Shown piece by piece: positions 1 to 64,000 of a stretch of 64,000 bases of DNA. The DNA comes from Ricordea florida (taxonomy: Eukaryota; Cnidaria; Anthozoa; Corallimorpharia; Ricordeidae): assembly GCA_949710005.1 (NCBI GenBank), contig OX453283.1:21328704-21392703 (forward strand), read 5' to 3'. Below the pieces are notes generated by a model, which saw only the letters and a list, made by a program, of their open reading frames with translations, was not told the origin of the DNA and ran no database searches. Within the stretch, counting starts at the first letter, position 1. Each line of letters begins with the position of its first letter. Position numbers and translations under genes: made by a program.

Positions 1-319
1 TCGAAGTTCAGTTAAAATCAGGATACAGGAAGAAAGAACTTGTTGATCGACTCACTTTATTCGTAAAAGAATGCAAATGTTTTGAACTACAGTAAAGGCT
101 ATGCAACGATTAATTTGATTTCATAAATTACATTATTTTAGTTGAAATGAAACCGTCAACATCGGACTCATACAAGCGGACAATGCAGGAGTAATGCTGC
201 GTTACCTAAAATGAAACAGCTCTAAACCTGGTCCAAAAAAAGACATATAAGCATAAAAAAGAAAACATTAAGCCTCTCACGAATGGAAAAGCAAGCTATG
301 TTTAAAAGAAATCAGCATA
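1..319. other. Host flank left of element 1
   Basis: Non-coding host sequence. I see no convincing exon, RNA gene or repeat in it. Confidence 0.5.
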
Positions 320-324
320 ACTAC
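320..324. repeat. Left target-site duplication of element 1
   Basis: ACTAC immediately precedes the left TIR. The same five bases follow the right TIR at 15149-15153. The sixth base on either side does not match, so the duplication is 5 bp. Confidence 0.75.
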
Positions 325-682
325 AGAGAGAGAGAAAACTACGGTTCTGGGACACAGGAATTTAATCAGAGATTTGTCTAGTTAATTTTCTGGTTAGGTT
401 TAAAAAATTTAATCAGAGATTTTACCAGAGATTTTACCAGAGATTTTACCAGAGATTTATACAGATAATAGTTCTGGGACACAGGAATTTATTCAGAGAT
501 TTGTCTAGTTAATTTTCTGATTAGGTTTAAAAAATTTAATCAGAGATTTTACCAGAGATTTTATCAGAGATTTTACCAGAGATTTATACAGTGATATTTC
601 TAGGACACAGGCAAAAAAAAATCGATTTTTGAAATATAAATAAATTACTATTTAAAAGAAGAAAGATAGTATACAAAATGGA
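325..682 (+). repeat. Left TIR of element 1
   Basis: It starts AGAGAGAGAG and matches the reverse complement of 14792-15148 with one substitution (near 393) and one base of difference in the A-run near 612. Inside are two tandem ~127-bp units plus a partial third, each starting TTCTRGGACACAGG (345, 472, 598), with 12-bp AGAGATTTTACC subrepeats. The TIR runs through the start codon of the first gene, so both terminal genes share the same upstream sequence. Confidence 0.93.
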
Positions 683-1109
683 TCAATTACGAAAATTAAA
701 TGTTGCACAACTTAAACATATTGCTAAAGAGATTGAAATTAAAGGAAGGTCTAGAATGTTTAAAGCTGATTTAATTAAAGAGTTGGAAAAATTTAAAGAT
801 TTGGATATTGATAAGTTAATTAAAAAAGATATTATAAAGTATAATTATACTTGTATACATGGAATTAAAAAATATTTTTGTAAAGAATGTGGTGGATCAC
901 AAATATGTATTCATGGAAAAAGAAAGTATCAATGTAAAGAGTGTGTTGGAACTCAAATATGTATTCATGGAAAAAGAAAGTCTTACTGTAAATTATGTGG
1001 TGGAAACCAATTATGCGAACACAACAAACAAAGAAATTTTTGTAAAGAATGCGGTGGATCACAAATATGTGTACATAATAAACAAAAGGCACATTGTAAA
1101 GAGTGTTGA
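678..1109 (+). CDS. SAP-like domain plus five CxH/CxxC repeats, 143 aa
   Basis: Residues 1-45 form a SAP-like helix-loop-helix with an IKGRSR turn followed by a basic KADLIKEL helix; SAP domains bind AT-rich DNA. Residues ~57-143 hold five 18-residue units of pattern CxHx6CxxC with GGSQ-type linkers, probably small zinc-binding knuckles. Similar Cys/His repeats occur in giant-virus and other large DNA-virus proteins of unknown role. The start lies exactly at the inner edge of the TIR, so its promoter is TIR sequence. The homologue in element 2 is at 28555. I infer a DNA-binding early or terminus-associated protein; the function is unproven. Confidence 0.8.
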   Translation: MDQLRKLNVAQLKHIAKEIEIKGRSRMFKADLIKELEKFKDLDIDKLIKKDIIKYNYTCIHGIKKYFCKECGGSQICIHGKRKYQCKECVGTQICIHGKRKSYCKLCGGNQLCEHNKQRNFCKECGGSQICVHNKQKAHCKEC

Positions 1110-1116
1110 AAAATTA

Positions 1117-1148
1117 TGTTATGTAACCCTTATTTAGGTTTCATAACA
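1117..1148 (+). terminator. Palindromic 3' hairpin after the SAP-repeat gene
   Basis: TGTTATGTAACC and GGTTTCATAACA pair at 11 of 12 positions around an 8-base loop, starting 8 nt after the stop codon. It is one of four related hairpins that follow rightward genes in the two elements. Probable transcript 3'-end signal. Confidence 0.6.
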
Positions 1149-1203
1149 GAAAAACTTATATAAATAGATATTTAAAAGATAAAAATATAAAATAAAAAAA
1201 AAT

Positions 1204-1758
1204 ATGGAGGGAATAACCACTAATTTACGTTTTGAATATTATATTAAAAAAGGAATGAATTTTTACGATTTTATTAAATCATTTAATAAAGATTTTTTAA
1301 TATATATTTCAAAAAATAGAGGATTTATTAAAGAACTAGAAGAAGGAATAGAAAACTATGTTAAACAGTGGGTTTATTATCAAATTAGATTTAATACTAC
1401 AAAGGATGATAATATGGATTATTATAATGGATTTAAAAAAATAGATTTGGATAAAGGGTTTTCATTGAGTAAAAAATATTTCGATGATATAATTAATAGG
1501 AAAAACAATGAATATGTTTCTTATTTTTATCTAGGTTATAATGATGAAAGAGAAATAAATGATATTAATGATGTAATTATTCATTCAATAATTATTTATT
1601 TACCTGAAAATAGATTTAAAATATCACATAAAAATAAATTTTACAAAGACTTGTATGATGAACTAATGCCTATAGCATGGCAACCAAGTAGATATTTAGA
1701 TTGGTGTATCGATATCGAGGAGTTAAAGTTTTTGAAAGAGTTATGGGGTGAAGATTGA
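1204..1758 (+). CDS. Unknown protein with W(Q/H)PxRxxDWC motif, 184 aa
   Basis: I do not recognise a named family. Residues 1-150 are rich in Lys, Asn, Tyr and Phe without a membrane segment. The C-terminal 45 residues carry a strong motif, AWQPSRYLDWC followed by IDIEE, shared with the element 2 protein at 29036 (WHPDRVKDWC then LDIEE) although the rest has diverged. I associate similar WHPxR...DWC endings with uncharacterised large-DNA-virus proteins, but that is memory rather than a search. The leader has TTTAAAAGAT. It converges with the leftward gene at 1807 over a perfect hairpin. Confidence 0.75.
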   Translation: MEGITTNLRFEYYIKKGMNFYDFIKSFNKDFLIYISKNRGFIKELEEGIENYVKQWVYYQIRFNTTKDDNMDYYNGFKKIDLDKGFSLSKKYFDDIINRKNNEYVSYFYLGYNDEREINDINDVIIHSIIIYLPENRFKISHKNKFYKDLYDELMPIAWQPSRYLDWCIDIEELKFLKELWGED

Positions 1759-1771
1759 TAGTATATAATTA

Positions 1772-1803
1772 TGTTATATAACCTAATTACTGGTTATATA
1801 ACA
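1772..1803. terminator. Perfect 12-bp hairpin at a convergent junction
   Basis: TGTTATATAACC, an 8-base loop, then GGTTATATAACA: a perfect 12-bp stem. It lies between the rightward gene ending at 1758 and the leftward gene ending at 1807, so it could end transcripts from both sides. Confidence 0.65.
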
Positions 1804-1806
1804 AAT

Positions 1807-3369
1807 TTACCTAAATAAATACAGAGCTAATCCACCCACCACAACTATGATTGCTAATTTACTAACTTCATGTTCACTTTGAGGATTAGTTTCATGTTGT
1901 GTTGATTTAATATTATTTTCTGGTTTAGTTTCATCGTTTTTAGCCGGTTGTGTTTTTGGGTTTGTATCAACTATTGAATGAGGCAACTTTACTTTTGTAT
2001 CCCCTAAATTATGGCTTATTCCAACCGACTTTGATTCAGTATTTAATGCGTTATTTACACCAAAGTTCATATCGCCCGTAGCTTTCATAAGTTTGTTATT
2101 ATATCCAACCACACTTTCTGTATTTATAATCATATTACTTGGCATCAACCAAACCCCAGGAGCAATAGCTAAATCAAGTCGTAATTTCGATTCCTGTACA
2201 GCTAATTGGTATCTTTGGATGGAACTAGAAATGTCATTTTCAATCACACTACTTTCAAATAAAGCTAAGAATTCTTGTTGAGTCTCAATCGCCCCACCAC
2301 CATTACCATAAATCGAATTTCTAGTGTTGACTTGTGCTCCCAATATGCAGTAAACAAAAGCTTCAGCAGACCGATTCAATCTACCAAGGCCAGCTTTGGT
2401 GAGTCCATGACCACTTTTTGGGATAAACCAAGCATATTTGAAATCAGCAAAATCATCATTACGGATAAATGAGATAAGATTACCCTTTTCTTTCTTACCC
2501 CCTTCATCAGCGAATTTACCACCTTCACCAGGCCACTGATCTGCATCATGATCATAATTTCTTACAACATGAACATTTTGATACCCTCCACCTTTTCCAT
2601 GGAATCCAGAACCATAATCAAGAAATATATCACCTAATCCTAAATTTCTTCCACCTTTCCATCTAAAATCAGAATTATTACTAACCCCAAATTCTGCACA
2701 CAATCTTTGATATGCTACTTTACTGTAGGGATTATTGTTTATTACAAAGGGTTGCTCATCAGGTAAGGGAAGGCTTAATTCATATAATATCCGCCTTATT
2801 GTGAAATATACATGAAACTTAATGAAGCTACTCACTACTTTAGGATAATTTAGACTCTCAAAAGGACTTATACCACAACCAGATGTAGCACACCATACTG
2901 CAAAATTAAGTTGTTGTGGCCAATAATTCATATCAGGAGCATTCAACCATTTTCTGCTTTGTTTTCCAAATTTGAAAGTAACAACTTGAGATGTAAATAC
3001 GTTTCTCATCTTTGTTGTGAATTTATTCGTATTTGAAACGTAAATATCCAGTGAGGTTATCATTTTTGTAATATCACTTGTAAAATCATCAAAACCAACT
3101 GCGGGTATTGGATAAGATCGATTGGTTATTGATAAACTTTTTGGAAATGAACTCAAATCATCATCACTAAGGCCTAAATCCACCCATAACAATTTTTTCA
3201 AATTATTTAACAAACCATCAGTCCAGGTTTTTCCAGTAGGATCATCATAAGACATTACAGTCATTCCATTATATTTCCACTTAATATACCCACCATATGA
3301 ATCATTCACAAATGTAAATTTATCAATGTTAACCTTCGGGTATTTATTTTTAAAGTCTGTGAGTAACAT
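1807..3369 (-). CDS. Tail-anchored virion-like protein, 520 aa
   Basis: Large conserved protein with no named domain that I can assign. Residues 1-430 look globular, with Gly-rich stretches (WPGEGGKFADEGGKK) and many aromatics. Residues ~430-500 are a Pro/Thr/Asn-rich linker. A single hydrophobic helix (LAIIVVVGGLALYLF) ends the chain, so the protein is probably C-terminally anchored. No N-terminal signal peptide is visible. The element 2 copy (30420) is very similar in the globular part and in the TM position but not in the linker. A surface, fibre-like or membrane-associated minor capsid role is inferred. Upstream motif TCTTTAGA at 3398-3405 (plus-strand sense). Confidence 0.85.
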   Translation of the reverse strand: MLLTDFKNKYPKVNIDKFTFVNDSYGGYIKWKYNGMTVMSYDDPTGKTWTDGLLNNLKKLLWVDLGLSDDDLSSFPKSLSITNRSYPIPAVGFDDFTSDITKMITSLDIYVSNTNKFTTKMRNVFTSQVVTFKFGKQSRKWLNAPDMNYWPQQLNFAVWCATSGCGISPFESLNYPKVVSSFIKFHVYFTIRRILYELSLPLPDEQPFVINNNPYSKVAYQRLCAEFGVSNNSDFRWKGGRNLGLGDIFLDYGSGFHGKGGGYQNVHVVRNYDHDADQWPGEGGKFADEGGKKEKGNLISFIRNDDFADFKYAWFIPKSGHGLTKAGLGRLNRSAEAFVYCILGAQVNTRNSIYGNGGGAIETQQEFLALFESSVIENDISSSIQRYQLAVQESKLRLDLAIAPGVWLMPSNMIINTESVVGYNNKLMKATGDMNFGVNNALNTESKSVGISHNLGDTKVKLPHSIVDTNPKTQPAKNDETKPENNIKSTQHETNPQSEHEVSKLAIIVVVGGLALYLFR

Positions 3370-3487
3370 TTTATTCTTTGTGTTTTTGTAAATCAGGTCT
3401 TTAGATCTAGAATAAAATGTTAATTAATACCTGCAAAACAATTACATCCCACATCAGTTCTCTCATATGAAATTTTCAGCGTGTGGG

Positions 3488-3519
3488 ATCGGGCGTAGTT
3501 CTCCCCAGCTAAGCTGGAC
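3488..3519. repeat. GC-rich palindromic microinsertion
   Basis: About 32 GC-rich bases (GATCGGGC then CTCCCC, then CAGCTAAGCTG) are present here and absent at the matching point of element 2, where the flanks join directly. It changes the last residues of the 200-aa gene. It resembles the GATCGGGC/CCCTCCCA palindromes inserted in element 2. Confidence 0.5.
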
Positions 3520-4111
3520 CGGTTAGTTCTTTTAATATATCTGCACGAACTTCTCTCCTTATTTGTGACATGTTTAAGTTTTTTTCTGTATCTCTATTGA
3601 ATTTTTGTCGTATTTCTAATTTCAGTTTTTTAAACTTTTCCAACTCTGCTAAAATTATAGAAAATTCTTGGTCGGATATAACATTATCTTTCAAAGCCTT
3701 TGAAACCAAGTCATTTATAGTGTTTAATTTTGATTTTGCAATTGAAGAGGTTCGTTCGTGTTTACTAACTTTATTTGAAAGTCTTTTTGATGCAGCCCCG
3801 AATCCAACAGATAAAGCGCCAAAAATTCCGCCAACTACACCCAAGGGTACACCAATAGCTGCACCAAAACCGGTAAGAGATGTTCCCAAACCGCTTGCAG
3901 ATAGAATAACTGAAATCATTCCTCCACCAACACTGATTTTTGCAAATATTCCTCTTGCTCTATTATATTTTTTCCTTACATCTTCATAATGTTTTATTTC
4001 TTTCTCAAGATTTTGTAATACTTCACTCGATTTTTGTAGCCTGAAATTCAACCTAGGGTCTACCCCGTCGTTATTAGGTAATCGTGGATAAATTTTATTG
4101 TACTCTTCCAT
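3509..4111 (-). CDS. Glycine-rich membrane/coiled-coil protein, 200 aa
   Basis: Residues ~20-55 are a charged helix (coiled-coil-like). Residues ~58-110 are a Gly/Ser/Ala-rich hydrophobic block (ISVILSASGLGTSLTGFGA, then GVPLGVVGGIFGALSVGFGA), probably one or two membrane-inserting helices. A second charged helical region follows to the C-terminus. There is no signal peptide. ATCTTTAAA at 4132-4140 (plus-strand sense) marks its promoter about 21 bp upstream. The homologue in element 2 is broken by an insertion. Likely a virion membrane or membrane-perturbing minor protein; this is inference from composition and position. Confidence 0.8.
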   Translation of the reverse strand: MEEYNKIYPRLPNNDGVDPRLNFRLQKSSEVLQNLEKEIKHYEDVRKKYNRARGIFAKISVGGGMISVILSASGLGTSLTGFGAAIGVPLGVVGGIFGALSVGFGAASKRLSNKVSKHERTSSIAKSKLNTINDLVSKALKDNVISDQEFSIILAELEKFKKLKLEIRQKFNRDTEKNLNMSQIRREVRADILKELTGPA

Positions 4112-4121
4112 TTTTTACTAC

Positions 4122-4523
4122 TCAACATGTTATCTTTAAATTGATACGAATACGAACGGTATTAGAAATTATCTTTGTTCCATTTTTATCTAGAATCCAT
4201 AATTTAAAGTTGTTAACTGGATTTTTGGTTTGTGTAATTCTTAAAATTGGGTACTTTTTAGATGGAATAGCAGCTAGTAGTTGTGAAGGACGTAGTTCTA
4301 CATTTCCACCACTTGGGATACGATTGTAATATGAAGACTTTGGTTCAATAATATCACTCATTAAGTATAAAGGATTTTCATTTGTTGCATTAGCACCAGA
4401 AAAATCTATAATTTGTATTTCTTTTGCATTATATAATGCTGGGTCTAGATAAATTGTTGTTTCTGTAGTTAGCATTGTGATTGATAAAAAAGTTATTATA
4501 TCATCATTACATCGACAATCCAT
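4122..4523 (-). CDS. Penton-like minor capsid protein, internally deleted, 133 aa
   Basis: It aligns to the 211-aa penton-like protein of element 2 (29735) at both ends: the N-terminal TIYLDPAL...KEIQIIDF strand region and the C-terminal half from LYLM onwards (PSQLLAAIPSKKYP). Residues ~35-128 of the longer protein, including its PGTYSLRNI segment, are missing. Without that core a single jelly roll seems unlikely to fold. The frame is otherwise open. The true start may be the internal Met at about residue 17 or the upstream ATG; the upstream one sits ~17 nt after TCTAAAAA. The gene is also relocated: here it lies next to the 328-aa gene. Confidence 0.7.
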   Translation of the reverse strand: MDCRCNDDIITFLSITMLTTETTIYLDPALYNAKEIQIIDFSGANATNENPLYLMSDIIEPKSSYYNRIPSGGNVELRPSQLLAAIPSKKYPILRITQTKNPVNNFKLWILDKNGTKIISNTVRIRINLKITC

Positions 4524-4542
4524 GTTAATTTGGTTTTTAGAT

Positions 4543-5529
4543 CTACTTACTCTTCTTTTTAAACTGTTCTACAAAATATAGAACTACAGCCATTATCAAA
4601 AGCCAAGCATTTCTACCCAAAAACCCAATAACCTCACCCGCTGTTTTGAAAAGAAAGCTTACTATAGCACCAACAATTCCAGGTAATATTTCCCCAAGTT
4701 TCTTACCAATAGTTTTCAAACCATTACCAACACCTTTACCCAATGCGGTTAGACCTTTGGAAAGATTAGAAACTATAACACCAATAACAACACCTACAGC
4801 ACTTACAACGGCAAAGACTGTAAAACCATACTTTTTGAATATAGCCTTCACACGTTCTCGTAATGACATTTTTTCTCGTATTCTCTCTTGCTCCTCATCT
4901 ATGTTTGCAATATCTTCATCTTGACCAGCAATTTTATCACCAAGTTCCTCTATTTTGTTAATGTCCTCTGGGGTTTTATCTGTTTTATTCTCAAGGATTT
5001 TTTTCTGCTCCTTATTTTTGTTTTGTGATTCTTTTATCGTAGCTTTCTCACGCTCCATATCTTCAACAATTTCTTCTCTAGAACGGCCTAAAGCTTTTAT
5101 AATTGTTTTTGGTAATTTTTTGTTTATATCTCCATTCTCATCGAATAAATCATGCCATACAACATTATTAGGATTATTACGCATGATTGCAACTTGTATT
5201 TTACCCCACAAATTGTATTTGAAATCAAACTTTGCTTTTGCATCTGGGAATTTTTCTTTAATATCCCTCCAAGCTTTTTCTTTATTTTTAATCCCTATAT
5301 CTTCCATTTCTATTTCTTCACTTGGTAATTGTATATATTCTGATTTGGTTTTAGGTCTTGCACCCTCCATCTCATAATTCCTACCACCAAATGAGGTTTC
5401 TTGTTCATAATCATAAGTGGTAGATGTATTTGGGCTTTTATAAATTGTGGTATCACCATCATTATAATCATTATCATCATCACCAACAAGTAGATGAGTA
5501 CGTTCATTTAATGGTATTTCTTCTGTCAT
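4543..5529 (-). CDS. Acidic/coiled-coil protein with C-terminal membrane domain, 328 aa
   Basis: Residues 1-80 are acidic and probably disordered. Residues ~80-150 are a conserved globular part (KFDFKYNLWGKIQVAIMRNNPN). Residues ~150-225 are a long charged coiled coil. Residues ~232-322 are hydrophobic and Gly-rich: a TM helix (FAVVSAVGVVIGVIVSNL), an amphipathic GLTALGKGVGNGLKTIGKKL segment, then two more hydrophobic helices and a basic tail. The layout suggests a virion membrane protein with a membrane-active segment. The C-terminal half is nearly identical in element 2 while the N-terminus varies. Unnamed family. Confidence 0.85.
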   Translation of the reverse strand: MTEEIPLNERTHLLVGDDDNDYNDGDTTIYKSPNTSTTYDYEQETSFGGRNYEMEGARPKTKSEYIQLPSEEIEMEDIGIKNKEKAWRDIKEKFPDAKAKFDFKYNLWGKIQVAIMRNNPNNVVWHDLFDENGDINKKLPKTIIKALGRSREEIVEDMEREKATIKESQNKNKEQKKILENKTDKTPEDINKIEELGDKIAGQDEDIANIDEEQERIREKMSLRERVKAIFKKYGFTVFAVVSAVGVVIGVIVSNLSKGLTALGKGVGNGLKTIGKKLGEILPGIVGAIVSFLFKTAGEVIGFLGRNAWLLIMAVVLYFVEQFKKKSK

Positions 5530-5561
5530 GATTTTTTACTCAACAGTAAGAAATCTTTAGA
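5530..5561 (-). promoter_or_regulatory. Conserved upstream motif (TCTAAAGAT type)
   Basis: On the coding strand TCTAAAGATTTCTTAC and a TGAGTAAAAAA block lead directly into the ATG of the 328-aa gene. The same arrangement precedes most leftward genes of both elements. Other core copies (plus-strand sense, ATCTTTARA) are at 3398, 4132, 6242, 6747, 9348, 33813, 35463, 35986 and 38541. Confidence 0.65.
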
Positions 5562-5601
5562 CCTTTTAGGGCTGCAAAGAAAACTAATCACACACAATTA
5601 C

Positions 5602-5994
5602 CTAAAAGAATTTACTAGCCATATATCCCAATGCCAACATACCACCACCAACATATACCATTTCACCCATCTTTTGGTTTTCGCTGGGTCTATAATAATC
5701 AGATAATTTTGGTTCATGCATTTGACTATATATTTCAAACGCTTCATTTGTTTTTGATATATTTTTTGTTGCATTATATTTTTCATCTTTTTTCTTAATT
5801 TTCCAATCCATTAGTTTTTGTCTTTTTTCCTGATATGCCGCATAATCTTTTTGATATTTTTCTAATGCTTTGTCGTGTCGCATTTTCTCTGTATCGGTTT
5901 TATCACCTGTTAGATATTTTGCAAGATATGAACCGCCAACAAAGGCAGTTGCATTTAATACAGCTCCTCCCAACGTCATTGCTAATGCTGCCAT
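5602..5994 (-). CDS. Two-TM virion-like protein, 130 aa
   Basis: An N-terminal Ala/Gly-rich hydrophobic helix (AMTLGGAVLNATAFVGGSYL) is followed by a long charged helix with regular KYQKDYAAYQEKR heptad-like spacing. After a YYRPSENQKMGEM segment, a C-terminal hydrophobic helix (VYVGGGMLALGYMASKFF) closes the chain. It is very close to the 135-aa protein of element 2. The start codon is only 2 nt from the stop of the upstream 73-aa gene, implying co-expression. Probable small virion membrane protein; no named domain. Confidence 0.85.
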   Translation of the reverse strand: MAALAMTLGGAVLNATAFVGGSYLAKYLTGDKTDTEKMRHDKALEKYQKDYAAYQEKRQKLMDWKIKKKDEKYNATKNISKTNEAFEIYSQMHEPKLSDYYRPSENQKMGEMVYVGGGMLALGYMASKFF

Positions 5995-5996
5995 GT

Positions 5997-6218
5997 TTAA
6001 TTATTTGGTAAAATCTTTTGATCCTCTAAATATGTTTTTAGATACATACTACCAGAAAGCACAGCTACCCATTTTGCGTAATTTGTAATACTTGAGGATG
6101 GATCGTTCAAAAATGATTCTTTCATAACCTTTTTAGCTACATATCCAACTCCAGCCCCTAATCCGATAAGAACTGCAGAATCAGTAACAGTTTTCACAAG
6201 TTTGTTTTCGTTTGACAT
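5997..6218 (-). CDS. Small two-TM protein, 73 aa
   Basis: Two hydrophobic segments (AVLIGLGAGVGYVAKKV and YAKWVAVLSGSMYL) flank a short polar loop. It is nearly identical in length and sequence to the 72-aa protein of element 2 (35221), including the ending YLEDQKILPN, which argues for purifying selection. A well-formed TCTAAAGAT promoter motif lies 24-32 bp upstream. Probably a small virion membrane protein. Confidence 0.82.
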   Translation of the reverse strand: MSNENKLVKTVTDSAVLIGLGAGVGYVAKKVMKESFLNDPSSSITNYAKWVAVLSGSMYLKTYLEDQKILPNN

Positions 6219-6250
6219 TATTTTTTACTCATCAGAAAGAAATCTTTAGA
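6219..6250 (-). promoter_or_regulatory. Promoter motif of the 73-aa gene
   Basis: TCTAAAGATTTCTTTCTGAT followed by GAGTAAAAAATA and the ATG: the closest match to the shared leader. Confidence 0.6.
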
Positions 6251-6262
6251 TGACTTTAGTAC

Positions 6263-6724
6263 TTATTCCATTCCTATTTTTGATGAAGGTTGTGGAACTG
6301 TAATTTTCAGCGGAGCTGGTCCTACGGATCTTGTAGGCTGTGGTATTTGTGTCGCTTGCGATAAATCGGGTATCCTATTTTTATATTCAGTGTAACCAGA
6401 CCTGGATTTTTCCCGGTATCTCATAAAAAGATCAAATGCCGTAAACCCTAATCCAACAACGGATAAAACAGTAGTAAAAGATAACTCCGGAAGCCATGAT
6501 TTAGATTCACCTGTTTCTTCTTCATTTTTGATCGCTGCTTGTTCTTTTTCCCGCTTCATCTCCCTAGTTAATGCTTCTTTTGCTTTTTTATTATATTCTG
6601 CCAATTTCTTACCAGCCGCTACTTTTTTTGGATCTTTTTCTCTCTTCTTTGAAGAACTAACCTCTTCTTTAGGCGGTTCTCTAGTAATTTGCTCAACTTC
6701 ACTTTGTTCAGTTTGGTCTGTCAT
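6263..6724 (-). CDS. Lysine-rich single-TM protein, 153 aa
   Basis: Residues 1-70 are highly charged, with a KKREKDPKKVAAGKKLAEYN core shared with element 2. Residues ~80-105 form one hydrophobic helix (FTTVLSVVGLGFTAFDLFM). A Pro-rich tail follows. Element 2 carries an in-frame GC-rich insertion just before the WLPELSF block. The basic N-terminus next to a TM helix could link DNA and membrane, but this is inference only. Confidence 0.8.
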   Translation of the reverse strand: MTDQTEQSEVEQITREPPKEEVSSSKKREKDPKKVAAGKKLAEYNKKAKEALTREMKREKEQAAIKNEEETGESKSWLPELSFTTVLSVVGLGFTAFDLFMRYREKSRSGYTEYKNRIPDLSQATQIPQPTRSVGPAPLKITVPQPSSKIGME

Positions 6725-6789
6725 TATTTTTACATATCATTACGAAATCTTTAGACCGGCTTTGCAGCACAGCTACTCTGAAATCATGC

Positions 6790-7368
6790 TTAGTGAACAA
6801 TATCATACCCGCTATCAGCCTGCTCAGTTGTGTTCAGCGGGGCTGGTTGAGTTTTAGCATTATCTGATTTTTTACTTGTAATTTCTTTTATTTTACCTAT
6901 TTTAACATGCTTAGCAACCTGGAATATACCGCTAGCAAGTGCTGCCAATCTTCCCGCTTTCAATGCTAATAGTCCTACAATGTTTGTCAGTTCGCGATTA
7001 ACCAAATCATCATTCTTCAAATCATTACAAAGTGAATCAATATCATCTACAGGAACCATGTAAGAAATAATTTTAGAAATTAATTGAAGAGATGAATCTA
7101 CAACCCCGCCACTAATTTTCTTTCCCATTACCGCCTGATAACGATTAAAATACTTTTCAATATCTTTTACTGATAATTTTTTTACATCACCCAGACTCAT
7201 ATCAACCCCTAAATATTCCTTTGTTGTTCCAAGAGTAGCGAGAATGGCTAGTGATTCTTGTTTTACTTCAACTTCGGTGTTGCCATCTCCCTTCGGGAGT
7301 TCATTATCTTTTACCACAGATTTTGTTTCTTCAATATAATCTTCTACGCTTGCCATCTTTGTCTTCAT
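6790..7368 (-). CDS. Conserved structural-block protein, 192 aa
   Basis: Residues ~35-150 are strongly conserved with element 2 (ILATLGTTKEYLGVDMSLGD, then KKISGGVVDSSLQL). They contain a weakly hydrophobic helical stretch near 130-155 (NIVGLLALKAGRLAALASGI). The N-terminus is acidic and the C-terminus variable and polar. No named domain. It sits directly downstream of the ATPase and capsid genes, so an assembly or minor capsid role is plausible. Confidence 0.8.
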   Translation of the reverse strand: MKTKMASVEDYIEETKSVVKDNELPKGDGNTEVEVKQESLAILATLGTTKEYLGVDMSLGDVKKLSVKDIEKYFNRYQAVMGKKISGGVVDSSLQLISKIISYMVPVDDIDSLCNDLKNDDLVNRELTNIVGLLALKAGRLAALASGIFQVAKHVKIGKIKEITSKKSDNAKTQPAPLNTTEQADSGYDIVH

Positions 7369-7415
7369 AAATGGATTATTTTTAAATCAGCTTTGCTGAT
7401 CCGAAGGAAATCACT

Positions 7416-8033
7416 TCAGGGTATCTCCAAATAGTAATTAAATGGATAGCGTAAACTCAAACATAGTTTAGAATATTTTTCTGTTTTCAGGAGATGCATA
7501 AACTTTTTAATAGTTTCATAATCTAAATCACAACCATAATCTTCGAAAAACATTTTCATACCTTTCTGCGATGGATTATGGAAAGTAACAACACAAGCCA
7601 CATTTTCCCTGAATGGTTTTGCTATTGATGTTAATTGTTGGGTGAGAACCCATAATGATAAACCATGATGCCTTCCGGAGAATGCTAAATCTATAAACTT
7701 ATTCGATCTTTTCTTCAAATCATTTGTAACAGCACAATCATCTAAAATTATTAATGTATTTGTTCCGGAGAATAAAGTTTGACAATCAGTTAACAATTCA
7801 TTAATCTCATCTACATTACTTGCATCTGGTGATAATACAAAGAATCTCTTGTCTCCATGGGCAAAATTATGATATGTTTTATTTTTAGAATAAGTTGGGC
7901 ATATTAAAACAATATATTCAAAAACTTTTCGAAATGAGCCTCTTAACTGATCAATTATATACTTTGTTTTTCCACAATTTGTTGGTCCAGTTATGATACA
8001 ATGAAATGGGATTTTATCTCTCAATTCTTCCAT
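7416..8033 (-). CDS. A32-like genome-packaging ATPase, 205 aa
   Basis: P-loop ATPase of the FtsK/HerA-related packaging family found in Polintons, adintoviruses and nucleocytoplasmic viruses, which drives DNA into the procapsid. Walker A GPTNCGKT is at residues 16-23 and Walker B LIILDD at 94-99. A conserved GRHHGLSLWVLTQQ segment (120-133) matches the usual sensor region. The length is short but normal for the Polinton type. It lies immediately downstream of the capsid gene, as is usual for these elements. All key residues are intact. Confidence 0.93.
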   Translation of the reverse strand: MEELRDKIPFHCIITGPTNCGKTKYIIDQLRGSFRKVFEYIVLICPTYSKNKTYHNFAHGDKRFFVLSPDASNVDEINELLTDCQTLFSGTNTLIILDDCAVTNDLKKRSNKFIDLAFSGRHHGLSLWVLTQQLTSIAKPFRENVACVVTFHNPSQKGMKMFFEDYGCDLDYETIKKFMHLLKTEKYSKLCLSLRYPFNYYLEIP

Positions 8034-8076
8034 ATTTTTTTGTATAATAACTAAAGGTTTTTTAAGTTAGATTCGG

Positions 8077-9321
8077 TTAGTACTTAATTGATCGTAAACC
8101 TGAATTCATTATATCCATCATTGCATCAGCAACAACAAACATATAACAGGTTATAGTTCCAGATCCACTTTGTTTTCTTTTAATTTCTAGTTTTACACCG
8201 TCTTGCGTGTTGTTTAAGGATAGACCGCCACCATGAATGTTATTGTCCGGGTGAGTTCTCATATCAACCCACAGGGCAAACTTATCATCATAAAAAGACT
8301 TTTCCTTTATTGAACGGCGTGAGGAGCCCGTCTCTTTTTCAAATCTTTTCTTTACCGACTCCCATAGATCTGATGGTATCATCCCCTTTGAATATAAACG
8401 ATTTGGTACACCATCAACATCTATATTAATTGAGGTTATACCAGGATTGTAAAAATTCTCAGAGTTACGTGCTCCTGCCGCGGTTGGTAATTTAAACAAA
8501 CATAATATCCCTGTCATTGATCTTCTAGGTAGATTAATATGTTGATTTATAACACTATCTCCGCCTATGGAAAAGGTAAAAGTTTTATGCAAAGTTACAT
8601 TTTCATAAAAGAACCCTTTACCAACCTGATAAGCTGCCTGAGCCTCACGGGCCAAGTATTCGCTTGAAATTGAAGAATATTCTAACTCTAGGTTTTTGAT
8701 TGAATATGATGGTGTTTTAGTGGTGTCGGAATAAACAACGATATCATTAATTGTAGCAAGTGTAATCTCAAATATTAGATGATTTTCCAGAGCCTTTGGG
8801 TAGAAAACTCCATGATCGTTTAGAATAGGATGGTTTAGTGGAATATGATACTTGGTGTTATGTATTGTTGCAAGAGCTACTTCCTTTACATCTTGGGTTT
8901 TCTTATCTCCCGAATTTGTTCTAAGTTTTCTCATGTTTTCAGAGGAAATACCTTGTCTTAATCTATCCTCTCTATCTTCTTCTGTTAAGAATAAATCTTG
9001 ATAGGTTTGAAATATATCATATCTTTGAGTATCCTGTAATGTTTCACCACCAAAAAGAACTCTAAGCCTAGATACAAGATTACTGCCTACATTATTAACA
9101 AGTGTATTATTAGCATGCCCTTCAACATTCAAGTCGAATAGTAAATATACGCTTCCAGGTACAATCACTAAATTCTCAGAAAGTTTTGGTATATTTATAT
9201 ATAATGTTTCTCCAGGGCTTGCTGATGATGGATTGAGAGTAATTCGGTTCAGCGTTGATTCAGCTTTCAAGCCAAATGGCTCTCTAGGTATTCTGTTTGG
9301 ATTAATTTTTTCGGACGTCAT
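8077..9321 (-). CDS. Major capsid protein (double jelly-roll type, inferred), 414 aa
   Basis: Neighbouring ATPase and penton-like genes, position and length point to the Polinton/adintovirus hexon. Residues 1-70 begin with a polar NPNRIPR segment, then strands (TLNRITLNPSSASPGETLYI). A conserved LRVLFGGETLQDTQRYDIF motif sits near 95-115, with HPILNDHGVFYPKALE near 165-185. The C-terminal half contains YQVGKGFFYENVTLHKTF and INLPRRSMTGILCLF. The composition is beta-rich with no TM helix. It shares its promoter region with the divergent integrase. The fold is inferred, since I cannot run a structure comparison. Confidence 0.85.
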   Translation of the reverse strand: MTSEKINPNRIPREPFGLKAESTLNRITLNPSSASPGETLYINIPKLSENLVIVPGSVYLLFDLNVEGHANNTLVNNVGSNLVSRLRVLFGGETLQDTQRYDIFQTYQDLFLTEEDREDRLRQGISSENMRKLRTNSGDKKTQDVKEVALATIHNTKYHIPLNHPILNDHGVFYPKALENHLIFEITLATINDIVVYSDTTKTPSYSIKNLELEYSSISSEYLAREAQAAYQVGKGFFYENVTLHKTFTFSIGGDSVINQHINLPRRSMTGILCLFKLPTAAGARNSENFYNPGITSINIDVDGVPNRLYSKGMIPSDLWESVKKRFEKETGSSRRSIKEKSFYDDKFALWVDMRTHPDNNIHGGGLSLNNTQDGVKLEIKRKQSGSGTITCYMFVVADAMMDIMNSGLRSIKY

Positions 9322-9355
9322 ATTTGATTTATAAGATACTTTGGCTAATCTTTAA
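9322..9355. promoter_or_regulatory. Bidirectional capsid/integrase promoter
   Basis: Only 34 bp separate the two divergent start codons. It holds ATTTATAAG (TATA-like) and ATCTTTAAA abutting the integrase ATG. Element 2 conserves the same region (38516-38548) almost base for base. Confidence 0.65.
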
Positions 9356-10342
9356 ATGAGTTCTAACTTAGCAAAAATATATTATTCAACTGAAGGATAT
9401 TGGAAAGGATATTCCGCAATTCCTAAATTTGTAGAAAAAGCAAAAGTAAGTGAAAATGAAGCAAAAAAGTGGTTAGAGAAACAAGCAATATGGCAAATAT
9501 ATCTACCTGCTCCAAAATATATACCCAGACCACACTGGACGGTGGATAAACCAAATCAGATTCATCAAGCAGATTTATTATTTTTACCACATGATAGAGT
9601 TGGAAGAAAAACTTATAAATATGCATTAGTTGTGGTTGATGTAGCTTCAAGATATAAAGATGCAGAGCCATTAACCACAAAAGAAAGCCGAGAGATATCT
9701 GAAGCTTTTAAAAAAATATATTCCAGAAAGTTAAAATATCCTAAAACATTAATGGTTGATCCAGGAAAAGAATTTATGGGTGATGTTACAAAACTTATGA
9801 ATTATCATAATGTAAACATTCAAAGAAGTGAAGCTGGAAATCATAGAGCTCAAGCATTTGTAGAAAACGCAAACAGAATATTAGGTGAAAGATTATTTAG
9901 CCATCAATATGCTCAAGAAATGATCGGCGATGAAAGATCTAGAGTATGGGTGAAACGATTACCACATATTCTAAAAACTTTGAATAATACACCAACAAGA
10001 ATAACTGGTAAAGAACCTGATGAGGCTATAAAACTGAAAGAGGTAGATATTAATCCTAAAAATTATCAACGAGTTGTGGGTCTTGATGAGATTAGATTAC
10101 CTCCTATTGTTAAAGTTAGATATCTATTATCTCCCGGCGAACTTGAAGGTGGTGAAAAAAGACGGGCTACTGATCCTATTTGGAGCATCAAAGTTTATTA
10201 TATTTCGGGAAGCAGGGTTTCTCCTAATCAGCCGGTTTTATATTATTTGCTAGATGGGCCAAGACGAGGCTTTGTAAGGGAAGAATTACAGGTTATACAC
10301 TATGATACTGAGTTACCTCCTAATTCTGTTTTAGAAAGATGA
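9356..10342 (+). CDS. Retrovirus-type integrase (rve), 328 aa
   Basis: DDE integrase with an RNase-H-like core: Asp73 (HQADLLFLP), Asp135 (TLMVDPGKEFMG) and Glu170 (RAQAFVENANR), 34 residues between the last two. The first ~60 residues are helical without a clear HHCC zinc motif. The C-terminal ~80 residues (VKVRYLLSPGELEGGEKRR, then DGPRRGFVREELQV) look like the SH3-like DNA-binding end of Polinton integrases. It inserts element DNA and generates the target duplication. The catalytic triad is intact. A 24-bp near-copy of its 3' end follows at ~10361. Confidence 0.95.
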   Translation: MSSNLAKIYYSTEGYWKGYSAIPKFVEKAKVSENEAKKWLEKQAIWQIYLPAPKYIPRPHWTVDKPNQIHQADLLFLPHDRVGRKTYKYALVVVDVASRYKDAEPLTTKESREISEAFKKIYSRKLKYPKTLMVDPGKEFMGDVTKLMNYHNVNIQRSEAGNHRAQAFVENANRILGERLFSHQYAQEMIGDERSRVWVKRLPHILKTLNNTPTRITGKEPDEAIKLKEVDINPKNYQRVVGLDEIRLPPIVKVRYLLSPGELEGGEKRRATDPIWSIKVYYISGSRVSPNQPVLYYLLDGPRRGFVREELQVIHYDTELPPNSVLER

Positions 10343-10431
10343 TATTCATATTATCATCTAATTCTGTTTTGGAAAGATAATGCCCATATGGAAGAGTATT
10401 TTTCCCATCATCTAAAATATCCCTTTTATCA
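10343..10431. other. Integrase/polymerase convergent spacer
   Basis: Contains an imperfect repeat of the integrase 3' end (TAATTCTGTTTTRGAAAGAT at ~10320 and ~10361) and the short palindrome GATGATA...TATCATC. On the minus strand an alternative polymerase frame stays open across it. Confidence 0.5.
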
Positions 10432-13400
10432 TCATCTGCAGATAATGCTTTTTTTATTAACAGTTTTTGTGTAAAGATTATGTAGATCTGATCCAATTAA
10501 ATTTTGTAATCTCATTTGAGGATTTCCAGTGACTAAACAATCTTTAAAGTCATTATGTTTTATTTTATTCTTAACAACTGATTTCTTTGTTCCTTTATTC
10601 TTTTTTATCTCCTTACCATTATCCATTTTTATACTATATTGTTTAGCTCCTAAACCCACAAACTCTGTAGGTATCATTCCACCAAACTCATCTTTAAACA
10701 TTCCAATTACTTTTTTGTTTACCCCAGCCTCGATTCCAGATGGGTGGTCTTTAGGGTAATTACTAGTGTCAAACTTTTCTCTAACATCTGGACTTATATC
10801 TTTGTAGAAATCTGGAGTTTCTATTTCATATACAAGGCTGTCAGTATCAGTCATAAGTAATTTAGCCTTATCTCCATATTTCTTTTTAATATAATTATAA
10901 TGAAAATCATACATTATTTGTTTACTTCGATCTAAAATGCAAAACCCCACATAAATTGGTTTATTAAATCTTATTTTTATTTTCTTCATATTTACAGCAA
11001 CTAGATCTTCAGAAAAGATAGTAAAATAGTCAAAGTTTGGTTTTTTTATTAATTTTTCAGCTGATTTTTTATTATTAACTAATCTAACATCTATCCTTTT
11101 TCTCATATTTTCCATTGTTTTACCAAATACGGAGTTATTCATTAACTTGAAGAAGTCCTTTTCAAAATCATTAGCTGCTTGAGCTCTGAATTTAGTATTC
11201 AAATCAATGTATTGCTTTAGCCACGCAGACTCATTAAATTTAATGCCTTTATGAATTTTTGTTATTTCTAATCCCATACTTTCATAAAATTTTAAAGTTT
11301 CATGATAGACAACATACCTTTCCTTATCAAATAGGTTTGGTATTAATTTCTTAACTTTATTAACAGTAAGTTTGTCTGGGGCTAAAGGAAGATCTTTATC
11401 TTTATTATGAAGATTTTTTGGGTATTTCAAATCAACCATAACTATGCAGGGTATATCTCTCCAATTCTTAAGCTCCTCTTTAGTCATCCATTCAAATCCT
11501 TGTCTGGGCAGATTTCCGCTCATTCCTGCTCCATATAAGTTATTTGCATCAAGATATATAATATAGTTTTTAACTAGATTTTCTACAAAGTCTACCATAT
11601 ATGGATTGTTGGCTTTAGCATATCTTTTTGATATTTGAGCTACACCACCTCTAATACCTCTTTCAATCATAAGTAACATATTGACATCAGTAAACAGCTC
11701 CAATTTAACTTTGGTTAATTTTAACATTGCATCCCAAGATAGCCCTGGTGATGTAAAATAGTGAGCCGGATCTAAACCATAATTATTTTGACAAACATCT
11801 CTAAAGTTCTCAAATACATCCGCTAAAAGTAAAACATCCGTCTTGAGATATAAATCATGATATTCCCTCATTGATTTCATATCAAAAGCCTCAAATATTT
11901 TTTCAGCGTGTTGGTAATCATCATCGCTTATATCTTCATCATTTAATTTTGAATGAAATGCCTTCTTTGGTGGTAGTTTTGTTTCATTTAGTTTATTAAT
12001 ATCAGTAAAATCATCATAATTAAACACTCCTTTTCTCATCACTAAATATGTTTTATCACCAAATTCCTTTTTTGTTTCGGTTAGTTTATCATCTTTTGGA
12101 GAAAGACACCTTTTTTCAGATAGCTTGCAATTCTCACATTTTCCTCATTTTCCAATACTTTTATGCTCAATATCTTTTCCATCTTCTTTGTATCTTTTCA
12201 TACAATCCGGTGGTTTGCATGTCTTACACTTTCCACATTTGGTGAGATTATCAACTAAACCACTAAGTCCGCTCAACATAAATTTATAAGAATCAATGAA
12301 TCTTATCATTATATTAATGGGTTTACCTTCAACATCATTACCAATTAAAATTTTCTTTGAGAAACTAATATACTTTTCATTGGTATTAGCTAAACAACTT
12401 ATTTCACCTTTTGTTTTAGCAAGATTTTTAATAAATAAATGAGAATCATATCCTGACATATTATGTGCTATTACAGGGATGAAATTAGGAATCACATATC
12501 CTAGATTACACTTATTATGAGCGGCTCCTCTATATTTCCCCGTAAGATGACAATGATCTATTACTTTTTTATAATCTTTATTATTAGTTTCTGTAAATTT
12601 TCCTTCGCATATATGACAATGGGTTGCATTTTCATATTCTTTTTTAATTGTTTCTGTCGCTTTATTCCTATCATAGAATCTAAACTTTTCTTTTCTTTCT
12701 TCTATTATTTTATAAATTTTTCTAATATCTCTTTCTAAATATTCTACAAATATCTGTGCAACATCTTCATCATCTGATTTTGCGGTATATTGTACAATTT
12801 GATTAAAATCGGCAGGTAATAAACTTTCATCAAAACACTTTATATAATAACAGAATCCTGACGGTTTATGCTTCTGATATTTTTTAGTATAGCTTTTACT
12901 TTTATCCGGTGAACATGTATATATTGGTATTAAATTACTCTCAAAGTCTACATAAATAACAAATGGTGCCCTCATTTTATTTTTATAATTTTTGAATTTA
13001 ATAAATTTTGGACTTCCATCTTTATTCTTTTCCATATTGATTATAACTTCTCCATTTGAATCGCAGTATATTTTATGTTCATCTAAATATTCTTGTTTAT
13101 AGAATGAGTTGAAACATCTAAGGCAAAAATATTTTTTGTTTTTATTTTTATCACTTTCAGAGGATAAAAGCCTACTAATATCAGTTACCAAACAGTAGTG
13201 ATTTGTTTCATTATTAGATACTAAAATTAATGTTATAATTTTACAACTGCATATCTTACATTCCTGTTTGTTACAACCACATTTCTTACAGCTGCATTTC
13301 TCACATTCTTGTTTTATACAATCTTCTTTCTTACATTCTTGTTTTATACATTCTTTTTTCCTACATCCGCAATTATTACATTCTTGTTTTTTCTTACAAT

Positions 13401-14796
13401 CACATTTATCACTTATTCTTAGAGGATATATTATATCATCTTCATATCCCAATACATTAATAACAATATTTGGATTTTGTTTTTCAAACGTATTAATATG
13501 ATTTAATGGAGTAGGGAATTCTATTCCTTTCCAATTTAACTTTTTAGAATTTTCCCTCAATTCATTATTTACTCTCTCTCGATGCTTTTTTCTTGGAAAC
13601 ACTGCTTCTGTTATTGCATACTTAAAACATTCCTTATCTTTAAAATTCTGGGGGTTAATAAAAGCTTTTTTTGATGCCAATCTTGTAGGTAATGGAAAAT
13701 AAGAACTTCCAGAAATAATTTCATAGGGAACTAAGCCAATATCAAAACTTACTACTGATTTGAATTCAAAAACACCTGAAGGGTTATTATTTATAAATTT
13801 TTCAATCTCATTAAGTATATGTTTAATCGTTGCAGCATATAATTCCGTTAAATTAGTTGCTTCAGTAATTATTTTTGGCGGAGAATGAAAGTATATTTCA
13901 GTTTCTTCTTCATTTTTTCTTCCAAGTAGAGACTTTTTTAGGAACTTACATGTTAATATAAATTTATTTTTGATTGGTTTCTTTTCCTGATTAATTCGAT
14001 CTATAACTTTTTGTTTTATTTTTTTCATGAATTCTTCGGGTTCATATCCTTTCTTTCCATTTATCCGGTAAGTTTTCAAATATCCTTTTAATGCTCTTTT
14101 TTGTTCATTAAATATGAACTCTTCCTCATTTTCTTGTTCATCCTTATTATTCCCTTTATTTTTTGAATCTTTATCTCTTTTAGCTTTTTTTGATTTAGTT
14201 GGTGGTTTTAGTTCTTTGGGGTTATTTACTTTTTTATATCTTTCTATAAAATTTTTAGCTAGTTCTTCTGTTTTATGTTTTACTTTTTCAGGAATGTATG
14301 GTTTTACATAATTCCAAAACTTGTTTAATATATTTCCTATAAAAGGAGTTTGTTTTGTTTTTGTATTTTTAAGTAGCTGCGGTTTTGACGTTGTGGGTCT
14401 AGTAGGAGGAGAACCTGGTGGAGTCTCTGGTCTAAATCGATCAGGAGAACCTGGTGGGGTTCCTAGTATTTGTTTTGGAGGTGGGATATAAAGTTTAGGT
14501 GGTGGTGGTCTAGGAGGTTTATTACGATTAATTAACGGTGGTGGATGTTGTGTATTACGTGGAATTGGAAGAGGTGGTTGCGGTCGGTTTGCTCTTCTCT
14601 TTGGTGTATTATATATCGCTGTAAAAATTTCTCGTTTATTATCAACGATTTGTTGTACATTATTAACTACTTCAGGTATATTACTCAATGCTTGAATTTT
14701 TTCATCTTTAGTAGTCATTTTAGATCTACCTTGAATTCTATACCATGAAAGTAGTGAACTTAATTGTTTTACGTTCAAATAATCTAATTGTTCCAT
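10432..14796 (-). pseudogene. Family B DNA polymerase (Polinton type) with in-frame TGA
   Basis: Two open segments (14796-12145, 883 codons; 12042-10432, 536 codons) lie in one frame and are separated by a single in-frame TGA at 12145-12147. In order: SAP-like start; Pro-rich region with TPPGSP repeats (~75-135); a Cys/His protease-like region with a Cys-Lys-rich tract (~459-515); a C2H2-like finger (YFCLRCF...HKIYC); ExoI DFES; an endonuclease-VII-like HNH (CHIC...DHCHLTGKYRGAAH); ExoII (NMSGYDSHLF). After the stop come ExoIII (YLKTD), motif A (DANNLY), motif B (NNSVFGKTMEN) and motif C (TDTDS). A 7-T run at 10449-10455 shifts the frame near the C-terminus; an alternative frame stays open for ~30 codons with the family's usual tail. 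Protein-primed replication is assumed from the family. Confidence 0.88.
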
Positions 14797-15148
14797 TTTG
14801 TATACTATCTTTCTTCTTTTAAATAGTAATTTATTTATATTTCAAAAATCGATTTTTTTTGCCTGTGTCCTAGAAATATCACTGTATAAATCTCTGGTAA
14901 AATCTCTGATAAAATCTCTGGTAAAATCTCTGATTAAATTTTTTAAACCTAATCAGAAAATTAACTAGACAAATCTCTGAATAAATTCCTGTGTCCCAGA
15001 ACTATTATCTGTATAAATCTCTGGTAAAATCTCTGGTAAAATCTCTGGTAAAATCTCTGATTAAATTTTTTAAACCTAATCAGAAAATTAACTAGACAAA
15101 TCTCTGATTAAATTCCTGTGTCCCAGAACCGTAGTTTTCTCTCTCTCT
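14792..15148 (-). repeat. Right TIR of element 1
   Basis: Reverse complement of the left TIR, including both ~127-bp units. It runs into the first codons of the polymerase gene, so the polymerase and the left SAP-repeat gene have the same leader. Confidence 0.93.
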
Positions 15149-15153
15149 ACTAC
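15149..15153. repeat. Right target-site duplication of element 1
   Basis: ACTAC, the same five bases as at 320-324. Confidence 0.75.
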
Positions 15154-16033
15154 CGATTTTTTTGAAGACCGAGTTGCAGCAATGTTGTAATTGAATTGGA
15201 CTGCAAAAATGAAATTGACAGGATTGAGCAGAAAAACAAAATGCAATGTATTAGACGAAAAGGGGGAATTTTTCAAACAACGTTCACGTAGAGGCGAGAA
15301 ACAATTTTTGTGGGTAAAAAGAAATCCAGTTTCCTGGAAATGAACCCTAAAATGAATTTGTCAATTTGCATATTTGTGATGCGGATCGGATATCAGTCCC
15401 TGGTTTCATAGCACTGTTACGGACATTTGCATCTGTTATAAACAATGGTAAAAACAACCGAAAATGTTTATTTGCAACTAATGAGGCGGACTGTTGATGT
15501 TGACTTAAGTTCCAAAGCGTTTGTAGTTGTAAGCATACATCACAATGACGCAGGGCGTACAGCGCTCACAGATTTTATTCTGTATATCACTAGTAAGTCT
15601 GGCCTTAGAACTTTCGTATCATGATTCAGTTTACCATAACTTAGGTGCCACAATGGAGAAAATACTATTTAACTAAAGGTTTATCACGTTTCGCTTATTT
15701 TATACTGTGACAAAGGGTATCTTCTAAAATTGTTACAAGTTTTTTCTGTATTACATGTCAAGTATTAAGGGGAGATAAAACTTGAGTGTGTGAAAAATTC
15801 AGCTTGTTTCGTTAAAACGTTTTCATTTGGCAGCTCCCTAAGTATAGGGTTAAGTCTGACAGTGTCAGAAAGCAAATTGGGTAACGCTGAGGTTGTCTTA
15901 GAAACCGCCTCGCAAAAAATGAAATTGAGTTGATCCAAACAAATTTGATATTTGTACATAGGACATAATGGCCAACTTTCACTGAAAAAAATCAGCCAAA
16001 TCGGAAAAGGTCCGAAAATTGCCTTACCCGTTC
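15154..16033. other. Host sequence without recognised genes
   Basis: About 880 bp of moderately AT-rich DNA. Short open frames exist but show no recognisable domain or exon boundary. Confidence 0.4.
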
Positions 16034-16327
16034 CTACGCGGACATTATCTTAAGTTGTAGACCTTGCAAGAACTCTTTGTTTAGTGAGGTTTTGTCATAG
16101 TCTGCCGCTGCATCATAGACTACACGGACTTTACCTTTATTTGGCTTGATACTAGTTGAGGACGCTTCCTTCTGTGATAATTTCACAGCATAGCCCTTGG
16201 ATATGTATTCCTCCGTTACTGCTTTGTACTGCTCGGCAAACTCTGGAATGTGATCAAACCGTTTCTTAAGTTGGTTCAGTCTCCTCTTAGCTAGGGATCG
16301 ATTGTTTGGTAGCTGCGACTTTTCCAA
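16034..16327 (-). pseudogene. BEL/Pao reverse transcriptase, N-terminal fragment
   Basis: Starts LPNNRSLAKRRLNQLKKRF and contains GKVRVVYDAAADY, the typical lead into BEL/Pao RT. The catalytic YxDD region is absent, because the similarity stops at LQG. Confidence 0.72.
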
Positions 16328-17160
16328 AGTAAACCAACTTTGTACCTTCCCTTTTTTAGCTCGGTGGAGGCCTTTAGCACTTAAAACGCCCTTTCTTCCT
16401 CAATGCTGTCGCAACTATCATTACCACCTTCAAATCCATGTTTCTCTGAAGCTGAAAACTTCTCTACTTGCTGATGAAGTTCCAACTCCGCCTTGTCTTT
16501 GGCCCCGTTAAACTGGAAGACTGAGAGCGCTATAGGTTTATTGAGATCTGTCTCTTTGTAAGTTGGCCTAGCCACGCAGCATCCAAATGGTGTCTTCATT
16601 ACATGTGGTTGAGTCTGAGGGTTAACGCCCTAACGGTAGTCTAGAACTATGTGGGCCTGTGGTAAGTCTTGACCAATGAAGACCAAAACCTCGCTCATAT
16701 CAACAGACGCATTTGGTAATTCCAAACCTTCAAGATGGGGGCATTCTGACATGTTAAGCTTGGTCGGGCAGTATCTTGGAGACATTCAATGACTCCACTA
16801 CCAAAGCATGACTGACTGGAAAACAAGGTGCATCTTCATCCACCAGATAAACTCGAAAATTTAACCTTCTTAGTTGGCAATCATGACTGCTATTTGTCAC
16901 TGTGGTAATGCTCACCCTCTCTGGAGTTCTCGGAAGCTGGATATTTTCAGCAAGGCGCGAAGTTATATTAATCTGCTGACAACACCCGTGTCTAAGAGAC
17001 CATATGTAGTGACTACTGTTCCATTTTCAGCAGCGAGAGACAGGGAAACTACCTTCAGCAGCACAAATCTTCTCTTTGAATCATCCATATTTGAATTGTT
17101 AACAGGCAACTTTATTTCTGAAGAAGCACTCTGATCAGCAATCCTGTCGCTATCATTGCG

Positions 17161-17481
17161 TCAAGGCAGAGTGACAGCAGGTGTATGAAGCAATGAGTGA
17201 TGAGTGGGAGGTTGAGCGCAGTCCTTCTCAGTACAACCTTTCCTATCCAGACATCCTTTTCTCGCATGAGATGTAGACAAGCACCGATAGCACAAACCAT
17301 TGGACCTTGAAAATAGGCGGCACCAATTTAAGCCTCTCTCTAGAAAGATGGGACACCTTGAAATTCTATGACTGCCTTTGCAGACTTTGCAGACTTCAGT
17401 ACGGTGGTGGGTGGCTTCATCTGTTGCTGTTTCCCTTGAAGACCGAAATTTGCCTGGGCCTTGATTTTTACTACTTTCTTC
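17161..17481 (-). pseudogene. BEL/Pao gag zinc-knuckle region
   Basis: Cys/His clusters CKVCKGSHRISRC, CYRCLSTSHARKGC and CTEKDCAQPPTHHSLLH are the hallmark of BEL/Pao gag and would bind the RNA genome. It is part of the 196-residue open stretch 17161-17751. Confidence 0.75.
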
Positions 17482-20461
17482 TGTTGTGACATTGGTTGCT
17501 GGGGTAGAAATTCGAGCAGCAGACCCTTGTCTTGGGCTCAGAGAGACGTTCTTAGGATTGCACCTGCTATAGACTGTGTCATTCTCCGTCAACAACTCTT
17601 CTGTGATAAATCTGGATAATTCCATTAAGTGTTGGTTCTTTACCATTGGTCCTTTCACGGTAAGACTTGGCTTTATTCCTCCATTTTGCCTGCAAAGAAT
17701 CTGGCAGACGATCATATATCTGACGCAAATTAGTCGTACTGTCAAGCCCATTTGAGCCCAGTTCTATTATTGCCCAGCAACAGCTCTTAACCTCATCAGA
17801 AATAGCTAGAAAAGCATCGTTGTCACTACGTCTTATCTTTGGACCTGTCACAACAATGGATTTCAAAGCCTCCACAATCAGAGCAGTTTAGTCGAATTGT
17901 TGCTTCAATACTTGCAACGCTAATCGCGAACAATTTGGCAGTCCTTGGTAATTCTCTATCACCTCTTTACCAGATGTTCGAGACAGTAAATAATTCATTT
18001 TTTCTGAGTCAGTCAACGATGCCCTGTTTTCAACTTGATCTTCGAATTAAGTTTTCAAACGCAGACAACGTTTAGGATCACCGTTGAAGCTAATGGTTGT
18101 ACGTGTTGGCTGCGTCAATCTCAGCTCCATTTTTCCCAGAAGCCAGTTTGTGAATCACCTTTGGATTTCACAGACATATCACCAGGTTATTTTGTGTTAC
18201 TTGGCAACACAAATTCAGGTGCTCCAGGGTTGAGACCACAGTTTTTCTGCATTGCCCCGAGGCTAGCAAACTTCGGTGGTTTCCCATCAGCCCTTTCACG
18301 ATTATTTGGCTCTTTTGTCTTACTTGATCCTTCTGGAAGAGTTAGTCCTATCAAATGATTCCTTAGCTTGGGAGGCTGATGCGCTTCATCCATGTCTGGA
18401 TCGTCAGAGCCCAAATACTGTTAATCATCTTCATTAAAAGCATCTTTGTACACCCTGCTTATGGCTGCAGCTGTCACTTGTTCAGCCATCAACCGCACCC
18501 TTTCGGCTTCTTTCTTCGCATTTTCAACTCGGTCTGGTTGAGCAATTCGTCTTTCCAATTCCACTTGCTTTGCCTTAGCTTCTAGGGCTTTGCGCTTTGA
18601 GGCTGAGCTTGATGCACATGTAAATCTCAACCCAATTGACTGCCTTTCAATTCCTTCTTCTCTCAATCGCAGATTGGCATCAACCATCCATTTTTTGAAC
18701 TAAGTCGCGAAACCGTTTAATCTCTTTAACTCTTTTCCATCCAACTCACGATTATTGATTCATATATGATTCATGAATTAGAAAACTCACCAAAATATTA
18801 CGTTACTTCCTATTGCTTCCAAATTTGGCACAAAGGAAGTAAATGAACGCACCCAATTACCAGATGAATTTTAGCTTGTATGCTTTAGTGACAGATGGGT
18901 GACGAATTTTTAAATTCTGATTTTAGAGCGCGAGGAAGGGTTAAGGAGGAGGGTTTTCCCTATCATTTGACATCATTTTCTGATGGACATTCCCATATGG
19001 ATATAGCTCCCCGGAAATTTTGAAAAACAAACTTTTATCGATTTTTTGTTTGTACAATGGCTTATAGAAATTAAATTGTATTAAATTCTGTATTTGCTAT
19101 TTTTCAAGCAGACTTGAAAGAAATGATACCAGATGAAAAAGGAAAATTTTTTTCCTTTGACTTTTTTCAGCAATTGGCTGGCGTCTTGGTTTATGGGGAT
19201 TTATATGCACATTGTATGCATACGTTGTGTAAATTTGGCAAAATGCTAAATTTTTTGGGAAAATATTATTGCCTACTTGAATGTGAAATATACATGTTTG
19301 GAAAGCCTATTTTGTACCCTAGAAAATGAGGTATATCTTTGATCACTGCTGTAAATATCTGCGGAGATATTAAATAAAAATGAAATGTCCGTCAATTTGC
19401 TTGATTTTTGGGCGTATGGAAATGAGTTAAGCATTTGTTTGTCAATCTGAGACTCTACTAATTGTTCTTCTACAGTAAACAGGCGTTGAATTTCTTCATG
19501 TTCATCACTGAAATCATCAAACCATTGATTCAATTGAAGAATTTGATCACATACCACTGTTAGGTCACTATACCTGCCCATCAGTGCTCCTATGCTTGCA
19601 GTCTTTATTTCTCTATTGAGCTTGTTTCGCTGTTTTCTCCTTTCGTCGAGTCGATAGGCCCTTCCCTTTTCTGACAGTTTCGGTCGACTCCTTTCCACGA
19701 CAGTTTATTCCAGTCCAGTCCAGTATTGTCCAGTAACTGAAATTTCGCCAACACACCAGTTTTCATCCAAAGGCAATATGGATGTTCTATTTTCCTTCGT
19801 AACGTAGCCAGATTCCATAATATCGCAACCAATCACTGTGAAATTAGTTTGAGGCAATTTTAGGTCGTCAATGGGAGTCTAACTTCGTCCGCCGCTTCGT
19901 TTTGACCTCCCTCACTCGTTAAGGTCATCCATTGACATATCTGTAAGCTTCCAAGATGCGGGTTCGACGATAAATTCCTTCTTAACACAAATCGAAGGCA
20001 CTTGTTACCGCTTTGAGGCTCTAACTCTTTCATTAATAGATGTGGTAAAACGAATACAACAATTGAAGAAACACGAAGCAAGGACTATCAGTGACAATAC
20101 GATACGAACACTCGCGGCGACCTTTCCAATAGACATGAAATTTATACTGCAGACCACCAACGAAGCTACTGTAGGTGCAAACAGCGAGTTTACCAACCTA
20201 ATAAAACTATGAAACTCTATCTGTGATCCACTTTATTGGCCTCTATGGTCGTACATTCGGTCGTGCCTGCGGTGAAGGCACCACTACAGTACATAAAAAC
20301 AGAACATAACAAAGCGAAGCCTGGAGGTCACGAGACTTTAAATTGGAGGGAAAAATCTAGCAAAAATGCCGCTACACCCATAACAAGTGGCCATCAAAAC
20401 TTCAGTCATTTAGCTTTTTGTCAAACAAAATGTAGGAAAACAGCAACGCAGTTGCCAAGAT

Positions 20462-20671
20462 GGCGTAGTCTACAAGATGCAATGCAAATTCGGTAAAGTC
20501 TACATCGGATAAACGGGACGACCTATGCAACAAAGATTAAAAGATCACGACAGAGACATTCGCCTCGCTCGAACTCAAAACTTCGCCGTTTCAGAACACG
20601 CCAACGAAAGCGGGCACAAGCCGCTTTGAAAAGAAGTTAATTTTATTGATCGTGATAACCGCTGGTACACG
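20462..20671 (+). pseudogene. Penelope-like element 3' end (GIY-YIG endonuclease)
   Basis: The forward frame reads GVVYKMQC, KVYIG, then TGRPMQQRLKDHDRDIRL and HANESGH, the usual GIY-YIG nuclease end of Penelope-like elements. Two in-frame stops are present (after YIG and after HKPL). The sequence is interrupted at 20672 by the foldback element and resumes at about 22345. An uninterrupted relative lies at 56761-56920. Confidence 0.7.
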
Positions 20672-20674
20672 GTA

Positions 20675-22339
20675 TGGGGCGCCGTTTGTAAATTTATTAT
20701 TTGACATATTTTGGGACTATTTTCTCATGATTTACCTCTTTTACTTATGATAATTAACATCAGCGGTTTAATTATCATAAATAACCATTTTTACTCAAAT
20801 TGGTTATTTCATATAACCAATTTTGTTTCCATTGGTTATTTGATAAAACCGATCTTGTTTCCCACTGGTTATTTGACAAAACCAATACTGTGTTTTTGGT
20901 TATTTGATAAAACCATTTTTGTGTTTTTGGTTATTTGATAAAACCAATGTTGAGTTTTTGGTTATTTGATATAACCAAACGGGCCACATTTGGTTATTTG
21001 ATAAAACCATTTTAAATAACAATGCGCCTTACATAAAAATTGGTTATATGAAATAACCAAAGTGTCGGTAAGTTTGACACTATCCAGATTTATCGCTAGC
21101 ATTCGTGACTTTGTTGACCCGCATGCCGTTGACGCAATTTTGAAACAATGGGTTATTTAAGATCTTGGCGGGAACTTAAGGTTTACGACATCCATTCTAC
21201 AATAGCTCTCCGCGGCATCGTTTCTTCTGTTATTGGCCTCAAGCACAGTCATAAGACAAGAAAAACGAGTTCAGGCCAACAAAAAACAAAAGAACATAAA
21301 AGTTTACAAAGGCGAAAGATTTGCACAAAAGTCTATACTAGACATTAAAACTCGTTTTAAAGCTACTGAAACATTTCAGTACACGCATTTCTCGAGTTGC
21401 CACCCACCAGGGGTCAAAAAGGGCTTCATCAAGGGCGAAGCATTCAGACTTCTCTGAACTAACTCCTCTTGAAACAGCATTCAAAACTACTATTTCACGA
21501 TTTAAAACAAACTTCATCGAAAGAGGGTATCCTGAAACTCTTGTTTAAGCAACTCTCGCAGAAATTACATTTGAGGAGAGAAAAGCTGCCCTACAACAGA
21601 AACGTAAACAAGACACGCGAATCTTGCCTTTTGTCACACAATATCGCCCATCAGTGCCTAACTTAAAGCAAATACTCATGCGGAACTGGCATTTAATTCA
21701 AGAACAACCATTGCTTAGAAGAATATTCAAAGATCCCCCTATTGTCTCGTACAAAAGGGGCAGATCCCTAAAGGATATACTCGTTGGAGCAAAGCTATTA
21801 TCGGCTATTACACGTGGATGGGAGTTGTGCAGGCCTGTCACCCCATTGTTATCGATGTCGTAAACCTTAAGTTCCCGCCAAGATCTTAAATAACCCATTG
21901 TTTCAAAATTGCGTCAACGGCATGCGGGTCAACAAAGTCACAAATGCTAGCGATAAATCTGAATAGTGTCAAACTTACCGACACTTTGGTTATTTCATAT
22001 AACCAATTTTTATGTAAGGCGCATTGTTATTTAAAATGGTTTTATCAAATAACCAAATGTGGCCCGTTTGGTTATATCAAATAACCAAAAACTCAACATT
22101 GGTTTTATCAAATAACCAAAAACACAAAAATGGTTTTATCAAATAACCAAAAACACAGTATTGGTTTTGTCAAATAACCAGTGGGAAACAAAATTGGTTA
22201 TATGAAATAACCAATTTGAGTAAAAATGGTTATTTATGATAATTAAACCGCTGATGTTAATTATCATAAATAAAAGAGGTAAATCATGAGAAAATCGTCC
22301 CAAAATATGTCAAATAATAAATTTACAAACGGCGCCCCA
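20675..22339. mobile_element. Foldback DNA element inserted in the Penelope end
   Basis: It begins TGGGGCGCCGTTTGTAAATT and ends with the reverse complement. Arms of roughly 490-520 bp contain short palindromic units of TGGTTATTTGATAAAACCA type; the left arm has one unit more. Flanks ACACGGTA (20667-20674) and ACACGAGA (22340-22347) match at 6 of 8 positions, suggesting an 8-bp target duplication. The centre carries reverse-transcriptase remains, not a transposase, so it is non-autonomous. Confidence 0.75.
21255..21815 (+). pseudogene. Reverse-transcriptase fragment inside the foldback element
   Basis: Forward open pieces read YTHFSSCHPPGVKKGFIKGE, then ILPFVTQYRPSVPNLKQILM, then PPIVSYKRGRSLKDILVGAK, which I recognise as the cnidarian Penelope/LINE-type RT region. 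Frames shift between pieces. It probably represents an older insertion or sequence captured by the foldback element. Confidence 0.6.
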
Positions 22340-22371
22340 ACACGAGAAGGTGAAAGAGGCAATTCATATCA

Positions 22372-23243
22372 GACTGCACCCTAATAACATCAACAGGGAT
22401 AACTGAATTGACATTCCAGAAGCGTGGATGCCGACAATCAGGAAACACACAACAAACACGCTGTGAAACATAATGGTGAGCTGGAATCAGTCGATCCCAT
22501 CGCCTTAAGAATATTAGTAGTAAGCAGTCGAAACGTCGCGATCAACATCCAGTGACTGCATCGTGTGACAAAAGAAGAATTTACATTATCAAACAGCAAC
22601 GTTTTTCATATAATCAATTACCAAGGGAGAAAAAATAAGCATGTTTATTGGGGGTTAAGCTACTTGTCCTGCTATGTCCCAAAGTTGTTAGTTTCATTGC
22701 TTTTTGGTGATGTTAGCAAACTTTAAAAATAGTTATTGGTGAAAACCATGCATTTTGTGGCATTTAACGTGACAGTGGGAACTAATGAAGTGAATACTAA
22801 AATCCCTGATAGTTAAGATTGTGGGCACGGGATAAACCTTTAACATGAGACAAGCACGAGGCAGGAGCAATATAACAAATACCGAGAAACATAAAGGAAC
22901 CGTCCCACGAAGGAGTCGTCCCCTTGTAGCTGAACTTAACAGAGCATTACTTGATACTAGTAATATTTCAGGAATTGTGCTCCATCCTGGCTAGTCATCT
23001 CCACTTTGGTGAATAGTTGTTAAATATATGTCATTATTTTTTCTCAGTAGCATTGCCGGAATTGTGCTCCCCTGGAAAAATCCTGTGTGTTGCCAATCTG
23101 AGAGAAAGCATTGTGGGTAACCAAGAATATAATCGGTTTCATTCGGAAAATCCAATAAGGTAATTTTGGTGAAGATTCACCAAGGGTGCAACTCATCTCC
23201 ATCCGCCCCTCCCAAGGGATTCTGAGTAGCTCCATAGCTTAAA
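22372..23243. repeat. Dispersed repeat, copy A
   Basis: Closely matches 59425-60407 in the same orientation, from GACTGCACCCTAATAACATC to CTCCATAGCTTAAA. It starts in the tail of the Penelope frame, so it may be the Penelope 3' region or a repeat attached to it. Copy B has about 110 bp extra. Confidence 0.65.
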
Positions 23244-23425
23244 TTGAGGGTCATATTAAGTTCTATTTATATGCCAAATTTAGTGTCTTTATCTCGAATT
23301 TCATATTTGGCCTTTCTTTGTCGGCATATTGCGCTATTAGCAATTCCATCAAAACAATGTTTTGAAGGATTCCAAACATATAGCCATATTGTGAATAAGA
23401 ACTGTTTTGAATTGTCTTTTCCTAC

Positions 23426-23701
23426 CTTCTCATTGATTTTCCGTGCTTTTTCCAAATCGTCAACAATCCGTGACAACTCGGTTATTCTTGCTTTGTTTGC
23501 TCTTCCTGACTCCCTCATTTCCAAAAGTAGCTTATTTAATGAAGCGTACTCACGTGCAAAATCCAATCTTTGCTTTCTAGCTGCCTCCATTGCAGCTTTT
23601 TTCATGTTCTTCATTTGCTGAGGCTGAGCCTTAAACTGGTCTTGCATTTGTCTGCGAAGTCTGCTTGTCTCTTCATCGTATTTCTCAGACAGTAGTTTCA
23701 G
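23426..23701 (-). CDS. Coiled-coil exon (probable GBP-like C-terminus)
   Basis: A 92-codon phase-0 exon, with acceptor TACTAG before 23701 and donor GTAGGA after 23426. It encodes a charged helix (LKLLSEKYDEETSRLRRQMQ, later MKNMKKAAMEAARKQR) with no globular domain. Gln/Met-rich coiled coils like this follow the helical domain in invertebrate guanylate-binding proteins. It could be the 3' part of the GBP-like gene whose GTPase exons lie at 46-55 kb, with element 2 in the intervening intron. An unrelated coiled-coil gene is the alternative. Confidence 0.55.
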
Positions 23702-24124
23702 CTAGTAAAATGCATGATATAACATAAATCACATGTAAACATGAATACGTTAACTAAAGTACTGTATACGTGAATATAGGAAGTTGCTAAGCAACGTTGT
23801 CATTCCTCTGCGCATTTTACAGTTGTTTCTTTCAGTCTATGTCATTGTAAAAGTGTGTCATTTTAGGAGTTATGTATATGGTAGTTAAAATTGGTTAAAG
23901 TGTAAGCAGTATGAGGTTTTTACCTTTTGATATGCCCCCAAAACTTAAGGACTGTTAATTAAACTAATTAAAAGAATAAAAAATAAATTCACAATCCAGC
24001 GTCATAGACTTGTGTCCTATGGAAATCTAATTCTGTATTCCATATATCGTCTGTAACCTTTTTTTAATTTTTATGTGTCGTTATTTTGCTTCTAAAATGA
24101 AAATATGAACTACTCTGTATTTAA

Positions 24125-24888
24125 GGGGGCCGTCTAGTCAGATTTTTTGTTAATTTTCGGTCATCCAACCATTTTTTATATTTTTACTTAAAACTATAGT
24201 TTAACCCATCTACTTTAAGTTTTCGAAGTCTTTTTCACATAAATTGACCTGTGAAAGCTGATAAAAGCGATTTTCGTGATGTAATCTGCCAATGGCGATC
24301 GGTTGCCATGGAAACGGTTAAGGAAGAGTTTAAATTTGTGCCAACTTTAAGAGCATTTTTCTCAAATTTGCCTTTTTCCGGAAGTAGGCATCTCCCTCTA
24401 ACTATTTTTTGCTTAAGTATATGACCAATTGCTGTGAAATTTGGCACAGACTGCCTTTAGGATGTAAACTATGATCCTATGGAGCGAAATTGGATTAAGT
24501 TAAATACTTGAGGAGATATCTGTTCTACACCCATATTGGGAAGGATTTGGTTGCCATGGGAACACGTATGGTCTTACCCCGAAACCGCTCCATAGGATCA
24601 TAGTTCAATCCATGTTAGTTATGGATAGAAAGTGGAATTCATTTTCAATGAATTCTGCACATAACAAGTATGTGGGGCAGACGGCAACCCTCAGCGGATA
24701 AGGTCAAATTCAGGAGTTAATCATTAACTATCTTTTAACTACTTCATCTCAAATCACACCTTCCTGTGTAGGTCATCCTGAAGGGATGCTCTGGTGAAAA
24801 TTTCATTGTTTTCTATAAAATCGTTACAGAGCTCTGTTGTTTTAAAGATGCTTAGAACATTTCTCTGAAATTTGACTAGACTGCCCCC
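24125..24888. mobile_element. TTAA-flanked non-autonomous DNA transposon
   Basis: Ends GGGGGCCGTCTAGTCAGATTT and, inverted, GGGGGCAGTCTAGTCAAATTT, directly flanked by TTAA on both sides (24121-24124, 24889-24892). TTAA targets are typical of piggyBac and Kolobok families. No transposase frame inside. Confidence 0.75.
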
Positions 24889-25157
24889 TTAAGTGATATA
24901 CATTTTGAGCTGATATCTGTAGGTCACAAAATAACTGAAACCAATAAATAGCTAAGGAAATTCCGTGTTGGCCTGCAAGTTATAGTAGTGGAAACATATC
25001 TAACTAACACGCCACCTGGTTTTGTTGCTCCCTGTTTGTAAGCTGCAGGCGATGTCGTTCCTTCTAACAAAACAAAACAAAAATGTTCATAGGATCAACA
25101 CAAACCTCTCTACAAGGATTTTGCTTTAGAGTATACTCAGTTTAAAAAGAAACTGGA

Positions 25158-25300
25158 TAAATCAAACGAGTTGATTAAGTAAGTTATACCACCGTAAGGT
25201 AAAATGGGAGGTACTGACGTTTCGAGCGTTAGCCTTTCGTCGGAGCACCTCCCTCTTACCTTACGGTGGTATAACTTACTTGATCAACTCGTTTGATTTA
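25158..25300. repeat. Short foldback repeat
   Basis: About 55-bp arms (TAAATCAAACGAGTTGAT...) flank a CTGACGTTTCGAGCGTTAGC centre. A partial, diverged relative is at about 47551-47650. Confidence 0.6.
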
Positions 25301-25318
25301 CCCATTTTCTTGTGTTTC

Positions 25319-25768
25319 AATTTCCCACCGACGCAGCACCAGTTTCTTTAGAAACTATCCCCACAATATCAGTTTAAAAAGGCTGAATTATTATTATTAT
25401 TTTTTTTTTCTCCAAAACCTTTATTCAAACAAAATCACAATACATTTAAGGAAAAAGAGAAAGACAAAGAAAAATAGAAATAAGTAAATAAAAAAACCTA
25501 AATAAATAGATAAAAAGATTGCTGATTAATCACGCTGTATTACAATTTTTTTTTTCCTTTCCCTTCCCCCCCCTTCTTCCCTCTCCTTTCCCCCTACGAT
25601 AACGAATAGCATTAGTTTATTCTACTACTAGGAGAAGGCAAAAAAGAAGCGAAAAAGAAAGTAAGATAACAAGTAAAATAAGTTTATAAAGAGAAATTTC
25701 CCACCGACCCAGCACCAGTTTCTTTAGAAACTATCCCCACAATATCAGTTTAAAAAGGCTGAATTATT
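25319..25768 (-). mobile_element. Polyadenylated retrocopy with 74-bp target duplication
   Basis: Direct repeats 25319-25392 and 25695-25768 (one mismatch) flank ~300 bp whose minus strand ends AATAAAGG, a short spacer, then poly(A). That is the signature of a 3'-UTR or transcript end copied by a LINE-type machinery. It contains no coding sequence I recognise. The duplication is unusually long. Confidence 0.65.
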
Positions 25769-26424
25769 GTGCTAGTGAGTATCCAACACATATTGCCCTA
25801 TACTTATCCCCGTCGTTGACAAACTTAATATTTGTTGAAAATTTCCGGCTTACTCTTCGTTATGTACGTGGGTGAACTAATGAGATATCACATAGCTTTT
25901 TTATTTTCATTTTCTTCTTAGACGTCCCTAGTGTAGTAATTACAGTTAAGCATGGGTCTATAAACTGGCTGGTTCTAAACAATCCCATGCAAATTTAAGT
26001 CTGAATATACAAAGTTGGAAGTCCAGTCTTCAATCAACAACCTATACAGCAGTGTTCCCAGAAGGGAAATTTTCTTTTATTTTATAAGTGCACCACCAAA
26101 TTAGGGCTCTTCTTTTGACATTTCCTCTTGGACAATATGGAGCCACATGCCTATTTTTGAACTTATATCTCAGGTATAGAATTTTTAGCGACATTTCGTC
26201 CACTAACGACACCTATACACTTTTAAGCAGTCTCGCAGTTAGTCCCACAAACTTATTGCTGATGTAAAACTTATAATGGTGGTGTAATCCTCTTTTCAAA
26301 ACCATTGATATACTTAAATTTAGAGTACTCAAATATCCCTAAATGACCAGTAGATTTGATGTGAAATGCTTCATCGACAGTTTCGTGTTGATGGTGAAAA
26401 ATATGCAGCAGTTGTAACATTTAC

Positions 26425-26547
26425 TTCGAGTCTCTTTCTCTGTTGCGCCTCTAAAGCTTTTGCAAGCTTTTCCTTTGTCAACTCCTCGTCATAGTCTTTA
26501 AGTTTCTTTAGTAGCTCTGTGTGCTTATTCATTTCGGCAGTTAGTTC
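26425..26547 (-). CDS. Coiled-coil exon (probable GBP-like C-terminus)
   Basis: A 41-codon phase-0 exon between a TTTTTTTTCAG acceptor and a GTAAAT donor. It reads ELTAEMNKHTELLKKLKDYD then EELTKEKLAKALEAQQRKR, a continuous charged helix. It is phase-compatible with the exon at 23426-23701, so the two probably belong to one leftward transcript. Confidence 0.55.
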
Positions 26548-27973
26548 CTGAAAAAAAAGTAATATAGAAAGATAACTGACTAGCGGGAACAGTTATAGAA
26601 CACCCACTCTTTGACAAAGTGTTACAGAAATTGGAAATGGGGATCAATCGAGCTTGATGAAACTTGCACAAGAAGGTCTTAATGACGAGATACACTTAGA
26701 ACCATTTTGGTTTGGTTTCTTGACTCATAGCCACAAATTGTTAGCGGCGTTCCCATATGTGACCTTCAAACTTTAAAAAATCGCTTTGGAGAGAGGTTGA
26801 ATCTGTACCTTTATGGAAACCGATAATCAAAACCTCTAACAAATAAATTAATTGGATCAATGTGAAGCTTCTTTTAGCTCAAGTTTATAAATTTGGCTTG
26901 GAAGCGACTGGAAAAGTAGGATCTACTGAAAGTCTTAAATTTTGAAAATAGAGCAGACATTCAAAATTCCAAAAAATCAAACTCTATATCTTTGTGCTGT
27001 GTCATTTGGTTAAAGTAAAATTGGGTTATCTACACTGCGTTTGAACGAAAATAGATAAGAAAAAGCTGAGTCATTTATTTTAAATGTATTGTTCGCCACC
27101 GCCTAAAAATGTTTGCTAAGATTCACTCTTATGCCTGGAGTTTTCGTCACCATGTGGCTTTTGGTGGACTATTGTAGCCTTAACTATCAACAACACAATT
27201 CCACGAATTCTGGCTGCGAGAAAGAATCATCCTTTACTTCACTGATCTACCCTATGAAACGATGCAGGTTTACGTACGTCATTCCACTTTAAAGCGAACA
27301 AAAGCACGCAACAGAAGTTGACGCCCCTAGGGCTCTATGCTAAAGCAATGAAATCACGCAATAGCTAGGGCGCCTCAAGAGGATTTGATTTTCGAATTAG
27401 TGAGATAACCGTGTATTTCACAAGGTTTCACTCCTGAACACGTAGCCCCAGTAAAAAGAAAAAAAAAATTAGAGGCTTTATCAAAGAAATAAACGAAGCA
27501 CTTAATCTATATGGAGTTATTTATTATCGGTTTTATACAGGTGCAAACTCACTTTCTCCCAGCCATCCCCCCCCGCCTCCCTACCCAAATATACATTTAA
27601 TTTTTACGATCTGGAGGCCAAAAGTTTGATCGCCCTCTGAAAAGGCTCACTTTTTGAAGAAGTTGCTTCAAAATCGGTTGACCCTACTTTACTTAACCTT
27701 TTCAAAATTTTCTCAGACATTGCCACTCCAACTAAAAACTGCAAGGGCGTCTACTTTGTAACATTTTGTGCTTAAGTTAACTCTCAATTTTTGATAATGA
27801 CCAGAGCCAAGATAATTATAAAAGCACTCTCTGAATATATCGGGTATTGAACGTAGTTAAATACTCTATTTTAGCATCATAGCCAGAAATTCCGAACCAA
27901 AGTGGGTGGTGCTTATTTCTGTTACGCACCAGCACACATGATAACCTGTCAATAACGCTAGGGTGTGATTGGT
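26548..27973. other. Probable intron or intergenic host DNA
   Basis: No exon or named repeat recognised. An inverted CCAAT box (ATTGG, ~27968-27972) lies next to the element 2 insertion site. Confidence 0.4.
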
Positions 27974-27978
27974 CCATC
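27974..27978. repeat. Left target-site duplication of element 2
   Basis: CCATC directly before the TIR; the same five bases are at 44788-44792. Confidence 0.75.
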
Positions 27979-28561
27979 AGTAGTATATTAGAGGGGTTTT
28001 ACTCACGCCCACGTTGTTGTTGTTGTTTTTACCCACACGTTGTTTTTTTTTTTTTTTACCCACGCTTCTTTGTGAATTTATTGATAAAGGGTGTAAATTT
28101 TACAACTACATACTTCTAGAAAATCTTCACAAAGGAATCCCCATAGTTTTCTAATTCTACAGTGCCTCTAGAAAATCTTCAGAAAAGAATCCCGATAATT
28201 TTCGAATTCTCTCACAACCTCTAGAAAATCTTCACAAAGGAATCCCGGAGGAAATTATTAATTTAATTGAAAAAGTTACTACTACTAGCGGTTTTACCCA
28301 CACCCACGTTGATGTTGTTGTTTTTACCCACACGTTGTTGTTTTTTTTTTACCCACGCACATGTTGTTTTTTGTTGGTAAACAGATTTTTTACAGAATTT
28401 TTGTGAGCTGGCTGTGCCTCAAAATCTTCGCCCCTACTCACTTCTTGATGTTAAAAAATGTTACCCAAAAATATACAGAAAAAATATCAGAGTGTTAATC
28501 AGATATTATAAATAAAAAATGATTTAAAGGTTTGAAAATGATTATAAATTAGAAATGGAAC
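27979..28561 (+). repeat. Left TIR of element 2
   Basis: Starts AGTAGTATATTAGAGGGG and matches the inverted right end except for two bases in a T-run. Internal plan: terminal block with ACCCACACGTTG repeats (to ~28073); two and a half ~52-bp units starting TCTAGAAAATCTTC (28115, 28167, 28220); a 43-bp copy of coding sequence (28247-28289); a second terminal-like block (~28289-28370); then a unique part to the ATG at 28555. Confidence 0.93.
28247..28289 (+). repeat. 43-bp coding fragment copied into the TIR
   Basis: Exact match to 28677-28719 inside the SAP-repeat gene (codons for EEIINLIEKVTTT). It is also present, inverted, in the right TIR. Confidence 0.85.
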
Positions 28562-29004
28562 AATTAAAAGATTTATATAATTATGAACTAAAAAGAATCG
28601 CGAAAGAGTTACAAATAAAAGGAAGATCAAAAATGAATAAAAAAGATTTTATTAATGAGTTTAAAAAATTTAAAGAGGAGGAAATTATTAATTTAATTGA
28701 AAAAGTTACTACTACTAGCATTTATATTTGTATTCATGGAAAACTTAAATATTTTTGTAAAGAATGCGGTGGATCACAAATATGCGAACATGCTAGAATT
28801 AAGTATGCTTGTAAAAAGTGTAGAGGATCGCAAGTATGCAAACACAATAAATATAAGTATCGTTGTAAAGAATGCGGCGGATCACAAATATGCGAACATG
28901 GTAAACAAAAACAACAATGTAAAGAATGCGGAGGATCGCAAATTTGCGAACATGGTAAGCAAAAAGCTTCTTGTAAGGAATGTAGAATGAAATTAAAAAA
29001 ATGA
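28555..29004 (+). CDS. SAP-like domain plus five CxH/CxxC repeats, 149 aa
   Basis: Homologue of the element 1 gene at 678 despite the unrelated TIR upstream. A SAP-like start (ELKRIAKELQIKGRSKMNKK) is followed by a Glu-rich linker and five 18-residue CxHx6CxxC units (CEHGKQKQQCKECGGSQ type). The unit number is the same as in element 1, while their order and Gln/Lys content have drifted. The start codon lies in the last bases of the TIR. Positions 28677-28719 are the source, or the copy, of the fragment in both TIRs. Confidence 0.82.
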   Translation: MEQLKDLYNYELKRIAKELQIKGRSKMNKKDFINEFKKFKEEEIINLIEKVTTTSIYICIHGKLKYFCKECGGSQICEHARIKYACKKCRGSQVCKHNKYKYRCKECGGSQICEHGKQKQQCKECGGSQICEHGKQKASCKECRMKLKK

Positions 29005-29010
29005 ATTATG

Positions 29011-29035
29011 ATTTAAAGATAAAAGTAAAATAAAA
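29011..29035 (+). promoter_or_regulatory. Leader of the 207-aa gene
   Basis: ATTTAAAGATAAAAGTAAAA just upstream of the ATG. An almost identical ~40-bp leader precedes the extra gene at 33888. Confidence 0.55.
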
Positions 29036-29659
29036 ATGGATCGATTAGAAGTTGTTTACGAAAATGACGAAAAGTTAAGTATTTGCGATTTTATCGAAGA
29101 AATAAAAGAAGACTTACGTCAAAAATTATCAAAAAATCGGCAATATTTTCTTGATAACTGGGATTATGGTGATGATGAACCCAATGAAATAATTTTTGAA
29201 GTAGGATATTCTAATGGCAACGATTTTTTTCATTTGATTTGTTTTACAGCAAAAATGGGTTTCGGCGTTGATGAAATATGCGTTAATAAATTTGTAAAAA
29301 AAATTTTTAAAGCCGCTAATCGTAATTTTTCTGATAATATTTGTCAATACCATTTTACTCCGTCACGTGATTGGATTATTTCAAACTGGGATGACTTTAA
29401 TTATTTTTATGATGAAGATGGTGTTTATCTTGCTTACTATGACAGGGAATGTCGAATTGACACCTTTGATAAAAAGTTTCTTATTGAAAAATTATCAGTA
29501 TTTTTAAGATTAAATGAATATAAGATTGCGCATAAAGAGACGATTTACATGGACTTTTACTATGAATTAATGGTAGTAACATGGCATCCAGACAGAGTTA
29601 AGGATTGGTGCCTCGACATTGAGGAACAAGAACTTTATAATTCTTTACAGGATGAATAA
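29036..29659 (+). CDS. Unknown protein with WHPDRVKDWC motif, 207 aa
   Basis: Positional counterpart of the 184-aa protein of element 1. Similarity is confined mostly to the C-terminal ~50 residues (YKIAHKETIYMDFYYELMVV, then WHPDRVKDWCLDIEE). The N-terminal two thirds are acidic and aromatic-rich with no membrane helix or recognisable domain. It converges with the penton-like gene over a hairpin. Fast divergence outside the motif could indicate an interaction or counter-defence role, but no evidence fixes a function. Confidence 0.75.
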   Translation: MDRLEVVYENDEKLSICDFIEEIKEDLRQKLSKNRQYFLDNWDYGDDEPNEIIFEVGYSNGNDFFHLICFTAKMGFGVDEICVNKFVKKIFKAANRNFSDNICQYHFTPSRDWIISNWDDFNYFYDEDGVYLAYYDRECRIDTFDKKFLIEKLSVFLRLNEYKIAHKETIYMDFYYELMVVTWHPDRVKDWCLDIEEQELYNSLQDE

Positions 29660-29672
29660 TCTTATGTAATTG

Positions 29673-29704
29673 TGTTACATAACTAAAGTAATAGTTATAT
29701 AACA
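29673..29704. terminator. Hairpin at a convergent junction
   Basis: TGTTACATAACT, an 8-base loop, then AGTTATATAACA (11 of 12 paired), between the genes ending at 29659 and 29735. Confidence 0.6.
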
Positions 29705-29734
29705 AAAAGACCTTAAGGACCAACCACGTCGAAA

Positions 29735-30370
29735 TTATCTGAATCTTAAACTAAAAGTTATGGGGGAACCCTTAAGATCAAGTTTTTCCCATTCATTATC
29801 TAATATGGTTAAATCAAAGTGGTTTATGACGCTATCATATTTTCGAACTGGAATTGTTGGATAATCCTTTGAGGGTATGTTCGCGAGTAGGTGTGATGGT
29901 GATAGTTTTACAAGTTCACCATTTTTGGTTTTGTTCAAATACGAAGACTTGTTATCAACTATACTACACATAAGTCTCAGTGGTTCCTTAATCTGGATAT
30001 TTATGGGGTATAATTTACCTGGATTTATTACTTCAGGCACCCCTAAACCAATTGACAATCCTCTAGTAAGTCTAATTTTGAAGTTCTTATTTGAATATAG
30101 ATAGTCAAAAGTATCAGTCTCAATTATTGTTATCTTTTCCGTATCAGGATCATTAAGAAAGACTGATTGAATATTACGAAGAGAATATGTACCGGGTTGA
30201 ATTATTATGAAAACCTGATTCTTATCATTGAATAATGTCTGTTTATCCTTGAAATTAATTAATCTTTTAGTTTTTATATTGCAATCCAGAAGCTGTATTT
30301 CCCGAAGATTTTTCAGAGGAGGATCTAAATAAATCCTACTTTCTGACTCATACATGGTAATACTTAACAT
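29735..30370 (-). CDS. Penton-like minor capsid protein (single jelly roll, inferred), 211 aa
   Basis: Full-length version of the protein shortened in element 1. The N-terminal RIYLDPPLKNLREIQLLDC, the central QPGTYSLRNIQSVF and the LTRGLSIGLGVP segment, and the C-terminal LRLMCSIVDNKSSYLN follow the pattern of Polinton/adintovirus minor capsid (penton) proteins, which close the five-fold vertices. No TM helix. It lies at the left end of the structural block, next to the tail-anchored protein, unlike in element 1. TCTAAAGA lies ~35 bp upstream of the start. Confidence 0.75.
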   Translation of the reverse strand: MLSITMYESESRIYLDPPLKNLREIQLLDCNIKTKRLINFKDKQTLFNDKNQVFIIIQPGTYSLRNIQSVFLNDPDTEKITIIETDTFDYLYSNKNFKIRLTRGLSIGLGVPEVINPGKLYPINIQIKEPLRLMCSIVDNKSSYLNKTKNGELVKLSPSHLLANIPSKDYPTIPVRKYDSVINHFDLTILDNEWEKLDLKGSPITFSLRFR

Positions 30371-30419
30371 TTTGTTTTGATTACATAATATTCCTCTTTA
30401 GATTTCTATAATCAAAACA

Positions 30420-31958
30420 TTAACGAAATAAAAACCAAGCTATTGCACCGCCAACAACCATAAATACTATCAGATTATCTTCATGTTCCGACCGGAGGGA
30501 GGGTTGAGTTGATTTAATTGGATCTGTTTGTGTTGTTTCTGATGGTGGTTTGTTTTCGGTTTTATGTGGTAATAAAACTTTTGAAGATCCTAAGTTATGA
30601 CTTATTCCAACAGGTTTTGATTCAGTGTTTAGGGAATTATTCACTCCAAAATTCATATCATTACTAGCTTTCATAAGTTTGTTATTATATCCAACCACAC
30701 TTTCTGTATTGATTATCATATTACTAGGCATCAACCAAACACCAGGAGCAATAGCTAAATCAAGCCGTAATTTCGATTCTTGTACAGCTAATTGATATCT
30801 TTGTATTGAACTGGAAATATCATTCTCAATCACACTACTTTCAAATAAAGACAAGAATTCTTGTTGAGTCTCTATCGCTCCACCACCATTACCATAAATC
30901 GAATTTCTAGTGTTTACTTGTGCCCCTAATATGCAGTATACAAAAGCTTCAGCGGATCTATTCAATCTACCAAGTCCAGCTTTAGTGAGACCCTGTCCGC
31001 TTGTTGGGATAAACCAAGCATATTTGAAATCGGCAAAGTCATCGTTACGGATAAATGAAATGAGATTACCCTTTTCCTTTTTACCTCCTTCATCAGCGAA
31101 TTTACCGCCTTCACCAGGCCATTGATCCGCTTCAACATCATAATTTCTTACAATATGTACATTTTGATATCCCCCTCCTTTTCCATGATAACCAGAACCA
31201 TAATCAAGGAATATATCTCCTAATCCTGAATTTCTTCCACCTTTCCATCTAAAGTCAGAATTATTACTAACCCCAAATTCAGCACACAATCGTTTATATG
31301 CAACTTTACTATATGGATTATTATTTATCACAAAAGGTTGCTCATCAGGTAAAGGTAGTTTCATTTCATACAATATTCGTCTTATTGTAAAATACACATG
31401 AAACTTTATGAAACTACTCACTAGTTTAGGATAATTTAAACTTTCAAAAGGACTTATCCCACAGCCAGATGTAGCACACCAAACCGCAAAGTTAAGCTGT
31501 TGAGGCCAATAATTAATATCAGGATTATTCAACCATCTTCTACTTTGTTTTGCAGTATTGAATGTTACAACTTGGGATGTAAATATGTTTCTCATTTTTG
31601 CTGTGAATTTCTTCGTATTTGAAACGTATATATCTAGAAAGGTTAGCATTTTTGTTATATCAGTTGTAAAGTCATCAAAGTTAATAGCTGGTATAGGATA
31701 GATTTGATTTGTAATGGATAAACTTTTTGGAAATGAACCAACCTTAACTTTATTTTCTAACCCTAAATCTTGCCATAATAATGTTTTCAAATTAATAGGA
31801 AGATAATCAGTCCACGTTTTTCCAGTAGGATCATCATTTGACATAACTGCTGTCCCATTAACTTTCCATTTAATATATCCTCCATATGAATCATTCACAA
31901 ATGTAAATTTATCAAGGTTGGCGTTTGGGTATCTATTTTTAAAGTCTGTGAGTAACAT
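30420..31958 (-). CDS. Tail-anchored virion-like protein, 512 aa
   Basis: Close homologue of the 520-aa protein of element 1. The globular residues 1-430 are highly similar, including GCGISPFESLNYP and WPGEGGKFADEGGKK. The Pro/Thr linker (~440-490) differs in sequence and length. A C-terminal helix (VFMVVGGAIAWFLF) forms the anchor. This pattern of strong core conservation, loose linker and retained TM fits a virion protein displayed from a membrane. A CAGCAAAGCTG hairpin not found in element 1 sits in its leader (~31974). Confidence 0.85.
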   Translation of the reverse strand: MLLTDFKNRYPNANLDKFTFVNDSYGGYIKWKVNGTAVMSNDDPTGKTWTDYLPINLKTLLWQDLGLENKVKVGSFPKSLSITNQIYPIPAINFDDFTTDITKMLTFLDIYVSNTKKFTAKMRNIFTSQVVTFNTAKQSRRWLNNPDINYWPQQLNFAVWCATSGCGISPFESLNYPKLVSSFIKFHVYFTIRRILYEMKLPLPDEQPFVINNNPYSKVAYKRLCAEFGVSNNSDFRWKGGRNSGLGDIFLDYGSGYHGKGGGYQNVHIVRNYDVEADQWPGEGGKFADEGGKKEKGNLISFIRNDDFADFKYAWFIPTSGQGLTKAGLGRLNRSAEAFVYCILGAQVNTRNSIYGNGGGAIETQQEFLSLFESSVIENDISSSIQRYQLAVQESKLRLDLAIAPGVWLMPSNMIINTESVVGYNNKLMKASNDMNFGVNNSLNTESKPVGISHNLGSSKVLLPHKTENKPPSETTQTDPIKSTQPSLRSEHEDNLIVFMVVGGAIAWFLFR

Positions 31959-32114
31959 TTTATTCTTTATGTTTCAGCAAAGCTGGTCTTTAGATCTAGA
32001 ATAAAATGTAAAGTTAATTAATTTCTTATCACTCGTAGTGCGGGCCATCTTCGCTGACTTTTCTAATACCTACAAAACAATTATAACCCACATCAGTTCT
32101 CTCATATGAAATTT

Positions 32115-32773
32115 TTAATGTGCGGGAGTGATTAATTCTTTTAATAGATCTGCGCGAACTTCTTTCCTTATCTGAGACATGTTTAAGTTTTTTTCTGTAT
32201 CTTTCCTAAATTTTTGTCGAACTTCTAGTTTTAGTTTTTGAAACTTTTCCAACTCTGCTAAAATTATAGAAAATTCTTGGTCTGATATTGCATTATCTTT
32301 CAAAGCTTTTGAAACCAAGTCGTTAATGGTGTTTAATTTTGCTTTTGCTAGAGAAACTGTTTGTTCATGTTTACTAACTTTATGTGAAAGTCGTTTAGAA
32401 GCAGCACCGAATCCAACCGATATTACCCCACAAATACCCCCAACAGCTCCTAATGGTATACCAACAACAGCACCAAAACCAGTAAGGGAGGTTCCAAGTC
32501 CACTTGCAGATAGGATAACTGAAAACACTCCACTACTAACACTTATTTTTGTAAATATACCTCTTGCTCTATTGTATTTTTTCCTAACTTCCTCATAATG
32601 TTTAATTTCCTTCTCAAGATTTTGTAGTACTTCACATGATTTTTGTAGTCTGAAATTATTAGGATCACCATTCGTTGGTAATTGTGGATAAATCGAGCTT
32701 CCGATTTGCGGGGAGGGCTCTGCCCGAATTTGCTCGGACCGGCCACGCCGTAAATTCTATTGTAGTCATCCAT
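32115..32773 (-). pseudogene. Glycine-rich membrane/coiled-coil protein, frameshifted
   Basis: Homologue of the 200-aa protein at 3509. The first codons (32773 leftwards) are followed by a ~62-bp GC-rich insertion with an ATAAAT/GTAAAT flank repeat. 62 is not a multiple of three, so the downstream frame is lost. The conserved remainder resumes in another frame (open 32528-32115, IFTKISVSSG...SVILSASGLG region). Nothing else in the gene is damaged, so the insertion looks like the inactivating event. A promoter of TTTAAAGAT type is still present upstream. Confidence 0.75.
32695..32756 (+). repeat. 62-bp GC-rich palindromic insertion
   Basis: Contains GGGGAGGGCTCTGCCCGAAT. It is absent from the element 1 gene and flanked by a 6-bp near-repeat (ATAAAT/GTAAAT). 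Its core matches the copies at ~35711 and ~40355. Confidence 0.65.
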
Positions 32774-32811
32774 ATTGTATTTTACTGATCAACATGATAT
32801 CTTTAAATTTG

Positions 32812-33789
32812 TTACTTTCTCTTCTTCTTTATACTTTCCACAAAATATAGAACCACAGCCATTATCAACAACCATGCGTTCTTCCCCAAAAATCCAATAA
32901 CCTCACCCGCTGTTTTGAAAAGAAAGCTTACAATCGCACCAACCATTCCTGGTAATATTTCACTGAGTTTCTTTCCAATAGCTTTAAACCCATTACCAAC
33001 TCCCCTACCCAAAGTAGATAAACCCCTTGAAAGATTAGAAACTATAACTCCAATAATGACACCTACAGCACTCACAACTGCGAATAATGTAAAACCATAC
33101 TTTTTGAAAATGTATTTTACGCGATCGCGCAATGACATTCTATTTTGTATTCTTTCTTCTTCATCCTCTAAACGAGCCAAATCTTCTTCATTATTAACAA
33201 TTTCTCTTTCATCAGCTTCAATTTGACTACTTTCCTCTGGTGTAATATTAGTTTTATCTCTTTTAATTTTTATATTTTCTTTTAGTTTATCAATTAAACC
33301 TTTTTTCTTTGTTTTTTCATTATTAATTGAATCCAAAATCTCTTCTGCTGAAGGACCAAGGCTATTTCTTATTGTTTTTGTATCCATTACTTTTTTGCTT
33401 ACATTACCATATCTGTCATAAAAATTTTTCCACTTAACTTTATTAGGATCATCACGCATTATTCCAACTTGTAATTGACCAAAATCATCATACCTAAAAT
33501 CAAAGTTTGCTTTCGCTTTGGGGTATTTATTTTTAATCTCTTGCCAGGCTTTATCTTTTTTTCTTTGTATCTCCTCAATATCTTCTCCTGATAATTTTGT
33601 ATATCCTTTTTTGGTTTTTGGTTTTGCACCGCCAAATGAAGTTTCTGCTACCGCATCATAATCAGGGTTAATTATTTTAGTTGTTGATGATATTGGATCC
33701 ATTTCCATATTTTCTCTATCAAAATCATCGTCTAGATCAGTTGGTTCAAAGTCTGGTATTTCTTTGGGTATATCTCCTCCTTCTGCCAT
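32812..33789 (-). CDS. Acidic/coiled-coil protein with C-terminal membrane domain, 325 aa
   Basis: Homologue of the 328-aa protein at 4543. An acidic, variable N-terminus (1-75) precedes a conserved AKANFDFRYDDFGQLQVGIM block, a long charged coiled coil (~150-225) and an almost unchanged hydrophobic C-terminus: FAVVSAVGVIIGVIVSNL, an amphipathic GLSTLGRGVGNGFKAIGKKL stretch, and two further hydrophobic helices. Strong conservation of the membrane part against a free N-terminus suggests that the membrane activity is the selected function. Confidence 0.85.
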   Translation of the reverse strand: MAEGGDIPKEIPDFEPTDLDDDFDRENMEMDPISSTTKIINPDYDAVAETSFGGAKPKTKKGYTKLSGEDIEEIQRKKDKAWQEIKNKYPKAKANFDFRYDDFGQLQVGIMRDDPNKVKWKNFYDRYGNVSKKVMDTKTIRNSLGPSAEEILDSINNEKTKKKGLIDKLKENIKIKRDKTNITPEESSQIEADEREIVNNEEDLARLEDEEERIQNRMSLRDRVKYIFKKYGFTLFAVVSAVGVIIGVIVSNLSRGLSTLGRGVGNGFKAIGKKLSEILPGMVGAIVSFLFKTAGEVIGFLGKNAWLLIMAVVLYFVESIKKKRK

Positions 33790-33821
33790 GATTTTTTACT
33801 CATCAGTAAGAAATCTTTAGA
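33790..33821 (-). promoter_or_regulatory. Promoter motif of the 325-aa gene
   Basis: TCTAAAGATTTCTTACTGAT followed by GAGTAAAAAATC and the ATG, identical but for one base to the element 1 copy at 5530-5561. Confidence 0.65.
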
Positions 33822-33860
33822 CCTAAAAGTTATGTTTATAAATTATAAAAATGAATTATG

Positions 33861-33887
33861 ATTTAAAGATAAGAAAGTAAAATAAAA
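33861..33887 (+). promoter_or_regulatory. Leader of the extra gene
   Basis: ATTTAAAGATAAGAAAGTAA before the ATG; a near copy of the leader at 29011. Confidence 0.55.
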
Positions 33888-34696
33888 ATGTCTAATGAAA
33901 ATACACAATTAACAAAAGTTAACAATTATATTCCCAAACAACGTATGATTTTTTCTGATCCAATTTCAGGAGAAATTCCTGGTAGTAAACCAAAGATTGA
34001 ATTTAAACGAATTAATATTTTTACAAAAAATGAAGATGGAACCGAAGGAGAACTTGTTATTTCAACTGAACGCTTGTATTCTTTTGGAGTTTCCGAAAAT
34101 AAGAGCCTGGAAACCAATAAAATTATAGGATATAATTTTCCTTTGTGTTTATGGAGTGGTGATAAACCCGCACCCGAAGAGGAAAAATGGATTGATACTT
34201 TTAACGAAATAGTAGATTGTTGTATTGATCATTTGGTAGATAATAGAGAAAAAATTGACAGGTTTGAATTGGAAAGAAAAGATCTTACTAAGACCAAGGG
34301 TGGTTTAAATCCTCTTTATTGGAAAATGGAAAAAATTAAAGATGAAAAAAACAAAACTTTTATGCGTAAAGTTCCTGGACGAGGACCAACACTATATGCA
34401 AAATTAATTTACTCAAAAAACAAGACAAATATCTTACCAAATTTTATAATAAAAAAGATGGTGAATTAATAAAAAAAGAAGATTTAATGAATAAAGGTTG
34501 CCATGCAGAATGCGCAATCAAAATTGAATCAATATTTATTGGTGGTTGTATTTCTCTTCAGGTAAAGCTTTATGAGGCGCTTGTTGAACCAAACATTGAA
34601 ATGAAAAGATTATTAGTCCGTCCAAAATCTAATCCCGAATTAATTATTTCTGAAGGCAAATCAGCCTCTGATGTTTTGGAGGATGACCTAGATTAA
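33888..34696 (+). pseudogene. OB-fold ssDNA-binding-protein-like gene, frameshifted
   Basis: Present only in element 2, between the 325-aa and 135-aa genes. The first open part is 193 residues (33888-34469). A shift within the A-run at 34415-34420 moves the frame, and the second part (open through 34487-34696) continues with CAIKIESIFIGGCISLQVKL and ends in an acidic tail (SASDVLEDDLD). That ending and the tail recall T7-gp2.5-like ssDNA-binding proteins of large DNA viruses (DUF2738-type); this is from memory and tentative. The leader copies that of the 207-aa gene and a perfect hairpin follows, so it looks like a self-contained cargo cassette. Recoding at the A-run is a less likely alternative. 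Confidence 0.55.
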
Positions 34697-34712
34697 GATA
34701 CTGGAAGCTTTA

Positions 34713-34744
34713 TGTTATGTAACCCAATTACTGGTTACATAACA
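34713..34744. terminator. Perfect 12-bp hairpin after the extra gene
   Basis: TGTTATGTAACC, loop CAATTACT, GGTTACATAACA. The loop is one base different from that of the hairpin at 1772. It lies between convergent genes. Confidence 0.65.
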
Positions 34745-34764
34745 AAATAATGTAATATTTTACG

Positions 34765-35172
34765 TTAAAATAATTTACTAACTGTGTACCCCAAAGCTAA
34801 CATTCCTCCTCCCACGTATAACATTTCCCCCGTCTTTTGATTGTCACTTGGCCTATAATAATCTGAAAATTTTGGTTCGTGCATTTCACTATATATTTCA
34901 AAAGATTGATTTGTCGTTGAAATATTTTTTGAAGCCTGGTATTTTTCATCTTTTTGTTTCATTTTCCAATCAATGAGATTCTGCCTTTTTTCTTGGTATT
35001 CTGCGTAATCTTTTTGGTATTTTTCTAATGCCTTATCGTGTCGTATTTTCTCTGTATCGGTTTTATCTCCTGAGAGATATTTTGCAAGGTATGAACCACC
35101 AACAAAGGCAGATGCATTTAACACAGCTCCTCCAATCATCATTGCTATTGCAGCCATGTTTCTTCGCTTCAC
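34765..35172 (-). CDS. Two-TM virion-like protein, 135 aa
   Basis: Homologue of the 130-aa protein at 5602: N-terminal hydrophobic helix, long charged helix (RHDKALEKYQKDYAEYQEKR), YYRPSDNQKTGEM, C-terminal hydrophobic helix. The annotated start adds five residues (MKRRN) over the element 1 protein. The inner Met at residue 6 aligns with the element 1 start and is preferred, because the extra codons come from a GC-rich insertion in the spacer (35158-35222). Confidence 0.83.
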   Translation of the reverse strand: MKRRNMAAIAMMIGGAVLNASAFVGGSYLAKYLSGDKTDTEKIRHDKALEKYQKDYAEYQEKRQNLIDWKMKQKDEKYQASKNISTTNQSFEIYSEMHEPKFSDYYRPSDNQKTGEMLYVGGGMLALGYTVSKLF

Positions 35173-35222
35173 TCAGGTCTATAAATCTTTATTTTGAGGT
35201 TCCTCCTTCGCTTGCTTCGCTC
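35158..35222. repeat. GC-rich insertion in the 135/72-aa gene spacer
   Basis: TTCGCTTCACTCAGG and CTTCGCTTGCTTCGCTCAG blocks of about 50 bp, absent at the matching 2-nt spacer of element 1. Confidence 0.55.
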
Positions 35223-35439
35223 AGTTCGGTAAAATCTTTTGATCCTCTAAATATGTTTTTAGGTACATACTACCTGACAGTACAGCTACCCATTTTACAT
35301 AATTTGTAATACTTGAGGAGGGATCGTTCATAAATGATTCTTTCATAACCTTTTTAGCCACATATCCAACTCCAGCTGCTAATCCAATAAGTACTGCGGA
35401 ATCAGTAACAGTTTTCACAAGTTTGTTTTCGTTTGACAT
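35221..35439 (-). CDS. Small two-TM protein, 72 aa
   Basis: Almost identical to the element 1 protein at 5997 (only a few substitutions over the whole length), with both hydrophobic helices kept (AVLIGLAAGVGYVAKKV and YVKWVAVLSGSMYL). Such conservation in a 72-residue protein argues that it is real and under selection. The spacer to the next gene has grown by insertion, so translation coupling is not strictly required. Confidence 0.82.
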   Translation of the reverse strand: MSNENKLVKTVTDSAVLIGLAAGVGYVAKKVMKESFMNDPSSSITNYVKWVAVLSGSMYLKTYLEDQKILPN

Positions 35440-35471
35440 AATTTTTACTACATCAGTAAGAAATCTTTAGA
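35440..35471 (-). promoter_or_regulatory. Promoter motif of the 72-aa gene
   Basis: TCTAAAGATTTCTTACTGAT, then GTAGTAAAAATT and the ATG. Confidence 0.6.
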
Positions 35472-35493
35472 TCCTTTTATCCTCCGGTCGGGA

Positions 35494-35979
35494 TTATATC
35501 ATTCCTATTTTCAGCGGATCTGGCCCTGCGGATATTGGTTGTGTTTTTGGGAGAGTAATATTTGAAGGACAATCGGGTATCCTATTTTTATTTTCAGTGT
35601 AAACGGTACTGGATTTTTCCCGGTATCTCATAAAAAGATCAAATGCTGTAAAACCCAATCCAACAATGGATAATACAGTTGTAAAAGATAACTCTGGAAG
35701 CCATGATTTCGCTGAGCGGGGGGGCTTTGCCCGATTGGATTCAACTGTTTCTTCTTCATTTTTCTCTTCTTCCCGTTTAATTTTTTGCTCCCTTTTCATC
35801 TCCCTAGCTAATGCTTCTTTCGCTTTTTTGTTATATTCCGCTAATTTCTTACCAGCAGCGACTTTTTTTGGATCTTTCTCCCTCTTTTTTGAATCTTTCT
35901 TTTCAGGCGTGGGATCCATTGTAATTTGTTCCGCAACTTCTGTTCGTTCAGTTTGGTCAGACATTATTTTAAATATCAT
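35494..35979 (-). CDS. Lysine-rich single-TM protein, 161 aa
   Basis: Counterpart of the 153-aa protein at 6263, sharing KKREKDPKKVAAGKKLAEYN and the TM block FTTVLSIVGLGFTAFDLFM. It has an extra ~9 residues (NRAKPPRSA) encoded by an in-frame GC-rich palindrome at ~35711-35738. The initial MIFK residues are probably untranslated: the Met at residue 5 (MSDQTE) aligns with the element 1 start (MTDQTE) and follows the promoter motif at the usual distance. Confidence 0.8.
   Translation of the reverse strand: MIFKIMSDQTERTEVAEQITMDPTPEKKDSKKREKDPKKVAAGKKLAEYNKKAKEALAREMKREQKIKREEEKNEEETVESNRAKPPRSAKSWLPELSFTTVLSIVGLGFTAFDLFMRYREKSSTVYTENKNRIPDCPSNITLPKTQPISAGPDPLKIGMI
35711..35738 (+). repeat. 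GC-rich palindromic insertion, in frame
   Basis: CGCTGAGCGGGGGGGCTTTG then CCCGATTG, inserted between bases that are adjacent in element 1. The net gain is a multiple of three. Confidence 0.65.
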
Positions 35980-36000
35980 TAAGAAATCTTTAAATCATGC

Positions 36001-36573
36001 TTAGTAAACAGTATCAGGCCCGCTTGCATCTTGCTTAGTAGACTGCTCAGTTGTACTTGAAATATCTTGATTTTTATGCTCAGTTGTACTTGTAAATTGT
36101 TGATTTTTGTCCTCCGGGGCCCTTTGGGTCTTGAATTTAACGTGTTTAGCAACCTGGAATAGCCCGCTAGCAAGTGCTGCCAATCTTCCTGCTTTCAATG
36201 CTAAGAGTCCTACAATGTTTGTTAGTTCACGATTAACCAAATCATCATTCTTCAAATCATCACAAAGAGCTTCTATATCATCCACAGGAACCATGTAAGA
36301 AATAACTTTAGAAACTAATTGAAGAGATGAATCTACTAATCCACCACTAATTTTCTTACCTAATACTGCTTGATATCTATTATAATATTTTTCTACATCT
36401 TTTACAGATAATTTTTTTACATCTCCCAAACTCATATCAACTCCTAAATATTCTTTTGTAGTGCCCAGGGATGCGAGAATAGCTAGTGATTCTTGTTTAA
36501 TTTCAAGATCCCCAGATTTTACATTGTCTTTTACCTCAGGCTGTTCTTCTATATAATCTTCAACTTCTGTCAT
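36001..36573 (-). CDS. Conserved structural-block protein, 190 aa
   Basis: Counterpart of the 192-aa protein at 6790. The core (ILASLGTTKEYLGVDMSLGD, KKISGGLVDSSLQL, NIVGLLALKAGRLAALASGL) is nearly unchanged. The C-terminal tail is variable and includes a short internal repeat (TSTTEHKNQ/SSTTEQSTKQ). No domain assigned; conservation and position suggest a virion or assembly role. Confidence 0.8.
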   Translation of the reverse strand: MTEVEDYIEEQPEVKDNVKSGDLEIKQESLAILASLGTTKEYLGVDMSLGDVKKLSVKDVEKYYNRYQAVLGKKISGGLVDSSLQLVSKVISYMVPVDDIEALCDDLKNDDLVNRELTNIVGLLALKAGRLAALASGLFQVAKHVKFKTQRAPEDKNQQFTSTTEHKNQDISSTTEQSTKQDASGPDTVY

Positions 36574-36604
36574 CTTATAATTTTCTAATAATACAAAGAT
36601 TCTT

Positions 36605-37231
36605 TTAAATCACCTCAGGGATCTCCAAATAACATTGAAATGGAAATCTTAAACATAAACATAGTCTAGAATATTTTTCTTTTTTTAAAATTTCCACAAA
36701 TTTTTTACATGTTTCAGAGTCCAAATCACCCCCATAATCTTCGAAAAGCATCTTCATACCTTTCTGCGATGGATTATGGAATGAAACAACGCAGGCAACA
36801 TTTTCACGGAAAGGTTTTGCTATCGATGTTAATTGTTGAGTGAGAACCCACATTGATAATCCATGATGCCTTCCGGAGAATGCTAAATCTATAAATTTGT
36901 TCGATCGTTTCTTCAGATCATTCGAAACAGCACAATCATCTAAAATTATTAGTGTATTTGTTCCCGAGAATAAAGTTTGACAATCAGTTAATAACTCATT
37001 AATCTCATCAATGTTACTAGCATCAGGTGATAATACAAAGAAACGTTTATCTCCTCGAGCAAAGTCGCGGTAAGTTTTGTTTTTAGAATAAGTTGGGCAT
37101 ATTAAAACAATGAATTCAAACAATTTTCGAAATGGTCCTCGTAATTGATCTATTATGTACTTTGTTTTCCCGCAATTTGTTGGGCCAGTTATTATACAAT
37201 GAAAAGGAATTTTATCTCGTAATTCTTCCAT
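36605..37231 (-). CDS. A32-like genome-packaging ATPase, 208 aa
   Basis: Walker A GPTNCGKT is at 16-23 and Walker B LIILDD at 94-99, with the GRHHGLSMWVLTQQ segment downstream. Nearly identical to the element 1 enzyme over the first 150 residues, diverging toward the C-terminus, where three residues are added. The frame and catalytic residues are intact. It follows the capsid gene by 30 bp, fitting a capsid-ATPase transcription unit. Confidence 0.93.
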   Translation of the reverse strand: MEELRDKIPFHCIITGPTNCGKTKYIIDQLRGPFRKLFEFIVLICPTYSKNKTYRDFARGDKRFFVLSPDASNIDEINELLTDCQTLFSGTNTLIILDDCAVSNDLKKRSNKFIDLAFSGRHHGLSMWVLTQQLTSIAKPFRENVACVVSFHNPSQKGMKMLFEDYGGDLDSETCKKFVEILKKEKYSRLCLCLRFPFQCYLEIPEVI

Positions 37232-37261
37232 CTTTTCTTTTAACTAAGTTCTTCCCTTTGG

Positions 37262-38515
37262 TCAGTACATGATTGATCTTAAGTTTGAATTCATAACCTC
37301 CATTAATGCATCAGCCACAACAAACATGTAACAAGTCATAATACCAGAACCAATAGCTATTCTTTTAATTTCTATTTTTATACCGTCTTGTGCGTTGTTT
37401 AAGGCTAAACCCCCTCCATGAATGCTATTATCTGGATGTGTTCTCAAATCGATCCACAGAGCAAACTTATTACCATAAAAATCCTTTTCTTTTACCGACC
37501 AGCGGGAGGAACCTGACCATCGGGAGGAATCACTGAAGCGTTTCTTTATTGACTCCCAAAGATCTGACGGTACCATTCCCTTTGAGTAAAAACGATTTGG
37601 AACGCCATTAACATCAACATTGATTGAGGTGATACCTGGATTGAAAAAATTCTCAGAGTCTCTGGCTCCTCCAACGTATGGTATCATAAACAAACATAAT
37701 ATCCCTGTAATTGACCTTCTAGGTAGATTAATATGCTGGTTTATAACACTATCAGTAGGTCTGGATATGGTGAAAGTTTTGTGTAGAGTGACATTCTCAT
37801 AAAAGAATCCTTTACCAACCTGATAAGCTGCTTGTGCCTCACGAGCTAAGTATTCGCTTGATATACAAGAATATTCCAACTCAAGGTTTGTGATTTTGTA
37901 AGTTGGAGTCTTTGTTGTGTCTGAATAAACAACAATATCCCGAACTGGAGCTAGAGTAATCTCAAATATTAGTTGATGATCTAACGCTTTTGGGTAGAAA
38001 ACCCCATGATCATTGAGAATAGGATGATTTAGTGCGATGTGGTACTTGGTGTTATGTACTACTGCAAGTGCTACTTCTTTTGCGTCTGTGTCTACCTTAT
38101 CACCCGCATTTGACCTTAGCTTCCTCATGTTCACAGAAGAAATACCTTGCCTTAATCTATCCTCACGTTCTTCATCTGATAAGAATAAGTCATGGTATGT
38201 TTTAAATACATCGTATCTTTGAGTATCCTGTAGTGTTTCACCTCCAAAAAGAACCTTGAGTCTGGATACGAGGTTACTACCTACATTATTCACTAGGGTG
38301 TTATTTTCATGCCCCTCAACAGTCAATTTAAATACTAGGTATACGCTTCCTGGTACAATCACTAAATTTTCAGAAAGTTTTGGAATATTTATGTAAAGCG
38401 TTTCTCCAGGATTGGCCGATGAGGGATTGAGAGTAATTCTATTCAATGTTGATTCCGCTTTCAAACCTAGTGGTACTCTCGGAATCCTGTTTGGATTAAT
38501 TTTTTCAGACGTCAT
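37262..38515 (-). CDS. Major capsid protein (double jelly-roll type, inferred), 417 aa
   Basis: Close homologue of the 414-aa protein at 8077. Conserved landmarks are GGETLQDTQRYDVFKTY, HPILNDHGVFYPKAL, AAYQVGKGFFYENVTLHKTF and INLPRRSITGILCLF. The most variable stretch is near residues 335-350, where a short duplicated Trp/Ser segment (SRWSGSSRWS) occurs; a surface loop would tolerate that. No premature stop. Confidence 0.85.
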   Translation of the reverse strand: MTSEKINPNRIPRVPLGLKAESTLNRITLNPSSANPGETLYINIPKLSENLVIVPGSVYLVFKLTVEGHENNTLVNNVGSNLVSRLKVLFGGETLQDTQRYDVFKTYHDLFLSDEEREDRLRQGISSVNMRKLRSNAGDKVDTDAKEVALAVVHNTKYHIALNHPILNDHGVFYPKALDHQLIFEITLAPVRDIVVYSDTTKTPTYKITNLELEYSCISSEYLAREAQAAYQVGKGFFYENVTLHKTFTISRPTDSVINQHINLPRRSITGILCLFMIPYVGGARDSENFFNPGITSINVDVNGVPNRFYSKGMVPSDLWESIKKRFSDSSRWSGSSRWSVKEKDFYGNKFALWIDLRTHPDNSIHGGGLALNNAQDGIKIEIKRIAIGSGIMTCYMFVVADALMEVMNSNLRSIMY

Positions 38516-38548
38516 ATTGATTTATAAGATACTTTGGTTAATCTTTAA
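38516..38548. promoter_or_regulatory. Bidirectional capsid/integrase promoter
   Basis: 33 bp with GATTTATAAGATACTTTGG and ATCTTTAAA; matches the element 1 spacer apart from single-base changes. Confidence 0.65.
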
Positions 38549-39532
38549 ATGAGTTCAGACTTATCGAAAATATATTATTCAACTGACGGATATTGGAAAG
38601 GATATTCTGCAATTCCTAAATTAGCTGAAAAGGCGGCAGTAAGTGAAGATGTAGCAAAACAATGGTTAGAGAAACAAGCAATATGGCAAATATATCTACA
38701 AGCTCCAAAGTATATTCCTAGACCTCACTGGACTGTGGATAAACCTAATCAGATTCACCAAGCAGATTTATTATTTTTGCCGCATGATAGAGTTGGAAGA
38801 AAAACATATAAATACGCATTAGTTGTGGTTGATGTTGCCTCTAGATACAAAGATGCTGAACCATTAACCTCAAAAGAAAGTAGAGAAATTTCAAATGCTT
38901 TTGAAAAAATATATTCGAGAAAATTAAAATATCCTAAAACATTAATGGTTGATCCTGGAAAAGAATTTATGGGTGAGGTTTCCAAACTTATGAATTATCA
39001 TAATGTTAAAATACAGAGAAGTGAAGCTGGAAATCATAGAGCCCAAGCATTTGTTGAAAGAGCAAACAGAATATTAGGCGAAAGATTATTTAGTCATCAA
39101 TATGCGCAAGAAATGATTAGTGATGAAAGGTCTAGAGTATGGGTAAAAAGATTACCAGATATTTTGAAAACTTTGAATAATACACCAACTAGAATAACAG
39201 GTAAAGAACCTGATAAGGCTATAAAACTTAAAGAGGTTGATATTAAACCTAAAAATTACCAACGCGAGGTGGGGGTTGATGAGGTTCGGCTACCAATTGA
39301 GGTTAAAGTTAGATATTTATTATCTCCTGGCGAACTTGAGGGTGGTGAAAAAAGGAGGGCTACAGATCCTATTTGGAGTATCAAAGTTTATGATATTTCA
39401 AGTAGTAAGATTTCTCCTAATCAACCGGTTTTATATTTTTTAAAAGATGGGCCTAGACGTGGATTTGTAAGGGAAGAACTTCAAGTTGTCCCCTATGATA
39501 CTGAGTTGCCACCTTCTTCTGTTTTGAAATGA
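38549..39532 (+). CDS. Retrovirus-type integrase (rve), 327 aa
   Basis: Catalytic Asp73, Asp135 and Glu170 are present in the same contexts as the element 1 enzyme (HQADLLFLP, MVDPGKEFMG, RAQAFVERANR). Long stretches are identical, so the two integrases are recent relatives although their TIRs share no sequence except the initial AG. The stop codon lies one base from the polymerase stop on the other strand, so the two transcripts must overlap or share an end signal. Confidence 0.95.
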   Translation: MSSDLSKIYYSTDGYWKGYSAIPKLAEKAAVSEDVAKQWLEKQAIWQIYLQAPKYIPRPHWTVDKPNQIHQADLLFLPHDRVGRKTYKYALVVVDVASRYKDAEPLTSKESREISNAFEKIYSRKLKYPKTLMVDPGKEFMGEVSKLMNYHNVKIQRSEAGNHRAQAFVERANRILGERLFSHQYAQEMISDERSRVWVKRLPDILKTLNNTPTRITGKEPDKAIKLKEVDIKPKNYQREVGVDEVRLPIEVKVRYLLSPGELEGGEKRRATDPIWSIKVYDISSSKISPNQPVLYFLKDGPRRGFVREELQVVPYDTELPPSSVLK

Positions 39533-39533
39533 T

Positions 39534-42500
39534 CTAATACAAAGGTTTTGTGTGAATTCCATCTTCTTCAACTCTTCTTTTATCATAATATCCGTTAAGT
39601 CCTAATTTATTTTGAGTATGTGTTACAATTTCGTTTTTATTAACTCTAAAACCTGTGTTTTTTACCCTATCTATTGACCCTTTTAAAGCTTCATAGTATC
39701 TATCCCACGTCATATCGTTTTGGTGTTGTATTGTCCCTTTACAACTAAACTTTGTTTTTCCTTTTCCATCATCAGCGTAATAACATTTTGGTGAAAGAGC
39801 AATAATTCTTATTCCTTCAAACTCTTTCTTAAATAGCCCCGGTGTTCTATCGTGATATTTTGAGGTTGATAGAAATTTTTGTTTACCTTCTCTAAAATAT
39901 TCATCTCGTAATTCGGGTTTTACAAGATTATCCAAATCTTCCTCTGAATATGCAAAGTAATAGCTATCTGTGTCTGAATAAACTAACTCAAAATCACTTT
40001 TGTCAAAATAATAATCAATAAAATCATAATAAAATTCTAACATTCTAAGTTTGGATAGTTGATATACAGCTATTCCACACTGATAAGGGGTGGTTATTTC
40101 TACACTCCGTTTCCTTTTTATTATTTCATAAGTTTCATTTATCTGTTCCATATCTACAAAGAAAGGGCTTCTAATAGCCATATTAACATCATCCTCGTCT
40201 TGAGTATAACTTGTATTCTTATGTTCTTGTTTATTTTCAATCATTTTGCCATAAAATGCGTTTCCTTTTAGTTTGTTGGTATCAGCCAATTCTTTACAAC
40301 CTTTATACTTTGTTTTTAGTTTTTCGATCAAAACTTTACGGTGATTATCATCGGATCGGGCTAAGCCCTCCCACGAAGTGAATCTATCCTCCTTCTCAGT
40401 ATTTTCTTCAATAAATGTTAATATGTCAGGAAATTGATTTAATTCATTAGTAAGGGTTACGACATCATCTATTTTGTTTTCATCAAAAGCTTTACTTAAC
40501 TTTTCTAGTAAAACCTCAATATCACCATCTCTTCTCGCATTGCTTACTTCACTTGGAAACCACTCAAACGGTTTTCCTGGTTGATATTCTAAAATTTTAT
40601 GAACAGCTGTTATTACCAAACCATGATTAAGATACCATTTTATTTTAGGTGTATATAGTAAAATTTCCTTTGCTCTTGTTACGCTTAACAATTTTAGTGA
40701 TCCTTTTATAGTTTTTCTGCCTGTAGCTTTTTGATATTCTTTCATATGATCAGGTATTAAATTTTCGGGAACAGTATCTACAACATATAAAGGTGGCATC
40801 TCCTCAAATTTTTCTAAAAGATTATCTGGTGTGTGAATATCCACTTGGCAGAAACCGAACAATTTATCTGTAAGAATATCATTACAATTTTTTTTAATAT
40901 ATTCAGGATCTGTTGGATTTTTTACTTCAAAATATTTCTCTTTACCACAAGGCATTTCCAACCCCGACACATATAAATATAAACTATTTGCATCATAACC
41001 ACGGATAGTTTTACATGGTTTTGGGTTTTTATAATTATTAGAACGAATAAATGACTTGCCAGCCTCAGCCCAACGAACAAAAACCTGAGCCTGACCCCCT
41101 ACCATGCCTGTTTTTAAAAGATCATAAGCTTTATTTTTACTACATTTAGTACATTCTTTTCTTATAGTAAAACATTTTTTACATTTTCCCTTACCGCTTT
41201 TCGGTTTTTTACAATTAACACTACATACACAATAGCAAGGATCGCCTGGAGAATACAAATCACACTTTCCCTTATTATTTTTTATAGCTTTATTCAACAC
41301 ATATCTCATTGATATCCCCGGTATTGATACCGCGTCTTTCAGCATGTCTATTTCATCACAGAAATATTTTGCGCGTGTTTTTTCAACAGCTTCTACAAAA
41401 GGAATAACATCACCTTGGTTATACTCTATCAACCAATCCTTCATGGTTATACAACCTCTTTTTTTCATTTCGTTCTTATATTCTTCATATTCTTGGGGGG
41501 ATATTGTTATTTTCTTTTTGAGATCTGAGTAAAAATCTTCATATTTTACAGGGCCAATGTGAGAAAGCTTATCATAACTATCCAAAAATTGATATGGGAA
41601 GAAAAGTTTTTGTTGTTCGCAGTTATTTGCTTTACACCACTTATCAAACGAAAGTCCTGGGGCTAAGTAATTAATCATATCCAAAAATTTAAAACGGGGA
41701 TTTTTAAGGTACATATATTTATTTTCTTTCTTTGCCACATTCAGTGTACCCTCCATCTCGGTAAAACTATTTACAAAATTTATCTTAATCATATTAAAAT
41801 CATACTTTCCACAATTAAAACCTAAAACAGGAACTTGATTACACCACTCTTCATGCATCTCTTTTACTTTTTTGGGAATACTATCTTCATCCGGAAGAGT
41901 ATAATCCTCTCGCACGTTTTTAACAATATATTTTTGTCTTCTTTCCAAATCTTTAACAAAATCTTTTATAAGCTCTTCTGGATTATTATTCACAAAACAC
42001 GTTGGTTTTTTCGATAAATTATCAGATATAGCTATACTAATCGGAATATGTTTATTTATAAAAGTTAGATCTTCAGTAACCTTTTCAGGTTGTTTTGGTT
42101 GCATTGCTTCAGAATCCCAAACAATAAAATATGGATAGTGAAAAAATTTCTTTTTAAAGTTTACATATTTTAATTCAGGGTTTTCACACTCCCAAACAGA
42201 TACTAAATTATACCCCAAAGATTTGATTACTTGTTCCGTTCTCATTGTTTCGTTGTATCTAATTTTATCAAAAGTTGAACAGGGGCATCCATGCCATTTA
42301 CACCCATAAAATTGAAAAACTGTATTAGTCACAGGTTCGTAACCATCCACCAAAAAAATCTCCTTTTCACCATCCTTAACGCATCTTTCCCCACCATGAC
42401 CACATAGCGCATGATGAATATGTTTACCTATAAGTTCAGACTGTTTCTCTATCCATCTGCATCCAACATAACTAAATTGGGTATTTCCCCCATAAAATAT

Positions 42501-44213
42501 TTTTTCTGAGCTGCTCATTGTTGGAACACATTTTTTACCTTTACAAATTACTTGTGTTTTTCCTCCTGTACATGTATTGTCATTCAAATGTCTATTATAA
42601 TTATCATGTCTGTTAAATCTTTGTTCACATCCATGACATTCCCAACTATTAGTCAACATCGGTAAATCTTTTATGTAAAAACAATGGTCATTATGAATTC
42701 CTGCATCCAAAGTTGGTAATTGTTTTTTGATTTTACCTTTACCATAAACCAATACCCACGTTTTTTGGTCTTCTTTTGGCTCAAATATCCTAATGTTAAT
42801 ATTAAAAAACTTTGAGATATCTTCAAGTTCAATAAGATCTGTTCCTTTTATATCTTCTTCTTTCAGATTTGGTTTACCATAAAATTCTTGAGCTAGTTTT
42901 AAAGCTAATTTTTTTATTCTTTCAGCGGGTCTATTTTTCTCATCAAGATAGTTCCTAAACACGGCCAGGGTATTCCAAAAACACATTTTGTTACCATAAT
43001 TATCAAGTGCATGAATAGATTTCTTTTTGTGTAGCCAATCTGGTAAAGGCCCACAACCCATTAAAGTTTCGTTTGTATGAATTAATTTTACATGAACTTC
43101 ATTAAACACAACTCTTCCTTGATATACACCTTGTTTTTTTACAACTTCAGTAGGCGGAAGATACGCGTTACTCCACACTTGTGTGTTCTCCAAATCTAAT
43201 CTTTTTATTTCACATTGTTCAATATACTCCTCAATTTCTTTTAATGTTTTTAAAGTTCCTTTTCCATGAATTGTTTTGTGATACTCGGCTATCTCTCCTT
43301 TTCCGCGATGAATGCTGGATTTGAAACCATATACAACCCTTGTTCTCATCTGTATCTCCGGTCTTATTCTATCGATAATTATTTGCGATATGTCATTATT
43401 AAGATCCGCATTTATTACAATGTTATTTTGACCCACCATCTCGTCAGGTTCTCTTCCAAAAGGAATAAATTTAAAATTTGTTGGAGGTTTTAGTTTATTT
43501 TTCTTATCTTTATTTTCTACTGTTTTAGTTTTATTTTGTGCTTGATTATTAGCCTTTTTTCTAGCTTGTGGAAACGGTTTTATGATTTTTTTATTTGTTA
43601 GATTTTTTAAAGATTCATAAAACTTTTTTCTATCTTCCACTTTGTAATTTTTAATTATATTCCTTTTCTTTTTATTAGGTAAATTTTCGTTAGTTGTAAT
43701 TGTAACCTCTTCATAAAACTTTTTTCTATCTTCCACTTTGTAGTTTTTGAATATTTTTTTGGGTGTGGATTTTTTAGAGTGTTTGTTATCCTTAACCGAT
43801 TCAAAAAACTTTATTCTTTCTGACACTTTTGAATTTTTTCTGGGGGGTGGTATAGGTCTTTCGTTCTGTTTAGGAATATTTTTTACAGGGTTTGGGATAG
43901 GTCTTTCCTTCTGTTTAGGAATATTTTTTGTAGGGTTTGGGATAGATCTTTCTTTCTGTTTAGTCATATTTTTATTTTCATTTTTGGTTAAAGTTGGAGG
44001 CCGAATGGGTGGTGGTGTGCCTGGGCGGGGGTTGGGTGGGGGGCTACCCGGGGGAGTACCTAGTTGTTCTTCCGCATTATCATACATTTCAACAAGTTCA
44101 GGAATTTTTCGCAATTCTTTTAAAAGGTCACTTTTTTTCCTCAATTTTGACCTGCCTTTAATATTATATTCTTGTGCAATTTCTTTCAGTTTATCAACAG
44201 TAAGTCGTTCCAT
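39534..44213 (-). CDS. Family B DNA polymerase (Polinton type, second lineage), 1559 aa
   Basis: Intact. SAP-like start (LKEIAQEYNIKGRSKLRKK); Pro-rich TPPGSP region with IPNPxKNIPKQxER repeats (~50-130); repeated YKVEDRKKFYE units; a Cys/His protease-like region (NKMCFWNTLA ... HNDHCFYIKDL); a C2H2-like finger (WECHGCEQRFNRHDNYNRHL); a nuclease-like FQFYGCKWHGC...VWECE region; ExoI WDSEAM, ExoII FNCGKYDFN, ExoIII YNQGD; motif A DANSLY (~1074), motif B KLKGNAFYGK (~1314), motif C YSDTDS (1412-1417). A Cys-rich finger lies at ~1010-1050. The nuclease insert and palm motifs differ from the element 1 enzyme. A GC-rich palindrome is inserted in frame near residue 1285. Confidence 0.93.
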   Translation of the reverse strand: MERLTVDKLKEIAQEYNIKGRSKLRKKSDLLKELRKIPELVEMYDNAEEQLGTPPGSPPPNPRPGTPPPIRPPTLTKNENKNMTKQKERSIPNPTKNIPKQKERPIPNPVKNIPKQNERPIPPPRKNSKVSERIKFFESVKDNKHSKKSTPKKIFKNYKVEDRKKFYEEVTITTNENLPNKKKRNIIKNYKVEDRKKFYESLKNLTNKKIIKPFPQARKKANNQAQNKTKTVENKDKKNKLKPPTNFKFIPFGREPDEMVGQNNIVINADLNNDISQIIIDRIRPEIQMRTRVVYGFKSSIHRGKGEIAEYHKTIHGKGTLKTLKEIEEYIEQCEIKRLDLENTQVWSNAYLPPTEVVKKQGVYQGRVVFNEVHVKLIHTNETLMGCGPLPDWLHKKKSIHALDNYGNKMCFWNTLAVFRNYLDEKNRPAERIKKLALKLAQEFYGKPNLKEEDIKGTDLIELEDISKFFNINIRIFEPKEDQKTWVLVYGKGKIKKQLPTLDAGIHNDHCFYIKDLPMLTNSWECHGCEQRFNRHDNYNRHLNDNTCTGGKTQVICKGKKCVPTMSSSEKIFYGGNTQFSYVGCRWIEKQSELIGKHIHHALCGHGGERCVKDGEKEIFLVDGYEPVTNTVFQFYGCKWHGCPCSTFDKIRYNETMRTEQVIKSLGYNLVSVWECENPELKYVNFKKKFFHYPYFIVWDSEAMQPKQPEKVTEDLTFINKHIPISIAISDNLSKKPTCFVNNNPEELIKDFVKDLERRQKYIVKNVREDYTLPDEDSIPKKVKEMHEEWCNQVPVLGFNCGKYDFNMIKINFVNSFTEMEGTLNVAKKENKYMYLKNPRFKFLDMINYLAPGLSFDKWCKANNCEQQKLFFPYQFLDSYDKLSHIGPVKYEDFYSDLKKKITISPQEYEEYKNEMKKRGCITMKDWLIEYNQGDVIPFVEAVEKTRAKYFCDEIDMLKDAVSIPGISMRYVLNKAIKNNKGKCDLYSPGDPCYCVCSVNCKKPKSGKGKCKKCFTIRKECTKCSKNKAYDLLKTGMVGGQAQVFVRWAEAGKSFIRSNNYKNPKPCKTIRGYDANSLYLYVSGLEMPCGKEKYFEVKNPTDPEYIKKNCNDILTDKLFGFCQVDIHTPDNLLEKFEEMPPLYVVDTVPENLIPDHMKEYQKATGRKTIKGSLKLLSVTRAKEILLYTPKIKWYLNHGLVITAVHKILEYQPGKPFEWFPSEVSNARRDGDIEVLLEKLSKAFDENKIDDVVTLTNELNQFPDILTFIEENTEKEDRFTSWEGLARSDDNHRKVLIEKLKTKYKGCKELADTNKLKGNAFYGKMIENKQEHKNTSYTQDEDDVNMAIRSPFFVDMEQINETYEIIKRKRSVEITTPYQCGIAVYQLSKLRMLEFYYDFIDYYFDKSDFELVYSDTDSYYFAYSEEDLDNLVKPELRDEYFREGKQKFLSTSKYHDRTPGLFKKEFEGIRIIALSPKCYYADDGKGKTKFSCKGTIQHQNDMTWDRYYEALKGSIDRVKNTGFRVNKNEIVTHTQNKLGLNGYYDKRRVEEDGIHTKPLY
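40350..40380 (-). repeat. GC-rich palindrome inside the polymerase gene
   Basis: On the coding strand CTTCGTGGGAGGGCTTAGCC then CGATCCG, encoding part of WEGLARSDD in frame. Same core as the copies at ~32712 and ~35720, in the opposite orientation. Confidence 0.6.
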
Positions 44214-44787
44214 TTCTAATTTATAATCATTTTCAAACCTTTAAATCATTTTTTATTTATAATATCTGATTAACACTCTGATATTTTTTCTGTATATTTT
44301 TGGGTAACATTTTTTAACATCAAGAAGTGAGTAGGGGCGAAGATTTTGAGGCACAGCCAGCTCACAAAAATTCTGTAAAAAATCTGTTTACCAACAAAAA
44401 ACAACATGTGCGTGGGTAAAAAAAAAACAACAACGTGTGGGTAAAAACAACAACATCAACGTGGGTGTGGGTAAAACCGCTAGTAGTAGTAACTTTTTCA
44501 ATTAAATTAATAATTTCCTCCGGGATTCCTTTGTGAAGATTTTCTAGAGGTTGTGAGAGAATTCGAAAATTATCGGGATTCTTTTCTGAAGATTTTCTAG
44601 AGGCACTGTAGAATTAGAAAACTATGGGGATTCCTTTGTGAAGATTTTCTAGAAGTATGTAGTTGTAAAATTTACACCCTTTATCAATAAATTCACAAAG
44701 AAGCGTGGGTAAAAAAAAAAAAACAACGTGTGGGTAAAAACAACAACAACAACGTGGGCGTGAGTAAAACCCCTCTAATATACTACT
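44207..44787 (-). repeat. Right TIR of element 2
   Basis: Inverted copy of 27979-28561, including the 43-bp coding fragment and the 52-bp repeats. It runs into the first codons of the polymerase. Confidence 0.93.
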
Positions 44788-44792
44788 CCATC
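44788..44792. repeat. Right target-site duplication of element 2
   Basis: CCATC, as at 27974-27978. Confidence 0.75.
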
Positions 44793-44810
44793 TGTTAAAG
44801 GTCAACCAAA

Positions 44811-44972
44811 ATGGCGTCGCGTAATAAAACTCAGAGAGGGTATTTATCCGAGCTAAATGCTAATTCATCCGCTGATGCCGACTTTGTTTTGCCAAAGAAA
44901 ATAATTAATTACACAAGATCTACTTATTGGGAAGTCGAAAAGCTCGTCGAAAGACGTGAAAGAAATGGAGCG
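44811..44972 (+). CDS. Host first exon, possibly chromodomain start, 54 codons
   Basis: ATG in good context (ACCAAAATGG), 54 codons, then a consensus donor GTAAGT. It ends YWEVEKLVERRERNG, which resembles the first strand of a chromodomain (YEVEKIxxxRxxxG). Remains that could be the rest of that domain lie at ~45215-45361 (VEYH, then QDVESVIDE before GTACGC) but in shifted frames, so the gene may be decayed. The provirus inserted within its 5' UTR or promoter. Confidence 0.45.
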
Positions 44973-46319
44973 GTAAGTGTTTGGCTGTAGCGCATGACTT
45001 CTTTTTACCCGAAAACCAACAAAAAAAAAAAAATTCCAAAATTCCCTCCAAAAAAGCATTATCCACCGAGCCTCCAGCCTCGTAATCACACCATGTAGCT
45101 ACCAGTCTTTTATCTGTCGTTGAGCTGATGGTATCAAAATGGCGATCGTTTTGGCACAGAATTTAGTACAATTACTGTTTGTGGATGCCTTCATACTTGC
45201 TGAAAGTAAGCTAAAAAAGCCGCAAGATTTTCGGGGTTTACAAAGTCTTTTTTGCCGTAAATGTGGAATACCATCTTTGAACTTAAATTATTTGATTGGG
45301 ATGGATCGATTCCAGCAGACGATTTCAGCTGAGTCAAGATGTTGAAAGTGTCATTGACGAAGGTACGCGCCATTTTAGTGTGTTGTAAAGGGCATTTATT
45401 CGGAATAAAATAACTAAGAAAACCGCAACGAGTGTTTGATTTACCAAAACAAAATAATTATGCAATGAAAGTACTGATGCATATTATTCGATCTAGCATT
45501 GGGATGGGGTTGTTGCATCGATTGTACGAATTTTATAAGCTGGTTTTATATGAATCCCATACTGATCCTTCTCTCTTCAGCAAGTTTAATATTCTAAGTG
45601 TTACGGTCTATTGCACACGCCCGGTTCGAAATTTCTGGCTATGATGGAGATCACCGTGTTGCGCTATTTATTGAAACAAAAACCAAATATTACAAGGAGC
45701 CGTTTTTAATTCCTTGCCAAAAGTATTTCTGTAATTCATTTGGCTCTTAAAAAGTCACGAGAGCGTATTGGCTAAAAAATCTCGCACCCATCTACCAACT
45801 AGCTAAACGTAAAACTAACCAATCACGTTGAGGTCGCATGCATTTTCACGCGCCTGAAAATTTGGCGTTTCTGGCATACTTGTTTGTGGGTGTGCTTGGT
45901 TATTGGTTAAAGTGCGCGGGACACTACACAACACCCTGCAACGTGAAAGAGTTTGACATTCATGTCTTAACAAAATTTGAAAGGTTAATTAACGAAAAAA
46001 AAATATAAAACAACGTTAATTGGCAACATCATGCCGCAAAAAGTACATTGATTTTGTGAAGCAACTAGATTCTAAAAAGTGAGCGACACACTTGGAAATG
46101 CAAAACACTGGTACCGAAAGCAATGGGCAAATGGTTCACAATTTTTTGACTTCCCTGTTTTGAACTTAATGAGAGGGGTACCTCGAGATGTATCCAGAAA
46201 TTTCCGAATGGAATTTCCGGAATGTTGTTGTACTTATCTCATTCAGGACGCTTTCCACAAATTTCAAGCACCTGCTATTAGGTCATACCGGGTGGTTTTC
46301 GTAAAACACCGTGGCCCAA

Positions 46320-46543
46320 ACATCTTGAGCACCAATTGCAGATTCTATGTATCCTTGCTCAATTTTGCTGTATCCGCCCGCGATGTCGGAAAACGACAAT
46401 TTAGCTCCATTTTGTCCTCTTAACTTGGAAAGAACGGGCTCGATGTGTTGCTGCTTCAAATGTTTAATGAGATCTTGACAATAGTTTCTTGTTTCGCTTG
46501 CGTTTTTAGTCAGCCAGAAACTCAATTTCGCATCCATGGATTG
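46320..46543 (-). CDS. GBP-like helical-domain exon
   Basis: Acceptor CGTTACAG before 46543. It encodes QSMDAKLSFWLTKNASETRN, then YCQDLIKHLKQQHIEPVLSK, then a DIAGGYSKIEQGYIESAIGA stretch, matching the middle of the guanylate-binding-protein helical domain (NYCQDLI...HLEPVL). The donor is uncertain (GATGTTTGG or a little further). It is the last GBP exon before element 2. Confidence 0.65.
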
Positions 46544-47012
46544 CTGTAACGATAACATAAACAAGCTTACAACGATATTGTTGATAACAACACGTACATT
46601 TGCCTCCGTGAAATAGTGTGGAATTATAAAAGCCGCAGAGATCTATGCCTACTGTAAAAGTGCTTATTTTCAAAGTATTTGAACCAAGCAAAACCATTCT
46701 GTTCAAATGGCTAACACCAGTAAAGTTTCAGGAAGTGATTGGAAGCACTGAAACGTTCACTTCTTAAAAGATTATAATATCGTTTGTTAGGTTAGGGACC
46801 TGCAAATGATTGATTCTCTGTATTTATAAAGGTGCGAATTGACCACCGCTCTTCTGCGGCGATCTTAGAGCATATTGATCTTTAGAGCTTTTGCTGACTA
46901 GTTGGACATATTTATAGTAAATCAGCCTAAGATATCTTAAAATCTATGTTTTCTCTTTGGAGCATGCACTATGTCGGTTTAATTTTCTTAACCATAAGGT
47001 CAGTTTCCTCAC

Positions 47013-47311
47013 CGTCAACTCCATAACATGTGGTTCAACAGTTGCAGCAGATATTCCGAACATTTCTGACCCAAACAGACTTAATGCTTTCTTAAGTGCA
47101 GCCTCGTGTACTTCACGGATAATGACATTGTGACATGGCAGCATTTCCGCAGTCATATGCAACTTCATGTCATTTTCATAATCTTTAAGGGCATTTGTTT
47201 TGGCTTCAGTACATTTGGTCGTAACAAAGGCGCTCCAAGATTCCTCCATATCTGGAATCATCCCAGGCGTGTTTATCGCATTCACGTACTGACGGACTAG
47301 TGCAGCCAGAC
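47013..47311 (-). CDS. GBP-like helical-domain exon (LAxLVRQYVxAIN)
   Basis: Acceptor TTGTACAG, donor GTGAGG. It encodes LAALVRQYVNAINTPGMIPD followed by a long helical stretch, the signature start of the GBP C-terminal helical domain. GBPs are interferon-type large GTPases that assemble on pathogens and vacuoles in vertebrates; the invertebrate role is less known. Confidence 0.75.
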
Positions 47312-48057
47312 CTGTACAACATAGTGGAGCAAACGCTTAAGGTGCTTCACAAATGGCAGAATAACTGCACATGTATTTCTTGTACTTAATTAGCTGAATC
47401 TAAAACAGGGAAATGACTAAACTAAACTAAACACGAAAAAGTTTGAAGAACTAAGCCGTTTAATAGCAATGAATTTCTCTTGTATGGGAAATAAAAGTTA
47501 CAAAGACAAGCGATTTGCGACTAAAACGAAATTGGGATAATCAAAAAAATTGATAAAGTAACTTAGTCCACCGTAAGTTAAGGTAAAAGGGAGGTGCTGA
47601 CGTTTCTAGCGTTAGCCCAACGGCTAACTTAACGCTCGAAAGAATTTGTGACCCAGTTCTTTTTAGTATTTTTAAACGTTTAAGAAAGCCTTCTCTATTT
47701 TGGCAGGGATCGTATGCATGAGTACTACTTTGTGAGCTCGGATTCTGATCACGACTTTGACAATGAGTGTATTGAAGAATAGCAGCAAATAAGAGCAGTG
47801 CTAAGGCTTGGTTGCTGTTGCGCGCCTAAAGCGTTGTGTACCAACCCGGCCAAACGTTAGCGTTCTTGTCAAGCCTAAGGAATTCTTTGTTTTGTTGTTG
47901 TAGATAGTAAACATACCTAAGGTTAAATTCATCTTTCATACTGACAGGTTTGATGATATTCTTCTTCCCTTTCTAAATGACCTACGGTACTGGAAAATGC
48001 ATGCTTTTTGCCTTCGGCCAAACAGAAAACACGTAATGTTTAATGTATTTTCCCTAC

Positions 48058-48320
48058 CTTCACCCGTCACTATGTCATTGTTATTGAAACTTTTCTTTGG
48101 AAGAAGTTTCTTCTTCATCATGACTTTTAGTTTTTCCAAACCCTCCCAAAAGAGGGGAGATACTTCATTCCTTCTTTCATTGATGTTCGCCAATACATCC
48201 GGGTTCACAGAGGGAGAGGGAAGGGAGTGTGCATCAAAGCCAGTGAGAGAAATAACTTAAAATATTTGTTGACACTGCGCGACTTTTCTGAGAAGCTGAA
48301 TGTACGTCATCCTTAAAAAC
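48058..48320 (-). pseudogene. GBP-like exon with apparent frameshift
   Basis: Acceptor TTCAAG before 48320, donor GTAGGG after 48058. The first part reads VFKDDVHSASQKSRAVSTNI, LSYF in one frame; the rest (FDAHSLPSPSVNPDVLANIN, later LPKKSFNNNDIVTGEG) continues in another after ~48255. Together they match the end of the GBP GTPase domain. Either the gene is damaged here or there is a base-call error. Confidence 0.6.
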
Positions 48321-48409
48321 CTTGAACAACAAAATATAAAGCACAGATGAAATCTCTTCCTCACAACCAGGGATTAATCGTATTATACAATGATAAGATA
48401 TATTTTTAC

Positions 48410-48644
48410 CCTTGTTAAAAAGAATTCTTTGAGGTTTGGGCAATCCTTTGGAAGACAGAGACCTGCATCCCTCAGTAGCCATATAAAGAAAGGGAAACTT
48501 CTATGCAAATTTTCGTCGTCTCTCTGAGACACACTTTCGTTTGAAACCTGGTTTGTTCGAAGTTGGATTCGGTCGGAAAGTTTTGCAATGAAGCTGAGTG
48601 CACGTTTAGGAAATGTAATTTTCATCAAATCATTTGTGATAACA
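48410..48644 (-). CDS. GBP-like GTPase-domain exon
   Basis: Between acceptor TAATTTAAG and donor GTAAAA. It encodes VITNDLMKITFPKRALSFIA, then ENLHRSFPFFIWLLRDAGLC, matching the GBP region that ends in the F(V/I)W.LRD motif (guanine-base recognition RD). Confidence 0.72.
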
Positions 48645-49403
48645 CTTAAATTACACATACAATTTAGCAATCTGTTTAACAATCTGGAATTTAAAACAAG
48701 CTGAATGATGTACCAACCTGCGGTTGAAAGCCATTGTACAACCAACTAATTTCGCTTTAATGAAACAATAATATATTAAAATGTTGACGCCGTTCTGTAT
48801 ATAATACTAGGCTGTATACACAAATTAGTATCTTGCACACAGTAAGCATATAGCTCTAACCTACTTTTCGCTGTTCAAAGTTAGCCCTGTCACCTAAAAT
48901 TAAAATCTTTCATTTTTTCATGTGAGGAGAATCTATTGAGAGGCATGTTATTTCTGAGATCGCTCAAAACATGTTAAAATTAAATTACGTGGTTTTATGC
49001 CATTATTTGTTGTGCCGATTTCCATGCGATTATAAGATTGACAAAGTATGGCCAGCTAAAGCTAAAAGAGGAAAACTTCACTGATGACGACGTCGAAACT
49101 ACTGTTAGGCGCATTCTTTATAGATAGTTTCGAGTGCTGAATAGCGGCATAGTGTGGTAACTATCTCCCATCTAACAGAAGAAATTGCTTCTAAAGGCAA
49201 TTCTAGACCCACCTATTTCAATTTCTATTGCAAATTACCAAAAAAAGCTAGGCTATCAGATATCCTCTAGTTAAGTCGAGAACCAGATTAACAAAGTATT
49301 CAATTGTTCTCGAAGGTAAAGTAAAGAGATTAAGCAGTAAGCTACAGTTGCGATTTTTAATGATTTCGCAGGATAGCTGTTGAATATAGTCATTTTTCAC
49401 CAT

Positions 49404-50880
49404 AGGCCCAGTTTAGACGCCGTACCTCAGCCGCGCTGAATCGAATTGAAATTTAGCCCGACCTAAATTAATTATTCCCGACTGAATTGATTCAGACGCA
49501 GAAATAAATGTGGCCGAAACGAATTCAATGAGGAGAATTGAGACAGGTTAATGATTAAAGAAATATGGCGGAGGCCGAGAAGTCTGACAGTACCTTATTT
49601 ACTTAAATAAGCGCCGCGGCGCTTATTTAATTTTTCGTGTCTCCCGTGCGGCGCCTATTCGAGGGCGGCGCTTATTCGAGGGCGGCGCTTATTTGAAAGT
49701 CTTATACCACAAAGACAGAAAATTTTGATTGTACATATTTAATTTACTTCATGAGAACTAAAGAACGTAAAGATTTTGAAGATTTTGAGTAGAGAACCGA
49801 ATGAAATAGCATCAAGATATAATTACTTTGAACTGAAAAACATTACTATTGATGAAAATCAATCCCCATTGCTGGCTTAGAACTGCATTGCAGCGAATAC
49901 AGTGAATTTTATCATTTAATGGAAATACTCGAATAAGCGTCGCACAAGAGCTGCGGCGCTTATTCGAGGGCGGCGCTTATTGAATTTTCCGCTCTGTGTG
50001 CTTCGCTTAATCTAGGGCAGGAGCCCATCTCCCGGAGCCTCCATCTCCTTAGGAGACAACCTTTGCCCGTATCTTTCTATTTTTAGTCGTTAGAATTCCC
50101 GCGAATGCATTGTACCGTCCAATCAAAACAAAGTTGTTCTTTTACGTCACATACAGTCACAAACCAGTGATAGCGTCTCACAAAATATTCTCTTGAGACT
50201 GTTCTAAAAATAAAAAGATACGAGCAAAGGTTGACTCAAGGATATAGTGTGTATGGAGGCTCCGGGTGATGGGCTCCTGTCGAGGGCGGCGCTTATTCGC
50301 GATCGGGGGCGGCACGTATTCGAGTAAATACGGTAACCAGCAAACAAGAGCGTTTATTAGTGTAGCTTTATGCACTTCTCCTCCGCTTTCGTAGCGTCCT
50401 TTCCGGTCACTTTTGCATGTGGCTCGCTAAACAGAACGCTTTTACAGTGACCCAGCCTTAATATTCGTATTCTTCAAAAATTAAACAGTTATTGCAAAAT
50501 AAATGGGAATTTTTACTTGGTCGTGGTAAGCGGCACCCTGTCATATTCATATTGCGACTTTGGAGTCGCACGAAGCTGTGCAAAGTTTTTCCCGCCATTT
50601 TTCGTTCTCTAATAACCTTCTGCGCATGCTCTCAAGTAAAAATATAATGAAAAATACATTATAAAAATTTATGCATTTTATTCGACTCGTGTGAAGAACG
50701 GCGTCTGAATCAAAGCCGATCTACAGCCATTCTTTCCGACTAAGCCAGAAGAGATTCAATTCTGAGCCGATCTAGATTAAATCAGCCGTTCGGAATTGAT
50801 TCAGACGCCGTACTTCACATGAACTCAACTCGTTGAATTCGATTGGGCTCGACTGAAGTACGACGTCTGAACCGGGCCTT
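49404..50880. mobile_element. Nested MITE cluster in a GBP intron
   Basis: Outer TIRs are AGGCCCAGTTTAGACGCCGT and, inverted, AGGCCCGGTTCAGACGTCGT. Inside is a second element (49591-50335; TACCKTATTTACTYRAATA ends with repeated GGCGGCGCTTATTCGAGG). Inside that is a third inverted pair (AGGAGCCCATCTCCCGGAGC, ~50022 and ~50279). No coding sequence. Confidence 0.65.
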
Positions 50881-50899
50881 AGTACATTTGAAAGGATAC

Positions 50900-51072
50900 G
50901 TAAGTCCATCCAGATCATGTTTCATAGGAACTCCTTTGGAATTGTACATTAACACAGATGACAACAGTGTTAACAGGGAAAAAGTCTGATTGTCATCTTG
51001 AATTTCTGCCACTGTCGCATTAAGGTCTTCCGAGTCCAATAGCACCACAGTGATATCCTTCCCGTTGGAATC
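50900..51072 (-). CDS. GBP-like exon with switch-II region
   Basis: Acceptor GATTTAAG, donor GTATCC. It encodes DSNGKDITVVLLDSEDLNAT then DDNQTFSLLTLLSSVLMYNS. In GBPs the G3 motif is DxxG (LLDTEG); here the glycine position is Asp (DSED), which could impair GTP hydrolysis. Confidence 0.72.
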
Positions 51073-51179
51073 CTTAAATCACGACAAAACGGACGTCATT
51101 AATCAGAATATGTAAGCGTAGTAACTTTTTCAAGGACAAACCAAGAAATACCTCGTACATTGCATCAACTTTAACACAC

Positions 51180-51337
51180 CTTAAACTTTTCCTTAACAAT
51201 CCACAACCAGATGCCCAAAGTTTCACGATCCATTGTATTTCCAAGGGAAAATACCCCTTCTTGATCAAACGCCTCTGCTAACACGAAAGACTTTCCTTGT
51301 CTTAAAGGACCGGTAATGGACACAACGCATACCAGAC
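51180..51337 (-). CDS. GBP-like P-loop exon
   Basis: Acceptor CATCTAG, donor GTGTGT. It encodes VVSITGPLRQGKSFVLAEAF, where GPLRQGKS is the GBP-type Walker A (GxxRxGKS), then VFSLGNTMDRETLGIWLW containing the switch-I threonine region. The GTP-binding residues appear intact. Confidence 0.78.
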
Positions 51338-54300
51338 CTAGATGATAGATGTAAAGAAAAAAATTAATTAGATAGGGGCAATACATGTCAGCGTTTAAAA
51401 TGAATTAATTGAAATTTTATGCAGCAGAGCCATATCAGCCTTAACTACATCACTAGACCACACAACGCAAATTTTAAGTTTTCACAGTTTTTTTATTTAT
51501 CACAAACACCAAACTACAATTCAGTAACCAAGTACATGAGGAGGATATCGATCATTTTTTATCAAATAGGACACCTTCACCATAACATCCTGGGTGTTAA
51601 CTCGGCAGTCGTTTATCGACCATAGAGTTTCATTGCGTCGAAGCCATGCATTGAGCTCCTCGCGTTTGAGGATTATCCGTTCTTCTAACGAAGTCCGGTG
51701 TCCCGGCCAAGAGCCTTCCACTGGTCACGTGAGTATTTGTGCTCGTACCTGGTAAATGACCACAGCTTATTTTTACTCGAGTTGGGCATGTGCACCACGT
51801 GTACTAGGCAGAAACTGGCTGACTCGCAGCGTTTTGCAGATTTTGAGGATCTCGTCTGCGCTGTACTTGTGGGCAGCTTTCTTTGTTGTCCTCGTCCCTC
51901 GTCTTGAAACTTCTTACCTTGACAAGCTTCCTGTAGAGGTTTACCAATGCCCACGGGCTGCCTACCTTGTCTGGTTCGGCTTGTCCGATTGAGGAGTTCG
52001 GTTGGGACCAAGTACACGAGCCAGCTACGTACCATCGCCTCGACAATCCACCCGCGCATTGTCAGCTTGACCTCTTTGTCTGCCATGACGTGCTTACTGT
52101 CCGCCGATTTTTTCCCACGTAGGGCCAATTTGCTGGATGACGTATTGAGGCTGCAGGATATATTATCTCAGAGTATCCTCGTCTATTGCCTGGATTAATG
52201 GAAGCTTTGACAGATCCACGTTTAGGCAAGACGGGTTGTTGATTCTACGGCATGATAAACAGGTCAAAAAACTCTAGTAGACCTTTCTCATTTTCATTGT
52301 CTGCTGCTAGCTGCAATTAAATGTTGGGAGACAATGCGTGAGCAGAACACCAAGTCTGTAGAATTCCCATATGTTTTGTTCTCAAGAATAACTGGTTTCT
52401 CTGAGAACAAAGCTGTTTCGAGTTCTGGCTTAAACGGTATTCGTTATGAGGTAGATCTTGAAACAGAACGAGGAATTTTCGATATTGGAATCCTCTAAGG
52501 TGTCGCCTATTCGAGAGGTAGAGGGTGTAACTAAAGCAGGCACTGCTTCTGTGAGAGGTGATATGATCGATACAACCAACAACATCGTGGTCATTCGCTA
52601 TTTATTAGCAGATGTAGAGGTGGTCTAATTCTCATCGAAGCAATGTCGTATTGGGGTGAATGGCCGCACATTTTCAGACACTGTAAAATTCCCTCGACGA
52701 CATCTAAAGCAGTTTGACACTTAGTGATGTAAAGAGTCGAAAATCGCTTGCCCGTTGGAGTATAATGTGAGAGTAGGTGCAGTTCTTTTGGAATATCAAA
52801 CTACGACAATGGGTACACCACGTGATGCAAACCAACTTCCTAATGTCCTACATCTTTTAACTGAGTGAATATAACGAGGCAGTGCCACACAGTAATAGGA
52901 CTTGGAATCAGTAGGAAATATATTAGAACTGAAATCATTTTACAGAAACCAACTAGTGGGCAGGGATCAAACAATCGTTTTTCTTAGGCCACCTTTTCCA
53001 ATGAACCAAGATGTCTTCATACGCTCCATTACCACGACAGCGCAGTGCTTTTTCCACGCAAGATTGATGGTATGACTTCTGTAAACTCTTTCCTCAGGTC
53101 AGGGTCTCGCAAAATGTCCTGATCTTACTGATATACCCGAGGATCCCTTGCTAGCGTCTCTGACAGTGTAAAAGTCTCTTTTCGCCAATTTCGGAGTTGG
53201 AATTTTTCAAATACAGTTAGTGCTTACTGATCTTTACCTGGTCACCAATCTCGAATTTCGTTTTTATCATAGACCAACGTTTGCCACATAAGGTACATGT
53301 AAGCCACACCTGCTTTGCATTCAGGACTGTCGCCTCTGATGGTTTCGTTTAAATTAATGGATAAACTGCCTGATTACAATTGTGATAGATGACATCATTT
53401 GCCTTAAAGAGCGGCCAATCATGAATCGCACCACCACTTGAGCGTTTGTCTCATCATTGGTGATGAAATAATCAATGTCATTGTGCGTACTAAAACTCTG
53501 AAAGGTCTCGTTCTTGAATTACGTCCCAGCATCTCTTTGTATATTGTAGCTAATACTTTGGGATCTTTTTCTGAGGATTTAGAAAAATCGTGAATTATAA
53601 AAACACATTTATCATACAAGAATCCCCTGTAAGGTACATCGCTGTCTGCACCATCAAATGTAAGGTTTTTATAAGTAATTCTCAGAAATAAGTAAGCGCA
53701 AAAAAATAAAACCTGGGTACGTTGTGGAAGGATACACATCATTTTGTTAGAATCAGCTTTCAGCAAGGAACGAATCTCGATAGTCTATAGGCAGGCTTAA
53801 GCTGTGAAAACTGCTACCGCCTGAGTATTACAGTCCGACTAAGGTTTAAAACAGTTTTTTCTCTAAGGCTACTTTCTGTCAGGAATTTTTCATTTTTTTC
53901 AATGAATAAATTTAGTGGTTGTCATTGTTATATGGCTCTCAGCGCCTGGAGGTAACGCACAATGAACTGCATTTTTACAAAACATTGATAAAACATTTTC
54001 ATTTTTCAATCAACTGACTGTTCATTGCTCCTTTCGCCCTTGCAGACTCTCGTATACTTTCGTTTGTTTAACCGAATTGGAGTTAAGGATTTAAGAAATT
54101 CATTTACTGTAGTTTAAAATATCCTACAAAAGTCTACAAGTTATTTGAGCAAGATTGTGCCCCCACAAGGATGCAACCTTATTGCAGTTACAACACCAAG
54201 TTTCTACCTTCATAATACTAGAATCTGATTTTGAAGAAATTTGCTCCATATTGCAGAGTCTATTAAAATAGTTGTTCATCTGTTAAGTAGATTTGGATAT

Positions 54301-54885
54301 ATCTAAATCTACGTCAAGTTATTTGAGCCAGATTGTGCCCCCGCAAGGATGCAAGTCCTGGAAAATTAGCATAATTAAGGCAAGCAGCACTGTTCTATAG
54401 CTAATCGCAACATTCCACTGTCGACGATTCGTTGCTTCTATTATTTGCGTTACAGCAAGATGTTTAGATAGAGCACATTTTCTAAAACTAGGCATTTGCA
54501 CTGTTAAGGCCCTTGGAGCGGAGAAACCACAAGCCAGCGAAGGAGCAAATATGCTTTACAAGGTAAGTCACTGATACTGTCTTACTGAAAACAAAAGGTT
54601 TCTTTTTTATGCAGGCCCTCGTTTTTCGTAGGCTCCCGTTATTTATAAGCCCTTGTTTTCTGTATGCCTTGGTACTTCTAGGCGCCTGTTGTTTGTGGAA
54701 CGCGTACGTTTGCTAACTCATATCATTCCAATTTACTTTGCAAATTGGCTAAAGTTACTAAATCATAAATTCAAATATAAGTAATACCGCTTTTAGCACA
54801 ACCACACTTGGATGAAGTCGCTGTCTGTTGATTTAACAGCAGAACACTTTGTGCTTTTTGTGTGCTTTTGCTAAACAACATTTAC
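51338..54885. other. Intron-like region with unresolved repeats
   Basis: Mostly non-coding. A leftward open stretch at 53419-53766 (VPYRGFLYDKCVFIIHDFSK) might be an exon of another gene. 51520-53300 has leftward pieces that may be retroelement remains. I cannot assign either. A ~27-bp repeat, AAGTTATTTGAGC then AGATTGTGCCCC, occurs at ~54140 and ~54315. Confidence 0.35.
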
Positions 54886-55033
54886 CTTTGATTTGCTTCA
54901 GTTTCTCAACTGCTTCATCGATAACAACAAGCTTCTCACGTGTTTCACTTGTATGTGTTATTTCACCAGTCACTGGGTCCCATTTCACGTTGTTTGGAAG
55001 ACACAGAGGAATTGCCACTCCTTTTCGTTCTTC
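54886..55033 (-). CDS. GBP-like N-terminal exon
   Basis: Acceptor CCAATAG, donor GTAAAT. It encodes AIPLCLPNNVKWDPVTGEIT then VIDEAVEKLKQIKG, the segment that precedes the P-loop in GBPs (PLCLPNN...). An upstream exon with the start codon was not found. Confidence 0.68.
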
Positions 55034-55639
55034 CTATTGGTTAATAAATCAATATTATAGTACATAGAGCCTTAGACAGAATAACTGAGGAAGGATATTT
55101 TTATCAGTGTTGTTACAACAATAAAAACACATGTCTTAACTAATATTTAAAAAAACAAAAAACAGAGTTGCTTTATAGTTTAATTTTTTTCAAAAAATAA
55201 TGAAATTCGATTTCATAGCTCATAGCCAACATAACTACTAAAATTAAGTGATTTGTCGGAAAGCATACATCGTTCTACGATCAAAAAAGCAGAAAGGTAT
55301 GTCTACCAAAAACCCCTACACTCTAGTGCTTTGTGAGCAGCTCTCTCATTACTTCATATCTGCACCAGAAGACACTTTTGTAAGTCAATTTTAAGTCAAA
55401 ATAGAGAAGTTAGATGAGACAAAAAAGAAATAATTTTGAAATTAACGAAGTGTTTTTTCATAGTTGTGATTGAATGAACTTTGAAGATAATTTAAATAAT
55501 CTATAATCACAACATAAAAGTGAGCAGGGAGCTGAGTACCTTTTCGAAATAAACATACAGTGAGTACATGACGCTAATCATTTGACTACATTAGGCATCA
55601 GTTATAAGGCAGGTGGCAAGCATACAGTTGTTAAAAAAA

Positions 55640-55935
55640 TTGATAACTTAACATAAGGGTACAGGATTAAATGGAGCCGAAACCAAATGTAGTTCTGGTA
55701 TCCTGCTGCTCACTGTCTGTGCGTTCAAAGTTTCTAGCACATGTAGCAGGGTCCTTCTGAATAAGGTCAGTCTGACTTTTGTTGCCATGACAATATCAAT
55801 TTTATCATCATTATAGTTTTTGTTGTCTACAAGTCTATTCAATGTTTTCAACAGAAATAGCCACCTCAATTCTGCAGCTGATAATGAAAAAAACCATGTA
55901 GGATTGCCCAGCTGACGAATCATATCAAACAAGTC
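55640..55935 (-). pseudogene. Helitron-like N-terminal fragment
   Basis: Leftward frame with MIRQLGNPTWFFSLSAAELR, typical of the Helitron N-terminal region (RQLG.PT.F.T.S.A.L.W). No Rep or helicase motifs are nearby. Decayed leftward sequence probably extends to ~56600. Confidence 0.55.
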
Positions 55936-56760
55936 TTTCTTTCATTTTTCCAAAGTATGTTAGTGATGATCTTAAAATCCTTAAGACTCTCAATCCTTCA
56001 TCAAGTTGAATAAGTTTATTTACATTATCATCTGATTTTAGGTCATCAGGGGTATATTTCTTCCCTTTGGTGTTACACTTTCTTAAAGAAATACTTGCAG
56101 TCTTATGAATTTGCTAAATTTGCAATTTTGATTGGACAACTCTTCCATCTTAGCATTTGCATACTGCACTGTAATGCACAGATGTTGTTCTTTCGTGGTT
56201 ATCAGCTCTGGTTTGTCAACAGTAAACTGTAGGAAATGATACGCATTCAGATTCTTTGTCCATAAATACCACTAAAGGTCTGTTTCCTTCACCTGGAGCA
56301 AAACTAATGATTTTTTCAACAATTCAGTGACATCTGGTTCTTATAATAAAAGTATCTAAGGCACATGAGTGGCAGTCCTCGACTTCGCACTATCCATCAT
56401 CAATATCATCTTGTTTTAGAGTCAGTAATAATAGCTTTAATTGCTCAGTTTTGTTGGCATGTTCTTCGATAGATTCATTGGAATAAGGTGCATCTATTTG
56501 TTTAGTCCTGGTGTTTAGAAACTCTTCCGAATCATTATGTTCATTTATAGCTGCGCTATTTACATATTATTCAGCCACTTCTCCTCGACTTATCAGTATA
56601 TGCTCATTTTAAAAGAAATTCACTTGTTTCAACACTTTCTTGGTGTAACACTTTGAAACTTATAATGGTGCTTGTGACTTGATTTTCTTTTCATTTTGAT
56701 AATCCATTTATAGGTTTAGGTAGAGTGTTAACAACTGAATTCACATCATCTGGTACATTA

Positions 56761-56925
56761 GGGACATTCGCCTCGCTCGAACTCAAAACTCTGCCGTTTC
56801 AGAACACGCCAACGAAACCGAGCACAAGCCGCTTTGGAAAGAAATCAATTTTATTGATCGTGATAACCACTGGTACACGAGGAAGGTGAAAGAGGCAATT
56901 CACATAAGACTGAACCCCAACCTCG
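56761..56925 (+). pseudogene. Penelope-like 3' end, second copy
   Basis: Forward frame DIRLARTQNSAVSEHANETE then WKEINFIDRDNHWYTRKVKE, uninterrupted; the same region is split by the foldback element at 20672. Only the end of the gene is present. Confidence 0.65.
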
Positions 56926-56999
56926 TTCCCAGGGCTTTTTTCCCCAGAGAGAAAACTGGCGGACGGGAAAAGGCCCCCGGCATCGGCTGGTCACGTGTT

Positions 57000-57283
57000 C
57001 ATCTTAAATATTCATTGTGAAAAACTAATGTATGAATTCCTGCGGTTACTTCTACATTTTCATTGCTTGCTGGACAAAAAACTATCACTATATTCTTCTC
57101 CGCCTTGACAGGCAAAAAATCCGGTAGAAGCTGAAATAGGAGAGACTTGCCGAAATCAGCGGGTAGAACGGCAACAACATCTTGCCTTTGCAGTAAATAT
57201 TCAAAACACTTCACTTCAAGTGGCTTCAAACAAAACGAAAGAAAGTTACAACGATTTAAAGCCGATCCAAGTCGCTTCTGCAC
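57000..57283 (-). pseudogene. RecQ-like helicase fragment
   Basis: Leftward frame with VVAVLPADFGKSLLFQLLPD, corresponding to the Walker A region of RecQ-type helicases, normally TGxGKS; here ADFGKS lacks two expected residues. It stops soon after. It probably belongs to a multicopy mobile-associated helicase family and is not functional. Confidence 0.5.
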
Positions 57284-58391
57284 AGGTATTTCACGAGGCG
57301 TAGTTTCACGCTTCTCCGCATCTTGGTTTGGCCTTTTTGAATATGCAAAGCACTAATTTAATATATAGATTTAGCCAAGCCTAAAAGCGGGGCTCCCGTT
57401 AGTACTTTCATTTCACTTTAAACTGTAAAAGCATTCTAAAATATTGCGAAGGAATTCACAAACGTTTTTAACTATCGGTTCAGTGTCGAGGTCGGTTAAC
57501 TTGCTATGATTTTTGTCTAAACTTTCGTCTGCCATTAGTACGGTCTTTCTACCTACAAAGTCATGGAGTATATTCTACAAAAAACACAAATTATCAATGT
57601 ACTGTATTCTATTCCTGATGAAATTAACCATTCTATTTGCGTAAATGTATTTAAAAGATTTGTACACGCTACTGCGAAATGCAGGACACAACTCTTGTCA
57701 TTTTCGTGTTAAAACGAACACCTCGGTAAAATAAATGTTTACTCCAAGCAGGGTGCAAAGAAAATTAATTTTACAGATTGCCCTTCGGGCAAGCTGTAAC
57801 CAACATCCACCAGCCCGAAAAACATTTTTCACGAGAATGAAAAAATAATTATTAATTATTTTTTTCTTAATTACATTGTGAGTTTAAAAAATTACTGCCT
57901 TCATTTATTCACTACAATCAGCTGTAGTTACTTAACAAAAGAAATAAATAACTATAAGTAGACCTGGTCAAACGCAACACGTGAATGACTAACATACATT
58001 TGAGACATTTTACAATTTAGAAGAACATTTTTTACGAAAACAACGGCGTTGAAACCGAAGTTCTCAATCGACACACTAAATGACAACGTCGACAACGCGA
58101 AAAGCTGCCAGTTAAAGCGCTACATTCTGCAATTTGCCGCCAAGAGAAAATTCCCGCGGGAGTATTTCTTAGCCGTCGACAGGGGAGATGTTTATATGAT
58201 TAAAGGACATAAAAATTTGAAATCTTTCATCAGTTTGCTTCTCATTCAAAAGTAGTGCATTCAGAAGATCATTTTTCTGAAGAAGGTTTGTTTAGAAGTC
58301 GGTTTTCCAAGTCAAGTGTCAAGTTTAAGGGAAAGTGTAAAGTGCGAGTGCTGAGTCACGCATCAGTGAGCAAATATTATGCAGACAAAAC

Positions 58392-58793
58392 TTATGCAAA
58401 TTTGTGGTCCATAGCACGGAGTCTTTCCACTTCTCGGCTTTCTTCGCTACAATTTTGTATGTTTTCCACAGCACGGAGTCTTTCCGCTTCTCGGCTTTCT
58501 TCGCTACAATTTTGTCTGTTTTCCACAGCACGGAGTCTTTCCGCTTCTCGGCTTTCTTCGCTAAAATTTTGTCTGTTTTCCACAGCACGAAGTCTTTCCG
58601 CTTCTCGGCATTCTTCGCTACAATTTTGTCTGTTTTCCACAGCACGGAGTCTTTCCGCTTCTCGGCTTTCTTCGCTAAAATTTTGTCTATTTTCTCGAGC
58701 CCGGACTCTTTCTGCTTGTCGGCATTCTTCGCTATAATTTCGTCTCCTTTCTCTTTCCCGAGCGCGCCTTCTTTGGCGATCTACTTCGCTCAT
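58392..58793 (-). CDS. 19-residue-repeat Arg/Glu coiled-coil protein, 133 aa
   Basis: Six tandem units of 57 bp encode ENRQNxSEExREAERLRAV, giving a highly charged helix, after an Arg-rich start (SEVDRQRRRARERERRR). Frames on the opposite strand are also open because of the repeat. Repeats of this kind are common in cnidarian repeat-derived genes. I cannot tell whether it is a functional gene. Confidence 0.4.
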   Translation of the reverse strand: MSEVDRQRRRARERERRRNYSEECRQAERVRARENRQNFSEESREAERLRAVENRQNCSEECREAERLRAVENRQNFSEESREAERLRAVENRQNCSEESREAERLRAVENIQNCSEESREVERLRAMDHKFA

Positions 58794-59329
58794 TCTTCCT
58801 CAGTTAATTCTTGCACTCTTTCCCGTTGCTCTTCACCTGAACCCTGTGCTCTGCAAATTATATTTTCTCTGCTATTGTTTGTTGACATAGCAATAGAAAT
58901 TGTTTCGTTTATCCTTTAGTAAAACTTTAACAGTGTAGAGTAGTAATATTGTGTCACAAAAAGACAATGAACTGAACAGCTTCCAAATAAATAACGTAAC
59001 CTCGATGAGTTGACACATGAGCCCACAATATGGTCATGTGATGCTGGTCAGTGGCTATCCCGTTTTGACAGCTGTCAATTGACCATATTGTGAATGTCCA
59101 ATATAAAAGATGTGGATTTGCCAAGACAAGCCTGAGATACCCCTCCCTTCCTTTTGATAGTCTCCCCTACCCTACCCGTACAATCTGTAGACGCGTACGT
59201 ACGTACGGACATACGTACGCTCGGTCAGTCACGTGACAACCAAATGAAAAGAGGTTGACCATATTCCATGAGTATGGGGTTCTGCTCCACGCGCGCTTCG
59301 CGCGCGGGAGCCCCGCTATTACACCCAGG

Positions 59330-59424
59330 ATTTCAGGGTGTAAGATGAACACGTGACCAACCAATGCCAGGGCCTTTTCCCGTCCGCTATTTTTCTTTCT
59401 AGGGAAAAGCCCTGGGAACGAGGG
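59330..59424. repeat. Short GC-rich inverted-repeat element
   Basis: GAACACGTGACCAACC ... GGGCCTTTTCCCGTCCGC ... AAAAGCCCTGGGAACGAGG. An inverted relative is at ~56928-57004. Confidence 0.5.
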
Positions 59425-60407
59425 TGACTGCACCCTAATAACATCAACAGGAATAACGGAATTGAAAATCCAGAAGCGTGGATGCCGACAGTCAAGAAAC
59501 ACAACAACATGCACGCGGTGGAACGTAATGGTGAGCCTGAATGAGTCGATTCCATCGCCTGAAAAATACTAGCAGTAAGCAGTCGAAACGTCGCGATCAA
59601 CATCCAGTGACTACATCATGTGACAAAAGAAGAATTTATATTATCAAACAGAAACGTTTTTCATATAATCAATTACCAAGTGAGAAATGATTACCATGTT
59701 TATTCGGGGATTAAGCTACTTACGTCATGCAATGTCCCAAAGTTGTTAGTTTCCAACTTTTTTCATATGCAATCTTGCTCTGTAGCATCCAGACGATGAT
59801 ATCAAACCCGGAATTCTTAAGCGAGATCTAGACTAACCTATCATTGCTTTTTGTGATATTAGCAAACTTTGAAAATAATTATTGTTGAAAACCATGCATT
59901 TTGTGGCATTTAACGTGACAGCGTAAACTAATCATATGTACACTAAAATCCCTCATAGTTAACATTGTGGGCACGGGATAAATCTTTAACATGTGACTAT
60001 GCACGAGGTAGGAGCAATACAACAAATACCGAGAAACATAAAGAAACCGTTCTCCTACATTAGTAAACATTTACCTGACAAACAGGGTGTAGCTGAACTT
60101 TACAGATCATTACTTGATACTAGTAACATTTCAGAAATTGTGCTCCACGCTGACTAGCCACCTCTACTTCGGTGAATAGTTCTTAAATATTATCATTATT
60201 TTTTCTCAGTAACATTGCCGAAATTGTGCTCCCTTGAAAAAATCCATCAATGGTTGCCAATCTGAGCGAAAGCGTTGTGGGTAACCAAGAATATGACCAG
60301 TTTCATTCGGAAAATCCAATGAGGTAATTTTGGTAAAGCTACACCAAGGGTTTAATTCATTTCCACCCGTCCCTCCCGAGGGATTCTGAGTGGCTCCATA
60401 GCTTAAA
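59425..60407. repeat. Dispersed repeat, copy B
   Basis: Same orientation as 22372-23243, with an extra stretch near 59758-59850. The two copies are 37 kb apart. Confidence 0.65.
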
Positions 60408-60501
60408 AGGACAGTATCATGCGCTGCACATGCGCAGTTGATCAGCTAAACTTTTGAAAACGTCGCGCCGACGATTTCAAACTTGTGATACTGAAAGCAA
60501 A

Positions 60502-60700
60502 ATGGCGTCGGAAGCTGGAAGACAGCGAGGAGGCCGTAGAATTAACGCTGGCCGAAAGAAGATCTTCAGTTCCATCAGTATTGGAAAAGAGTATGGGAAA
60601 AATTTCGCCGACGAATTCATTTGCACGACTTTATTTACAAATCTTGGTTAGAAGCCAAATACACTGGTTCCGAAAGAGCACTGGGAACGTAAGTACATTA
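60502..60700 (+). pseudogene. Possible host exon fragment
   Basis: ATGGCGTCGGAAGC starts a basic segment (RQRGGRRINAGRKK); an internal frame change is needed to reach the GTAAGT donor at ~60690. Weak; it could be a decayed gene start. Confidence 0.25.
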
Positions 60701-61340
60701 TTCACCATTTCTTATGATTTGCCATGCTATTGTCAAATTGCACACAATGATCTTACAGAGTTTGATTGTTATCTTAGGGCATCGATAGAAGAGCGTACAG
60801 AATGTACACGCAGCTCCATCCATTCACGTAAGATGTAGAAAAGACTTGGCAATGGAAGAACCCGAAATTAAACCAACATAACATCTCCACTGAAAGTACG
60901 TCAGGCTGGATGCAACAAAAATAGACATTTTGAAAATCTAAAAAACGTGGCATTCGAATTCTCAGTTGCAGTCATTTGCACAGGGCCATGTACCTCCACT
61001 CCTGCAAAAATGTCTGGGAAGGTTCAGCTCTTTACTGAATCGACTATACAAGCTATGGATGCCACTAAACCTCAGAGAAATGATTTGTCCTGGAACAACA
61101 GTGATACATCAAAAATGTAAGATCCCCTTTTTGATGAGACAATCCTTTATAAAGGATAGACTTTTGCCTTTTAGTGCAGTCTCAGATGTATTCCTTTAAA
61201 ATCTACTTGTTAACATATATTTTGCAGTTTGGACTCTTCGTTATTTTCTGACAATTACGAAGTGTCTGATTTAGAAGTGTCAAGCTCTGAAGCTGAACTT
61301 CAGTACACATGATGTTGTGTCATTCATTTAAAAGAATTGC

Positions 61341-62250
61341 GGTCGTTTCGCCTAGGAGTCGTTTCGCTAACGACCAGTTCGCTAACGAGCTACGTCGATT
61401 CGCCTACGTCTAAAGTCGTTTCGCTAACGTTCCAACTTAGCACGCTAACATTTCTTTTTAGTTTTTCTTTATTTCAATTTTAAGATGTAGACATTTGAAC
61501 TCAAAATTCTTTCAATTTCCATTTTCTAGATGATTGAACCAAAATTCTTCCAATTTCCATTTTCTAGATGATTGAACCACGCTTACCGAAAGACAAATTC
61601 AGATCGCTTCAGAAAGTTTAGCTTGAAAGCCCGAAGTCCTTCCTTATCCAGGTTTCGTTAAACTCCTTGAGCATTGAAATTAATGTCTACCGTTGTGTGT
61701 GTGGTAAATTAAAATCAATAAATCTTTGAATCGATTGTGAAGACGCTTTAGCTTCGATTAGAAAACCTCGCTAAAGTTTGACTCAATTGAGAAGACGCTT
61801 AGCTTCGATTAGAAAACCTCGCTAAAGTTTGACTCAATTGAGAAGACGCTTCGATTTCAAAACCTCGCTAAAGTTTGACTCAATTGAGAAGACGCTTCGA
61901 TTTCAAAACCTCGCTAAACTTGGACTCAATTGAGAAGACGCTTCGATTTCAAAACCTCCCTAAAGTTTGACTCAATTGAGAAGACGCTTCGATTTTAATT
62001 AGAAAACCTCGCTCATTCTGTGATGACGCTGGGTCGAATAATGTTACGTAGAAGCAGATAACTGGGTTCTGTTGTTTATACCTGTCGTCAAAATCAACGT
62101 ATGAAAGTTGTCATTTATTTGTATTAATCCTCATGATACGTTAGCGAAACGACCCTAAAGTCGTTAGCGAAACGACTTTAGACGTAGGCGAATCAACCTA
62201 ACTCGTTAGCGAAATGGTCGTTAGCGAAACGACTCGTAGGCGAAACAACC
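61341..62250. mobile_element. Foldback element with internal minisatellite
   Basis: About 95-bp imperfect TIRs built from GTCGTTTCGCTAACGA-type subrepeats (GGTCGTTTCGCCTAGGAGTC; inverted right end GGTTGTTTCGCCTACGAGTC). No coding sequence. Confidence 0.6.
61724..62014 (+). repeat. Minisatellite, six units of 46-51 bp
   Basis: Units read TTTGACTCAATTGAGAAGAC then GCTTCGATTTCAAAACCTCG, varying by a short AGCTTCGATTAG insertion. Confidence 0.7.
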
Positions 62251-62734
62251 GGTTACCATTCAAAGTAGTTTTAAGTATTTGAAGAAGCACACTTATTCTA
62301 GATACTATATAATACTATAACTATAACTTTATTATATCACATTCAGGATATCTCCAATAAAAAACAGATTACAAAAATTATTTACATTCGATTATATAGA
62401 TAAAAAAGAGAATACAATAAGCTAAAAGATTACAACTACTTTAACTACTATCAATGTCAACAATTTTTGGCCAAAATTCTTATTTCTCTGCATATAGATG
62501 CAGGTATGTTTTGGAATGGGTATTTACAATGAGGTTTCAAATCTTGAATATGATAATACTGTTTGACAAGCAAGGCTTGCATAATACAGTACTGTGTCTT
62601 CCAACACATTATTATACAATAACGGGTCATCTTATTAATGTAAAAAGTGTTTTCTATATTCCATTTCACATAAAACGGATAGGTGGATTGGCCTGCTTTA
62701 TCATGTGGGTGACAAACATGAATGGGTGAATGCA

Positions 62735-63510
62735 AAATGTGACCATGAAAAAGGAAGCCATGAGGGATGATTTACCCTGGTTTGATAGGAGAGATGCAGA
62801 CTTGTCAGAGCTGAAAAAAATTATATTAAATGCTGAATTACTTGACAGCTTCAAGTACTATGTGAGGTTCAGGTAATAAATTCTTACAAGAACATAAACA
62901 AACCAAATGATGAAGAAAAGGGGAGTTATAATATTTTTGAAGACTTTAGAAGTGCCACATCAGTCATGATTTCTTTTTTCAACCACTGAGAGCCAGTCAA
63001 AGTATTAACTTAATACATTTTCAACAGTTGGAACATCAATTTTTAAAATGCTTATTCTCTCAACAGACACACAAGTGGCATTGAATGTGTCAGTTGTTTG
63101 TCACTGGAGTATTCAGCAAAGAGGATACCATTTAGGTAAGGGTCTTCAAGATAACAGTATTACAACAACGTGTTCTTGTATAACCACTTCCAGGTATAAC
63201 TTTTACTTATACTTTCTGGCTATTTTAAAGGGAAAAAACATGTTGGCAGAGTTAAGTGACAGACATGCATTACAATTATGGTCTAAATATGAACTTTTTT
63301 GTCTTTTAGTTACAGGGCATACAAGGTCCCAAAATAGCTTGTGGCAATTGATTCGAATTACCACAGAGATCTTCCAGATGCTTCAAAGAGTACATGGGAA
63401 CAAATCTTTTGCCGGAAATACAACCAGCAAACTCGGCAAAAAAGGGATACAAGTACACCCAAGTTCTTATTGCCAAGATGTTTCATAACAGGATTCAGGA
63501 TGTACATGCT
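62735..63510 (+). pseudogene. Fragments of a multicopy cnidarian gene family
   Basis: Forward exon-like pieces read LKKIILNAELLDSFKYYVRF before GTAATA, then RHTSGIECVSCLSLEYSAKR, then DSNYHRDLPDASKSTWEQIF. I recognise the style (HTG.LE...KR, later A.D.N.H) from repetitive uncharacterised invertebrate proteins, but not a function. Stops and frame changes indicate decay. Confidence 0.35.
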
Positions 63511-64000
63511 GTGACCAGAAGCATCTCACAGAATGAAAGTGATCCAAGACAACGCAATAGGTTCACTGGCCAGAAAATCTTGCTGAGGAAAAAATGTCTC
63601 TGATGCAATAGGATGTAATTGAATCAGTTTAGCCTTTGCACTTTGGATAAACATAATAATATTTTTAAGACATATTTGTGATATATATATATTTCACAAC
63701 ATCCAAACTTGCAGTAAGTTCTGCAGTGGTTGGTTGTATAGGTGGGTAAGAGTGAAAGGGTGCAGTTGTCTTTGTTTATAATTAGAATTTTATACATGTT
63801 TGCTAAGGTTTTTCAAAAGCAAAATCAGTTGTACATGTAGCAGGATTGACTACACAGCCACTGCTATCATTTAGCAGACCAACATGCTGATGACACAGTA
63901 ATAAACTATTGTATGATAATGCGTCTTGATGTCTGAAAGCTTATGTTATAGCAAAGTTTTCACAACAGCCTGTAGTGGATGTCAATAAAATTAATATATC
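63511..64000. other. No recognised feature
   Basis: AT-rich non-coding sequence with a short TA run near 63680. Confidence 0.4.

What the first reader, a model, noticed from the sequence alone, without database searches (positions are those of the whole stretch)
10432..44213. Two sister proviruses with the same capsid chassis but different polymerases and TIRs
Integrase, ATPase, capsid and at least six small genes are close homologues in the same order. The polymerases belong to different lineages: an endonuclease-VII-like HNH insert and TDTDS in element 1, a WHGC-type nuclease-like region and YSDTDS in element 2. The TIRs are unrelated. Polymerase and TIR thus seem to travel as one replication module, as expected if the polymerase recognises its own ends in protein-primed replication. 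The co-exchange is inference.
Basis: partly seen in the sequence, partly recalled or inferred. Interest (0 to 1): 0.85.

Follow-up and report, generated by a model that had tools for sequence, protein, structure and literature searches.

The report
Polymerase swaps between virus-like elements
Two virus-like elements in an animal genome share a capsid but carry different DNA polymerases, and among further copies in the same genome the outermost DNA ends go with the polymerase and not with the capsid, so replication enzyme and ends behave as one exchangeable part.

Summary
E1 (325-15148) and E2 (27979-44787) share most of a virion/integrase chassis (integrase 89%, ATPase 89%, MCP 81% aa identity) but have polymerases of two lineages and TIRs with little more than chance similarity. 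They are not sisters: each chassis has closer relatives elsewhere. I tested the interpretation on 22 copies (E1, E2, 20 from the window's own genome). Capsid and polymerase trees conflict (AU p 4e-9, 1e-35), and polymerase families lie on the capsid tree as if dealt at random (10 changes; shuffles 9.9). L039, L040 and L043 combine E2's capsid type with E1's polymerase and terminus; L054, capsid 99% like E1, has another polymerase and terminus. In the 18 copies with a placed tip, the outer 34 nt follow the polymerase (rho 0.85), not the capsid (0.13). Only the outer TIR behaves so; the inner ~60 nt follow both weakly. E1 is a recombinant with its switch inside the integrase gene (about 9667-9814). 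E2's two TIRs hold 43 nt of its own left-end gene, a trace of end-to-end copying. Polymerase/capsid exchange is in print; I found no report of co-travelling termini. That the polymerase recognises its own ends is inferred, not shown.

The parts
325..677 (+). E1 left TIR (353 nt), outer tip at 325; TSD ACTAC at 320-324
   Evidence: inverted repeats, read by eye, genome search
14797..15148 (-). E1 right TIR, 99% identical to the left one; TSD ACTAC at 15149-15153
678..1109 (+). E1 left-end gene: Rho_N/SAP-like head and zinc-type repeats
   Evidence: Rho_N 26.8 bits, cut-off 24.9
1807..9321 (-). E1 virion chassis: g3 to g10, packaging ATPase (7416-8033), MCP (8077-9321)
   Evidence: ORFs; Pox_A32 and Capsid_N; MCP model double jelly-roll
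9356..10342 (+). E1 rve integrase; recombination switch at about 9667-9814
   Evidence: PF00665 37.4 bits; informative-site switch
10432..14796 (-). E1 polymerase (a-type), two open pieces 12145-14796 and 10432-12042 separated by one in-frame stop
   Evidence: relatives
27979..28554 (+). E2 left TIR; TSD CCATC at 27974-27978
44214..44787 (-). E2 right TIR; TSD CCATC at 44788-44792
28247..28289 (+). 43-nt exact copy of codons 41-55 of E2's left-end gene (28677-28719) inside the left TIR
44479..44521 (-). the same 43 nt inside the right TIR
28555..29004 (+). E2 left-end gene: Rho_N-like head and zinc-type repeats
   Evidence: Rho_N 22.4 bits, below the cut-off of 24.9; 61% identical to E1's
30420..38515 (-). 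E2 virion chassis: g3 to MCP (37262-38515), ATPase 36605-37231; two + strand genes inside at 33888-34696
38549..39532 (+). E2 rve integrase; weaker switch near 39186
   Evidence: PF00665 37.5 bits
39534..44213 (-). E2 polymerase (b-type), one open frame of 1559 aa

Best explanation
E1 and E2 belong to one large resident population of Polinton-type proviruses that exchanges its right arm. Step 1 (shown for E1, weaker for E2): recombination between co-resident elements in or beside the well-conserved integrase gene joins the virion genes and integrase start of one element to the integrase end, polymerase and right TIR of another. Step 2 (outcome shown, process inferred): the two ends are made alike again, and the outermost DNA that belongs to the polymerase is found at both ends, while the inner ~60 nt, the leader of both terminal genes, can keep the chassis version. 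Step 3 (inferred): this is so because a protein-primed polymerase that carries its own primer domain needs its cognate terminus; chimaeras with a mismatched tip are lost or converted. The exchangeable replication part would be the polymerase plus its terminal ~30-50 nt.
For: Conflict of capsid and polymerase trees in 22 copies: AU p 3.9e-9, 1.5e-35, 2.7e-6; polymerase family changes on the capsid tree 10, shuffled mean 9.9. Outer TIR follows polymerase given capsid (partial 0.41, p 0.0005, 14 representatives) and not capsid given polymerase (0.00, p 0.48). Outer 34 nt: rho 0.85 with polymerase, 0.13 with capsid, 18 copies; without six copies chosen after their genes had been seen, partial still 0.86, p 0.0003, 12 copies. 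18 facing pairs of E1-type TIR, one of them around L043, which has an E2-type capsid. Switch inside the integrase of E1: 155:6 to 4:45 informative sites. 43 nt of the left gene in both E2 TIRs. None of 14 pairs with same capsid and different polymerase family has a tip identity above 0.56. Literature: Polinton pPolBs carry a terminal-protein domain (PMC11071308, abstract passage and one section); replication origins of phi29 are recognised by the polymerase/terminal-protein pair (PMC3480470, passages).
Against: Recognition of the ends was not tested. PolB and right TIR are neighbours, so linkage alone explains the right end. The left tip was seen for few copies (E1, E2, L043); polymerase types of the other 17 E1-type TIR pairs are unknown. 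Outer similarity without shared polymerase occurs in 2 of 13 same-capsid pairs (L047-L051, L043-L047) and 6 of 64 pairs with both different. Tips were placed with a motif that I picked by eye, and 4 of 22 copies could not be placed (L045, L046, L051, L053), among them the only other b-type copy. The E2 43-nt trace runs from left to right, opposite to what spreading of an incoming right tip needs. TIRs of the two b-type copies (E2, L046) share nothing detectable.
Confidence: 0.75

Rival explanations
1. Plain linkage and end homogenisation: the right TIR travels with the polymerase because it is its neighbour, and a neutral end-copying process then makes the left tip equal. No recognition of ends by the polymerase is involved.
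For: PolB lies between integrase and right TIR; breakpoints lie at the integrase; end-to-end copying is visible in E2; the inner TIR shows that parts of both sources can survive.
Against: If copying went either way at random, some same-capsid copies with different polymerases should keep a common tip; 0 of 14 pairs do, although independent events are fewer than pairs. Tips are kept within a polymerase family where the rest of the TIR is not alignable or differs in length (for example L039; L050 and L055).
Confidence: 0.3
2. TIRs simply evolve fast, and the difference between E1 and E2 is unrelated to the polymerase.
For: TIRs change length and repeat content; simulated neutral divergence of 0.8-1.0 gives TIRs as unlike as those of E1 and E2 in 25 and 129 of 200 runs.
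Against: At the core dS level (0.65) only 1 of 200 runs does. Copies with unlike capsids share outer TIRs when they share the polymerase (8 of 10 pairs), which fast divergence does not explain.
Confidence: 0.05
3. The chimaeras arose by recombination or gene conversion between integrated copies in the host chromosomes (or by misassembly) and never replicated as units.
For: Many similar copies in one genome. E1's polymerase is interrupted. L045 has another, inverted element beside it.
Against: E1 and E2 each have matching TSDs and nearly identical TIR pairs. Facing E1-type TIRs recur in 18 pairs, 17 of them 12.5-17.0 kb apart. E2's polymerase frame is open over 1559 aa.
Confidence: 0.15

Closest known systems
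Adintoviruses with mixed Alpha/Beta hexon-PolB pairings (PMC11071296, passages read)
   Same: Capsid and PolB clades are re-paired (AB and BA besides AA and BB).
   Different: The passages read do not mention whether terminal repeats go with PolB; membership of E1/E2 in that group was not tested.
Polinton-like viruses of cryptophytes (PMC12220804, passages read)
   Same: MCP and polymerase phylogenies are incongruent; many copies with TIRs in one genome.
   Different: In the passages read TIRs are used for completeness and recent mobilisation, not compared with polymerase type.
EMALEs, endogenous mavirus-like virophages (PMC8547959, passages and one section read)
   Same: Virion and replication modules recombine; truncated elements regained TIRs.
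   Different: There the replaced enzymes include unrelated primase/helicase types; here distant homologues of one polymerase kind are exchanged, with tips that follow them.
Polinton pPolB with terminal-protein and vOTU domains (PMC11071308, passages and one section read)
   Same: Large PolBs with a long N-terminal region; primer and polymerase in one gene would explain why enzyme and ends go together.
   Different: TP and vOTU domains were not modelled here; these polymerases add a Rho_N/SAP-like head that resembles that of the left-end gene.

Membership tests
Polinton/Maverick | retroviral-type (rve) integrase | tested here: met
   PF00665 37.4 and 37.5 bits, cut-off 32.6
[quoted passage not shown]
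   No Pfam polymerase hit for either; one relative is named DNA polymerase by its source (P0129); catalytic motifs recalled, not tested; the structure model of E1's C-terminal piece was too poor (pLDDT 47)
Polinton/Maverick | packaging ATPase | tested here: met
   Pox_A32 47.6 bits, cut-off 22.8, for E1; E2's is 89% identical
Polinton/Maverick | double jelly-roll major capsid protein | tested here: met
   Capsid_N 24 bits at the cut-off of 24 for E1, 19.1 below it for E2; E1 model pLDDT 81, best PDB match iridovirus SGIV capsid E 1.5e-15, TM 0.58, also PBCV-1 and mavirus
Polinton/Maverick | long TIRs and short target-site duplication | tested here: met
   TIRs 353 and 576 nt; 5-bp TSDs read by eye; 5-6 bp is given for PLVs in PMC12220804
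Polinton/Maverick | Ulp1/adenain-type maturation protease | tested here: inconclusive
   No protease family in Pfam scans of 20 proteins; not every small ORF was scanned
Polinton/Maverick | minor capsid (penton) protein | not tested
   g3 (520 aa) has no Pfam match and was not modelled
Adintovirus | PolB and hexon recognisable against Alpha/Beta references; integrase chromodomain | not tested
   Reference sequences were not fetched; the defining paper (PMC8502044) is not held

The most novel reading that the evidence does not exclude
In this population the unit of replication identity is the polymerase plus its terminal ~30-50 nt. Capsid and polymerase are re-paired as freely as at random, but whenever a new polymerase comes in, its tip takes over both ends, while the inner leader can stay with the chassis. 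The TIR would thus be a two-part structure: an outer origin owned by the polymerase and an inner promoter/leader that can be owned by the chassis.
Probability: 0.5. Interest if true: 0.8.

Novelty: new variant of a known kind. Interest (0 to 1): 0.7.

Why it matters
Exchange of polymerases among Polinton-type viruses is known from trees. Here one genome holds enough recombinants to see how it is done: where the crossover lies, which DNA comes along, and how a linear genome regains two matching ends. It makes the assumed fit between a protein-primed polymerase and its ends testable by comparison within an animal genome, and it warns that classifications by polymerase and by capsid will disagree.

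Tried and rejected
Viral contigs (IMG/VR): four scans with one ATPase, the MCP alignment and both polymerase alignments gave no relative or two distant ones; the one scan of prokaryote genomes gave three polymerase loci in MAG contigs, probably misbinned. Linking database proteins by equal contig length gave the first hint (E2's MCP nested among MCPs linked to a-type polymerases) but linked only 19 of 120 listed MCPs, 14 of them on contigs over 100 kb where the link is ambiguous, so it is secondary.

Idea that the Rho_N head stays with the ends while the polymerase body is swapped: across the listed database proteins a- and b-type heads are more alike than the bodies, but in the own-genome copies heads follow neither side clearly (partial 0.08 with polymerase, p 0.32; 0.21 with capsid, p 0.04); left open. 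Idea that the integrase travels with the polymerase: mostly not; it tracks the capsid in five of five bins and the polymerase in one (p 0.02). Idea that zinc gene and g2 came with a foreign end: not supported, their dS (0.72, 0.81) is like that of the core. The model of E1's C-terminal polymerase piece was too poor to use. Searches of b-type and E1-type polymerase places genome-wide did not complete.

Full report
What is there. E1 runs from 325 to 15148 and E2 from 27979 to 44787; each has TIRs and a 5-bp target-site duplication (ACTAC, CCATC, TSDs read by eye). Both read left to right: TIR, a zinc-repeat gene with a Rho_N/SAP-like head, small genes, packaging ATPase, MCP, rve integrase, polymerase, TIR. 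E1's MCP models as a double jelly-roll (pLDDT 81). The TIRs end about at the start codons of the two terminal genes, the left zinc gene and, on the other strand, the polymerase.

Are the polymerases really different? Core proteins (g3 to INT without g5) are 55-96% identical, with dS of 0.50-0.78 except g8 (0.32), but the polymerases match only in patches (24-26% in the longer ones; 22% by profile), and each has much closer relatives (66% P0121; 86% P0241). They can hardly have split when the chassis did. Zinc gene and g2 have the dS of the core (0.72, 0.81), so these left genes seem to have stayed with the chassis; g5 (dS 1.79, moved) may not have.

E1 against E2 cannot settle the TIR question. 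Their TIRs are hardly more alike than chance (local score 20, reached by 25 of 500 shuffles), but neutral divergence at 0.8-1.0 per site often gives the same (25 and 129 of 200 runs; at 0.65, 1 of 200).

A larger sample. The window's own genome (G000, 538 Mb, 48 contigs) holds at least 122 integrase copies at 88-100% to E1's, a lower bound since 122 of 5802 candidates were scored. From that list I took 20 copies, each a stretch of about 9 kb from MCP to beyond the polymerase (L036-L055); with E1 and E2 that makes 22. Six (L036-L041) were picked after I had seen the capsid and polymerase identities of their 4-kb loci, the other 14 from the list alone; TIRs were unknown for all. The host was not identified here; named relatives of E1's polymerase come from the sea anemones Exaiptasia and Nematostella.

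Capsid and polymerase are uncoupled. E2's capsid group is L039, L040, L043, L047, L051, L053 (91-92% to E2). Of these, L039, L040 and L043 carry E1's polymerase family (92-94% in the C-terminal piece), L051 and L053 another, L047 a third, E2 itself the b-type. L054 has E1's capsid at 99% and a polymerase at 68%. AU tests reject congruence in three comparisons (p 3.9e-9, 1.5e-35, 2.7e-6); the groups were named after seeing the identity tables, which the test does not allow for. On 16 non-redundant copies polymerase family changes 10 times on the capsid tree, as often as with shuffled labels (mean 9.9; 228 of 300 shuffles at or below). Without the six preselected copies it is 9 changes against 9.1 (199 of 300; 14 copies). 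Rank correlation of polymerase with capsid identity is 0.13 over all a-type pairs and 0.16-0.19 over representatives; among 12 copies without the six it is 0.43, falling to 0.25 when near-identical companions are dropped.

The termini go with the polymerase. I split the sequence upstream of the polymerase start (placed in 19 of 22 copies) into outer (beyond 75 nt) and inner (62 nt). On 14 representatives outer similarity follows polymerase given capsid (partial 0.41, p 0.0005) and not capsid given polymerase (0.00, p 0.48); inner similarity follows both about equally (0.29, p 0.05; 0.28, p 0.0125). With a cut-off at the 99th percentile of shuffles, outer similarity is found in 8 of 10 pairs with same polymerase/different capsid, 4 of 4 with both same, 2 of 13 with same capsid/different polymerase and 6 of 64 with both different; inner similarity in 6 of 10, 3 of 4, 7 of 13 and 20 of 64. 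The outer exceptions involve L047, L052, and L037 with L046. Start codons of L039, L046 and L047 were moved by 6-18 nt.

The tips themselves, the outer 34 nt, could be placed in 18 of 22 copies, E2 by its known end and the others by a motif that I chose by eye. They follow the polymerase at rho 0.85 against 0.13 for capsid (partial 0.86, p 0.0002; capsid given polymerase -0.21). On 12 representatives without E2 the partial is 0.77 (p 0.0002); without the six preselected copies it is 0.86 (12 copies, p 0.0003). In these tests polymerase identity between E2 and the a-types was set to 0.25. Family tips are shared across capsids: the E1 type in E1, L037 and L040; a second type in L036, L048 and L052. 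A genome-wide search with E1's TIR gave 59 matches (40 of 795 candidates scored), among them 18 facing pairs 12.5-31.5 kb apart (median 15.4 kb), so left and right tips agree there; one pair is L043's, an E2-type capsid with E1-type ends at both sides. The polymerases of most other pairs are unknown.

The inner leader can differ. The 68 nt before the start codon are 97% identical between E1 and L054 (same capsid, different polymerase) and 80-83% between E1 and L042/L049/L050/L055 (capsids 89-91%, other polymerase), but have no listed match to L037 or L043, which share E1's outer TIR and polymerase family. L040 scores just above the shuffle cut-off (22 against 21). So E1's TIR looks composite. 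Over all pairs this chassis link is weak, as the numbers above show.

Where the exchange happens. DNA identity between E1 and L054 is 87-100% per 100 nt through the MCP and the first 300 nt of the integrase, then 84-92%, then drops at the integrase end; between E1 and L040 it is low in the MCP and high in the polymerase. Informative sites switch from L054/L045-like (155:6) to L040/L039/L043-like (4:45) at about 9667-9814, inside the integrase (Fisher 2e-34; these copies are proxies, not the true parents). E2 shows a weaker switch near 39186 (252:56 to 15:29). Over 18 copies the integrase stays mostly with the capsid, so crossovers lie within or beyond it.

How the ends come to match. E2's TIR contains, at both ends, an exact 43-nt copy of codons 41-55 of its own zinc gene, just before a second copy of the terminal repeat unit. 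Left-gene DNA in the right TIR, about 16 kb away, is strong evidence that sequence is copied from end to end. This copy went from left to right, opposite to what is needed to spread an incoming right tip; I presume that both directions occur. TIR regeneration was also noted in EMALEs (PMC8547959, passages). In phi29 the polymerase with its terminal protein recognises the origins (PMC3480470, passages), and Polinton pPolBs are reported to carry a terminal-protein domain (PMC11071308). I infer, without test, that the same explains why the polymerase's tip wins: none of 14 same-capsid/different-polymerase pairs has a tip identity above 0.56, though these pairs are not independent events.

Prior work. 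Mixed capsid/polymerase pairings in adintoviruses (PMC11071296) and incongruent trees in cryptophyte PLVs (PMC12220804) are in print. Seven paper searches were made. In their listings and in the passages read I saw no report that termini follow the polymerase. The library is open-access only, and two likely relevant papers (PMC10748475, PMC8502044) are not held, so this is no proof of absence.

Noticed in passing
33888-34469: Gene of E2 only, with DUF2738 (PF10927, 141 bits, cut-off 23); E1 has nothing between g6 and g7.
   Followed up: no
28247-28289: The 43-nt zinc-gene piece in E2's TIR also matches 22 other places in the genome (21 at 100%, one at 95%), presumably zinc genes of other copies.
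   Followed up: partly
4122-4523 and 29735-30370: Gene g5 sits at different places in E1 and E2 and is far more diverged (dS 1.79) than its neighbours.
   Followed up: partly
12042-12145: E1's polymerase frame is open on both sides of one in-frame stop.
   Followed up: partly
32115-32773: g4, one frame in E1, is split in two frames in E2.
   Followed up: no
20675-22339: Nested inverted repeats of 392 and 156 nt (96-99%), probably another mobile element.
   Followed up: no
22449-23243 and 59504-60407: A dispersed repeat, 89% identical in several stretches, about 37 kb apart.
   Followed up: no
58346-58801 and 61751-62031: Tandem arrays with periods of 57 and about 46 nt.
   Followed up: no
L045: A second a-type polymerase stretch lies inverted next to this copy, so two elements are adjacent.
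   Followed up: no
L003, L004: Contigs filed in bacterial MAGs (Muriicola, Alphaproteobacteria) encode distant relatives of E1's polymerase, in L003 with an integrase; probably misbinned eukaryotic elements.
   Followed up: no
678-780, 14700-14796, 28555-28680, 44100-44213: Both terminal genes of both elements start with a Rho_N/SAP-like head; in listed database proteins such heads are more alike between the two polymerase types than the bodies are.
   Followed up: partly
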